A stretch of 48,871 bases of DNA from a virus: IMG/VR virus record IMGVR_UViG_3300042462_000377, positions 1 through 48,871 of that record; one strand, given 5' to 3'. The notes under the pieces were generated by a model. The model saw only the letters and a program-made list of their open reading frames with translations, was not told where the DNA came from and did not search any database. This document shows, one piece after another, positions 1-48,871 of the stretch. Position 1 is the stretch's first letter, and each line of letters opens with the position of its first letter. The position numbers were made by a program, and so were the translations under genes.

Positions 1-127
1 CGGCAACGGGAATTTGCGCGAGGCGGCGCTGGCGCTGGATTGAGTCAGGAATTGCAACAACAGGCCCGTAACGTCCGTGGCGCTTGGGACTTGGCGACTG
101 CTGGCGGCAGAGAGAATCTGCAACTGA
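1..127. repeat. Terminal direct repeat marking a closed circle
   Basis: These 127 bases are identical to 48745-48871. The tape measure reading frame passes through the join without interruption. 127 is a common largest k-mer in assemblers, so this is best read as an assembly overlap of a circular or circularly permuted genome rather than a biological terminal repeat. The unique genome length is 48,744 bp. Confidence 0.95.
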
Positions 128-3100
128 TGCAGCGAATCGCCACCGAAATGGCGGGGCTATTGCGCCAGCAAAACGAGCTAAACCGTGGCCGCGCTGGGCG
201 ATCTATTGCATTTGAAGCCGGAAGACGCGGGCAGGAAAGAATCACCGATCTCTCCCGAATGCAAGGGGCAGATCCCGACAGGATTAGGGGACTGCGTTCT
301 CAGGCGACAAACGTAATTTACACCGGAAATACTATTGGCGATATTGCGGGCTCGCGTGAAGCAGCGCGGCGCATGAATGTGTCGATTGGCAGATATACGC
401 GAGAACTGAACGCGGCGGCGGCGGAGTTAGGGCAGCGGCAACGCGCCAGTGGTCGCAACGTAAACGTAAACAGCAGTTGGCAGGTAGCGCTGCAAGATAT
501 GCAGAATGCGCAAGCAGAAATAAATCGCGCATCAAGGAAACGCTTTAACGACAAGCTAAGGCAGGAAGAGGCGCGGCAGGCAAGTCTGGGAATCGGTGTC
601 CCTGCTCTGCAACGCATTGGCGGGCCGATTCGGCGTGTTAGCGCAATCCCGATGGGCGGCGGGATTGATTCTGGAATCATGCCCAGAGCGCTTCCAAGCA
701 AGGAAATGCTTAGGGATCGCGTTGCAGGTTCCCAGCAAAGACAACCAAGCAGGCTCGACGAATTGCAGGCTGCACAGCAGAAACAGCTAGCGGAAGAAGC
801 TAAGCGGGCGGCTGGTTCACTGGGGCGCTTTGGCGCAGCGGTGGAGCGCGAAGAGAAGCGGCAGCGGAGCCTTGGGATCGGTGTTCCTAGTCGCGCAAGC
901 GGCTCGACCCAAAGAGGCGGCGCAATCCCGATGGGCGGCCAAGGCGGTCGGCCAGGCATGTTCAATCAATACGCTTTCCCTGCCGGCCCTGGCAACCCGG
1001 TTGGCATCGGACAGTTCAGGGCAGAGCAGAAACGCCAGCAGGGTCAAAAGGGCTTCTTCCAGGGCGATGCACGCAGCGCAATCGGTGATGCGCTGATTGG
1101 TGGCGCCTTCCCAGCGCTGTTTGGCCAAGGCTTTGGGGCGTCGGCAGGCGGCGCCCTAGGCGGGGGCCTAGGCGGCGCCCTGGGTGGCTCGTTTGGCTTC
1201 GGTCTGAGCCTTGTCGGCACAGCGGCAGGCCAGGCCATTGATACAACCGCAAAAAATCTTACCGATTTCGCCAGCGCACTTAAAACTCCAGGTGACACGA
1301 TGGAAGCGCTTGCTAAAAGCGGCTTCCATGTTAGCAATAGTCTGAAGTTTCAAGTTCAGCAACTCGAATCAGTTGGGCGTGCTTATGACGCGCAGACGCT
1401 GGTACTTCAGGAGGTCGAAAAGCGTCTTGGCCCTGGATCGGTGCGCCAGCTTAACGCACTTGAGTCAGAGCAGCGGCGATTGCAGGAGCAATGGTCTTCG
1501 ATTGCCGGCACACTGCAATCTGAGTTACTTCCCGCGCTAGTTGGCTTCACTGGCGTAATGGCTGACACCATTAACGTAGCGCGTGGCATTAACACCCTGC
1601 CAGGCGCCAAACAGATTGGATCTGCTCTTAGGGGCCAGGGGATTGGCGGCGCCATATTAACGGCGGCCAACCCACTTGGCGGCGCTACTGCTTTGTTCGA
1701 CAAGCTGCAGCGGCGCGGCAAAGCGGTTGCGGCGGGAGCGGCGGGAAACAGGCAGGCTGCAAAACCTCAGGACGAATTTGCTGCCGGAACAGCGCAGATC
1801 CAGGAGTCGCGCAAGATTGCAGATCAAATACAGTCGGCCTATCGCGAAGCGTTCGGCCTGCAACGGCAAGCGTATGACTTGCAACGCGATGGCGCGAAAC
1901 TAAACAAAGACATTGCTGATTACAGTTACAAAAAAGAACGTGAGATATTTGACTTGCGCCAGCAAGCGGCAGAGAAGCAGATTGAGAATAATCGCGCCAG
2001 AGCGCAAAACCGCATCGAAAGTGGCGATTTAAATGCTCGCCAAACATTTGCGGCGGCTGTTGGCTTTGAACAGCAGCTGCTAACAAATGTGCGCGAAGTA
2101 GTGCGCTCCAGAAAGGAAGGCGAAGCTGATATTGAACAGTCAAGAAACAGGCTTGAGCTTGCGATGGCGAAGCTCAATCGTGATGTTGAGGATTACAAGC
2201 GCACAAATGCACGCGAAATAGAAGACATTGAGCAACGTAAGCTCTCCTATGTGCGCTCAGTAGAAGATTACAAGATGAAGGTTGCGGATCATGTTCGTGA
2301 TCGCGCAAGGGAAGCCGCTGACTTAATGCGCCAGGCAATGACGCTGCCTGACATGGGCACTGCTGCTGCGCCTGGCGCTCCACGGGCAATTACTGGCGCG
2401 ATGGCGCCTTCGAGCGGGACGGTCGCACTTACCGGCGCTACTGGCGTCGGCACAGGGCCACACCTTGACGTGAGGTGGGCAGATGGCAGGCCGATAACCT
2501 CCGCCGACGCAGATCGCTTTATTCGTGTTGCCGGCAAAGTCCCTTCATCGTTTGGCGTTACCAGCGGCTACGGTCCCCGACGCGCTCCAACTGCTGGCGC
2601 TTCCAGCTTCCATAGGGGCGTCGATTTTGGCACGCCTACCGGTACGCCTGTTTCCTTGGTGGGTGGAGCGCGACTTGTCGGGTCAATGACAGAAGCGCAA
2701 AGCGGCGGCGGCGGAATAGTTGGGATCATTGACACCCCGATGGGCCAGATGAAGTTATTGCACCTTGAGAAAGTGCTAAAAGGTAACATCCAAGGCCAGA
2801 CTGCAACACAGATCAGCAACATCCCCGGTCCCAAGTTTAGTCCAGTCCCCATTGGCCCTACCCCTTCTATCGCGCCGGTCAATGCCGCCAACTTAGCGGC
2901 AAACTTACAACTCAAAGGCGGCACCAGGGAAGCGCAACAAATCCTAGAAGAGCAAAATAAGCTCAAACAAAAGGGTATCGAACTTGGCCAGATTGAGCAA
3001 ATACTACAAGCCAGCCAGCTACCGCAACTCAGGCAACAAAGCGACACGCTTAAACAGCAGATTGAAGCAAGGCAAAAGATTCTTGACCTTAGCGATAACG

Positions 3101-4371
3101 CTGCTTCAGTTGCTGATATTGAAGCGGAGAGCAGGGCGCGAATCACGCAGCTTGAGCTAGACCGCAGCAATGCACTGGCAAAAATTAAGAAACAGTATGG
3201 CGATGATCCCGCGCTTACGGGAATGGTCAACAAGCGGGCTGACCTTGCTGTTGGCGTTGCCAAGAATGAAGAAAAGCAGCGCCGCATAAATCTCGACCTT
3301 AACAATAAGCTGCAAAATCAAGAGCGGGCTCGCTCTGCCATCCTGCAGTTACAGGAAACACTAGCAACCGGTAAAGCGGAAGCTGCTGCACTGGAACGCG
3401 GCAAGCTACAGGCGAGCAATGTCGAATTGCTTAAGGCTTCTGAGCTTTATCAGCTTGCAAGTGAAGCTGAAAAGGCTAAGCTAGCCTTGCTTACAGCGCA
3501 AACCGAAGAGCTTGGCAAGCAAAATGAGTTCCGCAAGCGTATTAACGAAATCAGAAACGAAGCCCGGTTCACTGGCGCCGGCCTGCGTGCAGGGATGATC
3601 GGAGCGCCAGCACGGGCTTTCGAGGAAGAGATGAAGCGCTCTGGCAATATCGACCGGGCCACTGGCCTGGCCAACGAAACCAAGCTGCTTGAAAATCAGC
3701 AACTTGTTTGGGGCAACCTTGAGAAGAATATCGTTGCTACGTCTGACGCTATTTCCGGCGCATTAACAAATGGCTTGGTAAGCATTGCCGATGGCTCTAG
3801 GGAAATTGGAGACGTGGGGCGCGACATGCTAAGGGCTATCTCTGGCAGCTTTGCTGACACTGCGCAACAGCAGCTAACCGCGCTGCTACAGCGTCAAATG
3901 GGCGGACTATTCCAGGCCATAGCGTCTCAGGGGCTACTCTCCGGCCTTGGCGGCGCTGGAGCTGGGGGGCTGGGCGGCGGCCTTGGCGCGGCGCTTTCCG
4001 GTTCCCTCGGCAACATCGGCGCGAGCTTTGCGTCTGGCCCTACCTTCGGGGGCTTCATGGCCAAGGGCGGGATTACCAGGCCTGGCGAGGTTTATGTTAC
4101 GGGCGAGAAAGAGCCAGAGTTCTTCTTTCCTGGCGTCACTGGCCGAGTGGTTCCGCGCTCTGACATGCAAAAAGCAGAAGCATTGCGTAATAGCGGAAAC
4201 GAATCAAACTCTCTTGACATTAGCTATACTGTCAGGGAAGAAAGGGGAGAGCGTTACGTTACAGAAGATCAGCTACGCAAGAGTAATGCTATGGTTGAAA
4301 GGCGAGCGTTTGCCAAGACCATTAACGGCATGAAGAACAATGGCGCTCTCCGTGATTCAATCAACATCTGA
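1..4371 (+). CDS. Tape measure protein, C-terminal 1456 residues (gene crosses the circular join)
   Basis: The frame is open from the first base and is the continuation of 48154-48871; the joined protein is about 1653 aa. Tape measure proteins fill the tail tube, set its length and help DNA enter the cell. It shows long charged coiled-coil stretches (nt about 1790-2310 and 2930-3550), a Gly/Ala-rich hydrophobic segment (nt about 1095-1245) and a Gly-rich C-terminal part (nt about 3937-4005). An M23/LytM-like peptidase region lies at joined residues about 1010-1145: GTGPHLDVRW (H1018, D1020), FHRGVDF (H1068, D1072) and LLHLEK (H1118). The HxH-like motif comes before the HxxxD motif, the reverse of the usual M23 order. 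The stop overlaps the next start as TGATG. Role confidence rests on length, composition and position between chaperones and tail-tip genes. Confidence 0.93.
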   Translation, partial: RQREFARGGAGAGLSQELQQQARNVRGAWDLATAGGRENLQLMQRIATEMAGLLRQQNELNRGRAGRSIAFEAGRRGQERITDLSRMQGADPDRIRGLRSQATNVIYTGNTIGDIAGSREAARRMNVSIGRYTRELNAAAAELGQRQRASGRNVNVNSSWQVALQDMQNAQAEINRASRKRFNDKLRQEEARQASLGIGVPALQRIGGPIRRVSAIPMGGGIDSGIMPRALPSKEMLRDRVAGSQQRQPSRLDELQAAQQKQLAEEAKRAAGSLGRFGAAVEREEKRQRSLGIGVPSRASGSTQRGGAIPMGGQGGRPGMFNQYAFPAGPGNPVGIGQFRAEQKRQQGQKGFFQGDARSAIGDALIGGAFPALFGQGFGASAGGALGGGLGGALGGSFGFGLSLVGTAAGQAIDTTAKNLTDFASALKTPGDTMEALAKSGFHVSNSLKFQVQQLESVGRAYDAQTLVLQEVEKRLGPGSVRQLNALESEQRRLQEQWSSIAGTLQSELLPALVGFTGVMADTINVARGINTLPGAKQIGSALRGQGIGGAILTAANPLGGATALFDKLQRRGKAVAAGAAGNRQAAKPQDEFAAGTAQIQESRKIADQIQSAYREAFGLQRQAYDLQRDGAKLNKDIADYSYKKEREIFDLRQQAAEKQIENNRARAQNRIESGDLNARQTFAAAVGFEQQLLTNVREVVRSRKEGEADIEQSRNRLELAMAKLNRDVEDYKRTNAREIEDIEQRKLSYVRSVEDYKMKVADHVRDRAREAADLMRQAMTLPDMGTAAAPGAPRAITGAMAPSSGTVALTGATGVGTGPHLDVRWADGRPITSADADRFIRVAGKVPSSFGVTSGYGPRRAPTAGASSFHRGVDFGTPTGTPVSLVGGARLVGSMTEAQSGGGGIVGIIDTPMGQMKLLHLEKVLKGNIQGQTATQISNIPGPKFSPVPIGPTPSIAPVNAANLAANLQLKGGTREAQQILEEQNKLKQKGIELGQIEQILQASQLPQLRQQSDTLKQQIEARQKILDLSDNAASVADIEAESRARITQLELDRSNALAKIKKQYGDDPALTGMVNKRADLAVGVAKNEEKQRRINLDLNNKLQNQERARSAILQLQETLATGKAEAAALERGKLQASNVELLKASELYQLASEAEKAKLALLTAQTEELGKQNEFRKRINEIRNEARFTGAGLRAGMIGAPARAFEEEMKRSGNIDRATGLANETKLLENQQLVWGNLEKNIVATSDAISGALTNGLVSIADGSREIGDVGRDMLRAISGSFADTAQQQLTALLQRQMGGLFQAIASQGLLSGLGGAGAGGLGGGLGAALSGSLGNIGASFASGPTFGGFMAKGGITRPGEVYVTGEKEPEFFFPGVTGRVVPRSDMQKAEALRNSGNESNSLDISYTVREERGERYVTEDQLRKSNAMVERRAFAKTINGMKNNGALRDSINI

Positions 4372-4895
4372 TGATCGACGTAACTCATTACATCGAGTTT
4401 CTTGACGCTACTGGCGCTCCGTTGCCGCTGCCGTTACGCTATCAACCTTTCTTTATTGGAGAGAATAGAACGTTTAACGGACTAACTTACAATTTTAGTC
4501 CTTACAGTATTGCCGGCGACCTGTCAACTGATGGCAACGAAAGCGGAGACTATGAGTTAATTGCGCCAGCAAACATTATCTCAACCGCAAAACTATGGCA
4601 AGCGTCTGAGGATTTATTGCTTGCCAAGGTTTCGACCGTGCTACTTGTTGGCACGCCACCATCTAGCGTAAACGGATACCCGACATGGAACGAGTTGAAC
4701 TTTCTAAGCTCAACCATTTGCGCTTGCGATACCTTTAGCTATGTCGATGCCGTGCCAGGAGAAGAAGAAGCATTTTCTGTTGTTACCTTAAAACTTGGCA
4801 ATCCGCTTAATTTTGTCACAGGGACCGCGCCAACCCGTAGACTCACGGCGGCCCAAGTCGGGCCACTGCCATCTAGCGGAGGGATTTTGTTTTGA
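4371..4895 (+). CDS. Minor tail protein, tail-tip assembly (lambda L-like position)
   Basis: 174 aa, starting on the A of the tape measure stop (TGATG), so translation is probably coupled. Siphoviruses place the tail-tip proteins M/L, K and J directly after the tape measure, and this is the first gene of that set. The sequence is beta-rich with the N-terminal pattern HYIEFLDATGAPLPLPLRY, which resembles DUF1833-type minor tail proteins. There is no cysteine-rich iron-sulphur motif like that of lambda gpL. Function is inferred from order and a weak family resemblance. Confidence 0.6.
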   Translation: MIDVTHYIEFLDATGAPLPLPLRYQPFFIGENRTFNGLTYNFSPYSIAGDLSTDGNESGDYELIAPANIISTAKLWQASEDLLLAKVSTVLLVGTPPSSVNGYPTWNELNFLSSTICACDTFSYVDAVPGEEEAFSVVTLKLGNPLNFVTGTAPTRRLTAAQVGPLPSSGGILF

Positions 4896-5275
4896 CATTT
4901 TGGCGCAAATGGTCTGGCTTGCCCTGGCAACTCGGCGCAGACCCACGGGACGGTCGGGGGGCCTGCTGCTTCAGGACCGCCCAGGCGGTACGTCAGGAGC
5001 TGGGAATGTCCTGGCCGGCAGATCGTATGGGGAGCTGGTACAGGGCGGCTGAGCGGGGGCGCTGGAGGGAGCTGGACGAGGACTGGGGCGAGCTGACCGA
5101 ACCCATTAAGAAGCCTGAGGCCGGCGCCTTGATCCGCTTCGACCGGGGAGACGGCTCTTTCGGCGTCGGCGTGCTGCCCGATGCCAACACATTTATCACC
5201 GTCAGGCATTATGGCCGCTTAGTTGCCGGTCCCGTCAGTGCTTGCGGTTCACTTAAACTCTATCGCTTGCTGTGA
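4892..5275 (+). CDS. NlpC/P60-like tail assembly protein (lambda K-like)
   Basis: 127 aa with a TTG start inside the previous stop (TTGA overlap). NlpC/P60 proteins are cysteine peptidases that cut peptidoglycan cross-links; lambda gpK carries such a domain and acts in tail-tip assembly. Here the nucleophile region would be RGACCFRTAQ (residues about 21-30) and the histidine TVRHYGRLV (about residue 108). The first motif reads GACC instead of the usual DCxG/DCWG form, so activity is uncertain. It lies between an L-like and a J-like gene, exactly where gpK is expected. Its GC content is clearly higher than that of its neighbours. Confidence 0.65.
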   Translation: MTFWRKWSGLPWQLGADPRDGRGACCFRTAQAVRQELGMSWPADRMGSWYRAAERGRWRELDEDWGELTEPIKKPEAGALIRFDRGDGSFGVGVLPDANTFITVRHYGRLVAGPVSACGSLKLYRLL

Positions 5276-8200
5276 TTAAGCTACTTCCTTACGAAAAACG
5301 TCTTGCTCAAATTCTGGGCGTATCTGAAGATGCGTACCGGGAATGGAAGGCGATTACGTTAAGGGAGTCAGTAGAACGGCCTGCTGCCGCTGAAGGGCCA
5401 GTATGCGGGCCATTGGTTCCTGTACTTGTTAATTTAGCGATTTCAGTTGGCGTATCGCTACTGTCTTCGCTGCTGTTTCCAGCACGGCAACAGTCGAGAA
5501 TCACTACCACCAGAAAAAGCGGTACTCCAACAACTAACAACCAGCGATCTTCGCCGCGCTTCGGGTTCGACTCGATGCAGGAACCCGCCAGGATCGGGCA
5601 GTTCGTTCCTGTAGTAATCGCCAAGCGCGAGAACAACCTTGGCGGCGTTCGTGTCGCAATGCCGTTGCTTTGGTCGCAGATGCTGGCCAACAACGGATCA
5701 GTAATGTTTCGTGGCGTTTTTCTTGGCGGTACTGCCGGAATGCCGGCAGATGCTTGGGACCAAAGGGGCTGGGCGTTTGGGAATAACACGCTTGGCGCTT
5801 ACGCTTACACCGGCACAGCGTTAAGTCAGGGAGCGCGATACTCCATATACTTTGCGCCTAATGGTGGGCGGATCAACTCAGCTCAACTCATTGCCGGCAG
5901 GAGCGCAAACAGAGATCCTGGCAACTCGCAAAATAGTGGCGGCCAAGATGTATTTGCGCTTGAAACCACAAGCGGTCAATACAAGACAGCATTTTGCATG
6001 AGCGAAACGCCATCAACCAGTACATCGTTTGGCCTGTACGGTTGGTGCCCTAACGCAATGATGCACAGGCAACCAGTAACAATACAGCCAACCATCGTAG
6101 CAAGGATTGACGATGACGACAAGGTACGCACTGATGACGATGCAGCGGCCTTGGTAGAGATATGGAAAGGTAAATTCTATTGGTCAATGCGAAGCGGGTT
6201 GCGCAAGCGCAAGGCCAGTGGTTCTTCGACGTGGACAACTCCTGCTACCGGCGACTACCAAATCGTTACGCAAAGCGTTGCTGTTGGCGATTCGCTGCTC
6301 TACGCGATCAACGGCACTACTGATGCTAAGACAAAGATCCGATTTAATACTACCAATTCACGGGTCATAGATAATGATGCAGAATCCGAAGCGGAAATGG
6401 GCGGCGTTGCGGCTGCTGTTGCCGGCGTGCAAAACTCGGCAGATTCTGCCTTGATCCCCAATGAACTTTACAGGATAGGCAGTTGCTGGGCAATATTCGA
6501 AGAAAGAATATCGGAAAGCCCTAGCGAGTCGATCTTTATTAGCGACTCAGAGCAAGAGCCTGTTGGTGATGGCAACAGCATGGAATATGTCTTTACGGTA
6601 GTACAGGCCGGAAGTGTGCAATTCATTGGTCCCAAGTTTCTGTTTCCAGATGAATCCGGCACTACGATTCTGCCACCAGAGTACAACCCAAGCAGCGACC
6701 TTGCCAACCTGCAAAGCGGTACTCAAGGCCGCTACAAGTTATGCTCTCAAGCTGCGCAAGTCTTTCGCATGGCAATAGCATCATTTAGCGCAGTGAGAGA
6801 GTTTCGGGTTTGCGAAATTATCATTAAGTCAAGAGTTGGTATAACCGTAAATAGTATAACAGGTTTCAGGTCATGCCCAAAAGTGCAAACCATCAACAGT
6901 CGCGCAGGCCAAAACCAAGTCGGCAAAACGGCGAATGGCGTTATATCGGTTTCTCGCTACGATAGCGGCGGAGATTCTATCACTACAAAGACACGTCGCT
7001 ATAGCTGCTTCAACTTGCAATACAGCCTGGACCGTGGCGCAACATGGACGCAGTTTCCTGACGTTTTTGCAGTCGCCGGCATCAGCGGTGAAGAGATCCA
7101 CAACTACTTAAGGATCGTTCTTCCATCTAACAGGCGATGGACGATTAGAGCTGTGCCGGTTTCTAGTTGGGAAGTGCGCCAAAGCGCTATTACCCAAATC
7201 CTGGTGCTCGATACCAACAGCGGCGAAGAGGTGGAATCCACTGCTGCCGGCGTCACCGTAATATCAACTGGCTACATCATAAACCCAACAAGTAGCAAGA
7301 ACCGCAAAATCTCACAGCTTGAGCCTAAGTTTGACATTGGCCTTGGCTGGGCCGACCCTGAGTACGAATCCATGATTGGCGGTTACGCTAGGTTCGATGA
7401 AGCATTCCCGTACGAAAATATCCAATCAAGCGTAAGCAATAGTCCAGAGCATCAGATCACGCAGATCAACTATTATGGCGATCTTGACATGACGCCATCT
7501 TACGAGTCTTTGGCGCCTGTAGGCGTGAACATCTCAGCATCGCTTGAGTTTAATAGTCTTTCAGGTTTTAGCGGCTTTTGCAATAACGGCCATCAAATGC
7601 CTAGGCTATTAAATAACGACACAGAAGGATCAAGCCATTTATGGCCAGACTGGTTGCGCGAAGTAATGACGAACCCCGAACTGGGCGCCTTCCCTCGCAC
7701 GCAACTGGCGCAAATTGACAGGCCAAGTTTTCAGGAGGCAGCGCAATGGTGCCAAGACCGGGGATATTTTTACGATAAGGTCGAAGATGAACCGCTAAAC
7801 ATTCTGAGCTGGGCTTCAGAGATTGCATTAGCGCATCTGCTCAAGCTGGTTCGACTTGGCGGCGTTTACTATCTTAAAAAAGCGATTGAGTTTGATGCGC
7901 CACTCAAGGTTGAAGCGCAGTTTAATAACGGCAACATCGAAGAGGGATCTTTTAGGCTAAACACTATTGACTATGCAACAAGGCAGCCTTTTATAGTACA
8001 AGTCAAATGGAGAGAAGAATCAACAGGAGCAGAGTCGCCGCTGTTTGCCCGTGAGCGCGTGGCGATGGTAAGGGAAGCAAGTACCAGCGTAAACGCTCCA
8101 GTCAAAGAGCTTGACTTATCGGAGTGGTGTACTAACTACAGGCAAGCTATTGATGCTGCCTGCTACTACATTCGATTCGTAACAATACACGATCATCAAA

Positions 8201-8643
8201 TTAGCTTCACAACGTCCCCAGACGTACTGGCGGCGCAACTGCGCTCTAGCGGTTTTTTCATAATGGACTTTGACGCTGTTAGCTATAGCACTTCCTTTCA
8301 AGGCTTTATACAGAGAGACGGAACCATCGTCACCATTCGCCCATGGCTTTTGCCGGCAGGGGATGGCTACTATGATGCGATTACTTGGGACATGAGCAAC
8401 GACCCGCAGGAAGAGCAGATCGTTGTGCTCGACGGCCTTGCTTCACCAACAGAGCGCTTCTTTGCGATAAGAAACGCCACCACAAAACCCCGCGTCTACG
8501 AAATAAAGAAAGTCAACATCGACGGTGAAGGGGTTATTACTATTGAAGCGTTTCACCATCCCACCGATGCAAACGGCTACAGTCTGCTTGGGGCAAACTG
8601 GACTACATACGAGACTGACGCAAACTGGGTGATTGAGCTATGA
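5272..8643 (+). CDS. Central tail fibre / host-specificity protein (gpJ-like)
   Basis: 1123 aa, GTG start overlapping the previous stop (GTGA). It is the largest gene after the tape measure and directly follows the NlpC-like gene, as gpJ-type tail-tip proteins do. An N-terminal hydrophobic stretch (VPVLVNLAISVGVSLLSSLL, residues about 44-63) precedes a hub-like region with RIGQFVPVVI and MPLLWSQ, typical of gpJ N-termini. The rest is long and beta-rich. gpJ-like trimers close the tail tip and contact the receptor. No glycosidase motif was seen. It is followed by an ATGA overlap with the next gene, so this is one translationally coupled tail operon. Confidence 0.75.
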   Translation: MIKLLPYEKRLAQILGVSEDAYREWKAITLRESVERPAAAEGPVCGPLVPVLVNLAISVGVSLLSSLLFPARQQSRITTTRKSGTPTTNNQRSSPRFGFDSMQEPARIGQFVPVVIAKRENNLGGVRVAMPLLWSQMLANNGSVMFRGVFLGGTAGMPADAWDQRGWAFGNNTLGAYAYTGTALSQGARYSIYFAPNGGRINSAQLIAGRSANRDPGNSQNSGGQDVFALETTSGQYKTAFCMSETPSTSTSFGLYGWCPNAMMHRQPVTIQPTIVARIDDDDKVRTDDDAAALVEIWKGKFYWSMRSGLRKRKASGSSTWTTPATGDYQIVTQSVAVGDSLLYAINGTTDAKTKIRFNTTNSRVIDNDAESEAEMGGVAAAVAGVQNSADSALIPNELYRIGSCWAIFEERISESPSESIFISDSEQEPVGDGNSMEYVFTVVQAGSVQFIGPKFLFPDESGTTILPPEYNPSSDLANLQSGTQGRYKLCSQAAQVFRMAIASFSAVREFRVCEIIIKSRVGITVNSITGFRSCPKVQTINSRAGQNQVGKTANGVISVSRYDSGGDSITTKTRRYSCFNLQYSLDRGATWTQFPDVFAVAGISGEEIHNYLRIVLPSNRRWTIRAVPVSSWEVRQSAITQILVLDTNSGEEVESTAAGVTVISTGYIINPTSSKNRKISQLEPKFDIGLGWADPEYESMIGGYARFDEAFPYENIQSSVSNSPEHQITQINYYGDLDMTPSYESLAPVGVNISASLEFNSLSGFSGFCNNGHQMPRLLNNDTEGSSHLWPDWLREVMTNPELGAFPRTQLAQIDRPSFQEAAQWCQDRGYFYDKVEDEPLNILSWASEIALAHLLKLVRLGGVYYLKKAIEFDAPLKVEAQFNNGNIEEGSFRLNTIDYATRQPFIVQVKWREESTGAESPLFARERVAMVREASTSVNAPVKELDLSEWCTNYRQAIDAACYYIRFVTIHDHQISFTTSPDVLAAQLRSSGFFIMDFDAVSYSTSFQGFIQRDGTIVTIRPWLLPAGDGYYDAITWDMSNDPQEEQIVVLDGLASPTERFFAIRNATTKPRVYEIKKVNIDGEGVITIEAFHHPTDANGYSLLGANWTTYETDANWVIEL

Positions 8644-9068
8644 ACATCATTAACGCATTGCCAGGCATCGTGCCTACAGCGCGTTCCTTTACAATGGGCC
8701 AATGGCCGCAAAAGCGTGCCAAGATGCGCAATGGCCGAACAGTGCGATGGGCGCTTTGCAATCAGCCGTCTGGCGATACAATGGATCTTACATGGGAAAA
8801 CATCACTTACGCGCAGGCAGAGCAAATCTGCATAGTGTGGGACAATAGCTACGGGGTCTACGGCTCTCTGTCTTTGATACCTTCAATCAATCTGACGCCA
8901 GAGATTCTGGCCGGCACAAGTGGAGGGCTAAATAGCCTTTTGACGCTACCCTTTCCTGGCGCAACGTGGCACTTTGCGGGCTCGCCGCAGGTTGTCGCCG
9001 CTAAGGCGGGACGCTGCACGGTGAAGCTGCCAATCAAAGCGCGAGTGGCAGTCACCTACTCACCATGA
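8640..9068 (+). CDS. Tail-associated protein, paralogue of the next gene
   Basis: 142 aa, coupled to the gpJ-like gene by ATGA. It shares a pattern with 9065-9850: a basic W/R region, a central block (MDLTWENITYAQAEQI here, KLTFENVNDAQALAL there), then a WD/WY..YG/G segment, TW and KAGR/KKGR. This points to a tandem duplication. The location after the tail tip suggests a minor tail or fibre-attachment component. I do not recognise a named family. Confidence 0.6.
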   Translation: MNIINALPGIVPTARSFTMGQWPQKRAKMRNGRTVRWALCNQPSGDTMDLTWENITYAQAEQICIVWDNSYGVYGSLSLIPSINLTPEILAGTSGGLNSLLTLPFPGATWHFAGSPQVVAAKAGRCTVKLPIKARVAVTYSP

Positions 9069-9850
9069 CTATACGCCTACCCTTAACACTGCCGGCAATA
9101 ACTCCAACGAATTGGGAGCTAACGCTACCTGGTTATCCGGTTATCGTCGCTAGTTTCCGGTCGGCTTCATTCCCTGAGATCCTTGGCTCGCTGCCTAGCG
9201 ACTCAAGATGGAAGCTAACATTTGAAAACGTAAATGACGCGCAAGCATTGGCACTGTTGCTGCCATGGTATGCCAGCGGTTGCGGATTGTGGTCGCTAAC
9301 ACAACTGCCCGAAGAATTGGCGGGAGGCGTTAATAACGCAGACTTTAGAAAAAGGCTTACGGGAACAACGTGGACAATTGAGAGAGAGCCAACTAAGCAG
9401 TCGGTAAAGAAAGGCAGGTTTAATGTCACCATTGACCTTATCTATGAATTAACGTTCGAGTCTGTCTATGGCCCGCGCAACTCGCCGCTAAATCTGGGCG
9501 CTAATCCGTTACTGCTGAACTTATCTAACGTAATGTCAGTCGTAGCCGTGCCGGTTACGCTCGATCCGTTCTTGCCTGTGCTGCGAAGTGCTGGCCCGGT
9601 TGTCAACCTGGACTATGCAACCATCGACGGACTAACAGCAGTCGCGTTCCCAGTGTTCCTGGATAAAACGATCCGGCGCGATGCGGCAGTGGTGTTAATG
9701 CTCGATCTGCCGACGACAGATGCTACCGCTGTTGCGCTCCCGGTCGGCCTGGTGCCGCTGCTGCCTGCTGCTCGAAACGCCGGTCCGGTGCTGGGTCTTG
9801 GCTTCGAGTCGGGCCTGACCGTGGCAGCTACGGGACTGACCCGGCCCTGA
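9065..9850 (+). CDS. Tail-associated protein with C-terminal repeats
   Basis: 261 aa, coupled by ATGA. The first 140 residues are paralogous to the preceding protein. The C-terminal 110 residues contain three diverged repeats of about 30-35 residues that begin VVAVPV, TAVAFPVFLD and TAVALPVGL; repeats 1 and 3 also share RSAGPVV / RNAGPVL. The extension may be a binding or oligomerisation module. Function is inferred from position only. Confidence 0.6.
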   Translation: MTIRLPLTLPAITPTNWELTLPGYPVIVASFRSASFPEILGSLPSDSRWKLTFENVNDAQALALLLPWYASGCGLWSLTQLPEELAGGVNNADFRKRLTGTTWTIEREPTKQSVKKGRFNVTIDLIYELTFESVYGPRNSPLNLGANPLLLNLSNVMSVVAVPVTLDPFLPVLRSAGPVVNLDYATIDGLTAVAFPVFLDKTIRRDAAVVLMLDLPTTDATAVALPVGLVPLLPAARNAGPVLGLGFESGLTVAATGLTRP

Positions 9851-9887
9851 TGCCGGCTATACTGCCAACAGACTCTTTCAGCTTGAT

Positions 9888-10937
9888 ATGGCCGTTACTA
9901 AGCAGGAATATCCTATGGCCGCAGGCTTTACAAGCGCCAGCGTAGCAAATGTCTTGCGGTCTGCGCTTATCGACGCGGGGCTAATGGCGGAATGGTTCGA
10001 CAGCTTTACGATTAGTGGAGACAGAATATGTCGAGTGCTGCAGATAGTTCACGATCCCACGAAAACCTATGGCACATGCTTTTATTATTTCATTATTGAA
10101 AACGGAGGTATAGCGGTTGCGTTGGCCGCAAACGGTTGGGATGCTACAGCTCCTGCACCTATTAACGTTCCAACTGGAACGCAATACCTGGACTGGCATA
10201 CTTTGCCGGCAAGCTGTAGCATTGGCGCGAGCCAGCTTAGTTGCACTACTCTATTTAATTACTCTACAACTTCCAATCTCGTGCTGGACAGGTTTACGTC
10301 GGGCAGTGACATCAAGCAAAGCTGGTTCGTATTTAGGCAAACGTCTACCGTAACAAGATCGCGCCCATTTACTTTTCTGCACAAAGATATAGCGCTGCAC
10401 AGTTGGATTGACTTAAGCAAGGGTTGCATTAGCGGCCTGACTCGCTTAACTGCTACCACGTCAGACAGGGCCGGTTTAGTTAATTTTCAGATTGAGGAAA
10501 ATTTACGCAGATGCCTTAGCGTCGGTTCGGCGCTACAGGGGTCTACTAGCGGGCTTAACTACCACGGACAGCAGTACAACGTTTACTCCTACTTTGGCGC
10601 AGGCTCTTCGGCGAGCGGCGCTAGTGTGAACTTCCCGAACTGGGGCGGAGGCAACAGAATAGCCGCGACACCACTTCCTGTTGGCAAAAACTCTGCCAAC
10701 CCGGCATATACCAGTGACTATGTGCCTGTCTGTAGCAATATACCATGGAACCTTTGGACGCCAACAAGATTAGCTGATGATTTTGGGGTCTACATGCGTT
10801 ATGATGCCAATGATATTGCATTTGGCGACCGCTTTATAGTTCAAGCAGCAACAAATGAGTGGCAAGTATTGGACTTTGCCAATAACGCAGTCCTAAACGA
10901 TGGAGCATCGGCTTCTTTCTTAGCAAGGATTATTTAG
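9888..10937 (+). CDS. Tail fibre-region structural protein
   Basis: 349 aa, beginning 37 bases after the previous gene. It is rich in Ser, Thr, Asn, Gly and aromatic residues with few charges, as in phage fibres and adhesins. The N-terminus contains GFTSASVANVLRSALIDAGLM, a helical opening followed by presumed beta structure. There is no transmembrane segment or enzyme motif. Its place between tail-tip and fibre genes suggests a virion protein, perhaps distal tail or receptor binding. Confidence 0.55.
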   Translation: MAVTKQEYPMAAGFTSASVANVLRSALIDAGLMAEWFDSFTISGDRICRVLQIVHDPTKTYGTCFYYFIIENGGIAVALAANGWDATAPAPINVPTGTQYLDWHTLPASCSIGASQLSCTTLFNYSTTSNLVLDRFTSGSDIKQSWFVFRQTSTVTRSRPFTFLHKDIALHSWIDLSKGCISGLTRLTATTSDRAGLVNFQIEENLRRCLSVGSALQGSTSGLNYHGQQYNVYSYFGAGSSASGASVNFPNWGGGNRIAATPLPVGKNSANPAYTSDYVPVCSNIPWNLWTPTRLADDFGVYMRYDANDIAFGDRFIVQAATNEWQVLDFANNAVLNDGASASFLARII

Positions 10938-10939
10938 TC

Positions 10940-11419
10940 ATGGGTGTTATTGTCGGCTCTGATGGAGGCGTTCAAATTAACCTTGGCGGCGGGCTAAAGT
11001 ACGTTGCTAATATATTCTCTTGGAATGTAAATATGGGACGCGATATGCTGCGAACCACAACGCAAGCCGATGAGGCCGAGAGGCGTACTGGCGGCCTTGC
11101 TGATTGGAGCGGTGACATCAGTATGCGCCTGCAATTCTCTGACGATGTAAGCGTTGCGCAAAGCTCCTGGCAGATGCTAAATTTTGCGCTGACTGGCGTA
11201 GACGATGGCTTAAAGGCTGATCTTAGACTGATGCTGCAATCGTATCAGGTCTTGCCTGAAGACTGCGACATTTTTAGGACAACTATTCCTGGTATAATAA
11301 GCCTTGTTGGTACGGTCGTAATTGGAGACGTAAGGCTCGATTGCACGGACCCTGGAGAGCCAATTATTTTGGTGCTGAGCTGGAGCGGCGACGGAGCGCT
11401 CACGCTACAGCGCAGTTAA
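10940..11419 (+). CDS. Tail protein, possibly tube-like
   Basis: 159 aa, two bases after the previous stop. The sequence is beta-rich (NLGGGLKYVANIFSWNVNMG, GDISMRLQFSDD, LDCTDPGEPIILVLSWSGDG). The strand pattern and length recall small tail-tube or tube-cap domains, but the main tube candidate is at 46670-47503. It probably adds a tail-tip ring or fibre component. Product identity is uncertain. Confidence 0.5.
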   Translation: MGVIVGSDGGVQINLGGGLKYVANIFSWNVNMGRDMLRTTTQADEAERRTGGLADWSGDISMRLQFSDDVSVAQSSWQMLNFALTGVDDGLKADLRLMLQSYQVLPEDCDIFRTTIPGIISLVGTVVIGDVRLDCTDPGEPIILVLSWSGDGALTLQRS

Positions 11420-11473
11420 TTGACGATTACTGCCGCCAGGCGCTAGGCTGAGCTGGCATGGCCAGGTCTATCA

Positions 11474-11893
11474 GTGTTTGGAGTGGATAGACGAATCTCG
11501 GTCCTGGAGCAAGGCATGGTCCGCCTGGAAACGCTGGTCGGGCAGTTAGTGACTCGCATGGACAACGACCACAAGGCGGCACTGGACACGCGCAAGGACG
11601 ACCGAGCATCAATAAAAGAATTAGGAGAAAGAATGGAAAGAGCAGGGGAAAAAATGGAAGAATCGGTTTCAAACTTGGCCAGCGAGATGAAAAAATTAGC
11701 AGAACGCACAGCTACCAACGACAACAAAGCGGCCGGCGCTCTTGATGCCGGCAGATGGATTGTTGCAACATTGTTAGGCGTTGGCACATTGGCGGTCGGA
11801 GCGCTTGGCTTACATGCTGCCTATCAAGCCGGTCAGCGAGGTGTTCACTATGAGCCAGAACTGCCGACACCGCGCTACAGCGAACGAAAATGA
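11474..11893 (+). CDS. Coiled-coil membrane protein, candidate holin (XhlA-like layout)
   Basis: 139 aa with a GTG start. Residues about 1-85 are a charged coiled coil (RRISVLEQGMVRLETLV and following), then one hydrophobic helix IVATLLGVGTLAVGALGLHA (about 95-114) and a short polar tail. A coiled coil followed by one membrane helix is the layout of XhlA-type haemolysin/holin proteins, which work with a second membrane protein to release endolysin. It lies in the fibre operon rather than beside a lysin gene. A membrane-anchored tail chaperone is the alternative. Confidence 0.5.
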   Translation: MFGVDRRISVLEQGMVRLETLVGQLVTRMDNDHKAALDTRKDDRASIKELGERMERAGEKMEESVSNLASEMKKLAERTATNDNKAAGALDAGRWIVATLLGVGTLAVGALGLHAAYQAGQRGVHYEPELPTPRYSERK

Positions 11894-12222
11894 CAGAATC
11901 TACCACGATTTCAGGGTTGCCAAATGCGGCAACACCACTCACCGGCACTGAGCGGATCGTGATGGATCAAGGCAGCCAGACCGTAGACGCGACGACCCAA
12001 GACATTGCGAACCTGGCGTCGGCAGCGGCAGGGTTCCCCTATACTCAAGCTACCCCCGCTGCGGTCTGGACGATCAATCACAATCTCGGATACAGGCCGA
12101 GTGTTGAACTGCTTGATGCTGGCAGCCAGGAGATTGAAGGCCAAGTATCTCACCCTACTGTTAACCAAACAGTGATTGGCCCCCTTAACCCGCCCACAGC
12201 CGGCCAAGCCAGGCTGCTTTAG
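11890..12222 (+). CDS. Small tail fibre protein
   Basis: 110 aa, ATGA overlap with the previous gene. The N-terminal ISGLPNAATPLTGTERIVMD matches the opening common to many phage fibre and head-fibre proteins (pattern LP.a..LtG.E.i..D). The C-terminal half contains a beta-rich segment (TPAAVWTINHNLGYRPSVEL), also common in fibre tips. It probably forms part of the fibre with the next three genes. Confidence 0.6.
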   Translation: MTESTTISGLPNAATPLTGTERIVMDQGSQTVDATTQDIANLASAAAGFPYTQATPAAVWTINHNLGYRPSVELLDAGSQEIEGQVSHPTVNQTVIGPLNPPTAGQARLL

Positions 12223-12242
12223 TTACCATCGCTTAAACTACC

Positions 12243-13037
12243 ATGCCACGCAAGTTCTATACCGACATCGACATGCAGTCGGTGTCAAAAGTCACCAACC
12301 TGCCTGCCGGTACGGCTGCTGGCGATGCTGTCAACGTTTCGCAGCTTAACGCGGCGATCGAGGGTCTATCGACTAAGGACAGCGTTCGTGTAAAAAGTAC
12401 CGGAAACGTAAACATAGCGTCTCCAGGGGCATCGCTGAATGGCGTAACCTTTGCGTCACAAGACAGGGCGTTGCTGGGGGACCAAACACTTCCCGCTGAA
12501 AACGGCATTTACGTTTGGAATGGTGTGGCCACTCCGATGACTCGGGCGCTTGACGCCAGTACATTTGACGAGCTTGAATCAGCGGTCGTTAGCGTTGACG
12601 AAGGCACTGTAAACGCGCAAACAACCTGGAGGCAAACAGCAGTAAACGGCACCATTGGTACTACCGCAGTTACCTGGATTCCGTTCGGAACGTCCTCTCC
12701 TGCTGCCAGCGAAGTTACAGCCGGCGTTGCTGAACTGGCAACACAAGCCGAAGCAGACGCCGGGACCGATGATACGCGCATTGTCACTCCACTAAAACTT
12801 GCCAACTTGGCAGGCCGAGTCAGAAAAGTATCCACTAACATTGGGGACGGCAGTGCTACCACTTTCCCGGTGACGCACAACTTAAATACCCGTGATGTAA
12901 TTGTTCGCCAGTTTCCGAACAGCGGTCAGTACGACGATGTTGAAGTTGATGTGCAGCGTACTTCTGTAAATGCTGTAACGCTGGTATTTGCAACGGCTCC
13001 TGCGACTAATGCTTATCGTGTTGTAGTGATTGGCTGA
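12243..13037 (+). CDS. Tail fibre protein
   Basis: 264 aa. It carries sequence widely found in phage fibres: VSKVTNLPAGTAAGDAVNVS near the N-terminus and VAELATQAEADAGTDDTR (about residues 167-184), the latter typical of fibre shaft/neck modules. The C-terminus (TTFPVTHNLNTRDVIVRQF) resembles a beta-sandwich tip. It ends in a TGATG overlap with the next gene. Confidence 0.75.
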   Translation: MPRKFYTDIDMQSVSKVTNLPAGTAAGDAVNVSQLNAAIEGLSTKDSVRVKSTGNVNIASPGASLNGVTFASQDRALLGDQTLPAENGIYVWNGVATPMTRALDASTFDELESAVVSVDEGTVNAQTTWRQTAVNGTIGTTAVTWIPFGTSSPAASEVTAGVAELATQAEADAGTDDTRIVTPLKLANLAGRVRKVSTNIGDGSATTFPVTHNLNTRDVIVRQFPNSGQYDDVEVDVQRTSVNAVTLVFATAPATNAYRVVVIG

Positions 13038-13369
13038 TGGCGAGGGACTTTGAGACTGCCCCAAACTTAAAAGCCGGCCTGTTGCTCAACGGTCAGCCTG
13101 GCGCAACCGGGCAAGTTCCAACGCGGCAAGCTGATGGCTCCGTTGCGTGGCAAACGCCAGGCAACGGAGCAGCAGCCGGCCTTGTCAGGATCGACAGCAC
13201 CAGCACAGCCAACACGCTCTACGTCGGGAAAGCGCCGGCAGGGACCGCCGAATCCGCGACCGGATGGACGATCACACGAACCACGTACTCAGCCCTAGGC
13301 GTTAGACTAACCGGACCTTTAACTGCTACCGGCATCTACGCTAACCGTACTTCCCTCACCTACTCCTGA
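13037..13369 (+). CDS. Small fibre-associated protein
   Basis: 110 aa, starting in the previous stop (TGATG). The N-terminal LKAGLLLNGQPGATGQVPTR resembles the entry segments of cyanophage and other phage fibres (GATGQVP.R.ADG). The rest is Gly/Thr/Ser-rich and beta-like. It is inferred to be a fibre subunit or fibre chaperone from context. Confidence 0.55.
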   Translation: MARDFETAPNLKAGLLLNGQPGATGQVPTRQADGSVAWQTPGNGAAAGLVRIDSTSTANTLYVGKAPAGTAESATGWTITRTTYSALGVRLTGPLTATGIYANRTSLTYS

Positions 13370-13674
13370 TGGCAATTATCAACCCACAGCCCCCAGTAAT
13401 CGATGGAGTCACTTACGACAAGCTGGGGGTACTGTTAGCTGAGTCAACAAGCTCAAGAGGCGGAGAGATGGTATTAGATATTGCGGTTACGTTTTTCCCG
13501 TATCGAGACGGGCCAAACGGCCCAGAGATACTGCAGGAAGGTAGAGCATCTTTGGTCATCCCTAACGCAGTGGCCTTTGCTGCGCAAGCTGCTCAACAAG
13601 GCGATTCCAGCCTGGCCCAGTTCCTGGCAGCACAGGAAGCTGCGGCTCAAGCATTCATCAACGAGAAGGTGTAA
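13369..13674 (+). CDS. Small fibre-operon protein
   Basis: 101 aa, again coupled by TGATG. The N-terminal half is beta-like (PPVIDGVTYDKLGVLLAES). The C-terminal half is an Ala/Gln-rich helix (VAFAAQAAQQGDSSLAQFL). It could be a structural spacer or assembly factor for the neighbouring fibres. I do not recognise a family. Confidence 0.5.
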   Translation: MAIINPQPPVIDGVTYDKLGVLLAESTSSRGGEMVLDIAVTFFPYRDGPNGPEILQEGRASLVIPNAVAFAAQAAQQGDSSLAQFLAAQEAAAQAFINEKV

Positions 13675-13677
13675 CCA

Positions 13678-14844
13678 ATGGCTAACATTTACGCCATACT
13701 AACCAACAGCAATTTCTCATTGCCGGCTACATGGTTTGGAGGCGTTGTACCAGGCCCCGGCGATGTAGCATTCTCCAATGGCAATACGGTTTTAGTTAGT
13801 GACTCTCGCACCGTACAGGCCGTCTCTAACGCTGTAGGCAGCGGCATTATAGCGGGCGGCACGTTTTCGTTGATAAATGGTTGTAACCTAACCTGCACGA
13901 ATGCCAATGGAGTAATCCAGAGCACAACAGTAGCGACAAGCTGCATCACTACGCCCAGTTTGGGGCTCGGCAGCTCAGCAAGTATAGCGGCAGCAATTGT
14001 GCAAGTACAAAGTGCGGCAGCTAGCAGTGTCACGTTTTCAACCGCTGGGACATTAGTATTTATTGGAAACCTGGGGGGCGCAGTCTCGCTCGGTACTCTT
14101 TCGGCCTTGGCCGTTACGGGGACGGGAACACTTAATTATACTGGCAATGTAACTGGCGGCAGCAGCAATAACTCCAACAGTGCGTTAAGTATCACTGGCA
14201 ACGCCTTGGTCAACATTACAGGTAATATCACTGGTGGCACCGTTGGAGTTTCAAGCGGTTTACTAATGAGCAACGGCACCGTGAATATCACCGGCAGCGT
14301 AATTGCCGCTGCTTCACATGGGATCACCAATAGCGGCGGAACTCTTACGGTAAACGGTCTCTGTCAGTCCAGCGCAGCTCAGCCAGCAATCGCTGTAGGC
14401 GCCACATCGCAAATCACAAGACTCTCTGGCCCATTTTTGCTGGGAGCTTCTGGCAATATCAATCCCGTCCAGGCTGCCTCTTGGCGATGGGCGCCAACGC
14501 TAATTCCAACTTACCTGGAAGTGGCTCAAAGCAATGGCAGCACAAAACGGCTTTTATATACAGCCGACAACATGCCAACTGGCGGCTACCCTGTTGCGGC
14601 CAATGTGCGACAAAGCACGGTCTATGGACCATCTAGCGAGTTCACTGGAACCCTTGCAGTAGCCTCACCGTCAAGCGTTGCGCTAGGAGTACCTACTGAC
14701 AATACTGTAGGTACAGCCGTTCTAACTCAGGCCAATGTTCTAGCAGCGCTAGGCATGGCCACCGGCAACCTGGACGCTCAGCTTGCCAACAAAGCGACGG
14801 TCGATCAAGTTACGGACATTGTTCAAGGTGCGACAAGTGCATAA
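13678..14844 (+). CDS. Beta-helix-like adhesin / tail spike
   Basis: 388 aa. Residues about 40-250 are an almost uncharged Gly/Ser/Thr/Val repeat region with short strands separated by G or N turns (GTLNYTGNVTGGSSNNSNSA, LVNITGNITGG, VNITGSVI), as expected for a parallel beta-helix. The C-terminal part (SWRWAPTLIPTYLEVAQSN onward) ends in a helical segment. Such proteins are host-range adhesins at the end of fibre operons. No depolymerase catalytic residues are evident. Confidence 0.65.
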   Translation: MANIYAILTNSNFSLPATWFGGVVPGPGDVAFSNGNTVLVSDSRTVQAVSNAVGSGIIAGGTFSLINGCNLTCTNANGVIQSTTVATSCITTPSLGLGSSASIAAAIVQVQSAAASSVTFSTAGTLVFIGNLGGAVSLGTLSALAVTGTGTLNYTGNVTGGSSNNSNSALSITGNALVNITGNITGGTVGVSSGLLMSNGTVNITGSVIAAASHGITNSGGTLTVNGLCQSSAAQPAIAVGATSQITRLSGPFLLGASGNINPVQAASWRWAPTLIPTYLEVAQSNGSTKRLLYTADNMPTGGYPVAANVRQSTVYGPSSEFTGTLAVASPSSVALGVPTDNTVGTAVLTQANVLAALGMATGNLDAQLANKATVDQVTDIVQGATSA

Positions 14845-14859
14845 GCCCCATTGGGAGCC

Positions 14860-15195
14860 ATGACTCCAATTAGCAAGCCAACCAGCAAGCCAGCCAATCC
14901 GGTTGCAACTTTTGGGCTGTTTAGCGCCGTAAGTGTACTACTTGTCCTAGCGTTCCTAGGACACAAATATAAAAACGACTGCCTTGCTGCCGGCAAGGAT
15001 TTCGAGCAATGCTGGGAAAAAGGCTTAACAATAGCCGGAATGAACGCCGGAGGACCGCTTAGTGCAGCCATGATCTTGGGCTACATTGTCGGCCAGTTTG
15101 GCAAGGAAAAAGAAAAAGCTGAAAAATATCTGGAAGGCTATCAAACGTACAATCCAGAGCTTCGCCGTGATAGTGAGCCACCGGAGGCACCCTAA
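14860..15195 (+). CDS. Two-helix membrane protein, candidate holin
   Basis: 111 aa from the ATG; an in-frame TTG nine bases upstream is an alternative start. There are two hydrophobic segments, FGLFSAVSVLLVLAFLGH (about residues 19-36) and AGGPLSAAMILGYIVGQF (about 63-80), followed by a highly charged tail. Size and topology fit a class II holin. It is the last gene of the rightward late operon, a usual place for lysis genes. No lysin lies beside it; the peptidase candidate is at 36851-37417. Confidence 0.5.
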   Translation: MTPISKPTSKPANPVATFGLFSAVSVLLVLAFLGHKYKNDCLAAGKDFEQCWEKGLTIAGMNAGGPLSAAMILGYIVGQFGKEKEKAEKYLEGYQTYNPELRRDSEPPEAP

Positions 15196-15215
15196 GCGCC
15201 CCCGGTGACACCGCA

Positions 15216-15908
15216 TCAGGCTTCGGAAGTCTGATCGAGCAGGGGTGTGCCCGCTTGCTCAGGGGCGGCCCGCTTGCCGCGTGGAATGACAGCCTCAACT
15301 ACTCCCGTAGTGGTCAGGAGGATCTGACCGTCGGCGGGATACTCGACCGCAAACACCTCGCCAGCGACTGCGCCCACTCGATTAACGGCAAGCTGGCTGA
15401 CCAGCAACACGCCCTGGCCGGTAACGCGAGCGCGAGTCTCGCCGGCATGGGATCGACCGCCGCCGGGGCTGGATTCGCCTTCCTGAATAGTGCCTTGCGC
15501 CTTCAGGTACTCCTTGTTAAAGGCTGCGGCTTGGAACCGTTCTTGCTTGGTCTTGGTAATACTGACGTAGCCGGCGTTAAAGCCAATCGTTTCGTGGCTC
15601 CAACCTTCGGCCTTCTTGGCGTTGTAGAAGTCCAGTAGCTCTTGGCCGACAAGGCGAACGGGAAGCTCAGGGGCTTCTTCGGGAGCTTCGGGAGCAACTT
15701 CAACGCCTTGCGATTCGTGGTGAAACTGCCCATCGGGTTCGTAGCCTTCGTCTTCGCCCCCGTCCTCGTCGGGATCTTTGCCACCATCGACAAGGTGCTC
15801 TTGGTCGTAATCAGTGTCAGCCAAAAGGTTTTCTTCGACAGCATCGGTAGGACCGACTTCAGTAATCTCGATCTCAGCCTCAGGGGCTTTCTTGGTGCGG
15901 GTTGCCAT
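15216..15908 (-). CDS. cyAbrB-like transcriptional regulator with an acidic N-terminal extension
   Basis: 230 aa. Residues 1-80 are Glu/Asp-rich and low complexity. Residues about 85-140 match the cyanobacterial AbrB family N-domain: GQELLDFYNAKKAEGW, then GYVSITKTKQERFQAAAF and LKAQGT, comparable to the G..LL, GYYTVTK, R...FYDALL.A.G pattern of cyAbrB proteins. Residues about 160-210 (GQGVLLVSQLAVNRVGAVAG, then EVFAVEY and QILL) match the later swapped-hairpin-like part, written GNGNLLIGKAY..MGL.PGDEF in cyAbrB. Host cyAbrB proteins regulate nitrogen, carbon and stress genes. It is the last gene of the leftward replication cluster but has its own -10 at 15942-15947. Confidence 0.72.
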   Translation of the reverse strand: MATRTKKAPEAEIEITEVGPTDAVEENLLADTDYDQEHLVDGGKDPDEDGGEDEGYEPDGQFHHESQGVEVAPEAPEEAPELPVRLVGQELLDFYNAKKAEGWSHETIGFNAGYVSITKTKQERFQAAAFNKEYLKAQGTIQEGESSPGGGRSHAGETRARVTGQGVLLVSQLAVNRVGAVAGEVFAVEYPADGQILLTTTGVVEAVIPRGKRAAPEQAGTPLLDQTSEA

Positions 15909-15941
15909 TGGAAGGAAAGGGATGAATGTGTGACAAGTGAA

Positions 15942-15950
15942 ACTGTAGCA
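15942..15950 (-). promoter_or_regulatory. Extended -10 promoter for the cyAbrB-like gene
   Basis: On the minus strand the bases read TGCTACAGT, an extended -10 (TGC plus TACAGT) 33 bases before the ATG at 15908. It lies at the 3' end of the nuclease gene. No clear -35 was seen. The leader contains GGAAAGGGAT-complementary sequence but no strong Shine-Dalgarno sequence. Confidence 0.55.
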
Positions 15951-15952
15951 CG

Positions 15953-16852
15953 CTATCGAGCGTGCATCAATGGGCCAAGCGCGTTAAGTGCAGCTCCAAA
16001 GACCGGATGGCCGCCAGATGCCGCCTCCCTTTGGTGGTGAAGCGCAAGACCACCGGCAAACTGAAGCCATCCCTGATCAAGGTCAGGCCGGTTCCAGGTT
16101 TTTTCGCTGACGCCATCGACGCTCAAGCCGAAATTGATCCCTCTCTCAACGCGCAGGCCGCCTACTGCTTCGATGCCAAAGGCGTAAGAGCCTTGTTGCA
16201 TCTGCCAGCCACCGCGCACCTTAAAGGTTGATTCCTTCACCTTGCCGGCTTCGGCGTCAACTTCTGTAAGAAGTTCGCAGATACTGGCAAGGATCTTGTC
16301 ATCAGGGGCGTAATCGCACAAGCGCTGATAGCGTTCGGCAAAATGCCCTGGCTGATTGGTCTTCCAATCACAAACGCTTAAAATCCCATCAACTTCGGCA
16401 ATGAGATCAGGCGTAAAACCGTAGCAGCCGCCAGGGTGAATCATCGGCTTTTCGATAACATACACCTTGCCAATGCGTGGCCTGACAAGCTCATTCCAAA
16501 AGCCATGGATAACAATAGCTTCCATTTCTCTGTAATACTGAGAGGCAATTTCTTCATCGTTCTTGTCAAGGCCAAGCGACGACCCAATTAAGGCATGTGT
16601 TTCCGTGCCAATGTCTGCACGAATGTCTCGAACTCGATCCATGAAATACTCGGCGCCCATATCGGTAAGCCCCTTGCGCATTAAGGATTGCTTCCAATGC
16701 TCTTTTGGAAAATCCTTGCCGCCAGCAAGCTCGATGATATGCGAAGATGATGGTACTTCGATCTGCTCTTGTGGAGTGTGATAGAAATACTTGTGGTCTT
16801 CGTCTCTAAAAAAAACTCCCGGCTGAACCGGGAGTAGTTGCAGTTCAGGCAT
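15953..16852 (-). CDS. PD-(D/E)XK (RecB/Cas4-like) exonuclease
   Basis: 299 aa. The catalytic core is visible: VIEKPMIHP (conserved Glu), GFTPDLIAEVDG (PD motif, about residues 144-155) and SVCDWKTNQ (DxK motif, about 159-167), followed by YQRLCDYA and a later helix MQQGSYAFGIEA resembling the QxxxY motif of RecB-type nucleases. These enzymes resect DNA ends. The ERF annealing protein and SSB-like protein immediately upstream in the same transcript make a two-component recombination module likely. Confidence 0.8.
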   Translation of the reverse strand: MPELQLLPVQPGVFFRDEDHKYFYHTPQEQIEVPSSSHIIELAGGKDFPKEHWKQSLMRKGLTDMGAEYFMDRVRDIRADIGTETHALIGSSLGLDKNDEEIASQYYREMEAIVIHGFWNELVRPRIGKVYVIEKPMIHPGGCYGFTPDLIAEVDGILSVCDWKTNQPGHFAERYQRLCDYAPDDKILASICELLTEVDAEAGKVKESTFKVRGGWQMQQGSYAFGIEAVGGLRVERGINFGLSVDGVSEKTWNRPDLDQGWLQFAGGLALHHQREAASGGHPVFGAALNALGPLMHAR

Positions 16853-16857
16853 CAGGA

Positions 16858-17478
16858 TCAGAAGCCGGGGGGAAGTTGGGGGGCAAGGCCAGCAGGTGGC
16901 TGGCCGTGGATCGCGCCAGGCATGGGCTGGACGGGCGCTGGAGGCGCAACAGGCATAGGCGCTTGGCCTTGTGCCGGGGGCTGGGCGTAAGCCTGTGGAG
17001 CCTGCTGCTGATAAACCGGCTGCGGCTGTTGAGGCTGCTGGGGCTGTGGCTGTGGCGCTTGCGCGTAACCCTGGGGAGCCGGCTGGGGCGGATAGCCCTG
17101 AGGCTGCTGTGGCTGTGCGTACTGAGGTTGCTGAGGCGCATACCCCTGGGGAGCTTGTTGCTGGGGCGCTTGACCGCCATATCCCTGTGCAGCCTGTTGG
17201 CGTGCAAGGGCGCTATTTTGTGTCTCGGTCAAGGTCGAAACACTGCCGGACAGGCACGGCTTCTTGTCGCCAGGATTAACTGGTTGCAGGTAAAGGCCAA
17301 CTTCGAGCTTAATACACGGCTGGCCGTTGTAGTCCAGCTCGTACTGGCCTGCGTTAAATGCAGTAATTGTTTCTTGCAGTAATTCCCAAGAAAGCTCAAA
17401 CTTGCCTTTGTAGTCAGGCTGGTTTGCAGCGCTCTTGCGATCATTGGCCCAAAAAGCGAGTCTGTTACGGGGAGCCAT
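16858..17478 (-). CDS. SSB-like protein with a Gln/Pro-rich tail
   Basis: 206 aa. Residues 1-90 contain NRLAFWANDRKSAANQPDY, KGKFEL and later CIKLEVGLYLQ, compatible with a small OB-fold or related DNA-binding domain. Residues about 95-206 are a low-complexity Gln/Pro/Ala/Tyr region with repeats of QAPQGYAPQ and QPQQPQ, like disordered SSB tails. It overlaps the ERF stop (TGATG on the minus strand) and precedes the nuclease, supporting a role in single-strand annealing. The domain call is an inference. Confidence 0.5.
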   Translation of the reverse strand: MAPRNRLAFWANDRKSAANQPDYKGKFELSWELLQETITAFNAGQYELDYNGQPCIKLEVGLYLQPVNPGDKKPCLSGSVSTLTETQNSALARQQAAQGYGGQAPQQQAPQGYAPQQPQYAQPQQPQGYPPQPAPQGYAQAPQPQPQQPQQPQPVYQQQAPQAYAQPPAQGQAPMPVAPPAPVQPMPGAIHGQPPAGLAPQLPPGF

Positions 17479-18209
17479 CAGGAAGGTTGCGAAAGGACGG
17501 GAAGAGGTTGGACGGGATTAACCATGCCGCCTGGCATGGTTGAAATAACTGGCCAACCCTGGGGTGTAGTGGCGTAGTTGGTCGCCATCGGCGGCTGTGG
17601 CCGGTAGCCGGGGTGTGGTGCCGGCGGCGGATAGACCGCCTGAGGGTGTTGCACTTGCTGACCCGGTGCCGGCCAAGAGGCGGGAGCAGGAAGGCCAGGC
17701 AGTTGCGTTGCGGCGGGAGGATTGTTGCCATAGACAACCCCGTTGCCATCGTCTTCGTCTTTTTCGGAACAAAGAGCTAACAACGCATAAAGATTGAAGC
17801 GAACACCGTACCTACCATGCCCAGCTACCTTGTGCATGGTAGTCAGATCGGTAACGGGAAAGTCCGAAAACAGCTTTTCGCTGCCATCCCTGAAGCTGAC
17901 GGTTGTACGCAAGCGCCAGAACGGCTCTTCGTACACAAATTGCGAATAAATCACAATTCCTTGATCAAGCAGCGCCGGCTCAACTGCTTTGAGCAGTTTT
18001 GGCAGGCCGGTGTACTCTGATTTTAGATAAGTGTTTTTTTGATCCCAGCTAAGATCGCCAAAGCCTGCCTTGGCAGCGGCGATTGCTTCGAGCAGGGAAG
18101 GCTTGGGAGGCGCAATGAGCGGGATCGGTGTAACAGGTTGCGCCAATGGTGGTGGCGCTTGCGTCGGCGGTGCTACCGCTTGCGGGGGAGCGGTTGGGGT
18201 TCGTGTCAT
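17478..18209 (-). CDS. erf: ERF-family single-strand annealing protein
   Basis: 243 aa. ERF proteins anneal complementary single strands in phage recombination and genome circularisation. The family signature is clear: LTTMHKVAGHGRYGVRF followed by LYALLALCSEKDEDDGN (residues about 110-150), matching the ERF pattern G.YgRRYaL.allgi..eDDDGN, although the usual RRY is replaced by VRF. The N-terminal helix LLEAIAAAKAGFGDLSWDQK is typical of the family. The C-terminal 80 residues are a Pro-rich disordered tail. Transcribed with the SSB-like and nuclease genes. Confidence 0.88.
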   Translation of the reverse strand: MTRTPTAPPQAVAPPTQAPPPLAQPVTPIPLIAPPKPSLLEAIAAAKAGFGDLSWDQKNTYLKSEYTGLPKLLKAVEPALLDQGIVIYSQFVYEEPFWRLRTTVSFRDGSEKLFSDFPVTDLTTMHKVAGHGRYGVRFNLYALLALCSEKDEDDGNGVVYGNNPPAATQLPGLPAPASWPAPGQQVQHPQAVYPPPAPHPGYRPQPPMATNYATTPQGWPVISTMPGGMVNPVQPLPVLSQPS

Positions 18210-18221
18210 TAGGAAGCGTTC

Positions 18222-18264
18222 GGACTAAAGGATTGTAGCATGAAGCAGGGCAAGTTAGCCAGGC
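18222..18264 (-). repeat. Duplicated 43-bp promoter block, copy 1
   Basis: This block matches 18656-18698 at 41 of 43 positions. On the minus strand it holds the stop codon of the upstream gene (GGCTAA), then TTGCCCTGCTTCA and the extended -10 TGCTACAAT (18240-18232), 23 bases before the ERF ATG. A complete stop-plus-promoter unit has been copied. Confidence 0.8.
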
Positions 18265-18632
18265 TGCTCAAGGCCGGCCACGTATAAGGCCAAAGAAATT
18301 TCAGATCCGGCTTGCGGTAGGTCAGGTGCTAACGGCTTCAAAGCGTAATTGCAAGCAAAGTCAACATTGCTAGGCCAATGATCGCCATTTTCGTCGCAGC
18401 GATCTTCGTCCAGCTCGCCTTCGGGATGCTTAACGTCAACCTGCGCAGCTTTGTGACTAACAGTAAACGCAAAAACGTCGCCTACGTCTTCCGACCATTC
18501 GCCTTCTTGTAAATGGCTTTGAATAATATCCTCGGCTGCCCTATCGCGTTCTTCAGTGGTTGCGTAAAACGTTAGGCCGTCGTAAGGGCAAGAGAGCCCA
18601 AAAATGTGATCCTTGTCTGGAGAGGTTTTCAT
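18255..18632 (-). CDS. Hypothetical acidic protein
   Basis: 125 aa, ATG start. The N-terminal part, HIFGLSCPYDGLTFYATT and EERDRAAEDII, combines a short beta pattern with a helix. The middle is acidic (DEDRCDENGD). No known domain recognised. Its stop codon lies within the promoter block of the ERF gene and its own promoter is the second copy of that block, so it is regulated in parallel with ERF. Confidence 0.6.
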   Translation of the reverse strand: MKTSPDKDHIFGLSCPYDGLTFYATTEERDRAAEDIIQSHLQEGEWSEDVGDVFAFTVSHKAAQVDVKHPEGELDEDRCDENGDHWPSNVDFACNYALKPLAPDLPQAGSEISLALYVAGLEQPG

Positions 18633-18655
18633 GGAAAGAAAAAGTTTTTTCTGTT

Positions 18656-18698
18656 GGACTAAAGGATTGCAGCATAAAGCAGGGCAAGTTAGCCAGGC
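18656..18698 (-). repeat. Duplicated 43-bp promoter block, copy 2
   Basis: 41 of 43 bases match 18222-18264. The -10 on this copy reads TGCTGCAAT (18674-18666) instead of TGCTACAAT. It drives 18255-18632 and contains the stop codon of 18689-19018. Confidence 0.75.
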
Positions 18699-19018
18699 GG
18701 TAACTGGTCAACGGCAGCAGGCAGCCCTTTCGCAAGCTTGCGAAGAACAGTCAGCGGCGTAATTCGCATCGCAAGGCGCATGATCCAGCTTTTTTCAAGC
18801 GTAGATACAATGGCCAGAACCGCAGCAGTAGCGCCATCTTTCATTCCCTGAAGGCATGCTGCCTCAGGGTCTGGCTTTTTGTCATCTAAAAAGCTCCTAA
18901 GCGCGTGATCGAGATTCTCGCTGGCTTCTGGCTGCTGAAAGAAATCAGACATTGAAAAATTTGGATCATTTTTGAAAAGAAAGGCTGCAAGTGCCTTGTC
19001 AGAATTGTCAGTGGTCAT
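18689..19018 (-). CDS. Hypothetical protein
   Basis: 109 aa from the ATG at 19018; an upstream start at 19039 would fall between the promoter and the leader. The N-terminal half is polar and helical (DKALAAFLFKNDPNF, ENLDHALRSFLDD). A moderately hydrophobic segment, GATAAVLAIVSTLEKSWIM (about residues 60-78), could be amphipathic or membrane-associated. No recognised family. Confidence 0.55.
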   Translation of the reverse strand: MTTDNSDKALAAFLFKNDPNFSMSDFFQQPEASENLDHALRSFLDDKKPDPEAACLQGMKDGATAAVLAIVSTLEKSWIMRLAMRITPLTVLRKLAKGLPAAVDQLPPG

Positions 19019-19043
19019 GGCACGTTTTCTGTTGGACACCTAA

Positions 19044-19073
19044 GCATTGCACGTTGGCCCCCCTCTTGTCAAG
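19044..19073 (-). promoter_or_regulatory. Promoter with consensus -35
   Basis: Minus strand TTGACA (19073-19068), an 18-base spacer and CAATGC (19049-19044), 25 bases before the ATG at 19018. This is one of the few places in the window with a full consensus -35. It lies directly after the primase stop. Confidence 0.5.
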
Positions 19074-19077
19074 CCCC

Positions 19078-21525
19078 TTAATCTGGAAAGTTCCCAAGCG
19101 CTACAAAAGTTTGCGTTTTGCCTTTGATCCGCCACTCGCCAAGACCCATCGAAACAAGCTGATCCATTGCAGCCTTGACTTCGGATACCTTCATATCTTT
19201 ACGATACTTAATCGGAACACAGCTTGAAAAGAAGCGTGACGCGGTAACGCCATCGTGCGCTTTTGCAAAGTTATGTATCCTTCTGTTAATATCGAAAGCG
19301 CCATGGCGCTGCATCTGCGATTCTTGCTGCTCCACAATCGCGTAACTTTGTAACAAGTCAACCAAGATCACTGACCTAGCTAAAGTGTTTTTGGAAAGAA
19401 ACAGCTCATCTACACCCTCTTCGCCGGCAGCAACGCGACATAGGTGCATGGCAAGCGCAACTTGCAGAACATAGCCGAGCCTTTTGCCTAGCACAGCTCT
19501 TTGGGATTCGAGCGCTACCATCTTTGACTTGTCGTAAGTGTCGCGTGATAACAGAACAAACAAATCAACCGCTTCCTTTTCAAGTCTTAAAACAAGCGGC
19601 GCTACCTCCATGCAGCGCAAGTAAAAGTTCTCTAGGCATTGCTCAGCCATGTGTACTGCCATCAACTCTTCCGGCGAGCGAAAAAAGTTAGGCTCTACAT
19701 AATCGTCAATCAATGGGACCATCAAACACCGAGCAAACAAGCCAGCATCATCGCCTTCTTCGACCATCTTGCGAAATACGCCAGGCTGAACGCCACCAAG
19801 CAACGCATTCTGGACCCTACCTTCGACCGGCTTTGATCTGCGGCCAACACGAAGCGATGGATCAACAATGCCATCGAATAAGCACAAGAATGTTTCCTTG
19901 CCCTTACCTTTGCCATGCGCCTTGTATTCGTCAAAGTTACCAAGAATAGACTTGATCTCTTCGGAGTAGACAAGCGTTCCCAGGCCAACACTATGATTAT
20001 CACCTAAGATCCTGCCAAACTCTTCGGTCGAAAAGTTTGAAAGACACGTCATAAATGGCCTAGGCTCTTCTGGGCGAACGTTTTTAGCCATGCCGCCATA
20101 CCTAGCGTCATAAGCCGCTTGAGCATTATCGCTAAGGAACGTGTAATGATTGTGTATAGGCTTTAAGCGAGAATGGCAAAGGTGCTTCATTATGGGAGAC
20201 TTGCCACTACCAGATGGACCAGACAAAAGCAACCAAATTATCGGCTCTTTAACAAATAGCCCATCGCCTGCATCGACTCGATGACCTGCCTTAAATACGC
20301 CGGCAGCAGTAGTAAGCACAACGGATACAGCCGTTAGCGGATCGCAAGCAAGGTTAGCCGTTATCGTTTCAACAGATGAACATATCGACCCTGGCAGATA
20401 ATCAGTTAACTTAACTGCCTTGCGCTTATCCGCTATGCCTTGTCTTGCAACAATCGCAGCACTAGCGCCGAGAGCTTCGCTTTCTACTTGCCGGTCGTCT
20501 TCGAGCGAATCCCAAATCCTGCGCACGTCAAACGCCGAAGCATTATGAGCGCTAGCAATATCCGCTACACCGGTCTGAATGTCAGCGCCAGAACCTGGGT
20601 TGGTTTCGTAAAACTCTTGCAAGGCTTTCTTAATTGCGCCATAACTAACGCGATTAAGGTCAGGCAGCTTTGCTCCTGATGCCCCCTTTATCGCAACCGC
20701 TATTAAAGAACTGAGTTGTTCTGGTGGCATATCATCAACGCTTCCGCCGTCTGGCACTTCATAGATTGACTCAGCAGGAATAACCCGTAAGTCAATCTCA
20801 GCTAACTTGGCAGCGGCCAAGAATGATGCAGCCTTCTTTCTGCCAGGCGCATCGTTATCCGCAATGTAATAAACAGTCTTGATACCAACTGTAGCAAGCC
20901 CAGCATATCTAGCCCTGCAACTTGTTTCGTCTCGCTGGTGGCCGGGGTGCGTAATTGCGGCGATTCCATTAGCGCGTAGAATCTCAACACATTTTTCCCC
21001 TTCCACCTCTAGCGCTGACGTACTGCTGCCTGGATCTAGCGATCCATAGAAAGGCCAAGTATCAGGCCCAGACTCTGTATGCCAGCGCCCATTAAAAAAA
21101 AATTGTGCCTGAAAATCCTTCTTTTTTTCGCCTTCATAATCATAGCGAATTGTGCGCAAGTCTTCCCTGTATTGATACGTTGTCGTCAGGCAATTTCCTT
21201 TCTTACCTACTGCCGGCACAGGGACTGTGGCTGGCTGCGGCTGGCAGGCTGGCAGCACATGGCCACTGGCGTTCTCCTGCTCGACGTGGATCACAAATAT
21301 AGCCGCATCACGGCTGTCGTCTCTGGACTCTCCAGTGTAGGCCCATTGGCGGTTGGCAGCGTCGGTCAGTACCTGGCCCCTCCTCAGCCGTTCCGGTGGC
21401 CCCAGGCTCTTGCCGCGATGGCAAACAACCACCTCACCATCTTGCCTGACGCGACAATCTCCGTCCTTTGTTCGACCGCAGATCGGGCAGGGGTTACGCT
21501 CGCTGGACTGGTTCCAACGCTCCAT
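19078..21525 (-). CDS. Primase-helicase (zinc finger, TOPRIM, DUF3987-like ATPase)
   Basis: 815 aa. The N-terminal zinc finger has C13, C16, C24 and C35-H36 (CPIC...DGDC...CHRG). A TOPRIM-like region follows with ALEVEGEKCVEIL (about residue 170), HPGHQRDETS and YYIADNDAPGRKKA (acidic D.D motif, about residue 220). The C-terminal half, from LPGSICSSVETITANLACDP, is a DUF3987-type ATPase with Walker A LLSGPSGSGKSPIMKHL (about residue 432). Such proteins prime and unwind DNA during phage replication. It is the first gene of the leftward cluster. No DNA polymerase is encoded, so it probably loads or serves the host replicase. Confidence 0.85.
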   Translation of the reverse strand: MERWNQSSERNPCPICGRTKDGDCRVRQDGEVVVCHRGKSLGPPERLRRGQVLTDAANRQWAYTGESRDDSRDAAIFVIHVEQENASGHVLPACQPQPATVPVPAVGKKGNCLTTTYQYREDLRTIRYDYEGEKKKDFQAQFFFNGRWHTESGPDTWPFYGSLDPGSSTSALEVEGEKCVEILRANGIAAITHPGHQRDETSCRARYAGLATVGIKTVYYIADNDAPGRKKAASFLAAAKLAEIDLRVIPAESIYEVPDGGSVDDMPPEQLSSLIAVAIKGASGAKLPDLNRVSYGAIKKALQEFYETNPGSGADIQTGVADIASAHNASAFDVRRIWDSLEDDRQVESEALGASAAIVARQGIADKRKAVKLTDYLPGSICSSVETITANLACDPLTAVSVVLTTAAGVFKAGHRVDAGDGLFVKEPIIWLLLSGPSGSGKSPIMKHLCHSRLKPIHNHYTFLSDNAQAAYDARYGGMAKNVRPEEPRPFMTCLSNFSTEEFGRILGDNHSVGLGTLVYSEEIKSILGNFDEYKAHGKGKGKETFLCLFDGIVDPSLRVGRRSKPVEGRVQNALLGGVQPGVFRKMVEEGDDAGLFARCLMVPLIDDYVEPNFFRSPEELMAVHMAEQCLENFYLRCMEVAPLVLRLEKEAVDLFVLLSRDTYDKSKMVALESQRAVLGKRLGYVLQVALAMHLCRVAAGEEGVDELFLSKNTLARSVILVDLLQSYAIVEQQESQMQRHGAFDINRRIHNFAKAHDGVTASRFFSSCVPIKYRKDMKVSEVKAAMDQLVSMGLGEWRIKGKTQTFVALGNFPD

Positions 21526-21552
21526 GCTAAAATTTCCTGGTTAGTGAGTTCT

Positions 21553-21598
21553 AAAGGGGTCGGAATTGCTTGGCGGCGTTCCGACCCCTTTTTTTTTT
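21553..21598 (+). terminator. Strong intrinsic terminator in the divergent gap
   Basis: A perfect 13-bp stem (AAAGGGGTCGGAA with TTCCGACCCCTTT) is followed by a run of ten T on the plus strand. No plus-strand gene lies upstream until 15195. It therefore either blocks rightward or antisense transcripts from entering the 21.7 kb operon or acts as a 5' leader hairpin of the primase transcript. Confidence 0.85.
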
Positions 21599-21683
21599 GC
21601 GCCGCCTTGGTACGGCATGGTTCAGATTATGGCACACTCCCGCGCCAAGCCGTAGAATGGACAAGCATCGTAACAGGAACACC

Positions 21684-21836
21684 ATGATTGGTCGCCTTGC
21701 TGATTGGGACGCCCTTGAAAAAAGCGGCAGAATAATCCCGCCGCCTGGCAGGGATGAGGCAGTATCAGCTACAGTAGCGAGAACGGCAGCCAAAAAGGCA
21801 GCCGAAACAGCAGCCAAACTACCAAAAAGCAAATGA
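21684..21836 (+). CDS. Small basic hypothetical protein
   Basis: 50 aa: MIGRLADWDALEKSGRIIPP followed by an Ala/Lys-rich helical tail (TAAKKAAETAAKLPKSK). It is the first gene of the rightward middle operon and overlaps the next start (ATGA). An in-frame ATG at 21657 is an alternative start. A lysine-rich helix may bind nucleic acid, but this is a guess. Confidence 0.5.
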   Translation: MIGRLADWDALEKSGRIIPPPGRDEAVSATVARTAAKKAAETAAKLPKSK

Positions 21837-22312
21837 GCGATTCTGAGGTCATTGATCAAGAGGTCTGGATCATTCCAGGCGATCCAAGCGACATGGCACC
21901 ATTGCCAGCATTACTAAGGCCGCAACCAGACGACCCTAACTTAATCGCTGTTTACGACCGCAAGCAAAAAGAATTTTCCCCTTTTTCTCTGGCAGGATGG
22001 AAGCACCATCCCTTATACTATTTTCGCACCTTTGAAGAGTGTCGCTCTGCTATGATCGCAAAACGTTCAGAGCTTCTTGAAGAGCTGAACGCACAGTGCC
22101 GCCGGTTGGCGGCATCCATCGAGCACACACGCACCATCCCAACCGCCACTTTCCCAAATGTCCAGCGAGAAGTACGAGAAGAGCGGCAAGGGCAAGAAAA
22201 AGCCCAAGCCGAAAAAGTCCCCGATGCCGGCGAAAAAGTGAAGCCTGCGCTTACTCAGCCGCCATCTCGCAAGACTGGCGGCAAAGTCGATCCCAAAACC
22301 CCCATCGCCTAA
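21833..22312 (+). CDS. Hypothetical protein with charged C-terminus
   Basis: 159 aa. The folded part, up to about residue 100, includes VYDRKQKEFSPFSLAGWKH and YYFRTFEECRSAMIAKRSEL. The C-terminal 50 residues are disordered and Glu/Lys/Pro-rich (EVREERQGQEKAQAEKVPDA). It sits among replication genes. No family recognised. Confidence 0.6.
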   Translation: MSDSEVIDQEVWIIPGDPSDMAPLPALLRPQPDDPNLIAVYDRKQKEFSPFSLAGWKHHPLYYFRTFEECRSAMIAKRSELLEELNAQCRRLAASIEHTRTIPTATFPNVQREVREERQGQEKAQAEKVPDAGEKVKPALTQPPSRKTGGKVDPKTPIA

Positions 22313-22318
22313 TCAATC

Positions 22319-22585
22319 ATGCCCAAAGCACAGATTCGAGACGCGCACTTACCGTCTCCAGAAGTTTGCGACTGGTTGCTTTCCCTTGAGTGGGCGGAAC
22401 CAAATGGCATCCACCTGGAGACGCCTGACTTTGAAGGCATCAGAGAGGACTCCTGTTATGCACGCACCGCGATTGGCGCCGATGAATGTATCGAGCTTCT
22501 GCTACCGGTAGAAGCTCTGGAGTGTCTTGAAAAAGATGCGCAAGCCAGAATAGCGCACGCTCATTTTGAGCTACCATACGGCTAG
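22319..22585 (+). CDS. Small acidic hypothetical protein
   Basis: 88 aa, six bases after the previous stop and followed by a terminator at 22611. Sequence features: PSPEVCDWLLSLEWAEPNG and ADECIELLLPVEALECLEKD. The net charge is strongly negative. Small acidic phage proteins sometimes mimic DNA, but nothing specific supports that here. Confidence 0.55.
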   Translation: MPKAQIRDAHLPSPEVCDWLLSLEWAEPNGIHLETPDFEGIREDSCYARTAIGADECIELLLPVEALECLEKDAQARIAHAHFELPYG

Positions 22586-22610
22586 GGCCAGGCGCTAAGC
22601 AGACACTTTG

Positions 22611-22639
22611 GGGCGGGCTTGACAAGCTCGCCCTTTTTT
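22611..22639 (+). terminator. Intrinsic terminator joined to a promoter
   Basis: The stem GGGCGGGCTT / AAGCTCGCCC (one G-U pair) has a three-base loop and six T. The T run is followed after one base by the extended -10 of the next gene. The same terminator-promoter fusion recurs at 31.2, 31.8, 44.3 and 47.5 kb. Confidence 0.85.
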
Positions 22640-22640
22640 G

Positions 22641-22649
22641 TGCTAAGAT
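22641..22649 (+). promoter_or_regulatory. Extended -10 promoter for the RuvC-like gene
   Basis: TGCTAAGAT begins two bases after the terminator T run, 26 bases before the ATG at 22676. It fits the window-wide TGCTAyRAT pattern. The TTGACA within the terminator hairpin is about 18 bases upstream of the hexamer and could double as a -35. Confidence 0.65.
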
Positions 22650-22675
22650 ACCAAAGTTTAGAACGCGCATCGCCA

Positions 22676-23176
22676 ATGAAGTCCATCCTTTCACTTGACC
22701 TTGGCACCACAACTGGATGGGCATTGCGAAGCCGCGATGGCTCGATTGTTTCAGGCAGTCAATCGTTTAAGCCGCAACGCTTTGAGGGTGGCGGAATGCG
22801 CAACCTTCGCTTTAATCGTTGGCTGTCAGAGATTGCAGTCGAAACTGTAGAAGAACCTCACCCTCCTCTCGGTACTGAATTTATCGAAAAAACTTTAATT
22901 GACGTGATCGTGTTTGAGGAAGTTCGCAGTCACGCTGGCACCGACGCGGCTCAGATATATGGTGGCCTGATGGGTCAAGTTGAGGTACTGGGTGAAACAA
23001 AAAAGATTCCTTACGAAGGCGTGCCAGTTGGCACAATTAAGAAACACGCTACCGGCAAAGGCAACGCTAACAAGCTGATGATGATTACTGCCATGCAAGC
23101 GCTTGGCCATAATCCGGTTGATGATAACGAAGCAGATGCCTTAGCGCTGCTTCGTTGGGCAATCGAGAGGTATTGA
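22676..23176 (+). CDS. RuvC-like Holliday junction resolvase
   Basis: 166 aa from the ATG; an upstream TTG would lie inside the terminator hairpin and is rejected. The RNase H-like core is recognisable: SLDLGTTTGWAL (catalytic D8), IDVIVFEEV (E81 or E82), VPVGTIKKHATGKGNANKLM (typical resolvase loop and lysine helix) and DNEADALALL (D154). It resolves branched DNA made in replication and recombination and fits with ERF and the SF2 helicase. The size is close to that of RuvC (about 170 aa). Confidence 0.85.
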   Translation: MKSILSLDLGTTTGWALRSRDGSIVSGSQSFKPQRFEGGGMRNLRFNRWLSEIAVETVEEPHPPLGTEFIEKTLIDVIVFEEVRSHAGTDAAQIYGGLMGQVEVLGETKKIPYEGVPVGTIKKHATGKGNANKLMMITAMQALGHNPVDDNEADALALLRWAIERY

Positions 23177-23179
23177 GTG

Positions 23180-23350
23180 ATGACTGATTTAGCGCAAATC
23201 GTACAACTGCTTCATCAAATAGTGGACTTGCTTGCTGCTATGCTCACCTTGCTGCAGCATGATGCTGCCCAAGGTAAATCCGATCTCACAAGCGCGGTCA
23301 AGGCTGCAGGAGACGCGGCAATCACTTACAAACTTCTTTTCCCGCACTGA
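23180..23350 (+). CDS. Small helical hypothetical protein
   Basis: 56 aa. The start lies four bases after the RuvC-like stop (TGAGTGATG arrangement). Sequence: IVQLLHQIVDLLAAMLTLLQ, a leucine-rich amphipathic helix, followed by KSDLTSAVKAAGDAAITYKL. It could oligomerise or associate with the membrane. Not recognised. Confidence 0.5.
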   Translation: MTDLAQIVQLLHQIVDLLAAMLTLLQHDAAQGKSDLTSAVKAAGDAAITYKLLFPH

Positions 23351-23353
23351 GCG

Positions 23354-23677
23354 ATGGCCAAGCCACTAACCAAACAGTTTACAAGTCTGCAATTTGTGGT
23401 TCATGCTACAGTTCAAGAGCATTCAGTTGACTTTGTTGCTTACGACATCGAAGGCTTTTTTAATGCGCGTTTAGATGCGCCTGTAATTAACGAGTCAGAG
23501 CCTTATCTTCATGGCACCGTAAAATGGGACGGCTGCAGCAACTGGTACTTCGACGAACAGGACAGAGTGATGCTGCATGGCTGCCAGAGAAGTGACTTAA
23601 CACGTTTTGGTGAAGTGATGGCAGCGTGCTGGGACTGGACGGCTGAGCTTTTGGGGCCAACCTGGCAAGGCTCTTGA
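23354..23677 (+). CDS. Hypothetical protein
   Basis: 107 aa, three bases after the previous stop. Mixed alpha/beta sequence with FVVHATVQEHSVDFVAYDI, EPYLHGTVKWDGCSNWYFDE and WDWTAELLG. No motif points to a function. It belongs to the middle operon. Confidence 0.6.
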   Translation: MAKPLTKQFTSLQFVVHATVQEHSVDFVAYDIEGFFNARLDAPVINESEPYLHGTVKWDGCSNWYFDEQDRVMLHGCQRSDLTRFGEVMAACWDWTAELLGPTWQGS

Positions 23678-23686
23678 CCCATTTTT

Positions 23687-23692
23687 TATACT
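23687..23692 (+). promoter_or_regulatory. -10 promoter element
   Basis: TATACT within a T-rich gap, 31 bases before the ATG at 23724. No good -35 at the expected distance. Confidence 0.4.
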
Positions 23693-23723
23693 TTCTCTTT
23701 TCCGCTCAATTCTGGCCGCAGCC

Positions 23724-24068
23724 ATGACCAATTCACGCCTGACGTTTGGTGAAATGACGATCCTGGGCGAGTTGGCGATCTGGCCGCCAGGCTGCGACCC
23801 AGCCGATCACTTGACCCTGAAAATGGCGCTCGCGCTTGGCCAGCCACCGCATGGGACCGACCAGCTACCGCCACCATTCGCCATCGTGCCGGTACTGCTC
23901 GACGGGCAGGAAATCGGCCAAATGTTAAGAATCCAATACGTTCCTGCCTACGGCCTGCAAGAACTGAAATACGAGTTTCGCTCGACAAGCGGTAGAACGC
24001 GAATTGTTTTCGATGATCGAGACGGAGTGTTAGAACATCTTGAACAGGTGCTACAATTAACGAGTTGA
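23724..24068 (+). CDS. Hypothetical protein
   Basis: 114 aa. Beta-rich with LTFGEMTILGELAIWPPGC, FAIVPVLLDGQEIGQMLRI and a C-terminal helix VLEHLEQVLQLTS. Its GC content is somewhat higher than that of its neighbours. Its last codons contain the -10 element of the next gene. Function unknown. Confidence 0.6.
   Translation: MTNSRLTFGEMTILGELAIWPPGCDPADHLTLKMALALGQPPHGTDQLPPPFAIVPVLLDGQEIGQMLRIQYVPAYGLQELKYEFRSTSGRTRIVFDDRDGVLEHLEQVLQLTS
24049..24057 (+). promoter_or_regulatory. Extended -10 promoter
   Basis: TGCTACAAT at the 3' end of 23724-24068 and 29 bases before the ATG at 24087. It is the exact sequence used on the minus strand before the ERF gene. Confidence 0.55.
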
Positions 24069-24086
24069 CCTTCAACCCAACACGTC

Positions 24087-24479
24087 ATGCAAGCACCAGC
24101 ACCCAACGCAGCACCAGCCAGGCTCACTCCAGAACAGATCCAGCAAGAAACCAGCAGGCTTGCCGCCAGACTGATGTACTTGCAAAATACGGAAAAACAA
24201 ATCGCAGAAGAAGTTAAAAAAATCAAGGCAAAATGCGAAAGGCTGTACTCCGAGAATGCTATCCCTGCGAAAAACGACTTAGAGCTACTGTTTGACGATC
24301 AAAGCGTGCAAAAAGTACGCCTTAGCCGTCAAGAAACTGGCACTTATTTTAAGCCAAATGAAGAATGCAAAGACGAATTTAACAACTTAAAGCGTCAGAT
24401 AGAGGGACTGTTCCTTGATGCCGGCAAGGCAGAAATGGCCGAGAAGGCAAGTACCTGGAAAGCGCAGGTGGTGAAGTGA
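24087..24479 (+). CDS. Coiled-coil hypothetical protein
   Basis: 130 aa. After a Pro/Ala-rich start, residues about 15-55 form a coiled coil (QQETSRLAARLMYLQNTEKQ, KKIKAKCERLYSEN). A short beta segment QSVQKVRLSRQETGTYFKP and a second helix follow. Located just before the SF2 helicase. A nuclease-inhibitor or helicase-partner role is possible but unsupported. Confidence 0.6.
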   Translation: MQAPAPNAAPARLTPEQIQQETSRLAARLMYLQNTEKQIAEEVKKIKAKCERLYSENAIPAKNDLELLFDDQSVQKVRLSRQETGTYFKPNEECKDEFNNLKRQIEGLFLDAGKAEMAEKASTWKAQVVK

Positions 24480-24673
24480 GTAACACTATTGGTACAAAGT
24501 TGGTCAACGGCCTAACGCCAGCCATCGAAAACGAAACAATCGAAGTCTCTACGGATGACATTGAACAGTTTATGTTACGCCACTTTGCTAAGGGTGGCTG
24601 GGATGTTGACTTCAAGTGGCCGCCAGGGCAATGGCCTAAAATGATCGTACACCGGAGGAGGGAAGTGCAATGA
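24476..24673 (+). CDS. Small hypothetical protein before the helicase
   Basis: 65 aa, GTG start overlapping the previous stop (GTGA). It contains IEVSTDDIEQFMLRHFAKGG and WPPGQWPKMIVHRRREVQ. Ends seven bases before the helicase start with an AGGAGG sequence near its 3' end (24655-24660), which may serve as the helicase ribosome binding site. Confidence 0.55.
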   Translation: MSNTIGTKLVNGLTPAIENETIEVSTDDIEQFMLRHFAKGGWDVDFKWPPGQWPKMIVHRRREVQ

Positions 24674-24679
24674 ACGCCA

Positions 24680-26086
24680 ATGTTTGACCTTAGGGGATAC
24701 CAAAACCCGTTAGTGCGCGAAACTATCGCGCACATGAACGAGGGCGGGGCGCCTTGTTTGGTGTCCCCTACTGGCAGCGGCAAAACAGTAATGATGGCCG
24801 AAATCGCACGGCTTTACCGTTCATGGGGTTATCAAGTTGTGCTAGCTGCGCATCGCAATGAGATAATTAAACAGCTTGCCAAGTCATGCCGCAGTCACTG
24901 TAACGAGTCGGTCGGCTTCTACACTGCTAAGCGTGCAACAGAAGACAAAGGCATCATGGTGACGATGATGCCAACACTTGCCAGAAGACGTGATGCAATC
25001 TCCACCTTTCGTGGCAGGGTGTTTCTGCTGGACGAAGCGCATCATATTCAAGCGAAGACATACCAAGAGATCATTCGTGCAATGCAGCCGGTATTCTTTG
25101 CCGGTGCAAGCGCTACGCCGATTACTCCCACTGGTGCCGGCCTTGGCAAGTTTGGTATCACCAAGCTAATCCTTGGCCCACAACCCAAGCAGCTAATGGA
25201 CGAGGGTTCATTGTGCAGATACAAGATGTTTGGTGGTGATACTGCTGTAGTCGATACAGAAGGTGTCACCATAAGAGGCGGAGACTTCAAGAAAGAAGAG
25301 ATTGAAGAGCGCATAGTTAATGTGCAAGGCGATTTCCTGCGCGATCTGCTGCACTTTAATCCAGACTTGCAGCCTACAATTACAGTTACCGTCAGCGTAG
25401 AACACGCACACAAAATAGCCGCTGAGTACAACGCGCAAGGTGTTAGCGCTGAAGTTATTATCGGCACTACTTCAGAGCGTGATAGGGACTGTGCCTTTGA
25501 GCGCTTTACTGCCGGCAAGTTACAGGTAATTGTATCAGTCGCCTTGATTGATGAAGGCTTAGACTTGCCGGCAGCAACGTGCCTGCAACTAATCAGGCCA
25601 ACACGCTCTTTACGTTTGTGGAAACAGTTAATTGGCAGAGTATTGCGCACTGATCCATCTAATCCAGATAAGATAGCGCTGATTATTGACCATGGCAACT
25701 GCTGGGAGCGCTTACCATTGCCCCATGAACCTATCGACTGGACGCTAGAAGGCAAGGTTAAGTTTAAGAAGACTAAGTTTCACCTTAACGAAAACAAACA
25801 AGTAGTTGAAAAACCAGAAAAACAAGAGCGAGTTACGCTAGCCAAAGGTGACAGGAGAGAGTTGAAAGAGTTGTCCATTGAAGAGATATACGCAGAAAGA
25901 ATCAAAAAGCGTGTTAAAGGTGCCAATCGTAATTTGCACCTTGTCGAGCGCAAAGGTTGGAGTCCAGTCATCCTTAACGCATTCGCCAGCTCCCCAGAGG
26001 GGCTTAGCAACGATCAGCGCCGCCGCATCGAGCGTGCCATGGGCTTGCCTTGTGGCCACTGCGGCGAAGCGGAGCTATGTTACTAA
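24680..26086 (+). CDS. SF2 DNA helicase (DEAH-type, RecQ/SSL2-like)
   Basis: 468 aa. Helicase motifs in order: LRGYQNPLV (Q-like), VSPTGSGKTVMMAE (motif I, about residue 30), VVLAAHRNEII (Ia), VFLLDEAHHI (motif II, DEAH, about residue 115), FAGASATPITP (III), VIVSVALIDEGLDLP (V) and LWKQLIGRVLRTDP (VI, with both arginine fingers). The C-terminus ends in CGHCGEAELCY, a possible single zinc knuckle. It unwinds or remodels DNA during replication or recombination. Confidence 0.9.
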   Translation: MFDLRGYQNPLVRETIAHMNEGGAPCLVSPTGSGKTVMMAEIARLYRSWGYQVVLAAHRNEIIKQLAKSCRSHCNESVGFYTAKRATEDKGIMVTMMPTLARRRDAISTFRGRVFLLDEAHHIQAKTYQEIIRAMQPVFFAGASATPITPTGAGLGKFGITKLILGPQPKQLMDEGSLCRYKMFGGDTAVVDTEGVTIRGGDFKKEEIEERIVNVQGDFLRDLLHFNPDLQPTITVTVSVEHAHKIAAEYNAQGVSAEVIIGTTSERDRDCAFERFTAGKLQVIVSVALIDEGLDLPAATCLQLIRPTRSLRLWKQLIGRVLRTDPSNPDKIALIIDHGNCWERLPLPHEPIDWTLEGKVKFKKTKFHLNENKQVVEKPEKQERVTLAKGDRRELKELSIEEIYAERIKKRVKGANRNLHLVERKGWSPVILNAFASSPEGLSNDQRRRIERAMGLPCGHCGEAELCY

Positions 26087-26138
26087 ATGTTAAGAGATCA
26101 ACACGCCGCCCAGCAAGGGTCAGCTAACACGCTATGCT
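26080..26138 (+). promoter_or_regulatory. Accessory promoter module 1
   Basis: TTACTAAATGTTAAG begins in the helicase stop codon. The -10 TATGCT (26133-26138) follows 44 bases after GTTAAG and is preceded by CGC rather than TGC. Downstream comes TTACATTGTTCAACC, shared with modules 2-5. The inverted repeat between the two parts is weak in this copy. Confidence 0.6.
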
Positions 26139-26174
26139 TACATTGTTCAACCAACAACCAATTACGAACCGCTC

Positions 26175-26333
26175 ATGGACCTGCAAACCCTTCACGACAC
26201 TGTTGGAGCTTTAGCCGATTTAGTAGTCATTTTTGAACTTAGCATGATTGCAATTATTTCTCTTCTTTCTGCGGCAGGCATTGCCAAAGTTCAAGTTGAC
26301 TTTGACTTTGACTCTGGCAAGAATCAGGACTGA
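26175..26333 (+). CDS. Small membrane protein
   Basis: 52 aa with one transmembrane helix, LSMIAIISLLSAAGIA (about residues 22-37), and a C-terminal acidic patch VDFDFDSG. The start is 37 bases after a strong -10 and lacks a Shine-Dalgarno sequence. It is the first of several tiny membrane proteins in the next 2 kb. Function unknown. Confidence 0.6.
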   Translation: MDLQTLHDTVGALADLVVIFELSMIAIISLLSAAGIAKVQVDFDFDSGKNQD

Positions 26334-26371
26334 AACCTAATTACACCAACCATCCCTTTACCAACCGCCCC

Positions 26372-27064
26372 ATGTTAACTAGGAATTTCGATCAACTTTC
26401 AAAAGAAGTCAAGCATCATGTCGCGTGTGACGCAGTCCAGCAAGACTGCTACTGGGATGGTTCCCGTGGTTGCTTTATTGGCTGTCTGTCGCATTCTAGT
26501 GACACAGCCAAGGTTCAAGATGAATATGGCCTACCAATTATGTTGCAGCGAATTGCTGAAAGCATCTTTGAGTCACTGCCACTAAAAGAGGCGCAAGCCT
26601 TTTTTGCAGCGTTCCCGACTGCCATTAAGTGCGACAACAAAGACCTGAGCAAGGTTGGATGGCAGTTTTTAGCATCGGAGCTGCGGTCATTACCGCCCCA
26701 GCCAGCCGAGATCACCGCAGTCATTGAACCAGTCGTCGTTGGCATGGATCTTCTGGCGGCGGGGCAAGAATGGCCCGCCGCCGCCGCCGCCGCCGCCTAC
26801 GACGCCGCCCGCGCCGCCGCCGCCCGCGCCGCCTACGCCGCCGCCCGCGCCGCCGCCGCCGCCTACGACGCCGCCCGCGCCGCCTACGCCGCCGACGCCG
26901 CCGCCTACGCCGCCTACGCCGCCGACGCCGCCGCCTACGCCGCCGACGCCTACGCCGCCGACGCCGCCGACGCCTACGCCGCCGACGCCCGCTTGCGTCA
27001 GCGTGATTTGCTTTTGAAACTTATTACAGAAGCGCCAATCGCCCCTTCGCCAATCGCCCCATGA
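26372..27064 (+). CDS. Alanine-repeat protein
   Basis: 230 aa. The N-terminal domain (residues 1-130) has four cysteines (VACDAVQQDC, GCFIGC) and SSDTAKVQDEYGLPIMLQRI. Residues about 135-208 are an Ala-rich helix of repeated AAYAADA, AARAAYAA and AYDAARAA. The repeat uses almost only the codons GCC, TAC, GAC and CGC, unlike the rest of the window. Similar Ala/Tyr/Asp/Arg helices occur in many phage proteins of unknown function. The cysteine-containing N-terminus may be the functional domain, with the helix as spacer. Stop overlaps the next start (ATGA). Confidence 0.75.
   Translation: MLTRNFDQLSKEVKHHVACDAVQQDCYWDGSRGCFIGCLSHSSDTAKVQDEYGLPIMLQRIAESIFESLPLKEAQAFFAAFPTAIKCDNKDLSKVGWQFLASELRSLPPQPAEITAVIEPVVVGMDLLAAGQEWPAAAAAAAYDAARAAAARAAYAAARAAAAAYDAARAAYAADAAAYAAYAADAAAYAADAYAADAADAYAADARLRQRDLLLKLITEAPIAPSPIAP
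26776..26996 (+). repeat. GCC-rich low-complexity coding repeat
   Basis: About 220 bases built from GCC, TAC, GAC and CGC triplets. It would be prone to slippage, so exact length may vary between relatives or be mis-assembled. It keeps the frame of 26372-27064. Confidence 0.85.
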
Positions 27065-27159
27065 TTCCTGTTCTTCAAAACCTGGCTCTCCTGATCGCTC
27101 TTCTCTGCCTGTCAGCTTGTGTTTTTGTTTTTGTCGAGAGTACACTTAACCGACAATGA
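27061..27159 (+). CDS. Tiny single-helix membrane peptide
   Basis: 32 aa: MIPVLQNLALLIALLCLSAC then VFVFVES and a short polar end. It is nearly all one transmembrane helix or a lipoprotein-like signal (LSAC). ATGA overlaps at both ends couple it to its neighbours, which supports real translation. Confidence 0.55.
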   Translation: MIPVLQNLALLIALLCLSACVFVFVESTLNRQ

Positions 27160-27275
27160 CACGCTTTCTCGCCGTTATTCTTGCTATCTTGATAGCGGCG
27201 AGCTTGCTTGGCAGGAGCAACCTGCCGCAACGCTTCACTGAACATTTATCCAATTCTTGTTTTTGCCAAAAATGA
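27156..27275 (+). CDS. Tiny membrane peptide
   Basis: 39 aa. Residues 4-18 (FLAVILAILIAASLL) form a transmembrane helix; the tail is polar with two Cys (SCFC). ATGA overlap with both the preceding and following genes. Function unknown. Confidence 0.55.
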   Translation: MTRFLAVILAILIAASLLGRSNLPQRFTEHLSNSCFCQK

Positions 27276-27607
27276 CAACCTTCAATCCTAACAGCATCAC
27301 CAAGTCGCTAAGCTCTGCCGCACTAGAGACGCTGCTTGCCTCTGCAAAGATACACTGCCGCCAGGAATGGGGCAATGTCAACGATCCGCCATGTCATCCC
27401 GAAGACAATGGCTGGAAAGGCTGTAGAACATGTATCGACGCCCCCGCGACCGCCGCAACCCTACGAGTTGCCGTAGACCAAGCCGACTCATTGATGAAGC
27501 GTTGTGGCTCCCCGCAGCAAGCGGAGGGTCGCTCTGACGTGTTTGATGCCTTCAGGGAAATTGCTACGGAACTGGAAGGCTTGACATCTATTCCCTGCAA
27601 AGCATAA
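27272..27607 (+). CDS. Cysteine-containing hypothetical protein
   Basis: 111 aa from the ATG that overlaps the previous stop. Four cysteines are spaced C-x(13)-C-x(12)-C-x(2)-C (HCRQEWG, PCHPEDN, GCRTCIDA), a possible zinc site, near residues 29-60. The C-terminal half is helical. The stop overlaps the next ATG (TAATG). Confidence 0.6.
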   Translation: MTTFNPNSITKSLSSAALETLLASAKIHCRQEWGNVNDPPCHPEDNGWKGCRTCIDAPATAATLRVAVDQADSLMKRCGSPQQAEGRSDVFDAFREIATELEGLTSIPCKA

Positions 27608-27777
27608 TGATAGAACGATTCAATCTCTGGCTTACCGAGCCAGCAGGCTCAAAGATCCTTTGCTACGGGGATCAATCCGACATGGACGAGCTTGCTGCGT
27701 TTGGCACCAAACTTGGCCTTAACGTCGAAGTTCGGCCTGACAGGCAATTAACCGACTCACCCCAGGAAGACCCATGA
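27607..27777 (+). CDS. Small hypothetical protein
   Basis: 56 aa: FNLWLTEPAGSKILCYGDQ, a beta-helix pattern, then DMDELAAFGTKLGLNVEV. Coupled on both sides (TAATG and ATGA). Not recognised. Confidence 0.5.
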   Translation: MIERFNLWLTEPAGSKILCYGDQSDMDELAAFGTKLGLNVEVRPDRQLTDSPQEDP

Positions 27778-27932
27778 ACAAGCGCAGCATGGTAGCAGCC
27801 GTGTTATTATTGCTTAGCGGTTCTACCGCCGTCCTACATGTTTCCGCCATTTTTTTTCTTTCCGCAATCCTGTTTCTCCTACCATGGAAAAAACTTTTAA
27901 CTTCGACAACATTCCAGATGAGGCAACGCTAA
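27774..27932 (+). CDS. Small two-helix membrane protein
   Basis: 52 aa. Two hydrophobic stretches, VAAVLLLLSGSTAVLHV and SAIFFLSAILFLLPW, then a short basic tail. Starts by ATGA overlap. Its last 49 bases overlap the next gene in another frame, so its 3' end is the less certain part. Holin-like size, but four such tiny genes occur here. Confidence 0.45.
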   Translation: MNKRSMVAAVLLLLSGSTAVLHVSAIFFLSAILFLLPWKKLLTSTTFQMRQR

Positions 27933-28264
27933 CAGAAGCACTTAAGGAGGTGCAGTTTCCTGTTAGCGTCGAGATCCGGCAAGGGGAAAAAATAGAACGC
28001 TCAAAGGAAGCGCTAACGAAAGCGATTCCAGCGCTGCATGCGCCTTACTTTTGTACGGCACAGTTTAATGGCTATCCTGTCCACGAATTTATAGAGGCCA
28101 ATAGCCTCTACGAACTTAACGCTTTACTTGAAAATGGCAAGGCAGATGGTTGGCTTAAGGATATGCCAGTAACGATGATCTGCGAAGAATGGGAAGAGGA
28201 GGATTTAGGCCCAGAGCCTAGCCTGAGCGCAGCAGAGCGTAATCCATCCATGGTAGGCAAGTAA
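27884..28264 (+). CDS. Acidic hypothetical protein
   Basis: 126 aa. It begins with FNFDNIPDEATLTEALKEV, includes FCTAQFNGYPVHEFIEANS and ends in an acidic tail (ICEEWEEEDLGPE). Directly followed by the next ATG after the stop. Unknown function. Confidence 0.6.
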   Translation: MEKTFNFDNIPDEATLTEALKEVQFPVSVEIRQGEKIERSKEALTKAIPALHAPYFCTAQFNGYPVHEFIEANSLYELNALLENGKADGWLKDMPVTMICEEWEEEDLGPEPSLSAAERNPSMVGK

Positions 28265-28597
28265 ATGGATTATACTGAACTAATTAAAGCGATTAAGGCC
28301 GGCGAATGCCCAAAGTTACTGCCAAATTCATCGCTTATGCTTAGCTACAAGTCGGAACCTGTTGAAGTCCGGGAAGGCTCAATGACTACAGGTGACGGTA
28401 GTTTTGAGTTATACCGCTTTGGAGTCGGCAGTTACTTTGTCATGTCCAGTGACTTTTTTGTTTGTACTGCACTTGAGGGGGTAAAGTCGGGAGAATTTCT
28501 TATTAAGTTTATTAAAGTTTGCTCAACGCTTAAGCTCATTCTGGAGCTTGTGAGGCGCTTAGAGCACTCGATGAAGCGAGAGCAGCAGGCATGGTAA
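28265..28597 (+). CDS. Hypothetical protein
   Basis: 110 aa, abutting the previous stop. A helix (YTELIKAIKAGECPKLLPN) is followed by a beta-rich region and a C-terminal helix LILELVRRLEHSMKREQQ. Overlaps the HNH-like gene by seven bases. Unknown. Confidence 0.6.
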   Translation: MDYTELIKAIKAGECPKLLPNSSLMLSYKSEPVEVREGSMTTGDGSFELYRFGVGSYFVMSSDFFVCTALEGVKSGEFLIKFIKVCSTLKLILELVRRLEHSMKREQQAW

Positions 28598-29091
28598 ACA
28601 AGATGACAGCGCTACCACCAATCGCGCTACTTCAGTTTCTGTTTCACTACAATCAAGTGGATGGGACTATAACCTACCTCCAGCAGCGTGGTCCCAAAAA
28701 GCCTGGCGACCTGGCCGACAGCACACGCAATGGCCTGCCAATTGTCTACATTCACGGCAAAGAGTACAAGGCCGCTGACGTGGCCTGGGCGCTTCATCGT
28801 GGCAAGTGGCCATACGGCTTCTATGTTGTTTGCCGCGACAAGAATCCATGCAACCTGGCCTGGGATAACCTACTGGCAACACATGTCAAGCCGATCTACC
28901 GCAATCCCCTGGGCCGGCGAGCAAAGCGGCCTGGCTGGTTCAAGAAAGACCTGAAGCGCAATCCAGTGACCGGCGAATGGACGGCCCGGTATGACGGCGC
29001 CCTGTTGCCAGGCACCTTCCTGACGCAGGCAGAGGCGGCAGCGGCAAGACGGCTGGCGGCGAAGGAGGAGGATTCATGTTCCCATTGCTAG
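28591..29091 (+). CDS. Degenerate HNH/AP2-type protein
   Basis: 166 aa. It follows the phage HNH layout: FLFHYNQVDGTITYLQQRG, YIHGKEYKAADVAWALHRGK, WPYGFYVVCRDKNPCNLAWD and NLLATHVKPIY. In active relatives the pieces read aHRvaWaL.hG.wP and iDHinG...DN..NLR. Here the first His is Asp (AADVAW) and the DH pair is VC (VVCRDKNP), so the metal site looks destroyed. The C-terminal part (NPVTGEWTARYDG, LTQAEAAAARRLAAKE) resembles an AP2 DNA-binding domain. The gene is more GC-rich than its neighbours, which suggests an inserted homing-type element that lost cutting activity. Confidence 0.7.
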   Translation: MVNKMTALPPIALLQFLFHYNQVDGTITYLQQRGPKKPGDLADSTRNGLPIVYIHGKEYKAADVAWALHRGKWPYGFYVVCRDKNPCNLAWDNLLATHVKPIYRNPLGRRAKRPGWFKKDLKRNPVTGEWTARYDGALLPGTFLTQAEAAAARRLAAKEEDSCSHC

Positions 29092-29405
29092 AGCCAGCCA
29101 GGGATTTTTCCTATTGGTGGAGAGAGGATGATTGGCCATTCGCTCCCCAAGTTACAGATTTGATGGTACTATCAGAGGTAGGAGGCGGCTATCATTGTTG
29201 GGGTGTTTATGGTGGTAGGATTTATGTTGACTACGAGCCCTTGAGGGCGGAGTTGATGAAATTCTTTGACCAGGACAATCCGAACTGGCCAGAGTTAGCC
29301 GACGTTCACAAACTAGCGATAGATATTTCTGTAATAAAAATACCTACTTACCGTGTTAGCGTGTGGCAAAATCGCCTATCTGTTCACGATTTGGGCTGGT
29401 CCTAG
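29076..29405 (+). CDS. Tryptophan-rich hypothetical protein
   Basis: 109 aa, overlapping the HNH-like gene by 16 bases. Rich in Trp and Tyr (FSYWWREDDWPF, GGGYHCWGVYGGRIYVDYE). Mixed alpha/beta. No recognised family. Confidence 0.55.
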   Translation: MFPLLEPARDFSYWWREDDWPFAPQVTDLMVLSEVGGGYHCWGVYGGRIYVDYEPLRAELMKFFDQDNPNWPELADVHKLAIDISVIKIPTYRVSVWQNRLSVHDLGWS

Positions 29406-29681
29406 ATGGCTAACCTAATTGCGCATGACATTAAGATCAGAGACTTAAGACTTAAGCGCTTAACATTCAAAAGGGTTAGGATCAATCAGGTATTCTACTA
29501 CAGCTATCGCTGGTATCAGAAAATATCGAAATACATGGCGATAACAGCAGACACTATCGAGAATGACAGGATACGGTTTAAGGAAGCTGCCATGGTACGG
29601 GTCATGGATGAAGGCGCAGCATCTGCAAGGACCGCTGGTGGTATGTCATTTGAAGAGTTCCTTCAGAATGCCGCTTTGTGA
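29406..29681 (+). CDS. Basic hypothetical protein
   Basis: 91 aa, starting directly after the previous stop. The N-terminal half is strongly basic (IKIRDLRLKRLTFKRVRINQ), compatible with nucleic acid binding; the second half is helical. Its stop codon begins promoter module 2. Confidence 0.55.
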   Translation: MANLIAHDIKIRDLRLKRLTFKRVRINQVFYYSYRWYQKISKYMAITADTIENDRIRFKEAAMVRVMDEGAASARTAGGMSFEEFLQNAAL

Positions 29682-29739
29682 CAAACTGTTAAGCATCCAA
29701 CACTGACCTTGGCATGTTGGCCCATTTTCATGCTATGAT
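29680..29739 (+). promoter_or_regulatory. Accessory promoter module 2
   Basis: GACAAACTGTTAAGC overlaps the preceding stop. An inverted repeat CCAAC...GTTGG and the extended -10 TGCTATGAT (hexamer 29734-29739) follow. GTTAAG to -10 is 46 bases. TTGGCA lies 19 bases upstream of the hexamer as a weak -35. The leader TTACTTTGTCCAAAC is shared with module 4. Confidence 0.7.
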
Positions 29740-29764
29740 TACTTTGTCCAAACAAAACAAGTCG

Positions 29765-30178
29765 ATGACGCTTTATCTGCTCAACACCACCGTTGTCCCT
29801 TGCGGGAGTGACGGCATCTGGGATGTTAAGACACTTCCTCTTGCGTCGGCCAAAAGTCTTTTCGCTCGCACATCCCCGGCAACCGTTTACACGTCTGCCG
29901 TAGGACATGAATCAACAGCTTGTATCATGGCCGAACTGCTAGGGGTTCAAGTCCCCGTGAACAGAATACAGGTGGCGCCTGTTTTGGGTGATAAGCTGCT
30001 TTGCTTTAAGCTAAAGCAAAGAGCGCCAGAAGGGGTGATCCTGTCAGCGCCAGAGATTGAAGCGTTGGGTTATGAATGGGTTTTAATGACCTACCATGGC
30101 AGCATCGGTGCTGCACTGGACGCCAAGCTGTTATCCCAGGACAACTTTGTGAATGCAGTTTACAATCGGGTATATTGA
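29765..30178 (+). CDS. acrIII-1: DUF1874 family ring nuclease, predicted type III anti-CRISPR (AcrIII-1)
   Basis: 137 aa from the ATG 25 bases after the -10. The family pattern is clear: LYLLNTTVVPCGSDGIWDV, YTSAVGHESTA, ELLGVQVPVNRIQV, FKLKQRAPEG and EIEALGYEWVLM. AcrIII-1 (SIRV1 gp29) degrades the cyclic tetra-adenylate signal of type III CRISPR and needs His47, Arg85 and Glu88; here H48, R86 and E89 occupy the matching motifs (GHxST, QRxxEG). The family core is about 110 aa; this protein has about 30 further residues (HGSIGAALDAKLLSQDN), origin unknown. It has its own promoter and is followed by a small gene one base downstream. Family assignment is strong; anti-CRISPR activity in this host is inferred. 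Confidence 0.88.
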   Translation: MTLYLLNTTVVPCGSDGIWDVKTLPLASAKSLFARTSPATVYTSAVGHESTACIMAELLGVQVPVNRIQVAPVLGDKLLCFKLKQRAPEGVILSAPEIEALGYEWVLMTYHGSIGAALDAKLLSQDNFVNAVYNRVY

Positions 30179-30179
30179 T

Positions 30180-30431
30180 ATGTTTACTATTTTTGTGCAA
30201 CAGAATGACCAGTGGGTCGAGTTTCTACCGCTGGCTAGAGAACTTGGGCACGTTAGCCAGAAAGAGGCTGACTGCATTAAGGATTACAGCCTGGAAGAGG
30301 TAGCCAAAGTAATTAGCTATTTTGGGAATGAAGTTCAGATATTACCACCTTGCAGCTTTTGGAAGGTGGTCGGGCCAGCCGGCCATACGCTGCCAGGTTT
30401 TATCCATTCGACCTATGAAGCGGCAGCCTAG
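30180..30431 (+). CDS. Hypothetical protein co-transcribed with AcrIII-1
   Basis: 83 aa. The ATG is one base after the AcrIII-1 stop, so they are almost certainly translated together. Sequence features: FTIFVQQNDQWVEFLPLAR, YSLEEVAKVISYFGNE, SFWKVVGPAGHTLPGF. No family recognised. The tight pairing with an anti-CRISPR gene makes it a candidate counter-defence partner. Confidence 0.6.
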   Translation: MFTIFVQQNDQWVEFLPLARELGHVSQKEADCIKDYSLEEVAKVISYFGNEVQILPPCSFWKVVGPAGHTLPGFIHSTYEAAA

Positions 30432-30439
30432 CCGCCACC

Positions 30440-30499
30440 TTACAAACTGTTAAGCATCCAACACTGACCTTGGCACGTTGGCGCTTAGATGCTGTATAG
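30440..30499 (+). promoter_or_regulatory. Accessory promoter module 3
   Basis: TTACAAACTGTTAAGC, then an inverted repeat CCAAC...GTTGG nearly identical to module 2, then the -10 TATAGT (30494-30499). GTTAAG to -10 is 45 bases. Leader TTACATTGTTCAAAC. Confidence 0.7.
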
Positions 30500-30527
30500 T
30501 TACATTGTTCAAACAACCCAAGCCGCC

Positions 30528-31214
30528 ATGACAAGCGCCATTCTTCCAGTCGCAATGTTGCACGCAGCAGCACAGTTTACCTCGCCAGATCCTGTTAAGC
30601 AAGTGCTAACTGGCATCCTAGTCAGGCCGGCAGATGATGGGGGAGTTATCATTAGCTCCAGCGATGGACACAGAGCCTTTCGTGTTACATGCCCAAATCC
30701 TAAATGGGTATGCCAGCAAGCATTACTGCTATCAGGTAAAGCGTTCAAGAAGCGCATACCATACGCCAGAATCGCTGAGTTTGAGACGCCATTTAGCAAC
30801 GCTGCTATCCATGGCGGCAAAAAGCTGACAGAATATATGCAATCATTGCCGGCAATGTGGCAATGTGAATACGTAGCTGCGGCAGATACCTATACAAGCG
30901 TAAATCCCGCTACGCTTTATCCAGACTCGGATCGGATATGGCCCAGTCAATATGGAAGAGAGACTGATACGCCTATTGGGTTTAATGCTGCTTACCTGGC
31001 TGATTTCTTAACAATAGTTAAGCTGTACTCACATACTGATCTTGTGGTTAGCGAGCGCAACAGATACAATACGCCAATGATCTTTAGCGCTAAAGTAGAT
31101 ATGCCAGAACTATCAGTGACCATGGAATACTTGTTGATGCCAGTAGAGGATCAAGCTAATAGGGCGCCATATGGCAGCCGTGGCATGGTGGTGACAGCGG
31201 AGAGCGAGGAGTAA
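30528..31214 (+). CDS. Two-domain sliding-clamp-like protein (DnaN domains 2-3)
   Basis: 228 aa from the ATG 28 bases after the -10; an upstream ATG overlaps the promoter. It resembles bacterial beta clamps lacking domain 1: VLTGILVRPADDGGVIISS and SDGHRAFRV match the domain 2 pattern (vLnGvl...l...TDGHRLA). GFNAAYLADFLTIVKL, TPMIFSAK and VTMEYLLMPV match the end of domain 3 (YL...l......P......yl.MP). Bacterial clamps are about 370 aa dimers of three-domain chains; a 228-aa two-domain chain would need to form a trimer, as T4 gp45 does, or act as a decoy. No phage polymerase is present. Confidence 0.68.
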   Translation: MTSAILPVAMLHAAAQFTSPDPVKQVLTGILVRPADDGGVIISSSDGHRAFRVTCPNPKWVCQQALLLSGKAFKKRIPYARIAEFETPFSNAAIHGGKKLTEYMQSLPAMWQCEYVAAADTYTSVNPATLYPDSDRIWPSQYGRETDTPIGFNAAYLADFLTIVKLYSHTDLVVSERNRYNTPMIFSAKVDMPELSVTMEYLLMPVEDQANRAPYGSRGMVVTAESEE

Positions 31215-31219
31215 CACCT

Positions 31220-31279
31220 TACAAACTGTTAAGCACTTTCAGCCGGACCTAGCAAGTCCGGCTTTTTTCATGCTATGAT
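31220..31279 (+). promoter_or_regulatory. Accessory promoter module 4
   Basis: TTACAAACTGTTAAGC, an embedded terminator (31242-31269), then extended -10 TGCTATGAT (hexamer 31274-31279). GTTAAG to -10 is 45 bases. Confidence 0.72.
31242..31269 (+). terminator. Intrinsic terminator inside module 4
   Basis: Perfect 8-bp stem AGCCGGAC / GTCCGGCT followed by six T. It ends the clamp-like transcript four bases before the -10 of the next gene. Confidence 0.88.
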
Positions 31280-31320
31280 TACTTTGTCCAAACGACACCG
31301 GCAACAAGCCGAACCCCTAC

Positions 31321-31767
31321 ATGGAACCAACCGCTTCGATCATTGATCTGGAATCAGTCGCACCAAAAGACCGCAGAATTGCCTTTGCCCGCCATGCTGC
31401 GAAGCGTATTCAGGCACGAGAGCTTGGCACGGTAGTCGAACGAATTGTCGCAGATTCTGAGCTGCGGCCAGCCGATGGCGAATCAGATGAAGATTTTATG
31501 AAGCGTCTTTACACTGACGGCGTTTTGAAGTGCTACTCTCCACTGAAAGATACGCCATTCACGCTATTTTATCTGTACAATAAGCCGTTAATCGGCTTTT
31601 TGCCGCCAGATATTGGCGGCAAAAAGATAGCCGACGACACAGGCGCAATGACTATAACCATTAACGTGGTTCAGACTGAGCTGATGCCACAATGGGGCGA
31701 TTCGGATGGCGTGGAAAAGCTCATTATTTCGTTCATGCTTTTTAAGTTGCTAGAAGGCAAAGTCTGA
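31321..31767 (+). CDS. Hypothetical accessory protein
   Basis: 148 aa. Helical N-terminus with basic segments (RRIAFARHAAKRIQARELGT), then ESDEDFMKRLYTDGVLKCYS, and a beta-rich end (AMTITINVVQTELMPQWGD). It has its own terminator-promoter module on each side. The leader has no Shine-Dalgarno sequence. No family recognised. Confidence 0.6.
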   Translation: MEPTASIIDLESVAPKDRRIAFARHAAKRIQARELGTVVERIVADSELRPADGESDEDFMKRLYTDGVLKCYSPLKDTPFTLFYLYNKPLIGFLPPDIGGKKIADDTGAMTITINVVQTELMPQWGDSDGVEKLIISFMLFKLLEGKV

Positions 31768-31773
31768 GCCACC

Positions 31774-31834
31774 TTACAAACTGTTAAGCGTTAAGAGGCG
31801 AGCCTAGCAAGCTCGCTTTTTTATGTGCTATGCT
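31774..31834 (+). promoter_or_regulatory. Accessory promoter module 5
   Basis: TTACAAACTGTTAAGC, embedded terminator (31798-31822), then TGCTATGCT (hexamer 31829-31834). GTTAAG to -10 is 46 bases. The leader TTCAAACGAAAC follows. Confidence 0.72.
31798..31822 (+). terminator. Intrinsic terminator inside module 5
   Basis: Stem GCGAGC / GCTCGC with a seven-base loop and six T. It has the loop CTAGCAA, also found in the module 4 terminator, although the stems differ. Confidence 0.85.
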
Positions 31835-31862
31835 TAATGTGTTCAAACGAAACAGGCCCACC

Positions 31863-32078
31863 ATGCAAACCCCATCGGCATACGATCAAACTGGCTATCT
31901 TGCCGGCAACCAGCATAGTTATGGAGCGTTGCACAGGCAATCTATCGAGTTAGTGGAGCAAATGGCGAGAGTTAGTGGAGCCAAGGATGAGCTGATGGCG
32001 ATGGCTAAAATTTGTTCGAGCCTTGCGCGTAAGGCTGAAGATGCGCGGCTAAAAGATTTAGGTTGCTTTGAAGAGTGA
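31863..32078 (+). CDS. Small helical accessory protein
   Basis: 71 aa from the ATG 28 bases after the -10; an upstream ATG lies in the -10 itself. YDQTGYLAGNQHSYGALHRQ precedes a helix RQSIELVEQMARVSGAKDEL. Unknown function. Confidence 0.55.
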   Translation: MQTPSAYDQTGYLAGNQHSYGALHRQSIELVEQMARVSGAKDELMAMAKICSSLARKAEDARLKDLGCFEE

Positions 32079-32129
32079 CGCTTTAACCTCTAACCCACCA
32101 TTCTGCCGGCAAACAAGCCGGATCATCCA

Positions 32130-32357
32130 ATGACACTTTATGAAGAGCTGGTCGCCGCTGGCTGTTTGATCGACCATCACAAATCGACTTTGTACGTTAG
32201 GTGCAGTGAAAAAGCTGAAACTATTATCCTCTATCACGTTTTATTGCCTGACAGCGTATTGCAGATGCCTAAACAGTTCCGGTCAGATATTGACAAAAAG
32301 TTATGGTATGACATTCCGTTTGGTTATGATCCATTCTGGAGTAAGCCGGCAAAGTAA
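32130..32357 (+). CDS. Hypothetical accessory protein
   Basis: 75 aa. It starts MTLYEELVAAGCLIDHHKST and ends in an aromatic segment (KLWYDIPFGYDPFWSKPAK). The leader CGGCAAACAAGCCGGATC can form a small hairpin. No promoter module of the array type; probably read through from 31.83 kb. Confidence 0.55.
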   Translation: MTLYEELVAAGCLIDHHKSTLYVRCSEKAETIILYHVLLPDSVLQMPKQFRSDIDKKLWYDIPFGYDPFWSKPAK

Positions 32358-32392
32358 ACAGTCTTTTCAATTCCACCATCCCCAACTCCCCA

Positions 32393-32647
32393 ATGAACCT
32401 TAACAAAGAAAACGCCGCGCTATTTCAGTCAAGCCTTGAAAAGGCTTACGAGCATTTGTTCGCAAACAATGCGGAATACAGCTACTCAGCAGCCGTAACA
32501 ACTCCCGCCAAGCTAGCAGAAAAAATGACCATCGGACTCGCAAGAAATGAAGCCAACAAAGATGGGGACGGCATTAAAATGACGTGCAAAGCTCTTAAAA
32601 TACCTTACACTTACAAGGGTATTTTGGCTTACTTAAATCATGGATAA
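32393..32647 (+). CDS. Hypothetical accessory protein
   Basis: 84 aa. EKAYEHLFANNAEYSYSAAV and ARNEANKDGDGIKMTCKALK, ending in a short helix. Last gene before the 520-base non-coding region; a terminator follows at 32673. Unknown. Confidence 0.6.
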   Translation: MNLNKENAALFQSSLEKAYEHLFANNAEYSYSAAVTTPAKLAEKMTIGLARNEANKDGDGIKMTCKALKIPYTYKGILAYLNHG

Positions 32648-32672
32648 ATAACCGGCAAGGTAAATCATGGGG

Positions 32673-32698
32673 GCTGGGGCTTTCGGGTCCCAGCTTTC
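32673..32698 (+). terminator. Probable intrinsic terminator
   Basis: Stem GCTGGG / CCCAGC with a ten-base loop, followed by TTTCTC. The T run is short and interrupted, so efficiency is uncertain. Confidence 0.6.
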
Positions 32699-32771
32699 TC
32701 ATTGGATTCTCAACCTGGACAGATCAGGCTGGCTTATGGTCATTTTGGGGGCCTGCATCGAGTAGTGATCT

Positions 32772-32810
32772 ATTCAAAAGCCTTGCGGCGCAACGATTTA
32801 TAAGGAAAAA
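32772..32810 (+). repeat. 39-bp direct repeat, copy 1
   Basis: Matches 32847-32885 at 37 of 39 bases. The core CCTTGCGGCGCAA occurs a third time at 33751-33763, right after the terminase-like gene. Each of the two full copies is followed shortly by GGAGATAAA. Confidence 0.85.
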
Positions 32811-32846
32811 GGTGCCGAGGAGATAAACCTGCATTTTTAGTAACAC

Positions 32847-32885
32847 ATTCAAAAGCCTTGCGGCGCAACGATCTGTAAGGAAAAA
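32847..32885 (+). repeat. 39-bp direct repeat, copy 2
   Basis: Second copy, starting 75 bases after the first. The core TTGCGGCGCAA has 4-bp inverted ends (TTGC/GCAA), as expected for a protein-binding site. Confidence 0.85.
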
Positions 32886-32942
32886 CGAAAAGGAGATAAA
32901 TTGCCTAATAGAAAAGGTGGGGGAAACGTGTATCAGGGTGAT

Positions 32943-32972
32943 ACAGTCTCACTATGAGTCTCATGAGACTGT
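32943..32972. repeat. Nested inverted repeats of GTCTCA / TGAGAC
   Basis: AGTCTCATGAGACT (32957-32970) is a perfect 14-bp palindrome. ACAGTCTCA (32943-32951) and TGAGACTGT (32964-32972) form a second, 9-bp inverted repeat around it. The same hexamer is iterated at the 3' end of the terminase-like gene. Confidence 0.8.
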
Positions 32973-33170
32973 AGAAAAAGTGAAAAAAAGTATTTTCTTC
33001 TATTCTCTCTATCTCTGCCAGCTCCCATCAGGCTTTTGGACCTGTTACTGAAAATGCAGGCGATTATCCGCCATAAGTCAAGCCTATAAGACCATTTTCT
33101 TCCTGCCGGCAAGATAAAAGCATGGAAGTATGTTGCGTTGTAGTATCCTGTAATCACGAATAAGAGCAAC

Positions 33171-33746
33171 ATGGATTCATCGCTTTCTCGCATTAACCCA
33201 ACTCCCATTCACTGCCGGCCAGATAGCGAAAGATTATTGCGCACGCATAACGCCTGGCAGGCATCTTGGGACCAAAGCAGCGAGAACGAAGAAGCGCCAG
33301 ATTTAGAAGCATTAACAAGAGAGGCGTTTGGCTATTATGCTGCTGGATTGTTGCCGGTTCAAGTTAGGTGGAAGCTAGGCGAGCTGCATTCACACCTCTC
33401 GAACGCCACCCTCACCCGCATTCAGCGCCGCGCCGAGCGTGCCCTGCTGGCCGCTGAGAGCGCCCCGCCAGAGCTGCGCCGCGCCATGGTGGCCGCAGCC
33501 CGCCAGACGGCCATTCAAGGGGCCATTTCGGACCATGCCTGGGGCGCAGCTCTGGCGGGCTTAGCGCGTGCTGGCGAGATCGCTAGGGAGATGCGGGAGA
33601 GCGCTGGCCTGAGCGAGGAGGATCTGGTGTTGACCGTCTCGGTCGAGCAGCCTGTACTCCCTGCCGGTGAGTCTCAGCCAGTCTCAGATGAGACAGCGGC
33701 CAATCTCAACGATGAGACGGTTGAGATTGAGACTGAGACTTGTTGA
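33171..33746 (+). CDS. Probable terminase small subunit
   Basis: 191 aa. Residues about 45-70 (LTREAFGYYAAGLLPVQVRW) look like a helix-turn-helix entry. A long helical region follows (LTRIQRRAERALLAAESAPP; AAARQTAIQGAISDHAWGAA), and then a Glu/Thr-rich acidic tail. This is the layout of small terminases: DNA-binding N-terminus, helical oligomerisation core, acidic end. Codons in the middle are much more GC-rich than at either end. The 3' end and the downstream region carry a cluster of GTCTCA/TGAGAC sites. The large terminase is 5 kb away on the other strand, so the call rests on layout and the site cluster. Confidence 0.5.
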   Translation: MDSSLSRINPTPIHCRPDSERLLRTHNAWQASWDQSSENEEAPDLEALTREAFGYYAAGLLPVQVRWKLGELHSHLSNATLTRIQRRAERALLAAESAPPELRRAMVAAARQTAIQGAISDHAWGAALAGLARAGEIAREMRESAGLSEEDLVLTVSVEQPVLPAGESQPVSDETAANLNDETVEIETETC

Positions 33747-33780
33747 GAACCCTTGCGGCGCAATGAATCTCATCTGAGAC
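33671..33780. repeat. Cluster of seven GTCTCA/TGAGAC hexamers, candidate packaging site
   Basis: Exact hexamers begin at 33671, 33681, 33689, 33713, 33728, 33734 and 33775, with further near-matches. By chance about one would be expected every 2 kb counting both orientations. In P22 and SPP1-type phages the pac site lies in or beside the small terminase gene. The cluster also spells an acidic tail, so coding repeat is the alternative explanation. Confidence 0.5.
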
Positions 33781-33795
33781 AGGCATTCATGCAAC

Positions 33796-33842
33796 TAAAT
33801 GTTAAGCATTCATAGGCGCTGGCCCTGTTAGGGTGCTACTGT
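33796..33842 (+). promoter_or_regulatory. Accessory promoter module 6
   Basis: TAAATGTTAAGC, small inverted repeat CCCT/AGGG, then extended -10 TGCTACTGT (hexamer 33837-33842). GTTAAG to -10 is 36 bases. The leader ATGGGAGCCATTCA is shared with module 7. Confidence 0.6.
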
Positions 33843-33870
33843 ATGGGAGCCATTCACAAAAAAGGCATTC

Positions 33871-34104
33871 ATGGGCGCATCCTTTCCTAACATTGACATA
33901 AGTTGTCGGACAGGCGAATATGTAGGGTATTCAGCCGGCAACGATGGAATATGGCTTATCAAAAGAGCTAACCCTATAGGCTCAAAGTATAGATGGCTTG
34001 TGCAAAAAAGAAATAATAAGGATTGTTTCTACGCAAGGACCCTAGGAGAGATAAGCGAAAAATTGTCAAGCCTTAGCGATGCTGCCACTGTTGCAAACTG
34101 TTAA
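33871..34104 (+). CDS. Small accessory protein
   Basis: 77 aa. GYSAGNDGIWLIKRANPIGS, then a basic segment YRWLVQKRNNKD, and a C-terminal helix. The start is 28 bases after the -10, in the leader word GGCATTC-ATG. Its stop codon lies inside the next promoter word. Unknown. Confidence 0.55.
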   Translation: MGASFPNIDISCRTGEYVGYSAGNDGIWLIKRANPIGSKYRWLVQKRNNKDCFYARTLGEISEKLSSLSDAATVANC

Positions 34105-34141
34105 GCGTCCAGCCACTGGCGTGTCATTCATGCGCTATTGT
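34091..34141 (+). promoter_or_regulatory. Accessory promoter module 7
   Basis: TTGCAAACTGTTAAGC overlaps the stop of the previous gene. Inverted repeat CCAG/CTGG, -10 TATTGT (34136-34141), 36 bases after GTTAAG. Leader ATGGGAGCCATTCATTC matches module 6. Confidence 0.65.
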
Positions 34142-34174
34142 ATGGGAGCCATTCATTCATTCGAGAGGCATTCA

Positions 34175-34390
34175 ATGATTAGCCCTATTTACTCTCCCGA
34201 TTTAATGACAGAGTTAGTTCCTGTCAATCTTTCAATTTGGGAGCTTAATGTTATCTACGATCTTTTAAGAAAAGAGGCTAACAAAGTGCAGAAAGAAGGT
34301 AATTATTGCGCCGGGTCCTACAACGATAGCGTAGTACGGTTAGATAAAAAGATTGTCGCCATTAGACAAAGTGTTCGCCAGCACTCTTAA
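34175..34390 (+). CDS. Small accessory protein
   Basis: 71 aa from the ATG after GGCATTCA; an upstream start would cross the promoter. YSPDLMTELVPVNLSIWELN is followed by a basic helix VIYDLLRKEANKVQKEGNY and the end RLDKKIVAIRQSVRQ. Unknown. Confidence 0.55.
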   Translation: MISPIYSPDLMTELVPVNLSIWELNVIYDLLRKEANKVQKEGNYCAGSYNDSVVRLDKKIVAIRQSVRQHS

Positions 34391-34392
34391 CC

Positions 34393-34443
34393 TTGCTAAT
34401 TGTTAAGCGTCCAGCCACACCACGCTGACAACCATGCTACTAT
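34393..34443 (+). promoter_or_regulatory. Accessory promoter module 8
   Basis: TTGCTAATTGTTAAGC, short inverted repeat AGCGT/ACGCT, extended -10 TGCTACTAT (hexamer 34438-34443). GTTAAG to -10 is 36 bases. Confidence 0.62.
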
Positions 34444-34470
34444 TAACAAGCAAACACGCACCGCCCCACC

Positions 34471-34845
34471 ATGGCCACGACAACAGCAACAAAAACCGCC
34501 CCATTCACCGCCGCAGAATGGGCAAGCCTTAAAAGACTAGCTAAAATTATTCACAAATGGAATGAAGATGAATGTAATGGCGCTATTCAATGGCACGGTG
34601 ACAATGAAGAAACTCCTAAGCGTTATTTTCAAGATCGCTACGGCTGCTTTACTATCCCTGGCCCTACGATTCAGGATAAAGAGAAGCAAAGCGTAGAGTC
34701 TGCTCGCAAGATTGCCGCCAGGCATGGTTTGTCTATCTACCACCAAACCGACCCTAGGGGTATCGCGCTATATGTCTACAATCCTGCGCTCAACGAAGGT
34801 AGAATCGATGAACTTTATTCTAGCATCGGCAAACCTGTCTGCTAA
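34471..34845 (+). CDS. Conserved phage protein of unknown function
   Basis: 124 aa. The pattern LAKIIHKWNEDECNGAIQW near residue 25 and SIYHQTDPRGIALYVYNP near residue 95 resembles a family of small unknown proteins seen in many tailed phages (LHRW.E.ECNG.IQR ... YhQtDPRG..LYv). No catalytic role is known to me. The leader lacks a Shine-Dalgarno sequence. Confidence 0.7.
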   Translation: MATTTATKTAPFTAAEWASLKRLAKIIHKWNEDECNGAIQWHGDNEETPKRYFQDRYGCFTIPGPTIQDKEKQSVESARKIAARHGLSIYHQTDPRGIALYVYNPALNEGRIDELYSSIGKPVC

Positions 34846-34873
34846 ATTCATTCATTCATTCATTCATTCATTC
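34846..34873 (+). repeat. Tetranucleotide repeat (ATTC)7 in a 5' leader
   Basis: Seven perfect ATTC units start after the previous stop and end five bases before the next ATG. Shorter ATTCATTC runs occur in the leaders of 33871 and 34175. Slippage could change leader length and expression. Confidence 0.9.
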
Positions 34874-34878
34874 AAACC

Positions 34879-35103
34879 ATGCAAACTCAAAGTGTTTCCC
34901 CTGCTAATTTCCGGGTTAATCTTGAGGCTAACAAGGATAAGCGTAAGGCAGAGATTTATGATGCGGCCATGTTGCTGCTAAGGGCGGATCGTGATTTGGC
35001 ATTGATAACCATTAGTCTTGCCACTATCACCGACTTGTCTGAATTGTGCCGCAAAATAGAATTAGGTGAGAAAATATCAGGATCGCCTTTGCTTGACTTC
35101 TAG
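34879..35103 (+). CDS. Small helical accessory protein
   Basis: 74 aa. FRVNLEANKDKRKAEIYDAA, then LLRADRDLALITISLATITD. Unlike most of its neighbours it has no separate promoter module; the gap upstream is filled by the ATTC repeat. Probably co-transcribed with 34471-34845. Confidence 0.55.
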   Translation: MQTQSVSPANFRVNLEANKDKRKAEIYDAAMLLLRADRDLALITISLATITDLSELCRKIELGEKISGSPLLDF

Positions 35104-35105
35104 CC

Positions 35106-35161
35106 TTACAAACTGTTAAGCGTCCACCGTCCTGCCATGCTAAGGCATGGCAGGATATGCA
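35106..35161 (+). promoter_or_regulatory. Accessory promoter module 9
   Basis: TTACAAACTGTTAAGC, a perfect 10-bp hairpin (CCTGCCATGC / GCATGGCAGG, loop TAAG, 35131-35154), then -10 TATGCA (35156-35161), 41 bases after GTTAAG. The whole block recurs as module 10. Confidence 0.65.
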
Positions 35162-35188
35162 AGTACCAAAGCAAACAAGGTCATCTCA

Positions 35189-35548
35189 ATGAGTCTCCCA
35201 AGCATCAAAACGTTAAATTCTGCTTTTCCCGGCCTGGGGAAGGACCTTAGGCGCGCTTTAGAATTGAGCAGAAAAGAATTAAAAGAGCATCCAGCGTCCA
35301 AACACTTGTCTGCTTTATTTCACCCGGCAAAAACGTCTCAAATCAGACTAACGGTTTTGGATGCAATCGCTGAGACTTGTGGCGTAGAATACGTTGCGCA
35401 TAAAGATGATACTATTTTTGAAAACAAAGGTTTTGACTATCTGAACGTAGGTGATCCTTACGTTCCTACGATCATACGATTCTGCGAGACTGGTCGCTAT
35501 GTTGTCGCTTGCTATGGTGACATAGTAGAAAAGGGAAACTATATTTAA
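35189..35548 (+). CDS. Conserved phage protein of unknown function
   Basis: 119 aa from the ATG at 35189. An in-frame ATG at 35147 would add MAGYASTKANKV, which is promoter hairpin and leader sequence repeated upstream of 35647, so it is rejected. The N-terminal half is helical (FPGLGKDLRRALELSRKELK); the end, FDYLNVGDPYVPTIIRF and YVVACYGDIVE, matches a widespread small-protein pattern (YLn.GDpY..T......R..V...GD.vE) of unknown function. Confidence 0.68.
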   Translation: MSLPSIKTLNSAFPGLGKDLRRALELSRKELKEHPASKHLSALFHPAKTSQIRLTVLDAIAETCGVEYVAHKDDTIFENKGFDYLNVGDPYVPTIIRFCETGRYVVACYGDIVEKGNYI

Positions 35549-35569
35549 CCTCTGGCCACCGTGCCAACC

Positions 35570-35625
35570 TTACAAATTGTTAAGCGTCCACCGTCCTGCC
35601 ATGCTAAGACATGGTAGGATATGCA
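35570..35625 (+). promoter_or_regulatory. Accessory promoter module 10
   Basis: TTACAAATTGTTAAGC, a hairpin with compensating G-U pairs relative to module 9, then TATGCA (35620-35625), again 41 bases after GTTAAG. The leader CACCAAAGCAAACAAGGTCA is nearly identical to that of module 9. Confidence 0.65.
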
Positions 35626-35646
35626 AGCACCAAAGCAAACAAGGTC

Positions 35647-35913
35647 ATGACTGAACAGCGTTGCAGCTATCTTGGCGAAGTATTCCCAGACTTTATAGCG
35701 GAACTTCGCCCTTTTAAGGGGCATCCTTATGCGGGTCGCTCCCAGGACGGATACGGTCGTAAGATACCTACCGACTATGCTATTAGATTAGGTGCAAGGT
35801 GGCACCGTGTCTATGTTTGTTGTTTTGGTAACGCTGGCACCGCCTACATTATCACTAAGGATCATCCTTTCTTAGTGGTTCTTGACGGCGATCTTATTAG
35901 CGTTAGAGGTTAA
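35647..35913 (+). CDS. Conserved phage protein of unknown function
   Basis: 88 aa from the ATG at 35647 (the 35611 ATG lies in the hairpin). GYGRKIPTDYAIRLGARWHR and VYVCCFGNAGTAYIIT match a small family common in tailed phages (GYGrKIPT.Y......RW.RVYv..ysN.GTaYI). Function unknown. AAGG precedes the start by a few bases. Confidence 0.68.
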   Translation: MTEQRCSYLGEVFPDFIAELRPFKGHPYAGRSQDGYGRKIPTDYAIRLGARWHRVYVCCFGNAGTAYIITKDHPFLVVLDGDLISVRG

Positions 35914-35948
35914 ATCTTAACTCCCATCATCCCATCGCAACTATCACA

Positions 35949-36248
35949 ATGTCACAAACACCAAGGCTGCCGACAGTTGTTGAGCCCACCTTAATTCTTG
36001 ACGGATCATGGGGAATTTATATTCCGCAGATGTTCGGTACTAGATACCTTACTGAGGCAGACTGCAAGCGTTGTAATATAGATATAGGGTATGCAAGGGC
36101 ATTGGGAGATACAGGGTCTGACCTTTACTGGGAAGCATGGGAAAGTGTGTTAGATAATTACAGTACAGAATTAGGCGAGACGTTGTATCAGGATCAAGAT
36201 GTTTGGCTTGTTCCCGCTGGCTTCAAGTGGCCAGACGATGGCATGTAA
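35949..36248 (+). CDS. Hypothetical accessory protein
   Basis: 99 aa, acidic. LILDGSWGIYIPQMFGTRYL and DIGYARALGDTGSDLYWEAW. Not recognised. It lacks a promoter module and is probably read with 35647-35913. Confidence 0.55.
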   Translation: MSQTPRLPTVVEPTLILDGSWGIYIPQMFGTRYLTEADCKRCNIDIGYARALGDTGSDLYWEAWESVLDNYSTELGETLYQDQDVWLVPAGFKWPDDGM

Positions 36249-36275
36249 TTAGCATCTTGCGCCTAGCAAGCCACA

Positions 36276-36325
36276 TTACTAACTGTTACGGGTCAGACTG
36301 CGAGCGTAGCATCTGACCCTAGAAT
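36276..36325 (+). promoter_or_regulatory. Accessory promoter module 11
   Basis: ATTACTAACTGTTACGGG, the most diverged copy. An 8-bp hairpin GGGTCAGA / TCTGACCC (36290-36319) follows, then -10 TAGAAT (36320-36325), 35 bases after GTTACG. Confidence 0.55.
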
Positions 36326-36352
36326 AGACAGGCAAACAACGCAACCCAACCC

Positions 36353-36628
36353 ATGGCAATCAGCACAATGACAAACGGCCAACTAGCTACCCTTGCTAGT
36401 GGCGCTCTTCGTACTATTAGGCGCGTGATCGAAGAAGACAGAAGGCACGGTCCACAAGCCTATATGGTCCCCGCTTATGGTCACGCTTGGAACGTGCTAG
36501 ATATGCTACATGCCATGACTGAGGCTGATCTCTTAAAATGTGATCAGTTAGATGATCACATTTATATCTTGCGCGGGATCGCCTATGATCTGCGCGACGG
36601 TTCGCCTACCTTTGGCTATCACGACTAG
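36353..36628 (+). CDS. Hypothetical accessory protein
   Basis: 91 aa. LATLASGALRTIRRVIEEDR, a basic helix, then YGHAWNVLDMLHAMTEADLL and YILRGIAYDLRDG. Last gene of the array. Leader AACCCAACCC has no Shine-Dalgarno sequence. Confidence 0.6.
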   Translation: MAISTMTNGQLATLASGALRTIRRVIEEDRRHGPQAYMVPAYGHAWNVLDMLHAMTEADLLKCDQLDDHIYILRGIAYDLRDGSPTFGYHD

Positions 36629-36850
36629 GCTTAATCCTTCCCCGGTTTGCTATGCTTACCGGGGGCAGGGTTGCGGTTTTCGCATAGCGGGGAGGGGGTG
36701 CCCATACCTCTCCCATCTCGCACCAGTATTCTCCCAATATAATATCCCGCCCCAACATTCTCCCAAAACAATATACCCACATACAAAAATACGCCAGCGT
36801 ACAAACTAGCGTATAAGTTGGCGTACAAGCAACCGGGGTAGGAGTTGCGT
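36629..36850. other. Non-coding gap with a hairpin promoter and 12-bp iterons
   Basis: 222 bases between convergent genes. CCCCGGT / ACCGGGG (36640-36664) encloses the promoter word TGCTATGCT. A T-poor region follows with two CATTCTCCCA-like repeats. Three 12-bp units starting GCGTAYAA lie at 36797, 36809 and 36821. No plus-strand gene follows the promoter word. Minus-strand frames here are hydrophobic (LYANLYASLYAG) but unsupported. Confidence 0.6.
36797..36832. repeat. Three 12-bp iterons
   Basis: GCGTACAAACTA, GCGTATAAGTTG and GCGTACAAGCAA in direct tandem with an exact 12-bp period. They could bind an initiator or regulator, or be the trace of a coding tetrapeptide repeat on the minus strand. 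Confidence 0.7.
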
Positions 36851-37417
36851 TTATGGCCTGCAAGTAAGCATCCATCCACCAGTGCCACCAACCATCCAGC
36901 GAGAGTTCCAGTTTTTGCGGCTGTAGTTTTGACGGTAGCCGTTGTAATTAGCAGTATAACCACCCTGAATCAACCTGGCTTCGCCGTTAGGGTCGTTCTG
37001 AATCCAATGAGTAGAAGTGTAGCCAACAATCACGCTCCAGTGGCCGCCGCCAACAGGGTTGCTAACGTTGCCTTGATGCAGCCAGCCCACGGCAACAGGT
37101 CGGCCAGCGTTAATTTCAGCTTCAATAGTCTTGGGATTTCCGTCAGTTCTAAAATTAGCGTCCAGCCCTAGCGAGCGCAAGGCTCTAAGTTGAGCTTCAG
37201 CATCGGTGGTGTCCCCATACCTTTGCCGAATACTGTTATAGACATCATCGTTGGCAACCTTGCCGTAAAACATGGCCAGCATAGCGCAGCTAGAGCTGAA
37301 ACACTCTCGATAACCAGTGCCGCTGGCGTTATCGTTTTGAGACTGCCACTTGATATCGAGAGGGTTAGGGAACCTGGGCGAAGTTGCGGTCACGATAACT
37401 CGCTGTTGATCACTCAT
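36851..37417 (-). CDS. C39-like cysteine peptidase, candidate endolysin
   Basis: 188 aa from the ATG at 37417. Papain-type residues are visible: ECFSSSCAMLAMFYGKV (nucleophile Cys, about residue 43), GGGHWSVIVGY (His, about residue 126) and QNDPNGE (Asp/Asn, about residue 141). Peptidase C39-like proteins cleave peptides, and related domains occur in phage lysins and in phage and cyanobacterial secreted proteins. No signal peptide or wall-binding domain is seen. It is the best lysin candidate in the genome. The -10 TATGAT ends three bases before this ATG, so a GTG at 37393 may be the true start if that promoter is used. Confidence 0.65.
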   Translation of the reverse strand: MSDQQRVIVTATSPRFPNPLDIKWQSQNDNASGTGYRECFSSSCAMLAMFYGKVANDDVYNSIRQRYGDTTDAEAQLRALRSLGLDANFRTDGNPKTIEAEINAGRPVAVGWLHQGNVSNPVGGGHWSVIVGYTSTHWIQNDPNGEARLIQGGYTANYNGYRQNYSRKNWNSRWMVGGTGGWMLTCRP

Positions 37418-37419
37418 CA

Positions 37420-37428
37420 ATCATAGCA
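37420..37428 (-). promoter_or_regulatory. Extended -10 close to the peptidase start
   Basis: Minus strand TGCTATGAT (hexamer 37425-37420), two bases before the ATG at 37417. Either transcription starts after that ATG, or the gene is read mainly from the upstream gene. Confidence 0.5.
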
Positions 37429-37431
37429 CAA

Positions 37432-37599
37432 TCATCGCAGCGTCAGCGTCTTGCGGGCAACAAGATGTGTCACTCCTGCCGGATCAACGACAACAACGCC
37501 AGCCGTTGCAGAAGATGGTAACAGTTTGTAGGAATATGGCAGCTTCCAGCCAATCTCGCCGTTGTGCCGGACCATCGTAAACTCGCGGGGGCGTTCCAT
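37432..37599 (-). CDS. Small hypothetical protein
   Basis: 55 aa: MERPREFTMVRHNGEIGWKL and YKLLPSSATAGVVVVDPAGV, ending in a basic strand VARKTLTLR. The -10 TATGAT ends six bases before the ATG, which fits a leaderless mRNA. Its stop is followed by the promoter of the peptidase gene. Unknown function. Confidence 0.5.
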   Translation of the reverse strand: MERPREFTMVRHNGEIGWKLPYSYKLLPSSATAGVVVVDPAGVTHLVARKTLTLR

Positions 37600-37605
37600 G
37601 GCTCA

Positions 37606-37611
37606 ATCATA
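37606..37611 (-). promoter_or_regulatory. -10 of a possibly leaderless gene
   Basis: Minus strand TATGAT, six bases before the ATG at 37599. No TGC extension (GGTATGAT). Confidence 0.45.
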
Positions 37612-37639
37612 CCTCATCCCTTGCCGGCAAGCAACGTGA

Positions 37640-37645
37640 TAGAAT
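37640..37645 (+). promoter_or_regulatory. -10 promoter of dcd
   Basis: TAGAAT, 23 bases before the dcd ATG, divergent from the promoter at 37606. The context GTGATAGAAT lacks the TGC extension. Confidence 0.5.
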
Positions 37646-37668
37646 GACGCTGCAACAATCAACGCATC

Positions 37669-38184
37669 ATGGGCACTCTCGCTGACTGGCAGATCCACGA
37701 ACGCTGCATGGCTGGCATGGTCACTCCGTATGATCCTGCATTGCTTAACCCAGCGTCGCTTGACCTGCGCTTGGGCAGCAACATTATGATCGAATCAGTG
37801 GAAAGCCCAGAGATGGTGCTAGTTTCAATCGCTAAATACACAGAGAAAAATCCTTATCTCATAGTGCCAGGACAGTTTTTCTTGGCTGAAACTGAAGAGT
37901 TTTTCAACATTCCCAACGACTTAGAAGGCCAATTTATCCTTAAATCTTCTCGCGCAAGAAGTGGATTACAGCATTTGATGGCCGGTTTTTGCGATCCCGG
38001 CTGGCATGGCTCGCGCTTAACGCTTGAGCTTCTAAGCGTTCGCCAACTTTGGGAGATAGGCATTTATCCAGGCATGAAAATTGGGCAGATGAAGTTTTCT
38101 ACGATGGATTCCGAACCTAGGCGCTCTTACGCCGTCACCGGCAGGTATAATAACGATGCAACCGTCACCGCATCAAAGGGTTAA
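37669..38184 (+). CDS. dcd: dCTP deaminase
   Basis: 171 aa. dCTP deaminase converts dCTP to dUTP, supplying dTTP synthesis. Signatures: LNPASLDLRLGSNIMI (nucleotide loop), PGQFFLAETEEFFNIP, FILKSSRARSGLQHLMAG (SSxAR.GL motif) and DPGWHGSRLTLELL (DPGW.G.lTLE, with the catalytic Glu retained). Length is close to the cellular enzymes (about 190 aa). The kinase-like gene follows after four bases, forming a nucleotide-pool operon. Whether it also hydrolyses dUTP cannot be told. Confidence 0.88.
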   Translation: MGTLADWQIHERCMAGMVTPYDPALLNPASLDLRLGSNIMIESVESPEMVLVSIAKYTEKNPYLIVPGQFFLAETEEFFNIPNDLEGQFILKSSRARSGLQHLMAGFCDPGWHGSRLTLELLSVRQLWEIGIYPGMKIGQMKFSTMDSEPRRSYAVTGRYNNDATVTASKG

Positions 38185-38188
38185 AGTT

Positions 38189-38740
38189 ATGAATCCTTCA
38201 CGCCGCAAGCCTAAATTGCTTATTATCGGCCATGCTCGTCACGGCAAGGATACCCTTGCTAAAAAAATCCGCGACAGAATGGACCTGGCGTTTACCTCTT
38301 CTTCAGTTTTTGTCGGACAAGAATGTATTTGGCCCACTTGGGGTCGCCAGCGCTACCATACTTTTGAGGAAATGTTTGCGGATAGAGTTAATCATCGAAA
38401 AACATGGGCAGATTTAATCTCCGCTTACAATACTCCCGACAAAACACGAACGGCTCGAACCATGCTTGAGCGTGGTTACGATATGTACGTTGGGATGCGA
38501 AAGCGGGACGAGTTTAATGCTTGCCGCAAAGCTAGATTATTTGATTGCGTTATTTGGGTTGACGCACGGCAGCGCAAGCCCCTGGAAAGCAAGGATTCGA
38601 TGGAACTGACCATCTACGACGCTGAACTTTATTGCGATAACCATGGACTCGAAAAAGACTTGGACTCGTTTGTAGGCGAACTTCAAAATCTTTTTCACTC
38701 TAAAGGCTACTGCGCTGGCCCCGATGCTGAGTGGCACTAA
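38189..38740 (+). CDS. Deoxynucleoside monophosphate kinase-like protein
   Basis: 183 aa from the ATG four bases after dcd; AAAGGG upstream fits a ribosome site. P-loop LLIIGHARHGKDTLAKKI (about residues 11-28), then a lid-like basic region (GRQRYHTFEEM, RVNHRKTW) and FDCVIWVDARQRKP. Similar phage kinases phosphorylate dNMPs. Specificity is unknown. The stop overlaps the next ATG (TAATG). Confidence 0.72.
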   Translation: MNPSRRKPKLLIIGHARHGKDTLAKKIRDRMDLAFTSSSVFVGQECIWPTWGRQRYHTFEEMFADRVNHRKTWADLISAYNTPDKTRTARTMLERGYDMYVGMRKRDEFNACRKARLFDCVIWVDARQRKPLESKDSMELTIYDAELYCDNHGLEKDLDSFVGELQNLFHSKGYCAGPDAEWH

Positions 38741-38991
38741 TGGGAAGTCGCAGCAACAGAATTAAGTGCCCCGATCCTGGCTGCGGCTCGGTTAACGTAA
38801 TCGTTGTCGAAACGCGCTACATGGTATGCGGCAGCCGGGTAAGGCGGCGGCGTTGTGAATGCTGCAAGAAGTTATGGCATACGATACAACCGCCTGAGCA
38901 AGAAGTCGAAGGCTGGCGGTTTTCCTGGCCGAGGCGGGAACCAGTTGCTCGACTACCACCAGCAGAATCTGCAGAAAAAAGCAAAATATAG
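38740..38991 (+). CDS. Zinc-ribbon protein
   Basis: 83 aa from the ATG in TAATG; a GTG at 38731 is an alternative. Two cysteine pairs, CPDPGC (x4 spacing) and CECC separated by about 30 residues with many Arg (VRRRRCECCKKLWHT), form a zinc ribbon like those of NrdR or Ogr-type regulators. The C-terminus is Pro/Glu-rich. It may be a transcription factor or RNA polymerase-binding protein. Converges on the terminase with a four-base gap. Confidence 0.6.
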   Translation: MGSRSNRIKCPDPGCGSVNVIVVETRYMVCGSRVRRRRCECCKKLWHTIQPPEQEVEGWRFSWPRREPVARLPPAESAEKSKI

Positions 38992-38995
38992 AGAA

Positions 38996-40381
38996 TCAGT
39001 ATATCTGGTGAGTGGTGACAGTACCCGATTCGCCTTTCGCAAGGTTAAATTTACCTAAACACAGATACCCAAAGGCGTCGAAAGCATGATCGACGCCAAG
39101 TTTCTTGTTTGGCATTCTTGTTCCTTCAGCGTAACCAAGCGTACGAAACGACTTTATTAGCTCCCGGCAACGCGGATGAATCTTAGCATGCACTTCCCCG
39201 TCTGCCGTGCGCAATGCTGCGTTCACAGATCGAATCTTGTCAGCGGTGTTATAGGGCGCTTCAGGGGCAAAAACAGTAATTCCGGCTTTTCTTAGGATCT
39301 GATGATCGCTGACGCCAATACCAGACGTTTGCTTCCTTTTGCCGGTTGGATCAGGACAGGCAATAATACGGCGGCGAGTTTCGGCAAATCCATAACCATC
39401 CTCATTTTTCCAGCAGTCGCCGCCATACAGATCAATTAACACCCCTGCCATGTCCCAAGTGGTAGCACCCTTTAGGTTTAGCTCATTAAAGATTCGCAGT
39501 TCCGTTACTCTGCCGTTTACCTTAATAATGTTTGCGCAAATAGCAGTAAGCGGATCGTTGTTAAAGTCCATTCCAACATATAGCGGCAACCTTGGATCGT
39601 CTTCAATCGTTGAGTCGATATTATCCATCGAGAAACATGACACCACAAGACCCGTATTTGATAGTATCTTCGCTTCGTACTCGCGCTCGAACACTTCAGG
39701 CGCTAGCGTTCTTCTGGCTTCTGCAATCTCGGATGCTGGAATGTTGCCGCCTTGCAAGGATGTGTACTCATATAATGACCATTGCTTAGGGTCAAGCCTC
39801 TCCAGGCCAGGATCGGCCATGTCAGCATTCTGTAGAAGCAAGATTGTTTCGTAGAACCAACCTGCGGTGCCTTCAGGCGATGGAGTGGTAGTAAAGAGCG
39901 CCCAGCCGTTGCGGTCAGAAAGTGCAGGACGGATAACTGATCTCCATGTATATTCCGTCTGAAAAGCGCATTCGTCTAAATTTACTCCACTTAATGCAGG
40001 ACCGCGCAAAGCATCTGGATCTTCAGAACCCTTAAGGTAGATGCAAGATCCGTTAATTAAATCTATTCTAAGGTTTGATTCGTTTTTCTTTCTTATCCAA
40101 CGTTCGGGAATAATACTCTTGTAAGTATCCCAAGCGATCTCTTTTGCCATCCGATACGTTGGCGCAACATAATAGTAATTGCCCTTGCGCTCACTAGCGC
40201 CGCGCAGCATTTCGATTGCCCCTAGCACCGTCTTTCCACCACGCCGGCCAGCTAAAACAACACGAAAACGGCGTCGATCATTAAAAATCATTCCCTGCAT
40301 TGGCCGCAGAGAAAGCCGGTTTTTACCTACTACAATGTCGCCACTTGGGCGAAGTCCTGTAGGGGCAGTAGCTGTCGCCAT
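38996..40381 (-). CDS. terL: Terminase large subunit
   Basis: 461 aa. ATPase: VVLAGRRGGKTVLGAI (Walker A, about residues 42-57), YYVAPTYRMAKE, LSGVNLDECAFQ (Walker B) and LFTTTPSPEG (coupling motif). Nuclease: LYVGMDFNNDPLTA (first Asp, about residue 268), IIACPDPTGKRK and VDHAFDAFGYL (last acidic residues). It cuts and pumps DNA into the prohead. Reads opposite to the structural operon and diverges from the portal with an 81-base gap. Confidence 0.95.
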   Translation of the reverse strand: MATATAPTGLRPSGDIVVGKNRLSLRPMQGMIFNDRRRFRVVLAGRRGGKTVLGAIEMLRGASERKGNYYYVAPTYRMAKEIAWDTYKSIIPERWIRKKNESNLRIDLINGSCIYLKGSEDPDALRGPALSGVNLDECAFQTEYTWRSVIRPALSDRNGWALFTTTPSPEGTAGWFYETILLLQNADMADPGLERLDPKQWSLYEYTSLQGGNIPASEIAEARRTLAPEVFEREYEAKILSNTGLVVSCFSMDNIDSTIEDDPRLPLYVGMDFNNDPLTAICANIIKVNGRVTELRIFNELNLKGATTWDMAGVLIDLYGGDCWKNEDGYGFAETRRRIIACPDPTGKRKQTSGIGVSDHQILRKAGITVFAPEAPYNTADKIRSVNAALRTADGEVHAKIHPRCRELIKSFRTLGYAEGTRMPNKKLGVDHAFDAFGYLCLGKFNLAKGESGTVTTHQIY

Positions 40382-40462
40382 GGAGACTCGATCTTATCCA
40401 CCGACTGTAACCCGTGCATCCTGGCGCCGGCAGGCTAGGCTACTGGCAAACGCTTTGCCGCA

Positions 40463-41962
40463 ATGAACCTAGCAACCAGAAAAATATCGCTACCAAACTA
40501 CATAGACGTAGATAGTCCATTTTATATGGACGACATAAATAGGCGAATGCAGCAAAAGTGGGAGATAATGCAAGCCGTCACAAAGGGGACTGAGTATTTA
40601 CATGCAAATGCACATATCTACCTGCCGCGTGAACCAAGAGAGCAAGAAGATCCCAAGACCAAGATTGACCCATGGAAGACTCGCGTTAATCTTTCTGTTT
40701 TAGCGCCATTTACAAAGCGCTTAATTCATAACGCAGCCGGCATGGTTATGCGTAAGATGATTAAACTAGAAGGCGGTGATCCATATTGGGAAGAGGAGTT
40801 TAGGAAAGATGTTGACGGTGACGGCACTTCATTGGATCTGTTCGCTCTAAAGCGGCTAGAAGTTGCGCTTACTTATGGCATGTCGTCAATAGTTGTCGAT
40901 GCAGAAAAACGCGAAGCGCAATCTGCTAACGATCAAATCAAACCATTGCGCCCATACTTTGTGCCGGTTGATCCATGGCAGTATTTAGGTAGCCGGCGAG
41001 AAAGTGACGATCCTGGCGCAAAGCTAACAACGTTTCGCTATCAGGAAGAGCGCAAAGTTGCTAAGGGCGCCTACGGGGAAGAGTACGTTTTTGTCGCTCG
41101 CGTTCTTGTCCCTGGCGCTTATGAAGTGTTTGAGTCAAATAAAACAATAGGTGACATTGGCTTTACTCCTCTCGATTATATTCCTTTAGTGCATATCTAT
41201 GCCGAGAAAGAGGGCTATTTATGCGCTACTCCCCCACTGTCTGACGTTGCGCATCTAAATATCGCTCACTACCGGCGCCTAGCAGACCTTCTGCATTCGT
41301 TGCATATCGCTGCTATTGGCTTGCTGGTGCTAGAGGATTACGATAATAACGAGGCGATTACGGGGCAGAATTATGCCATCAGAATGAATATCGGCAGTAA
41401 AGCGTACTGGGTCCAGTGTGACGCCGGCTCTTTTGCGGCGCAAGCAGCTTTACTTGATCGCCTGGAAAATGAAATCTCGCATCTTGGCGTTACAAAGCTG
41501 CTAGGTCAGAAGCATGTAGCTGAAAGTGCCGACGCAAAGCGTATCGACCACCAGCAAGCCAACTGCGTGCTATCAGTGGCTGCAACTGAAACGCAGGCTG
41601 CACTTAATGAAGCATTTAGAATGGCGGCAGAATACAGAGGCATAGAACCACCTAGGGTTGTTATCGACAAAGACTTTGACTTCTATCGCCTGCTAGGCCA
41701 AGATGTAAGCGTACTGGCTGACATAGAGGCCAGTGGCCAAATTACGACTGAACTATTCCATCGCATCCTGGCCCAAGGTGAATGGATACCTGAAGACGTG
41801 GATCTAGTTGAGCTAGGCAAAGCCGTTAAAGAGTTGAAAAAAGAGGCGGAACGTGTTATGCTTGAGCAGCAAAAAACGCAGAACGCCAATGGTGCCGCAG
41901 GATCAGGACGCTCGCTCCCGTCTTCTGGAGCTGGTCGAAAAACAAGCGCTGGCAGTGCGTGA
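40463..41962 (+). CDS. Portal protein (DUF4055-like)
   Basis: 499 aa. Portal features: VNLSVLAPFTKRLIHNAAGM, a segment FALKRLEVALTYGMSSIVVD followed by RPYFVPVDPWQYLG, and long helices toward the C-terminus (ATETQAALNEAFRMAAEYRG, VKELKKEAERVMLEQQK). The pattern is closest to the DUF4055 portal group. The dodecameric portal is the DNA gate and the head-tail connector base. It is divergent from the large terminase and followed by a bidirectional terminator. Confidence 0.85.
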   Translation: MNLATRKISLPNYIDVDSPFYMDDINRRMQQKWEIMQAVTKGTEYLHANAHIYLPREPREQEDPKTKIDPWKTRVNLSVLAPFTKRLIHNAAGMVMRKMIKLEGGDPYWEEEFRKDVDGDGTSLDLFALKRLEVALTYGMSSIVVDAEKREAQSANDQIKPLRPYFVPVDPWQYLGSRRESDDPGAKLTTFRYQEERKVAKGAYGEEYVFVARVLVPGAYEVFESNKTIGDIGFTPLDYIPLVHIYAEKEGYLCATPPLSDVAHLNIAHYRRLADLLHSLHIAAIGLLVLEDYDNNEAITGQNYAIRMNIGSKAYWVQCDAGSFAAQAALLDRLENEISHLGVTKLLGQKHVAESADAKRIDHQQANCVLSVAATETQAALNEAFRMAAEYRGIEPPRVVIDKDFDFYRLLGQDVSVLADIEASGQITTELFHRILAQGEWIPEDVDLVELGKAVKELKKEAERVMLEQQKTQNANGAAGSGRSLPSSGAGRKTSAGSA

Positions 41963-41971
41963 AGACACTAA

Positions 41972-42013
41972 GAAAGCCCCTGAACCGCTACACGCAGCAG
42001 TTCAGGGGCTTTC
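41972..42013. terminator. Bidirectional terminator
   Basis: Perfect 14-bp stem GAAAGCCCCTGAAC / GTTCAGGGGCTTTC with a 14-base loop. It has AAAG on one side and CTTTC on the other, between the portal (+) and the next gene (-), and serves both. Confidence 0.8.
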
Positions 42014-42028
42014 AGTTAGGCGCTGCGA

Positions 42029-42352
42029 TCAGAAGCCGGACTCACGCTGAACGGCCTTAGTGGCCCGAATCGACTCACGATCAATCATCGGCTTTTTCAA
42101 CACTTCGGTCTTGCATTCGCCGTCTGCGCCAACGGTCTTCCGAAGTACCAGGCCGCCCATGTTGACTGTCTCAGGGCCGGTCGGCTTGTTTTCGTCGTCA
42201 GAAGCCGGCTCAAGCTGTGCCAGCCGTGCTTTGAGCTGTGCAATCTCAGTAGCCGGATCGGGCGCGGCAGGGGCCACGGGCTCAGTGGGCGCGGGAGCAG
42301 CCGGAACGCTGGGCTTTACCGCAGGGGCTGGAGTCGGGGCGGCTGTTGCCAT
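42029..42352 (-). CDS. Small opposite-strand protein in the head operon
   Basis: 107 aa. Pro/Ala-rich N-terminus (APAVKPSVPAAPAPTEPVAP), a short coiled coil (ATEIAQLKARLAQLEP), then a compact end (MGGLVLRKTVGADGECKTEV). It is flanked by a bidirectional terminator and a divergent promoter, which supports a real gene against the strand of all its neighbours. A decoration, scaffold-regulating or host-interaction protein is possible. Confidence 0.6.
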   Translation of the reverse strand: MATAAPTPAPAVKPSVPAAPAPTEPVAPAAPDPATEIAQLKARLAQLEPASDDENKPTGPETVNMGGLVLRKTVGADGECKTEVLKKPMIDRESIRATKAVQRESGF

Positions 42353-42371
42353 GGTGCAATGAATCGGTTAC

Positions 42372-42388
42372 GCGCTACAGTATAGCGC
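42372..42388. promoter_or_regulatory. Overlapping divergent promoters
   Basis: GCGCTACAGTATAGCGC: 6-bp inverted ends GCGCTA / TAGCGC. On the plus strand TACAGT (42376-42381) is 23 bases before the scaffold ATG. On the minus strand TATACT (42384-42379) is 26 bases before the ATG at 42352. The two -10 boxes overlap, so the promoters should exclude each other. Confidence 0.6.
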
Positions 42389-42404
42389 ATCCACCAATCA
42401 AGTC

Positions 42405-43106
42405 ATGGAACTCACCGCTGAACAAATTGCAGAATTGCAACGCAAGGCCGCAGAAGCCGAAGACCTCAAGCAACAACTGGCTGCTGTAAATGGCAACAAG
42501 GAGACAATTTTAACTGAAAAGAAAAAAGTAACCGACGAACTTAAGGAGCTGAGAGACAAGGAAGCGGAGCGCGTTAGAAAGGACTTAGAAAAAAGAGGCG
42601 AGTTTGAACAACTGCTCAAACAAGCAAACGACAACCTTGAAGCGCTAAGGAAAGAAAACGAAGAAAAGGACAAGGCCATTTTAGAAGCAGACGCTAAGCG
42701 CGTCGAAGATCGTAAGCGTGCTGATTTTCTTGCTGTCTTTAATGCCGCCGAAGTGTTCCATCCCGAGCACGCATGGGCATTGCTACATTCTCTCGTTCAA
42801 GACAAGAACGGCAAAACTATTGCAGTTATTGATGGCTTAGAGGTTGTTATCACCGACCTTGCCGGCAAGCTCCGCAAAAACCCTCAATACGCCTATCTGT
42901 TCAAGCCCCAAGGCGGTAGCGGTGGCATGGGCTCCAGGCCGGCTACGGGCGCTTCTGCCGCTCCTGGTGGCGGCATTGTCACCAACCCATGGCTTCCTGG
43001 TGGAAACGTGACCGCACGCATCGCCATACAGCATGAAGATCCTGATTTAGCTGCTAAGCTGAAGGCTGAAGCGGAGGCTATCATCGCCTCTCGCGGCCAA
43101 GGGTAA
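42405..43106 (+). CDS. Capsid scaffold protein
   Basis: 233 aa. Residues about 1-110 are a highly charged coiled coil (LKQQLAAVNGNKETILTEKK; KELRDKEAERVRKDLEKRG), followed by a compact region and a Gly-rich link. Charged helical proteins directly before the capsid gene are typical scaffolds that shape the prohead and are later lost. The C-terminal 40 residues (NPWLPGGNVTARIAIQHEDP) are conserved-looking and may bind capsid. Confidence 0.75.
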   Translation: MELTAEQIAELQRKAAEAEDLKQQLAAVNGNKETILTEKKKVTDELKELRDKEAERVRKDLEKRGEFEQLLKQANDNLEALRKENEEKDKAILEADAKRVEDRKRADFLAVFNAAEVFHPEHAWALLHSLVQDKNGKTIAVIDGLEVVITDLAGKLRKNPQYAYLFKPQGGSGGMGSRPATGASAAPGGGIVTNPWLPGGNVTARIAIQHEDPDLAAKLKAEAEAIIASRGQG

Positions 43107-43182
43107 AGCTGTGCCGAACCCTGGGCAAAAGCATCGACGGCTGTGCGGTCATGCCGACTAAACAACCTCTGCTTTTCCTCCA

Positions 43183-44235
43183 GTGTTCCTTGGTAACCTG
43201 GGCGGTACTTTTGCCGGCGATGTAACAAGCCTTACGCGGCTTGCTACTTCTGGTGAATTTGCCGCCTACCTTCAAGAAGAGATTTTTAACAAGTCCATGA
43301 TGGTTCGCTCTGGCATTTTGGCCAGAAGCAACCAGCTCCTCACCTCCACTACCGGCGTTCGGGTCGAAGCGCCGTTTTTCCGACCGATTGACCCGGTGGA
43401 AGAGAGGATGGATTCCGGCCGTGAGTGGGGCGATTCTGGCGAAGGCCATTTCACCTTCCAAGGCATCACCAGCGCTACTCAGTACGCCACTATCACCCAC
43501 CGTGGCTTTGCTTACGCTGTTGACAAGCTCTCGAAGCTGGCCAGCGGCGAAGATCCTTTGCAGGTACTTACGAGTCAGCTTGAGCCGGCGCTCAACAAGA
43601 TCAAGACCCGCAAAATGATTGCGCAACTTGAGGGCTTGCTTGGCACTGGCGGCCCGCTTAATGCCACCAATAACGTAAACAAGTCTGTTACCACTGGCTC
43701 TACCATTGCCAACTGGTTGACGGCTGAAAACGTTATCGAAGCTCGCTACAAGTTGGGCGAACGGCAGTCTGAGATTACTACTCTGTTCTGTCACTCTCTT
43801 GTTCAAGCCTATCTTGAGCAAGTAGGCTTCTTGACCTATGATGCTGACCGCAGGGGCATTAACACGCGCTTGCTGATTGGTAGCGCTTTTAACGTTAAGG
43901 TCGTGGTTGATGACCAACTTCCGATCATTGGCACCAGCGGCCAACAGCGGCAGTTTGTTAGCTACCTTTGTGGCGATGGCGTCATGCTTGAGGGCGAACA
44001 AACTCCCCTTGAGATCGAGACGGTTCGCAATGCACCATCCAAGCAAGATGGCATTATTGTGGACTACCATCACAGCTTCCACGTTCCTGGCACTACCTTG
44101 TCTGGTACTGCTGTTGACAACCCAACCAACGCTCAGCTAGCTACCGGCTCTCAGCACGCGCTTGCTTACAACGATGCGCGACTGATCCCGCTGGTCCGGT
44201 TGGTGACAAACAGCCCCTACGGTGGTACGATCTGA
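43183..44235 (+). CDS. Major capsid protein
   Basis: 350 aa, GTG start (MFLGNLGGTFAGDVTSL) with no Shine-Dalgarno sequence upstream. It lies between scaffold and connector genes and has HK97-fold-like segments: SGEFAAYLQEEIFNKSMMVR (N-arm), SGILARSNQLLTS, RVEAPFFRPIDP, TRKMIAQLEGLLG and VVDDQLPIIG. The absence of a ribosome site for the most abundant virion protein is odd; the true start could differ by a few codons, but the frame closes at 43159. Confidence 0.82.
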   Translation: MFLGNLGGTFAGDVTSLTRLATSGEFAAYLQEEIFNKSMMVRSGILARSNQLLTSTTGVRVEAPFFRPIDPVEERMDSGREWGDSGEGHFTFQGITSATQYATITHRGFAYAVDKLSKLASGEDPLQVLTSQLEPALNKIKTRKMIAQLEGLLGTGGPLNATNNVNKSVTTGSTIANWLTAENVIEARYKLGERQSEITTLFCHSLVQAYLEQVGFLTYDADRRGINTRLLIGSAFNVKVVVDDQLPIIGTSGQQRQFVSYLCGDGVMLEGEQTPLEIETVRNAPSKQDGIIVDYHHSFHVPGTTLSGTAVDNPTNAQLATGSQHALAYNDARLIPLVRLVTNSPYGGTI

Positions 44236-44260
44236 TCGGTTTACTCCGCGTTGGACACAC

Positions 44261-44297
44261 AGCCCCCCAGGAGGTCAGATGCCTGGGGGGCTTTTTC
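44261..44297 (+). terminator. Terminator after the capsid gene
   Basis: 11-bp stem AGCCCCCCAGG / CCTGGGGGGCT with a ten-base loop and five T. It limits capsid transcript read-through into the connector genes. Confidence 0.9.
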
Positions 44298-44313
44298 ATG
44301 GCCCGATCTGAGC

Positions 44314-44319
44314 TATGAT
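44314..44319 (+). promoter_or_regulatory. -10 promoter of the connector-tail operon
   Basis: TATGAT 16 bases after the terminator T run and 26 bases before the ATG at 44345. An in-frame ATG at 44315 is part of this box and is not the start. Confidence 0.6.
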
Positions 44320-44344
44320 CAAGGCTGGCCCGTACCGTCTCCCG

Positions 44345-44539
44345 ATGGCACTGTTTAATTTTCTCGAATATCGCAAGGTTTACACGGTCGCCACTCTGCC
44401 TGCGAATCCCCGGCGAGGCATGAGTCTTGTGGTCGGCAGCCTCACTTCCCCCACCGTAGGCGCCGCCCCCGTGGCCGGCGGCGCGGCTAGTGCGAAGTGC
44501 TGGTACAACGGCACCGCCTGGCGTGTGTACGCGGTGTGA
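44345..44539 (+). CDS. Small head-completion-region protein
   Basis: 64 aa. YRKVYTVATLPANPRRGMSL then AKCWYNGTAWRVYAV; the ending (wYnGtaWr....) is common in short phage structural or fibre-like proteins. The stop overlaps the next GTG (GTGA). Probable virion component; role unknown. Confidence 0.55.
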   Translation: MALFNFLEYRKVYTVATLPANPRRGMSLVVGSLTSPTVGAAPVAGGAASAKCWYNGTAWRVYAV

Positions 44540-45093
44540 ACGCTTCCTGGTGGCCTTGGCATCGCCTGGCCGATCCCTATTACTACTCCGGCGCCAATGG
44601 CGAGCGTGTCTGCAACTGCACGCCCCCGGCGCTGGTCACGGTGGAGCAAGTTGACGCCTACATGGGGGCAACGCTCAAGGCAACTGCTTGGACCGCGCTC
44701 AACGCAACGCAAAAGGCGCAGGCTCTTAACTCTGCTCAGACTGCGCTGCGTACATTACGCTGGTGCACTGATGAGGCGACTTGTTGCGGCAACAGCTTAA
44801 CAGCAGGCTATCTTGCCGCTGCTTCCGAACTTGCCTTGGTGCTATTTAGCAACAGTACCGCAGTTATTGGCGCTTCGAGCCAGTTGCCGGCACCAGTTGT
44901 TAAGCGAGAAAAGTTCGACGTATTCGAGCAAGAATACTTTGCTCCCAGCACCATAGCACAGGTGCTGCCGAAGGACAAGCGTGTTGGCAGTTACTCGCCC
45001 ACCGTGCTACGGCTTTACCCGTGGCTACTGGACTTAATCGGCTGTTGGGTTGACCGGCAGAACGAAAGCTCTGTTCGCATTCTTCGAGGCTAA
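44536..45093 (+). CDS. Head-tail connector (gp6-like)
   Basis: 185 aa, GTG start within the previous stop. TVEQVDAYMGATLKATAWTA and ATQKAQALNSAQTALRTLRW match the connector pattern T.eeadaY......W......k..AL..At..ld. Such proteins form the ring under the portal. It ends in hydrophobic and Arg-containing helices (YPWLLDLIGCWVD). The next ATG follows the stop at once. Confidence 0.68.
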   Translation: MNASWWPWHRLADPYYYSGANGERVCNCTPPALVTVEQVDAYMGATLKATAWTALNATQKAQALNSAQTALRTLRWCTDEATCCGNSLTAGYLAAASELALVLFSNSTAVIGASSQLPAPVVKREKFDVFEQEYFAPSTIAQVLPKDKRVGSYSPTVLRLYPWLLDLIGCWVDRQNESSVRILRG

Positions 45094-45576
45094 ATGAACG
45101 CTCCGCAAGATGCTTGGGCAAAGCCGTTGTCAAAACGGATGATAGATAAGTACAGATCCCAGTCGCTTACATACATTAAAGTAACTTCTGGTGTTTACAA
45201 TGAAACGTTAGGCACAGTTGCAATTACTGAAGCAAGGTTTAACGCTGCCGGTGCTGTAACGCGCTCTAAAAAGTCAGAACGCAACGGAGTCGAGCAAGGC
45301 AATGAGGTCAGTGTATGGGTTGACCATGATACGGTGCCCTGGCCTATCAGCTCCAATGACAGACTCGAATACTTGGGGCGCAAGTGGAAGGTAACAGAAG
45401 TCGAAAGCTACGGTAGTGGTATTGACGGCGTTATCGTCGGACCAATCTACCTGACGACGCTAGACGGCAAGCTAATTACTACGCTTGACGGGAAAGCCTT
45501 TATCGTGCAAGGCTCAGAAAGTGGAACCACAACCTTTGCTATGTACGCAAGCAAGATTACAGCGAGGGCGGAATAA
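45094..45576 (+). CDS. Head closure / head-tail adaptor protein
   Basis: 160 aa. The beta-rich middle (EVSVWVDHDTVPWPISSNDR, LEYLGRKWKVTEVESYG) is typical of head-closure proteins (gpFII / gp16-like: D.l...g..w.V..v...g). A short internal duplication LTTLDGKLI / ITTLDGKAF lies near residues 126-140. Position in the operon fits head completion. Confidence 0.62.
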   Translation: MNAPQDAWAKPLSKRMIDKYRSQSLTYIKVTSGVYNETLGTVAITEARFNAAGAVTRSKKSERNGVEQGNEVSVWVDHDTVPWPISSNDRLEYLGRKWKVTEVESYGSGIDGVIVGPIYLTTLDGKLITTLDGKAFIVQGSESGTTTFAMYASKITARAE

Positions 45577-46199
45577 TGGCGAGACGGCGCAAGCCAGCGA
45601 AGAAAGGCAAAGGCTTCGGTCTTGAGAAAATGTCTGACGAGATTAGGGACGCTGCATTTACTGCATTGCGCAATGCCGCCAAGGAAGTCGTAAACGATCT
45701 TGCTGCTATTGGCCCAGCTTGGGGCGGTGACTTCAGGGATAGCTGGTATGTTGAAACTGCCGATGGCAAAAGAGGCGCAAGGCCAGGCGGCAAAGATGGT
45801 AAGTACAATCTTTTTAACATCCCCTTGCTTAAGACCCAAGGCCGTAACGCAAAGGGCCAGTTTACATCTTCCCTGCCAGCAAGCGGAAGCAAGGTTGAGC
45901 TGTTTATCGGCAACTCTTCCCCCTACGCGCAAGAGGCAATGGATCTTATCCCTGGCAGGTTTATACGACAAGAAGAAGATCCAATTAAAGCGCCAGTTGC
46001 AATAGGTAGAAGGGTTGGCAAGTATCGGGGCGATGTTAAGGAAATGTCAACAGAAGAAATACTGGAACGAGGCAAGCGGCCAGCAATGTCAACAGCAGAG
46101 AAAGACTGGTACGATACCTATATGGGAGGCGGCGAATTTAAGGCTGCTATTAAAAAGGGCGCAAAAGCCGGCTTCCTTATTCCTGTAAACAAAAAATGA
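45576..46199 (+). CDS. HK97 gp10-like tail component
   Basis: 207 aa, starting in the previous stop (TAATG). A basic N-terminus (MARRRKPAKKGKGFG) is followed by DEIRDAAFTALRNAAKEVVN, a DFRDSWYVE segment and FIGNSSPYAQEAMDLIPG. The order helix, G.l..s......, then NsspYA..lE is typical of gp10-type head-tail proteins. It probably shapes the connector-tail joint. Confidence 0.68.
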   Translation: MARRRKPAKKGKGFGLEKMSDEIRDAAFTALRNAAKEVVNDLAAIGPAWGGDFRDSWYVETADGKRGARPGGKDGKYNLFNIPLLKTQGRNAKGQFTSSLPASGSKVELFIGNSSPYAQEAMDLIPGRFIRQEEDPIKAPVAIGRRVGKYRGDVKEMSTEEILERGKRPAMSTAEKDWYDTYMGGGEFKAAIKKGAKAGFLIPVNKK

Positions 46200-46627
46200 C
46201 AGTCCCCTTTCAGCAGATTCGTGGCATCTATGAGCGCATTGTGATTGATGCCGCCAGTCCGGTGCGGGTTTATGTCGAAAATCAACTTGCTACTGAGTTT
46301 GCAGATGATGATGAATACTGTCTTGTTCGTGTCAACTTTGGCCTGATGCAAGAGCAGGCTATTGGCGCTCAGGCTTCGTGGCACATTCGAGGCTCCCTGG
46401 TGTGCGAAATCTTCACCCGCAAAAGCATCGGCCCTGGCCGGGGGCTGGTCATTGCCGGCCCTGTGATCGACGCGCTATCGGCCCTGAACGGCTCGATCCC
46501 GCCACCAGGGCAATCCATCATCGCTCGCGTCGGCACGCTCACAGGGCCGACCCAGGCGCAGCTACAGGACCGGGCGCATCACTTCACCCGGTTCTCTATG
46601 CCCTTCATGGCTCGCTACAGGGAGTAG
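46196..46627 (+). CDS. Tail terminator-like protein
   Basis: 143 aa, ATGA overlap. QQIRGIYERIVIDAASPVRV, CLVRVNFGLMQEQAIGAQA and GSLVCEIFTRKSIGPGRG follow the gpU / DUF4128-like pattern (small alpha/beta ring protein that stops tail growth). Located directly before the tail tube, as in other siphoviruses. The second half is more GC-rich than the first. Confidence 0.65.
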   Translation: MTVPFQQIRGIYERIVIDAASPVRVYVENQLATEFADDDEYCLVRVNFGLMQEQAIGAQASWHIRGSLVCEIFTRKSIGPGRGLVIAGPVIDALSALNGSIPPPGQSIIARVGTLTGPTQAQLQDRAHHFTRFSMPFMARYRE

Positions 46628-46669
46628 ACTGGCGGCTACAGCAATCACCGGCCACGGGTCGGACCTCCT

Positions 46670-47503
46670 ATGCCCGTCGCTAACTGCGGCCCTGTCAGCG
46701 TTCTCACCGGCCAAGATGGCATGATCGCCATGAAGCCCCCCGGCACCCTGGCCTGCCTGCTTGACAAAACTGATTTCCCTGCTCCCGTTAGTCCTGCTAC
46801 CACTTCGGTTCTTCATATTCCTGCTAATTCTGATTTTCGTGTTGGTGATCCTGTAACTTTCACGGAAAAAGGAACCGCTAACCTTGATGCTGCCATCACT
46901 GATGGAACAGTTTATTACATCAAGACCCGTCCCACTCCCACGTCTTGCACTATCTCTGCCACTCTTGGCGGCGCTGCGCTTGCTTTTACCGGCAACGGTG
47001 GCGCTGGTGGCGCAAACACTCCAGGCGAAGGCAACCACATCGAGATGAGCTTCGCTACGGCTTACGCCATGTGCGAAGTGCCATCTGTTGACCTTACCCT
47101 TACTAGGGGCGAGATTGACATTACCTCTCTCCCTTGTAAGCCTGGTTCCGCTACCGGCCCTAAACTTGCTCGATTCCGCAGGTATCAGGCCGGTTTCGTA
47201 GATGGCAATGGCACCTTGACTGTGCGCCTTATTGAGGATCGTTTTGCTTTTACCAATCGTATTATTCAAGGTACGATGTTCAACGACCAAAACGGCGCCG
47301 AGCTAAAAGCATACTTTAGTGCTGTTGCTACCACCGGCAACCCGAACATGGTTGATGACGCTGCTTCGTTGCCTTGCATCTTCCCTATTGTTTTACTTGG
47401 GTTCAGTAGCGCCATTTCGCAAGATGACAGCCCGACTGAGATTTCGATTAACTATCGAATCTCGGACACCCCCACCAACCTTTTTGGCTTGACTGACTTC
47501 TGA
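46670..47503 (+). CDS. Major tail tube protein
   Basis: 277 aa. Abundant beta strands: LHIPANSDFRVGDPVTFTEK, GTVYYIKTRPTPTSCTIS, GEIDITSLPCKPGS and FRRYQAGFVDGNGTLTVRL. DITSLP....... and F..G.....G.l.v... are shared with tube proteins of lambda-like tails. Its place between terminator-like and chaperone genes, with its own transcription terminator, agrees. Confidence 0.8.
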   Translation: MPVANCGPVSVLTGQDGMIAMKPPGTLACLLDKTDFPAPVSPATTSVLHIPANSDFRVGDPVTFTEKGTANLDAAITDGTVYYIKTRPTPTSCTISATLGGAALAFTGNGGAGGANTPGEGNHIEMSFATAYAMCEVPSVDLTLTRGEIDITSLPCKPGSATGPKLARFRRYQAGFVDGNGTLTVRLIEDRFAFTNRIIQGTMFNDQNGAELKAYFSAVATTGNPNMVDDAASLPCIFPIVLLGFSSAISQDDSPTEISINYRISDTPTNLFGLTDF

Positions 47504-47523
47504 TCGTTTTTGGATTGTCACAC

Positions 47524-47547
47524 AGCGGGGCTTCGGTCCCGCTTTTT
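47524..47547 (+). terminator. Terminator after the tail tube gene
   Basis: Stem AGCGGG / CCCGCT with an eight-base GCTTCGGT loop and five T. High-copy tube transcripts would end here. Confidence 0.88.
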
Positions 47548-47562
47548 CATGCCTTGACCAGG

Positions 47563-47571
47563 TGCTATGAT
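47563..47571 (+). promoter_or_regulatory. Extended -10 promoter of the chaperone-tape measure operon
   Basis: TGCTATGAT, 23 bases before the ATG at 47595 and 15 bases after the terminator T run. TTGACC is only nine bases upstream of TGC and is not a usable -35. Confidence 0.68.
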
Positions 47572-47594
47572 TCCCTCGTTGCAACATCCTTCCC

Positions 47595-47975
47595 ATGGCC
47601 AAAAACGTCAAAGAACTGCTCAAGGCAACTCGCCAGCGCCGCAAAGTGGAGATCACGCTAAGCACTGGCGCATCGTTTGACATGTATTGGTGGCCCCTTA
47701 CCGATGCAGAGGACGAAACAATCAGGGAAGCAGTTAGGAATGACAGGAATACCAACGCCTATGGCTTGAGCGTGCTCATTAAGCGTGCTGAGTACGAAGA
47801 TGGCACAAAGATGTTCGACCCTGTTGTCGATAAAGGCGAAATGCGCCAGGAATATGCCAAGGCAGACTTGACCAATATGATGGTTGCAATTCTCGATAAC
47901 GGAGGTATGCTAGCGGGCGAAGATCCCAAAAGCGATCAAGGAAGCAATAAAAAAGGATTCGGCCCTGATGTTTAG
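47595..47975 (+). CDS. Tail assembly chaperone (lambda G-like)
   Basis: 126 aa. KNVKELLKATRQRRKVEITL, DMYWWPLTDAEDETIREAVR and LIKRAEYEDGTKMFDPVVDK are typical of chaperone G-type proteins that coat the tape measure. The stop overlaps the next ATG (ATGTTTAG). Overlap with a +1 frame open from 47914 suggests a programmed frameshift that makes a longer GT form; see findings. Confidence 0.72.
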   Translation: MAKNVKELLKATRQRRKVEITLSTGASFDMYWWPLTDAEDETIREAVRNDRNTNAYGLSVLIKRAEYEDGTKMFDPVVDKGEMRQEYAKADLTNMMVAILDNGGMLAGEDPKSDQGSNKKGFGPDV

Positions 47976-48126
47976 ACTTGCATTGTGCAAGGTGCTCGGA
48001 AAGACGCTTTCTGAGCTTGAGCGCGACGCAACTCAGGATGACATAATTATGCACGCTGCATACGAAGAGATCCTGGCCGATCAGATACCAGCCGTCCCAC
48101 AGGCCAGCCAACCCAGGAGGCGCTAA
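47968..48126 (+). CDS. Tail assembly chaperone T-like segment
   Basis: 52 aa if started at the ATG. MFRLALCKVLGKTLSELERD is followed by DDIIMHAAYEEILADQIP, resembling T-type chaperone domains (rla..lG.t..el......s..e...w..y....). It lies in the +1 frame relative to the G-like gene and is open upstream to 47914. It may be made mainly as a GT fusion. Confidence 0.62.
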   Translation: MFRLALCKVLGKTLSELERDATQDDIIMHAAYEEILADQIPAVPQASQPRRR

Positions 48127-48153
48127 GGTGGGACACTGGCGCCGGGACGGGAA

Positions 48154-48871
48154 GTGGCTGATTATCGGGGGCTAATTAGTGTTGGCGTACAAGGTCTTGG
48201 CGAGATTCGCCAACTTAACGCAGCGCTTGAAAGAGCTAACCAGCTATACGGCAATCTCGAAAACGCACAGCTTATTGTAGGCGATATTGCGCAATCTGCC
48301 ACTCGCAATGTTGAAAGAGCTGCGCGTCAAGTTAATGCAGCCGGTAGGCGCAGAGCGCAAGCGGGACGCGATCTTGCTAGCGCCGGTCGCACTGTCGGGA
48401 ACGTGGCCATGCGCCGCGATCTTGATACTGGGCGCTTTGTCGCTGGCGGGCCAAACGCTACAGCACGGAGGCTGGCAAATGCCCAACTCCGACTTGCTCG
48501 GCGCGACGTAAGGGAATCCGATAGGGGCCTGACACAAGCAAGTCAAGCGCTAGAAGAAGAGGTGCGAAATCGTCGCCGGGTTAGCGCTATCCAGGGCAGG
48601 TATGCGAGAGCGTTGGAACGTACAACCCGCATCCAGGAAAGCATACAACGTAGGGGCTTGGACGCAGCTACTCAAGTAGCGAGCGCTTCGGCAGGCATCG
48701 GTAACGCAAGCCGTGGCAATTACCTTACTAATCTATACCAGGGCCGGCAACGGGAATTTGCGCGAGGCGGCGCTGGCGCTGGATTGAGTCAGGAATTGCA
48801 ACAACAGGCCCGTAACGTCCGTGGCGCTTGGGACTTGGCGACTGCTGGCGGCAGAGAGAATCTGCAACTGA
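48154..48871 (+). CDS. Tape measure protein, N-terminal part (continues at base 1)
   Basis: GTG start (MADYRGLISVGVQGLGEI) preceded by a weak GGGACGGGAA. 197 codons run to 48744 and continue in frame at base 1; the last 127 bases of the window repeat bases 1-127. The region is Arg/Ala/Gln-rich and predicted helical (LERANQLYGNLENAQLIVGD, ARRLANAQLRLARRDVRESD), typical of a tape measure N-terminus. Confidence 0.88.
   Translation, partial: MADYRGLISVGVQGLGEIRQLNAALERANQLYGNLENAQLIVGDIAQSATRNVERAARQVNAAGRRRAQAGRDLASAGRTVGNVAMRRDLDTGRFVAGGPNATARRLANAQLRLARRDVRESDRGLTQASQALEEEVRNRRRVSAIQGRYARALERTTRIQESIQRRGLDAATQVASASAGIGNASRGNYLTNLYQGRQREFARGGAGAGLSQELQQQARNVRGAWDLATAGGRENLQL
48745..48871. repeat. 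Terminal direct repeat, second copy
   Basis: Exact copy of bases 1-127. The duplicated stretch lies inside the tape measure gene and should be counted once. Confidence 0.95.

Follow-up and report, generated by a model that had tools for sequence, protein, structure and literature searches.

Repeated predicted promoter cassettes with a helically phased upstream box in the gene array of a probable cyanobacterial virus

Introduction

Downstream of its helicase gene, a 48,871-nucleotide stretch of viral DNA (IMG/VR record IMGVR_UViG_3300042462_000377, hereafter the window) carries an array of genes separated by repeated intergenic modules, in each of which a 16-bp word precedes a -10 box. This arrangement raises the question of what reads the word, and of whether the modules are promoters that can be exchanged together with the genes they serve. 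The original prediction proposed eleven such modules, bound by an activator, perhaps phage-encoded, that compensates for missing -35 boxes and co-regulates the array.

The relatives of the portal and capsid proteins are S-2L and other cyanosiphophages, the best capsid match being an unannotated marine virus, and the host is probably to be sought among freshwater cyanobacteria. A tRNA scan of the window returned no genes, and a DNA-level search of the array against phages gave no match. In a DNA comparison with 151 host-family genomes, the listed matches were confined to the genes for the C39 peptidase and the dCTP deaminase, to alanine-rich repeats and to a single simple-repeat match of 29 bp, and none of them was CRISPR-like.

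Results

Eleven copies of the word

Scanning the window with the word recovered ten matches with at most three mismatches on the plus strand and none on the minus strand, the chance level being a mean of 0.41 and a maximum of 2 in 100 shuffles; the eleventh copy, at 33792-33807, carries four mismatches. All eleven predicted copies were thereby found, starting no more than four bases from where they had been placed (Table 1). The word had not been seen elsewhere in the original reading; word-like 16-mers do lie within coding sequence at 31008 (plus strand, four mismatches) and at 37515 (minus strand, a partial match). In motif searches, the word was not equally common in unrelated phages.

Table 1. 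Features of the array and its surroundings. Offsets run from the G of GTTA in the word to the start of the -10 box.
Feature	Coordinates	Strand	Remarks
Helicase gene	24680..26086	+	word 1 at its end
Word 1	26080..26095	+	TTACTAAATGTTAAGA; overlaps helicase stop; offset 44
-10, module 1	26133..26138	+	TATGCT
Word 2	29679..29694	+	TGACAAACTGTTAAGC; offset 46
-10, module 2	29734..29739	+	TATGAT, TGC-extended
Cassette gene, STIV B116-like protein	29765..30178	+	upstream module half differs among genomes
Word 3	30440..30455	+	consensus copy; offset 46
-10, module 3	30495..30500	+	TATAGT
Cassette gene, RusA-like family match	30528..31214	+	weak match to DNA polymerase processivity factor
Word 4	31219..31234	+	consensus copy; offset 46
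Intrinsic terminator hairpin, then T run	31241..31263	+	between word 4 and its -10
-10, module 4	31274..31279	+	TATGAT, TGC-extended
Cassette gene, no assigned family	31321..31767	+	
Word 5	31774..31789	+	consensus copy; offset 46
-10, module 5	31829..31834	+	TATGCT, TGC-extended
Conserved 191-aa helical protein	33171..33746	+	upstream of word 6
Word 6	33792..33807	+	CAACTAAATGTTAAGC; offset 36
-10, module 6	33837..33842	+	TACTGT, TGC-extended
Word 7	34091..34106	+	TTGCAAACTGTTAAGC; offset 36
-10, module 7	34136..34141	+	TATTGT
Word 8	34393..34408	+	TTGCTAATTGTTAAGC; offset 36
-10, module 8	34438..34443	+	TACTAT, TGC-extended
Word 9	35106..35121	+	consensus copy; offset 36, not 41; identical copy in L007
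-10, module 9	35151..35156	+	CAGGAT, preceded by TGG; TAGGAT in relatives
Word 10	35570..35585	+	TTACAAATTGTTAAGC; offset 36, not 41; identical copy in L007
-10, module 10	35615..35620	+	TAGGAT, preceded by TGG
Word 11	36276..36291	+	TTACTAACTGTTACGG; offset 35; identical copy in L007
-10, module 11	36320..36325	+	TAGAAT
NrdR-like zinc-ribbon protein	38731..38991	+	candidate phage-encoded activator

Two spacing classes one helical turn apart

The GTTAAG-to--10 distances originally given as 44, 46, 36 and 35 were reproduced, whereas those given as 45 were corrected to 46 and those given as 41 to 36. In the modules at 35106 and 35570, a better -10 (CAGGAT and TAGGAT, respectively) lies 5 bp upstream of the TATGCA boxes, at a position where relatives almost always carry TGGTAGGAT, and with these boxes the third, 41-bp spacing class disappears. 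By the re-read -10 boxes, the short and the long class are one full helical turn apart rather than the half turn first proposed. Among 123 module-like sites in the window and its relatives, the best -10 offset fell at 35-37 in 75, at 43-48 in 44 and at 38-42 in none, whereas shuffled spacers gave a flat offset distribution. The absence of -35 boxes was borne out as well: a scan of the window returned 24 promoter-like sites that have a -35, and no module -10 box belonged to them. The phasing of the 123 sites and the lack of a -35 support, as a prediction, the idea that the word is an activator box substituting for the -35.

The inverted repeats of unrelated sequence described between word and -10 are present, and in the long class they often prove to be an intrinsic terminator: TTTT, a sign of such terminators, was found in 22 of the 39 long-class spacers versus 0 of the 73 short-class ones. 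These downstream terminators, the adjacency of the word to stop codons and the recombination of the modules could be taken to mean that the word works in RNA or as a recombination seed, that is, in antitermination, at mRNA 3' ends or in homologous exchange. We consider this very unlikely, as the 73 short-class modules retain the word and its 36-bp distance with no TTTT, and as the 10-bp step between the classes is expected of a DNA-bound protein and not of an RNA signal.

Modules persist while genes turn over

The exact word was present in 46 IMG/VR stretches, 26 of them AT-rich (GC 0.30-0.40) and 20 with a GC content above 0.45. The AT-rich contigs were rejected as relatives, since most carry one recurring sequence and not modules. 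At least one module with its -10 in register was found in 18 of the 20 stretches of higher GC content (exceptions: L008 and L013), among which one contig is counted twice, as L018 and L040. In each of the seven near-complete genomes examined, the helicase gene ends at the first word or just ahead of it, the words with an in-register -10 occupy a single strand per genome, and 47 of these 51 words sit between the helicase gene and terL; the remaining four, outside this interval, have five mismatches each.

The gene content of the array varies among relatives and the modules stay. For instance, the module half upstream of the STIV B116-like gene is a different one in each of three genomes. The proposal that the modules are self-contained exchangeable units is supported by this turnover and needs one correction: the exchange points fall within the module, and therefore the word moves together with the tail of the gene that precedes it. 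Judged from sequence, the modules are composite, shuffled cassettes of predicted promoters, similar to the promoter early stem-loops (PeSLs) discussed below.

The word resembles a host response-regulator site

An HLR1 matrix was built from hli promoters of the Cyanobium family, which supplied 28 distinct sites. This matrix ranked the words at a median of 18 among 97,708 positions, a result equalled by a fraction of 0.002 of 1000 column-permuted matrices (0.005 for one consensus word copy); the word copies are related by descent and therefore do not represent 11 independent sites. When the register was held strictly forward, the words had a median rank of 30, and two copies fell to 571 and 1437; when either strand and a shift of up to 3 bp were allowed, one copy still ranked 765. 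The single best HLR1 score of the window was matched by permuted matrices in 40% of trials. In S-2L, the matrix scored two intergenic words highest (18.8 and 18.3, against 12.0 for the next hit). Both have an offset of 44 to TTTAAT/TTTACT, and their HLR1 reading lies on the strand opposite the S-2L genes; the best S-2L score was equalled in 2% of permutations. The case for HLR1 thus depends on the joint high ranking of the words in the window, together with the S-2L result; no clear HLR1 signal came from a further five cyanosiphophage records, of which three are incomplete.

By eye, the consensus copy matches two KTTACAWW half-sites 2 bp apart at 7/8 and 4/8 positions, the second half-site, GTTAAGC, being the deviating one. 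Taking the -10 as -12..-7, the word lies at -58..-41 (short class) or -68..-51 (long class), which fits the activating HLR1 range of about -45 to -66 given in the available text of PMC13421787, with ends 2-4 bp beyond it. Matches of the L200 type were discarded as activator sites, since the host hli sites overlap the -10, a repressing position. In the host, each of the 20 psaA promoters has ATTGAACCTTTGT(A/T)ACT, exactly or with one base changed, at much the same position; the resemblance is weak, being equalled by one or more of 30 permuted matrices, and the psaA upstream regions have no consistent HLR1 matrix site. An OmpR-type DNA-binding domain was absent from all 12 phage records.

A host regulator other than RpaB (RpaA, PhoB/SphR or some unnamed factor) would also suit these observations: neither fixed phasing nor the absence of an OmpR domain from the phages singles out RpaB, and host PhoBR control of cyanophage genes has been published (PMC10976474, available part). 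Such a binder appears unlikely, given that the HLR1 matrix outperforms permuted matrices on the words. The Pho box unit PyTTAAPyPyT/A, as it stands in the accessible text of PMC10976474, fits one arm of the reverse word only (CTTAACAG, 6/8 by eye).

A phage zinc ribbon as a possible alternative binder

The phage-encoded binder first suggested has to be weighed against this HLR1 likeness. A cyAbrB-like regulator gene had been proposed at 32393-32647, which gave no Pfam match even at an E value of 5; among the array and early ORFs scanned with Pfam, no regulator was found besides the zinc ribbon, and a fold search with the 33171 protein (model pLDDT 65.6) gave a best E of 0.3. The same cassettes could form a middle regulon in which the word is bound by a phage activator, most plausibly the zinc ribbon in the manner of P2 Ogr, a zinc finger that activates late promoters according to the available portion of PMC3931495. 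The zinc ribbon is related to the NrdR DNA-binding ribbon (E 1e-6 in one comparison, top match in another), has an invariant RRRRC core and was matched in 17 of the 19 IMG/VR records that bear modules (in one of them, G003, as a 28-residue piece with a stop) versus 0 of 3 named cyanophages. The word is moreover phage-specific: as a host regulon motif the exact word was rejected, since at no more than one mismatch it gave 19 matches in 18 of the 151 Cyanobium-family genomes, below the reversed-pattern control, and none in eight named host genomes.

On the other side, Pfam assigns the protein to the NrdR ribbon with no Ogr/Delta match, the words stay identical while the zinc ribbon drops to 31-40% overall identity, and by eye TGT-N12-ACA, the sequence at Ogr/Delta target promoters, is absent from three window modules (30440, 31219 and 35106). 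Words with a -10 at offset 36 also occur in G171 and G172, in which no zinc ribbon was detected, not even before terL, where it lies in the window and in G007; both are fragments. Activation by the zinc ribbon is, in our view, possible, if doubtful.

Discussion

Our tentative preference, which we place somewhat short of an even chance, is for cassettes in which host RpaB binds the activator box, coupling recombination-shuffled genes to light and redox conditions. We infer that each module would run from the activator box through a spacer, in the long class often an intrinsic terminator of the preceding gene, to a -10 without a -35 and a short leader. Bound to one face of the DNA helix in either class, the activator would recruit host RNA polymerase; its likeliest identity would be the OmpR-family response regulator RpaB on an HLR1-like site, in which two TTA-type half-sites follow a 10-bp period. 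Shared RpaB control would co-express the accessory genes and tie them to the host light/redox state, and homologous recombination within the repeated modules may shuffle the genes. The broader proposition, that a cyanophage family drives an exchangeable accessory-gene array from host RpaB without a regulator of its own, so that whatever gene recombines into a cassette would join a light-coupled regulon, is possible but less likely than not.

If RpaB binds, one box would tie cyanophage accessory genes to host light and redox. The HLR1 sites of RpaB described in the available parts of PMC13421787 and PMC9241938 share with the word TTACA-type half-sites of 10-bp period at about -45 to -66; they differ in that the word has GTTAAGC as its second half-site, lies in a phage array and is not enriched as an exact word in the tested host genomes. 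Host PhoBR likewise is a two-component system whose response regulator drives cyanophage genes, albeit with another motif, at few scattered genes and with no cassette array, as far as the accessible text of PMC10976474 goes. Literature searches on cyanophage RpaB, cyanophage response-regulator promoters and phage HLR1 motifs turned up no report of such phage promoters among the papers listed.

If the zinc ribbon binds instead, the activator would belong to a family outside Ogr/Delta. P2 Ogr sites are centred near -55 and have no -35. The P2 Ogr/Delta late promoters (PMC3931495, available part) resemble the modules in that a phage zinc-finger activator acts at promoters, but the finger is CX2CX22CX4C versus CX4CX23CX2C in the window protein, and the family also differs. 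In the Pseudomonas phage YuA (AM749441), 28-bp repeats are annotated as 'putative sigma70 promoter requiring phage-encoded cofactor', and so are likewise repeated phage promoters for which an additional factor is supposed.

The closest parallel in architecture is offered by the PeSLs of T4-type phages (Arbiol 2010, Comeau 2014, as covered in the available discussion of PMC4503421), repeated intergenic composites of promoter and stem-loop or terminator that mediate gene shuffling. Both features are found in the modules, the clear hairpin with a T run being limited to the 22 long-class spacers noted above. In contrast to the PeSL carriers, this phage has an S-2L-like portal and capsid, and its modules lack a -35 and have a constant 16-bp upstream box at a helically phased distance. 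Shuffling promoter-terminator cassettes would thus extend beyond the T4-type phages, here with an activator box added.

Word distribution and helical phasing of the modules

The source is one virus record, 48,871 bases long, in which ten copies of the conserved 16-bp word that heads each intergenic module were found at up to 3 mismatches, all on the plus strand (0.41 expected), and the eleventh, at 33792, carries 4 mismatches. A scan of IMG/VR retrieved the exact word in 46 stretches: the 20 with a GC content above 0.45 include 18 with at least one module whose -10 box is in register, and in the 26 AT-rich ones, mostly one recurring stretch, the word lies in unrelated sequence. Many further modules were gained from 63 loci retrieved via the portal protein. 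Across 103 distinct sites, picked at no more than 3 mismatches, a choice that itself favours conservation, the right half, TGTTA(A/C)GC, hardly varies, unlike the left.

Measured from the G of the word's GTTA to the first base of the best -10, the offset was 35-37 at 75 of 123 distinct module-like sites (chosen for a fixed core and no more than 4 mismatches, and including a few strays in coding sequence, e.g. window 24917, L033 4139 and L087 14663), 43-48 at 44 sites and another value at 4, with 38-42 empty; shuffled spacers gave a flat -10 distribution. The 41-bp class of the original prediction dissolves once the -10 is read as TAGGAT (35570) or CAGGAT (35106), which gives an offset of 36, and at this position relatives nearly always carry TGGTAGGAT. 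Likewise, the step between the short (about 36) and long (about 46) classes is 10 bp, one helical turn and not the proposed half turn, whereas the proposed absence of a -35 was borne out, the module -10 being used by none of 24 promoter-like sites with both hexamers. With the -10 assumed at -12 to -7, the box occupies -58 to -41 or -68 to -51.

TTTT, typically behind a hairpin with stems of many kinds, occurred in 22 of 39 long-class spacers and in none of 73 short-class ones (totals differ from the offset count owing to a different -10 rule). The long class therefore often has the order box, terminator of the preceding gene, -10.

Array layout and gene turnover

Of the 51 boxes with an in-register -10 (a strict -10 rule, which window words 33792 and 35106 fail) in seven near-complete genomes, 47 lay between the helicase gene and terL, on one strand per genome; the remaining four have 5 mismatches each. 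In all seven, the first box is at the helicase end or no more than about 45 bp away. Window genes from 29765 to 36628 are mostly matchless or matched in few of six relatives, each represented by two or three stretches of contig, while every relative has matches to helicase, terL, portal and other genes. Moreover, the box-plus-spacer half ahead of the STIV B116-like gene comes in three versions (window, L025 and L033), while its -10 and leader are the same in all. The simplest reading of this gene turnover would be recombination within modules.

Leaders of modules 6 and 7 hold CATTCA repeats, shorter than the ATTC repeat listed below.

Features of the window and of the cyanophage S-2L record (L117)
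Position	Strand	Feature	Observation
26372-27064		Gene	Long Ala/Tyr/Asp/Arg repeat, GCC-rich; repeat matches DNA of many host-family genomes
29765-30178		STIV B116-like gene	Pfam PF08960, E 6e-25; family takes its name from an archaeal virus; cassette gene of a likely cyanophage
31241-31263		Terminator	Also found in promoter/terminator scan
33171-33746		Conserved protein	All-helical, 191 aa; in 6/6 relatives compared
34850-34876		ATTC tandem repeat	Leader of gene 34879
36851-37420	-	C39-like peptidase gene	About 65-67% DNA match to picocyanobacterial genomes; absent from six relatives compared
37515-37532	-	Word-like CCTACAAACTGTTACCAT	Upstream of C39-like gene; by eye coding (YKLLP); found again in L004, L045, L075, L084
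38731-38991	+	Zinc-ribbon gene	Relative of NrdR zinc ribbon
L117:2485-6592	-	Seven repeated intergenic modules	Hairpin and TGC-extended TTTAAT-like -10; HLR1-like word in only two

Candidate binders of the word

The portal is nearest to that of cyanophage S-2L (36% identity) and other cyanosiphophages, the capsid to an unannotated marine virus and next to S-2L (33.5%), and the C39-peptidase and dCTP-deaminase genes have DNA matches in Cyanobium family genomes; these relatives point to a picocyanobacterium as the probable host. The terminase is nearest to those of Vibrio and Pseudomonas phages.

Picocyanobacterial hli promoters carry HLR1 sites, the site type of the OmpR-family regulator RpaB, such as TTTACAACCTGTTACAAT; the core of these sites, TTACAA-N-CTGTTA, is also that of the phage word. 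Every window position was ranked with a matrix of 28 distinct hli sites from 65 hli ORFs, a choice that leans on the published HLR1 consensus (at most 4 mismatches). In the forward register the words had a median rank of 30 of 97,708, and 7 of the 11 were among the 50 best positions, where none of 40 column-permuted matrices placed any. With both strands and 3 bp slack, the median rank was 18, equalled by a fraction of 0.002 of 1000 permuted matrices (0.005 for a single consensus copy alone). By itself, the best score in the window does not stand out; 40% of permutations equal it.

In S-2L, the two best matches (18.8 and 18.3; next 12.0; maximum equalled by 2% of permutations) fall on intergenic words, each at a distance of 44 bp from a TGC-extended -10 box. 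Having first been spotted as repeats like the phage word, they are not fully independent, and as HLR1 sites they read against the direction of the genes. MED4-184 gave one match (15.2, equalled by 10% of permutations), and a clear signal was absent from KBS-S-2A, S-H1, S-LBS1 (less its last 641 bases) and the partial S-CBS2 and S-CBS4 stretches.

According to a passage in PMC13421787, HLR1 activates when located at about -45 to -66, and one in PMC9241938 puts an HLR1-like element between -45 and -60. In addition, all 20 host psaA promoters contain ATTGAACCTTTGT(A/T)ACT or a one-base variant, starting about 47 bp before the -10, approximately the short-class box position; this sequence resembles the reversed word only weakly. 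None of 12 phage records yielded an OmpR-type DNA-binding domain.

The exact word was rejected as a host motif: at up to 1 mismatch, 18 of 151 genomes together gave 19 matches, below the reversed-pattern control, and none of eight named genomes had it.

Alternatively, a phage-encoded activator may bind the word, a second choice that we rank only slightly below host RpaB. By analogy, the zinc ribbon could work as P2 Ogr does (passage in PMC3931495). Of the 22 records searched, 17 gave a match to it (17 of 19 from IMG/VR, counting a 28-residue piece with a stop in G003; none of S-2L, KBS-S-2A and S-H1). Its RRRRC core is invariant in an alignment of 12 of these, which omits four near-duplicates and the G003 piece. 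Yet the contigs G171 and G172, both fragments, hold words with a -10 at offset 36 and no detected zinc ribbon, including directly before terL, its place in the window and G007.

In many relatives, the gene of the conserved protein at 33171 is closely followed by a word; the protein's structure model is weak and a fold search returned no clear match, a weak rank-31 hit prompting the guess that it may be a small terminase.

Discussion

Overall, there is good support for reading the modules as composite cassettes that join promoter and terminator to an activator box placed upstream. Host RpaB is our first-choice binder, a tentative one, with the mechanism as a whole possible.

The modules are of a known kind: PeSL-like cassettes have been described (discussed in a passage of PMC4503421), as have host regulators that drive cyanophage genes (passage in PMC10976474). 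In contrast to PeSL cassettes, the window modules feature a helically phased activator box; this box and the combination make them a new form of that kind.

Follow-up and report, generated by a model that had tools for sequence, protein, structure and literature searches.

The window analysed here, i.e. the whole stretch of 48,871 bases, is a single virus record with portal, capsid, terminase and tape measure genes, and one of its genes very probably encodes an AcrIII-1 ring nuclease, which would cleave cyclic tetra-adenylate (cA4) and counter type III CRISPR immunity, and which lies in a two-gene mobile cassette. The family, fold and catalytic residues of the protein are directly supported by profile searches, a predicted structure and alignment, and its chemistry is proposed by analogy with characterised relatives. 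The AcrIII-1 family itself is already known; what is new in this phage is an extended sub-family, a linked neighbour gene (o83) and the movement of the cassette among sister phages.

Most work on AcrIII-1 concerns archaeal viruses, with a few bacteriophages besides, and a 2025 survey of 28,114 phage genomes recorded it in 36 (PMC12409355). Our literature search found no paper naming both AcrIII-1 and cyanophages. The window adds to this set a probably complete AcrIII-1-bearing phage from a group that is well represented in IMG/VR, and the parts worth following are the maintained C-terminal extension of the protein, the linked o83 and the visible mobility of the cassette.

Family, fold and C-terminal extension of the DUF1874 protein

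The gene and the extension of its product are located as follows:

29765-30178, + strand: predicted DUF1874/AcrIII-1 ring nuclease gene (137 aa; H48, R67, R86 and E89 at conserved family positions)
30089-30175, + strand: C-terminal extension (residues 109-137), belonging to a conserved block; two helices are predicted in it with low confidence

The frame 29765-30178 (+) is open and its 137-aa translation contains, in the claimed order, all five motifs on which the initial annotation had based its assignment (GHESTA, KQRAPEG, LYLLNTT, VPVNRIQV and EIEALGYE). Position 29765 is the likeliest start, since the AcrIII-1 homologues begin at the equivalent position and the two in-frame ATGs upstream of the gene, at 29714 and 29735, precede an extended -10-like TGCTATGAT (29731-29739) or fall within it. 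Membership of DUF1874, which that annotation had read from the letters, is clear: in a Pfam profile search PF08960 (STIV_B116-like) matched the protein with 87.7 bits (E 6.4e-25; curated cut-off 26 bits) over nearly all of the 101-column profile, and phrog_5063 matched at 1.4e-20. A phmmer search against the PDB placed AFV3-109 at the top (2.9e-20), followed by STIV B116 and the Crn2 part of Csx1-Crn2, with SIRV1 gp29 matched weakly. The PADLOC Csx16 model also matched (2.8e-15), although the Pfam DUF1874 match was much stronger; the Csx16 fold is itself similar to AFV3-109 (PMC12409355).

Alignment with SIRV1 gp29 (translated from NC_004087; 24% identity) paired H48 with H47, R67 with R66, R86 with R85 and E89 with E88, and thus agrees with the earlier placement of H48, R86 and E89 at the His47, Arg85 and Glu88 positions. 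Across 30 homologues H48, R67 and R86 do not vary, and 28 of the 30 retain E89. An AlphaFold monomer model built from 30 homologues (window and related loci) reached a mean pLDDT of 82.5 and a pTM of 0.74, with the core mostly at 85-95, weaker blocks at residues 11-20, 31-40 and 71-75, and the C-terminal extension at 51-73. A Foldseek search of the PDB with this model returned 17 matches with E <0.01, all of them DUF1874/AcrIII-1/Crn2 structures and including the cA4-bound 6SCF and 8Y7G (2J6B at 2.9e-11 and 6SCF at 4.2e-8, with probability 1.00); among predicted viral structures, STIV B116 and the THSA-485A protein I3VYU1 were matched. The modelled monomer thus has the DUF1874 fold, and the comparison with gp29 that had been proposed as a check ended in a match to the gp29:cA4 crystal (6SCF) with the active-site residues kept.

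Among the known systems, SIRV1 gp29 (PDB 6SCF, 2X4I; DUF1874/PF08960) shares the fold, the catalytic H/R/E triad and the viral context, but it comes from an archaeal rudivirus and not from a bacterial tailed phage, and the window protein is longer by a C-terminal extension of ~29 residues. AFV3-109 (PDB 2J6B, Acidianus filamentous virus 3) is the best solved relative by both sequence and fold, yet it too is from an archaeal virus and ends where the extension begins. The AcrIII-1 of Thermoanaerobacterium phage THSA-485A (I3VYU1) is a bacteriophage DUF1874 protein with a fold match, but it has 102 aa, no extension and 20% identity in the structural alignment. Synechococcus phage S-CBWM1 gp35, a cyanophage DUF1874 protein with H44/R82/E85, retains the MTY that follows the core, but differs in identity (36%), in lacking most of the extension and in its neighbouring genes. 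The gp35 gene (L005, 3001-3351) was deposited as a ‘putative DNA binding protein’, a label also carried by several betalipothrixvirus homologues. Crn2 and Csx1-Crn2 (PDB 8Y7F, 8Y7G) have the same ring nuclease domain; unlike the window gene, which sits in a phage genome, they are cellular and either belong to type III CRISPR loci or form a fusion with Csx1.

Both features that the initial annotation had pointed out, the C-terminal extension and a neighbouring gene whose ATG, at 30180, comes one base past the AcrIII-1 stop, are indeed present. The extension is part of a conserved block at residues 102-120, GYEW(V/L)(L/V)MTYHGx(I/V/L)GAA(L/I)DA, shared by the window protein, two sister contigs (protein identity 100% and 87%), IMGVR 3300035681_000001 (189,763 bases; 58-60% identity) and 3300044631_002939 (48,688 bases; 55-56% identity). 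Scans of IMG/VR with a degenerate DNA motif found exactly four other contigs (the two sisters and two unrelated phage contigs), and the 17 loci that family patterns retrieved from bacterial and archaeal genomes lack the block. Collection scans with the family used a closer 4-row alignment, a diverse 11-row one being too variable. At the sequence level, block 102-120 defines a recognisable candidate sub-family of extended AcrIII-1 proteins. Compared with the copy in sister phage G002, the extension has a dN of 0.088 and a dS of 0.33 and the core a dN of 0.092 and a dS of 0.48, values based on few sites. Since the extension is conserved in unrelated phage contigs and its dN/dS is similar to that of the core, it is a maintained part of the protein; mere read-through is ruled out by the same conservation.

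The two-gene cassette and the repeated intergenic element

The AcrIII-1 gene and o83 lie between copies of a repeated intergenic element, and the relevant features of the region are:

29681-29764, + strand: element upstream of the AcrIII-1 gene, with the anchor ACAAACTGTTAAGC (29681-29694), a weak hairpin and the extended -10-like sequence named above
30180-30431, + strand: o83 (83 aa), which starts one base past the AcrIII-1 stop and is linked to AcrIII-1 in all three carriers
30442-30527, + strand: next element copy, which bounds the two-gene unit on its downstream side and is the leader of o241 (o241 probably starts at 30528)
31221-31320, + strand: element copy that is the leader of o148 and has a terminator-like hairpin; in sister phage G001 the left half of this copy stands upstream of AcrIII-1
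31776-31862, + strand: element copy with a hairpin, leader of o82; it stands directly behind o83 in G001 and G002

Homologues of o83 were found in two sister contigs only, again directly behind AcrIII-1 (86-88% identity), and the two genes travel as a unit. Family and fold searches with o83 gave no match (the best PDB fold hit of a model built on 3 sequences, with pLDDT 74, had E 0.49). No o83 match was seen behind two distant extended AcrIII-1 homologues, and so the extended sub-family as a whole does not need o83. The two genes probably form one transcription unit within the element-bounded cassette.

An exact 12-base core of the element is present six times in the window but absent from all 50 shuffles, and the 14-base anchor, with up to 3 mismatches, occurs 16 times in the window against 5.1 expected. 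In 24 sequences of the phage group, some of which come from the same phage, 63 distinct copies were counted; 31 of these have a hairpin z < -2, and an extended -10-like match is present in 38. A generic sigma-70/terminator scan over the region gave no excess over shuffles, and the case for a promoter/terminator function of the element therefore comes from its repetition and hairpins. Element copies with the anchor, often a hairpin and the extended -10-like sequence stand between many accessory genes of this phage group (in the window at 29681-35590), with signs of gene shuffling. In L033, an unrelated phage contig with an extended homologue, a 64-nt repeat precedes the gene and has a counterpart of 97% identity 337 bases upstream.

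The unit occupies three positions in three sister phages, and all junctions fall in the repeated element. Behind o91, the gene order is (i) DUF1874-o83, o241, o148, o82 in the window, (ii) o241, DUF1874-o83, o82 in G001 and (iii) o241, o148, DUF1874-o83, o82 in G002; in three further phages (G009, G022 and G012) this interval is covered but holds no DUF1874. The blocks of the window-G001 alignment begin and end at the anchor. The junctions upstream of the AcrIII-1 gene are visible hybrids: the left half of its leader is that of o241 in the window (29681-29764), that of o148 in G001 and a third type with a strong hairpin in G002, and the right half, the gene's own, is of an identical type in all three from CATGCTATGATTACTTTGTCCAAAC on. 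Recombination inside the element would explain both the differing left halves and the common right half, and it would allow sister phages to gain, lose or relocate the AcrIII-1 unit by way of a defined intergenic element. It is doubtful that the apparent mobility is only an assembly artefact, with contigs mis-joined at the repeats, and such an artefact would leave the AcrIII-1 assignment unaffected. In favour of an artefact, repeats hold every junction, and the blocks shared by G001 and the window are ~98% identical. Against it, the element copies have only short exact stretches in common, a third arrangement is seen in G002, whose divergence from the window is roughly 4-15%, no two of the three AcrIII-1 leaders have the same left half, and the unit is missing at this interval in three further phages. 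Genes that fill the same slots in the sister phages become candidates for other counter-defence functions.

The arrangement, with its predicted promoter-like and terminator-like parts, resembles the PeSL promoter-terminator cassettes of T4-like phages (Arbiol 2010 and Comeau 2014, cited in PMC4503421). Common to both are a composite terminator/promoter-like intergenic motif and the shuffling, among close relatives, of the genes that stand between its copies. The window element differs in the sequence of its anchor, in belonging to a tailed, non-T4-like phage and in that a strong hairpin is not found in every copy.

Proposed function and its alternatives

By analogy with its relatives, the 137-aa protein would form a homodimer that binds cA4, the alarm molecule produced by activated type III CRISPR Cas10, and would cut it without metal to linear di-adenylates, with H48 as the general acid and R86 and E89 beside it; this would keep Csx1/Csm6-type effectors off and allow the phage to replicate. 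Cleavage of cA4 is the expected activity because the catalytic residues are kept. SIRV1 gp29 cleaves cA4 at 5.4 per min, ~60-fold faster than the host Crn1, and its H47A variant is inactive but retains binding (PMC7213978); the Crn2 mutant H495A is likewise dead (PMC7293037), and the THSA-485A protein relieves cA4-mediated immunity in vivo (PMC7371418). Type III components (Cas10, CARF effector) were looked for among the window proteins scanned and none was found, and an anti-CRISPR use is inferred from this phage context, i.e. a single virus record with structural genes. The AcrIII-1 gene has a low dN/dS against a sister copy (0.09/0.45).

It is possible, though rather unlikely, that the extended proteins are a distinct phage AcrIII-1 sub-family in which the enzyme is modified in its target nucleotide, its regulation or its partner by the extension and by the o83 that travels with it, with the cassette moving between sister phages as type III hosts come and go. 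There is little likelihood that the protein mainly sequesters cA4 as a sponge, or cuts the cyclic nucleotide of another defence system, instead of being a fast cA4 nuclease: the conserved extension has an extra invariant His (H111), absent in characterised members, that could alter the pocket, and sponges encoded by phages exist (PMC12409355), but every residue known to matter for cA4 cleavage is retained, a pure sponge would be expected to lose the catalytic His, and the literature presents characterised DUF1874 proteins as cA4 enzymes (PMC7371418, PMC12409355). A captured host-type ring nuclease (Crn2) that tunes rather than opposes CRISPR is the least credible alternative, for although Crn2 and AcrIII-1 belong to the same family, Crn2 is present in type III loci (PMC7293037) and the PADLOC label Csx16 is the name of a host-associated ring nuclease, the window is a phage genome among whose scanned proteins no type III component was found, a survey counted 36 phage genomes with AcrIII-1 but seven prokaryotic ones (PMC12409355), and the closest homologues all sit on viral contigs.

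Phage genome, host and neighbouring genes

The record ends in perfect 127-nt direct terminal repeats (1-127 and 48745-48871), and it is therefore probably a complete phage genome of ~48.7 kb. A search with the portal protein found 63 related IMG/VR loci. The cyanobacterial host assumed in the initial annotation is plausible on sequence grounds, with part of the evidence pointing elsewhere: the portal is closest to cyanophage S-2L (36%) and then to marine Synechococcus and Prochlorococcus phages, and S-2L is the second best match of the capsid (34%), behind a marine virus record (40%), but the best matches of the terminase are Vibrio phages (37%). A megablast search of both window halves against plasmids found no CRISPR spacer match, and a DUF3987 protein gave no tblastn match in phages. 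Type III systems do occur in cyanobacteria, e.g. in a Microcystis strain with three III-B loci (PMC11855584). For the L033 terminase, the closest relatives are those of Cylindrospermopsis and Nodularia phages.

Several other genes deserve mention. An HNH endonuclease gene (28591-29091; PF13392, 3.4e-6) adjoins the shuffled region, and its middle part varies in the sister copies. The product of o241 (30528-31214) is perhaps a sliding-clamp relative: it matched PHROGs for a RusA-like resolvase (1.5e-13) and for a DNA polymerase processivity factor (1.3e-5), and its match to the DnaN model was weak. The gene at 26372-27064, whose other strand is also open, encodes a protein with a long low-complexity, alanine-rich part (AAYAADAAAYAADAY...) that arises from 9/12-nt repeats; a similar protein is encoded by L033 (5738-6391). 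A dCTP deaminase-like gene (PF22769, 2.3e-29) within 37669-38740 overlaps a gene whose PHROG matches are to thymidylate synthase and deoxynucleoside monophosphate kinase. On L004, a 1,897-aa ORF (3-5696) has a PIF1-like helicase at its C-terminus and, mid-protein, YIDGGDCDGDSGYW, which we take to resemble the DxDGD motif of two-barrel RNA polymerases.
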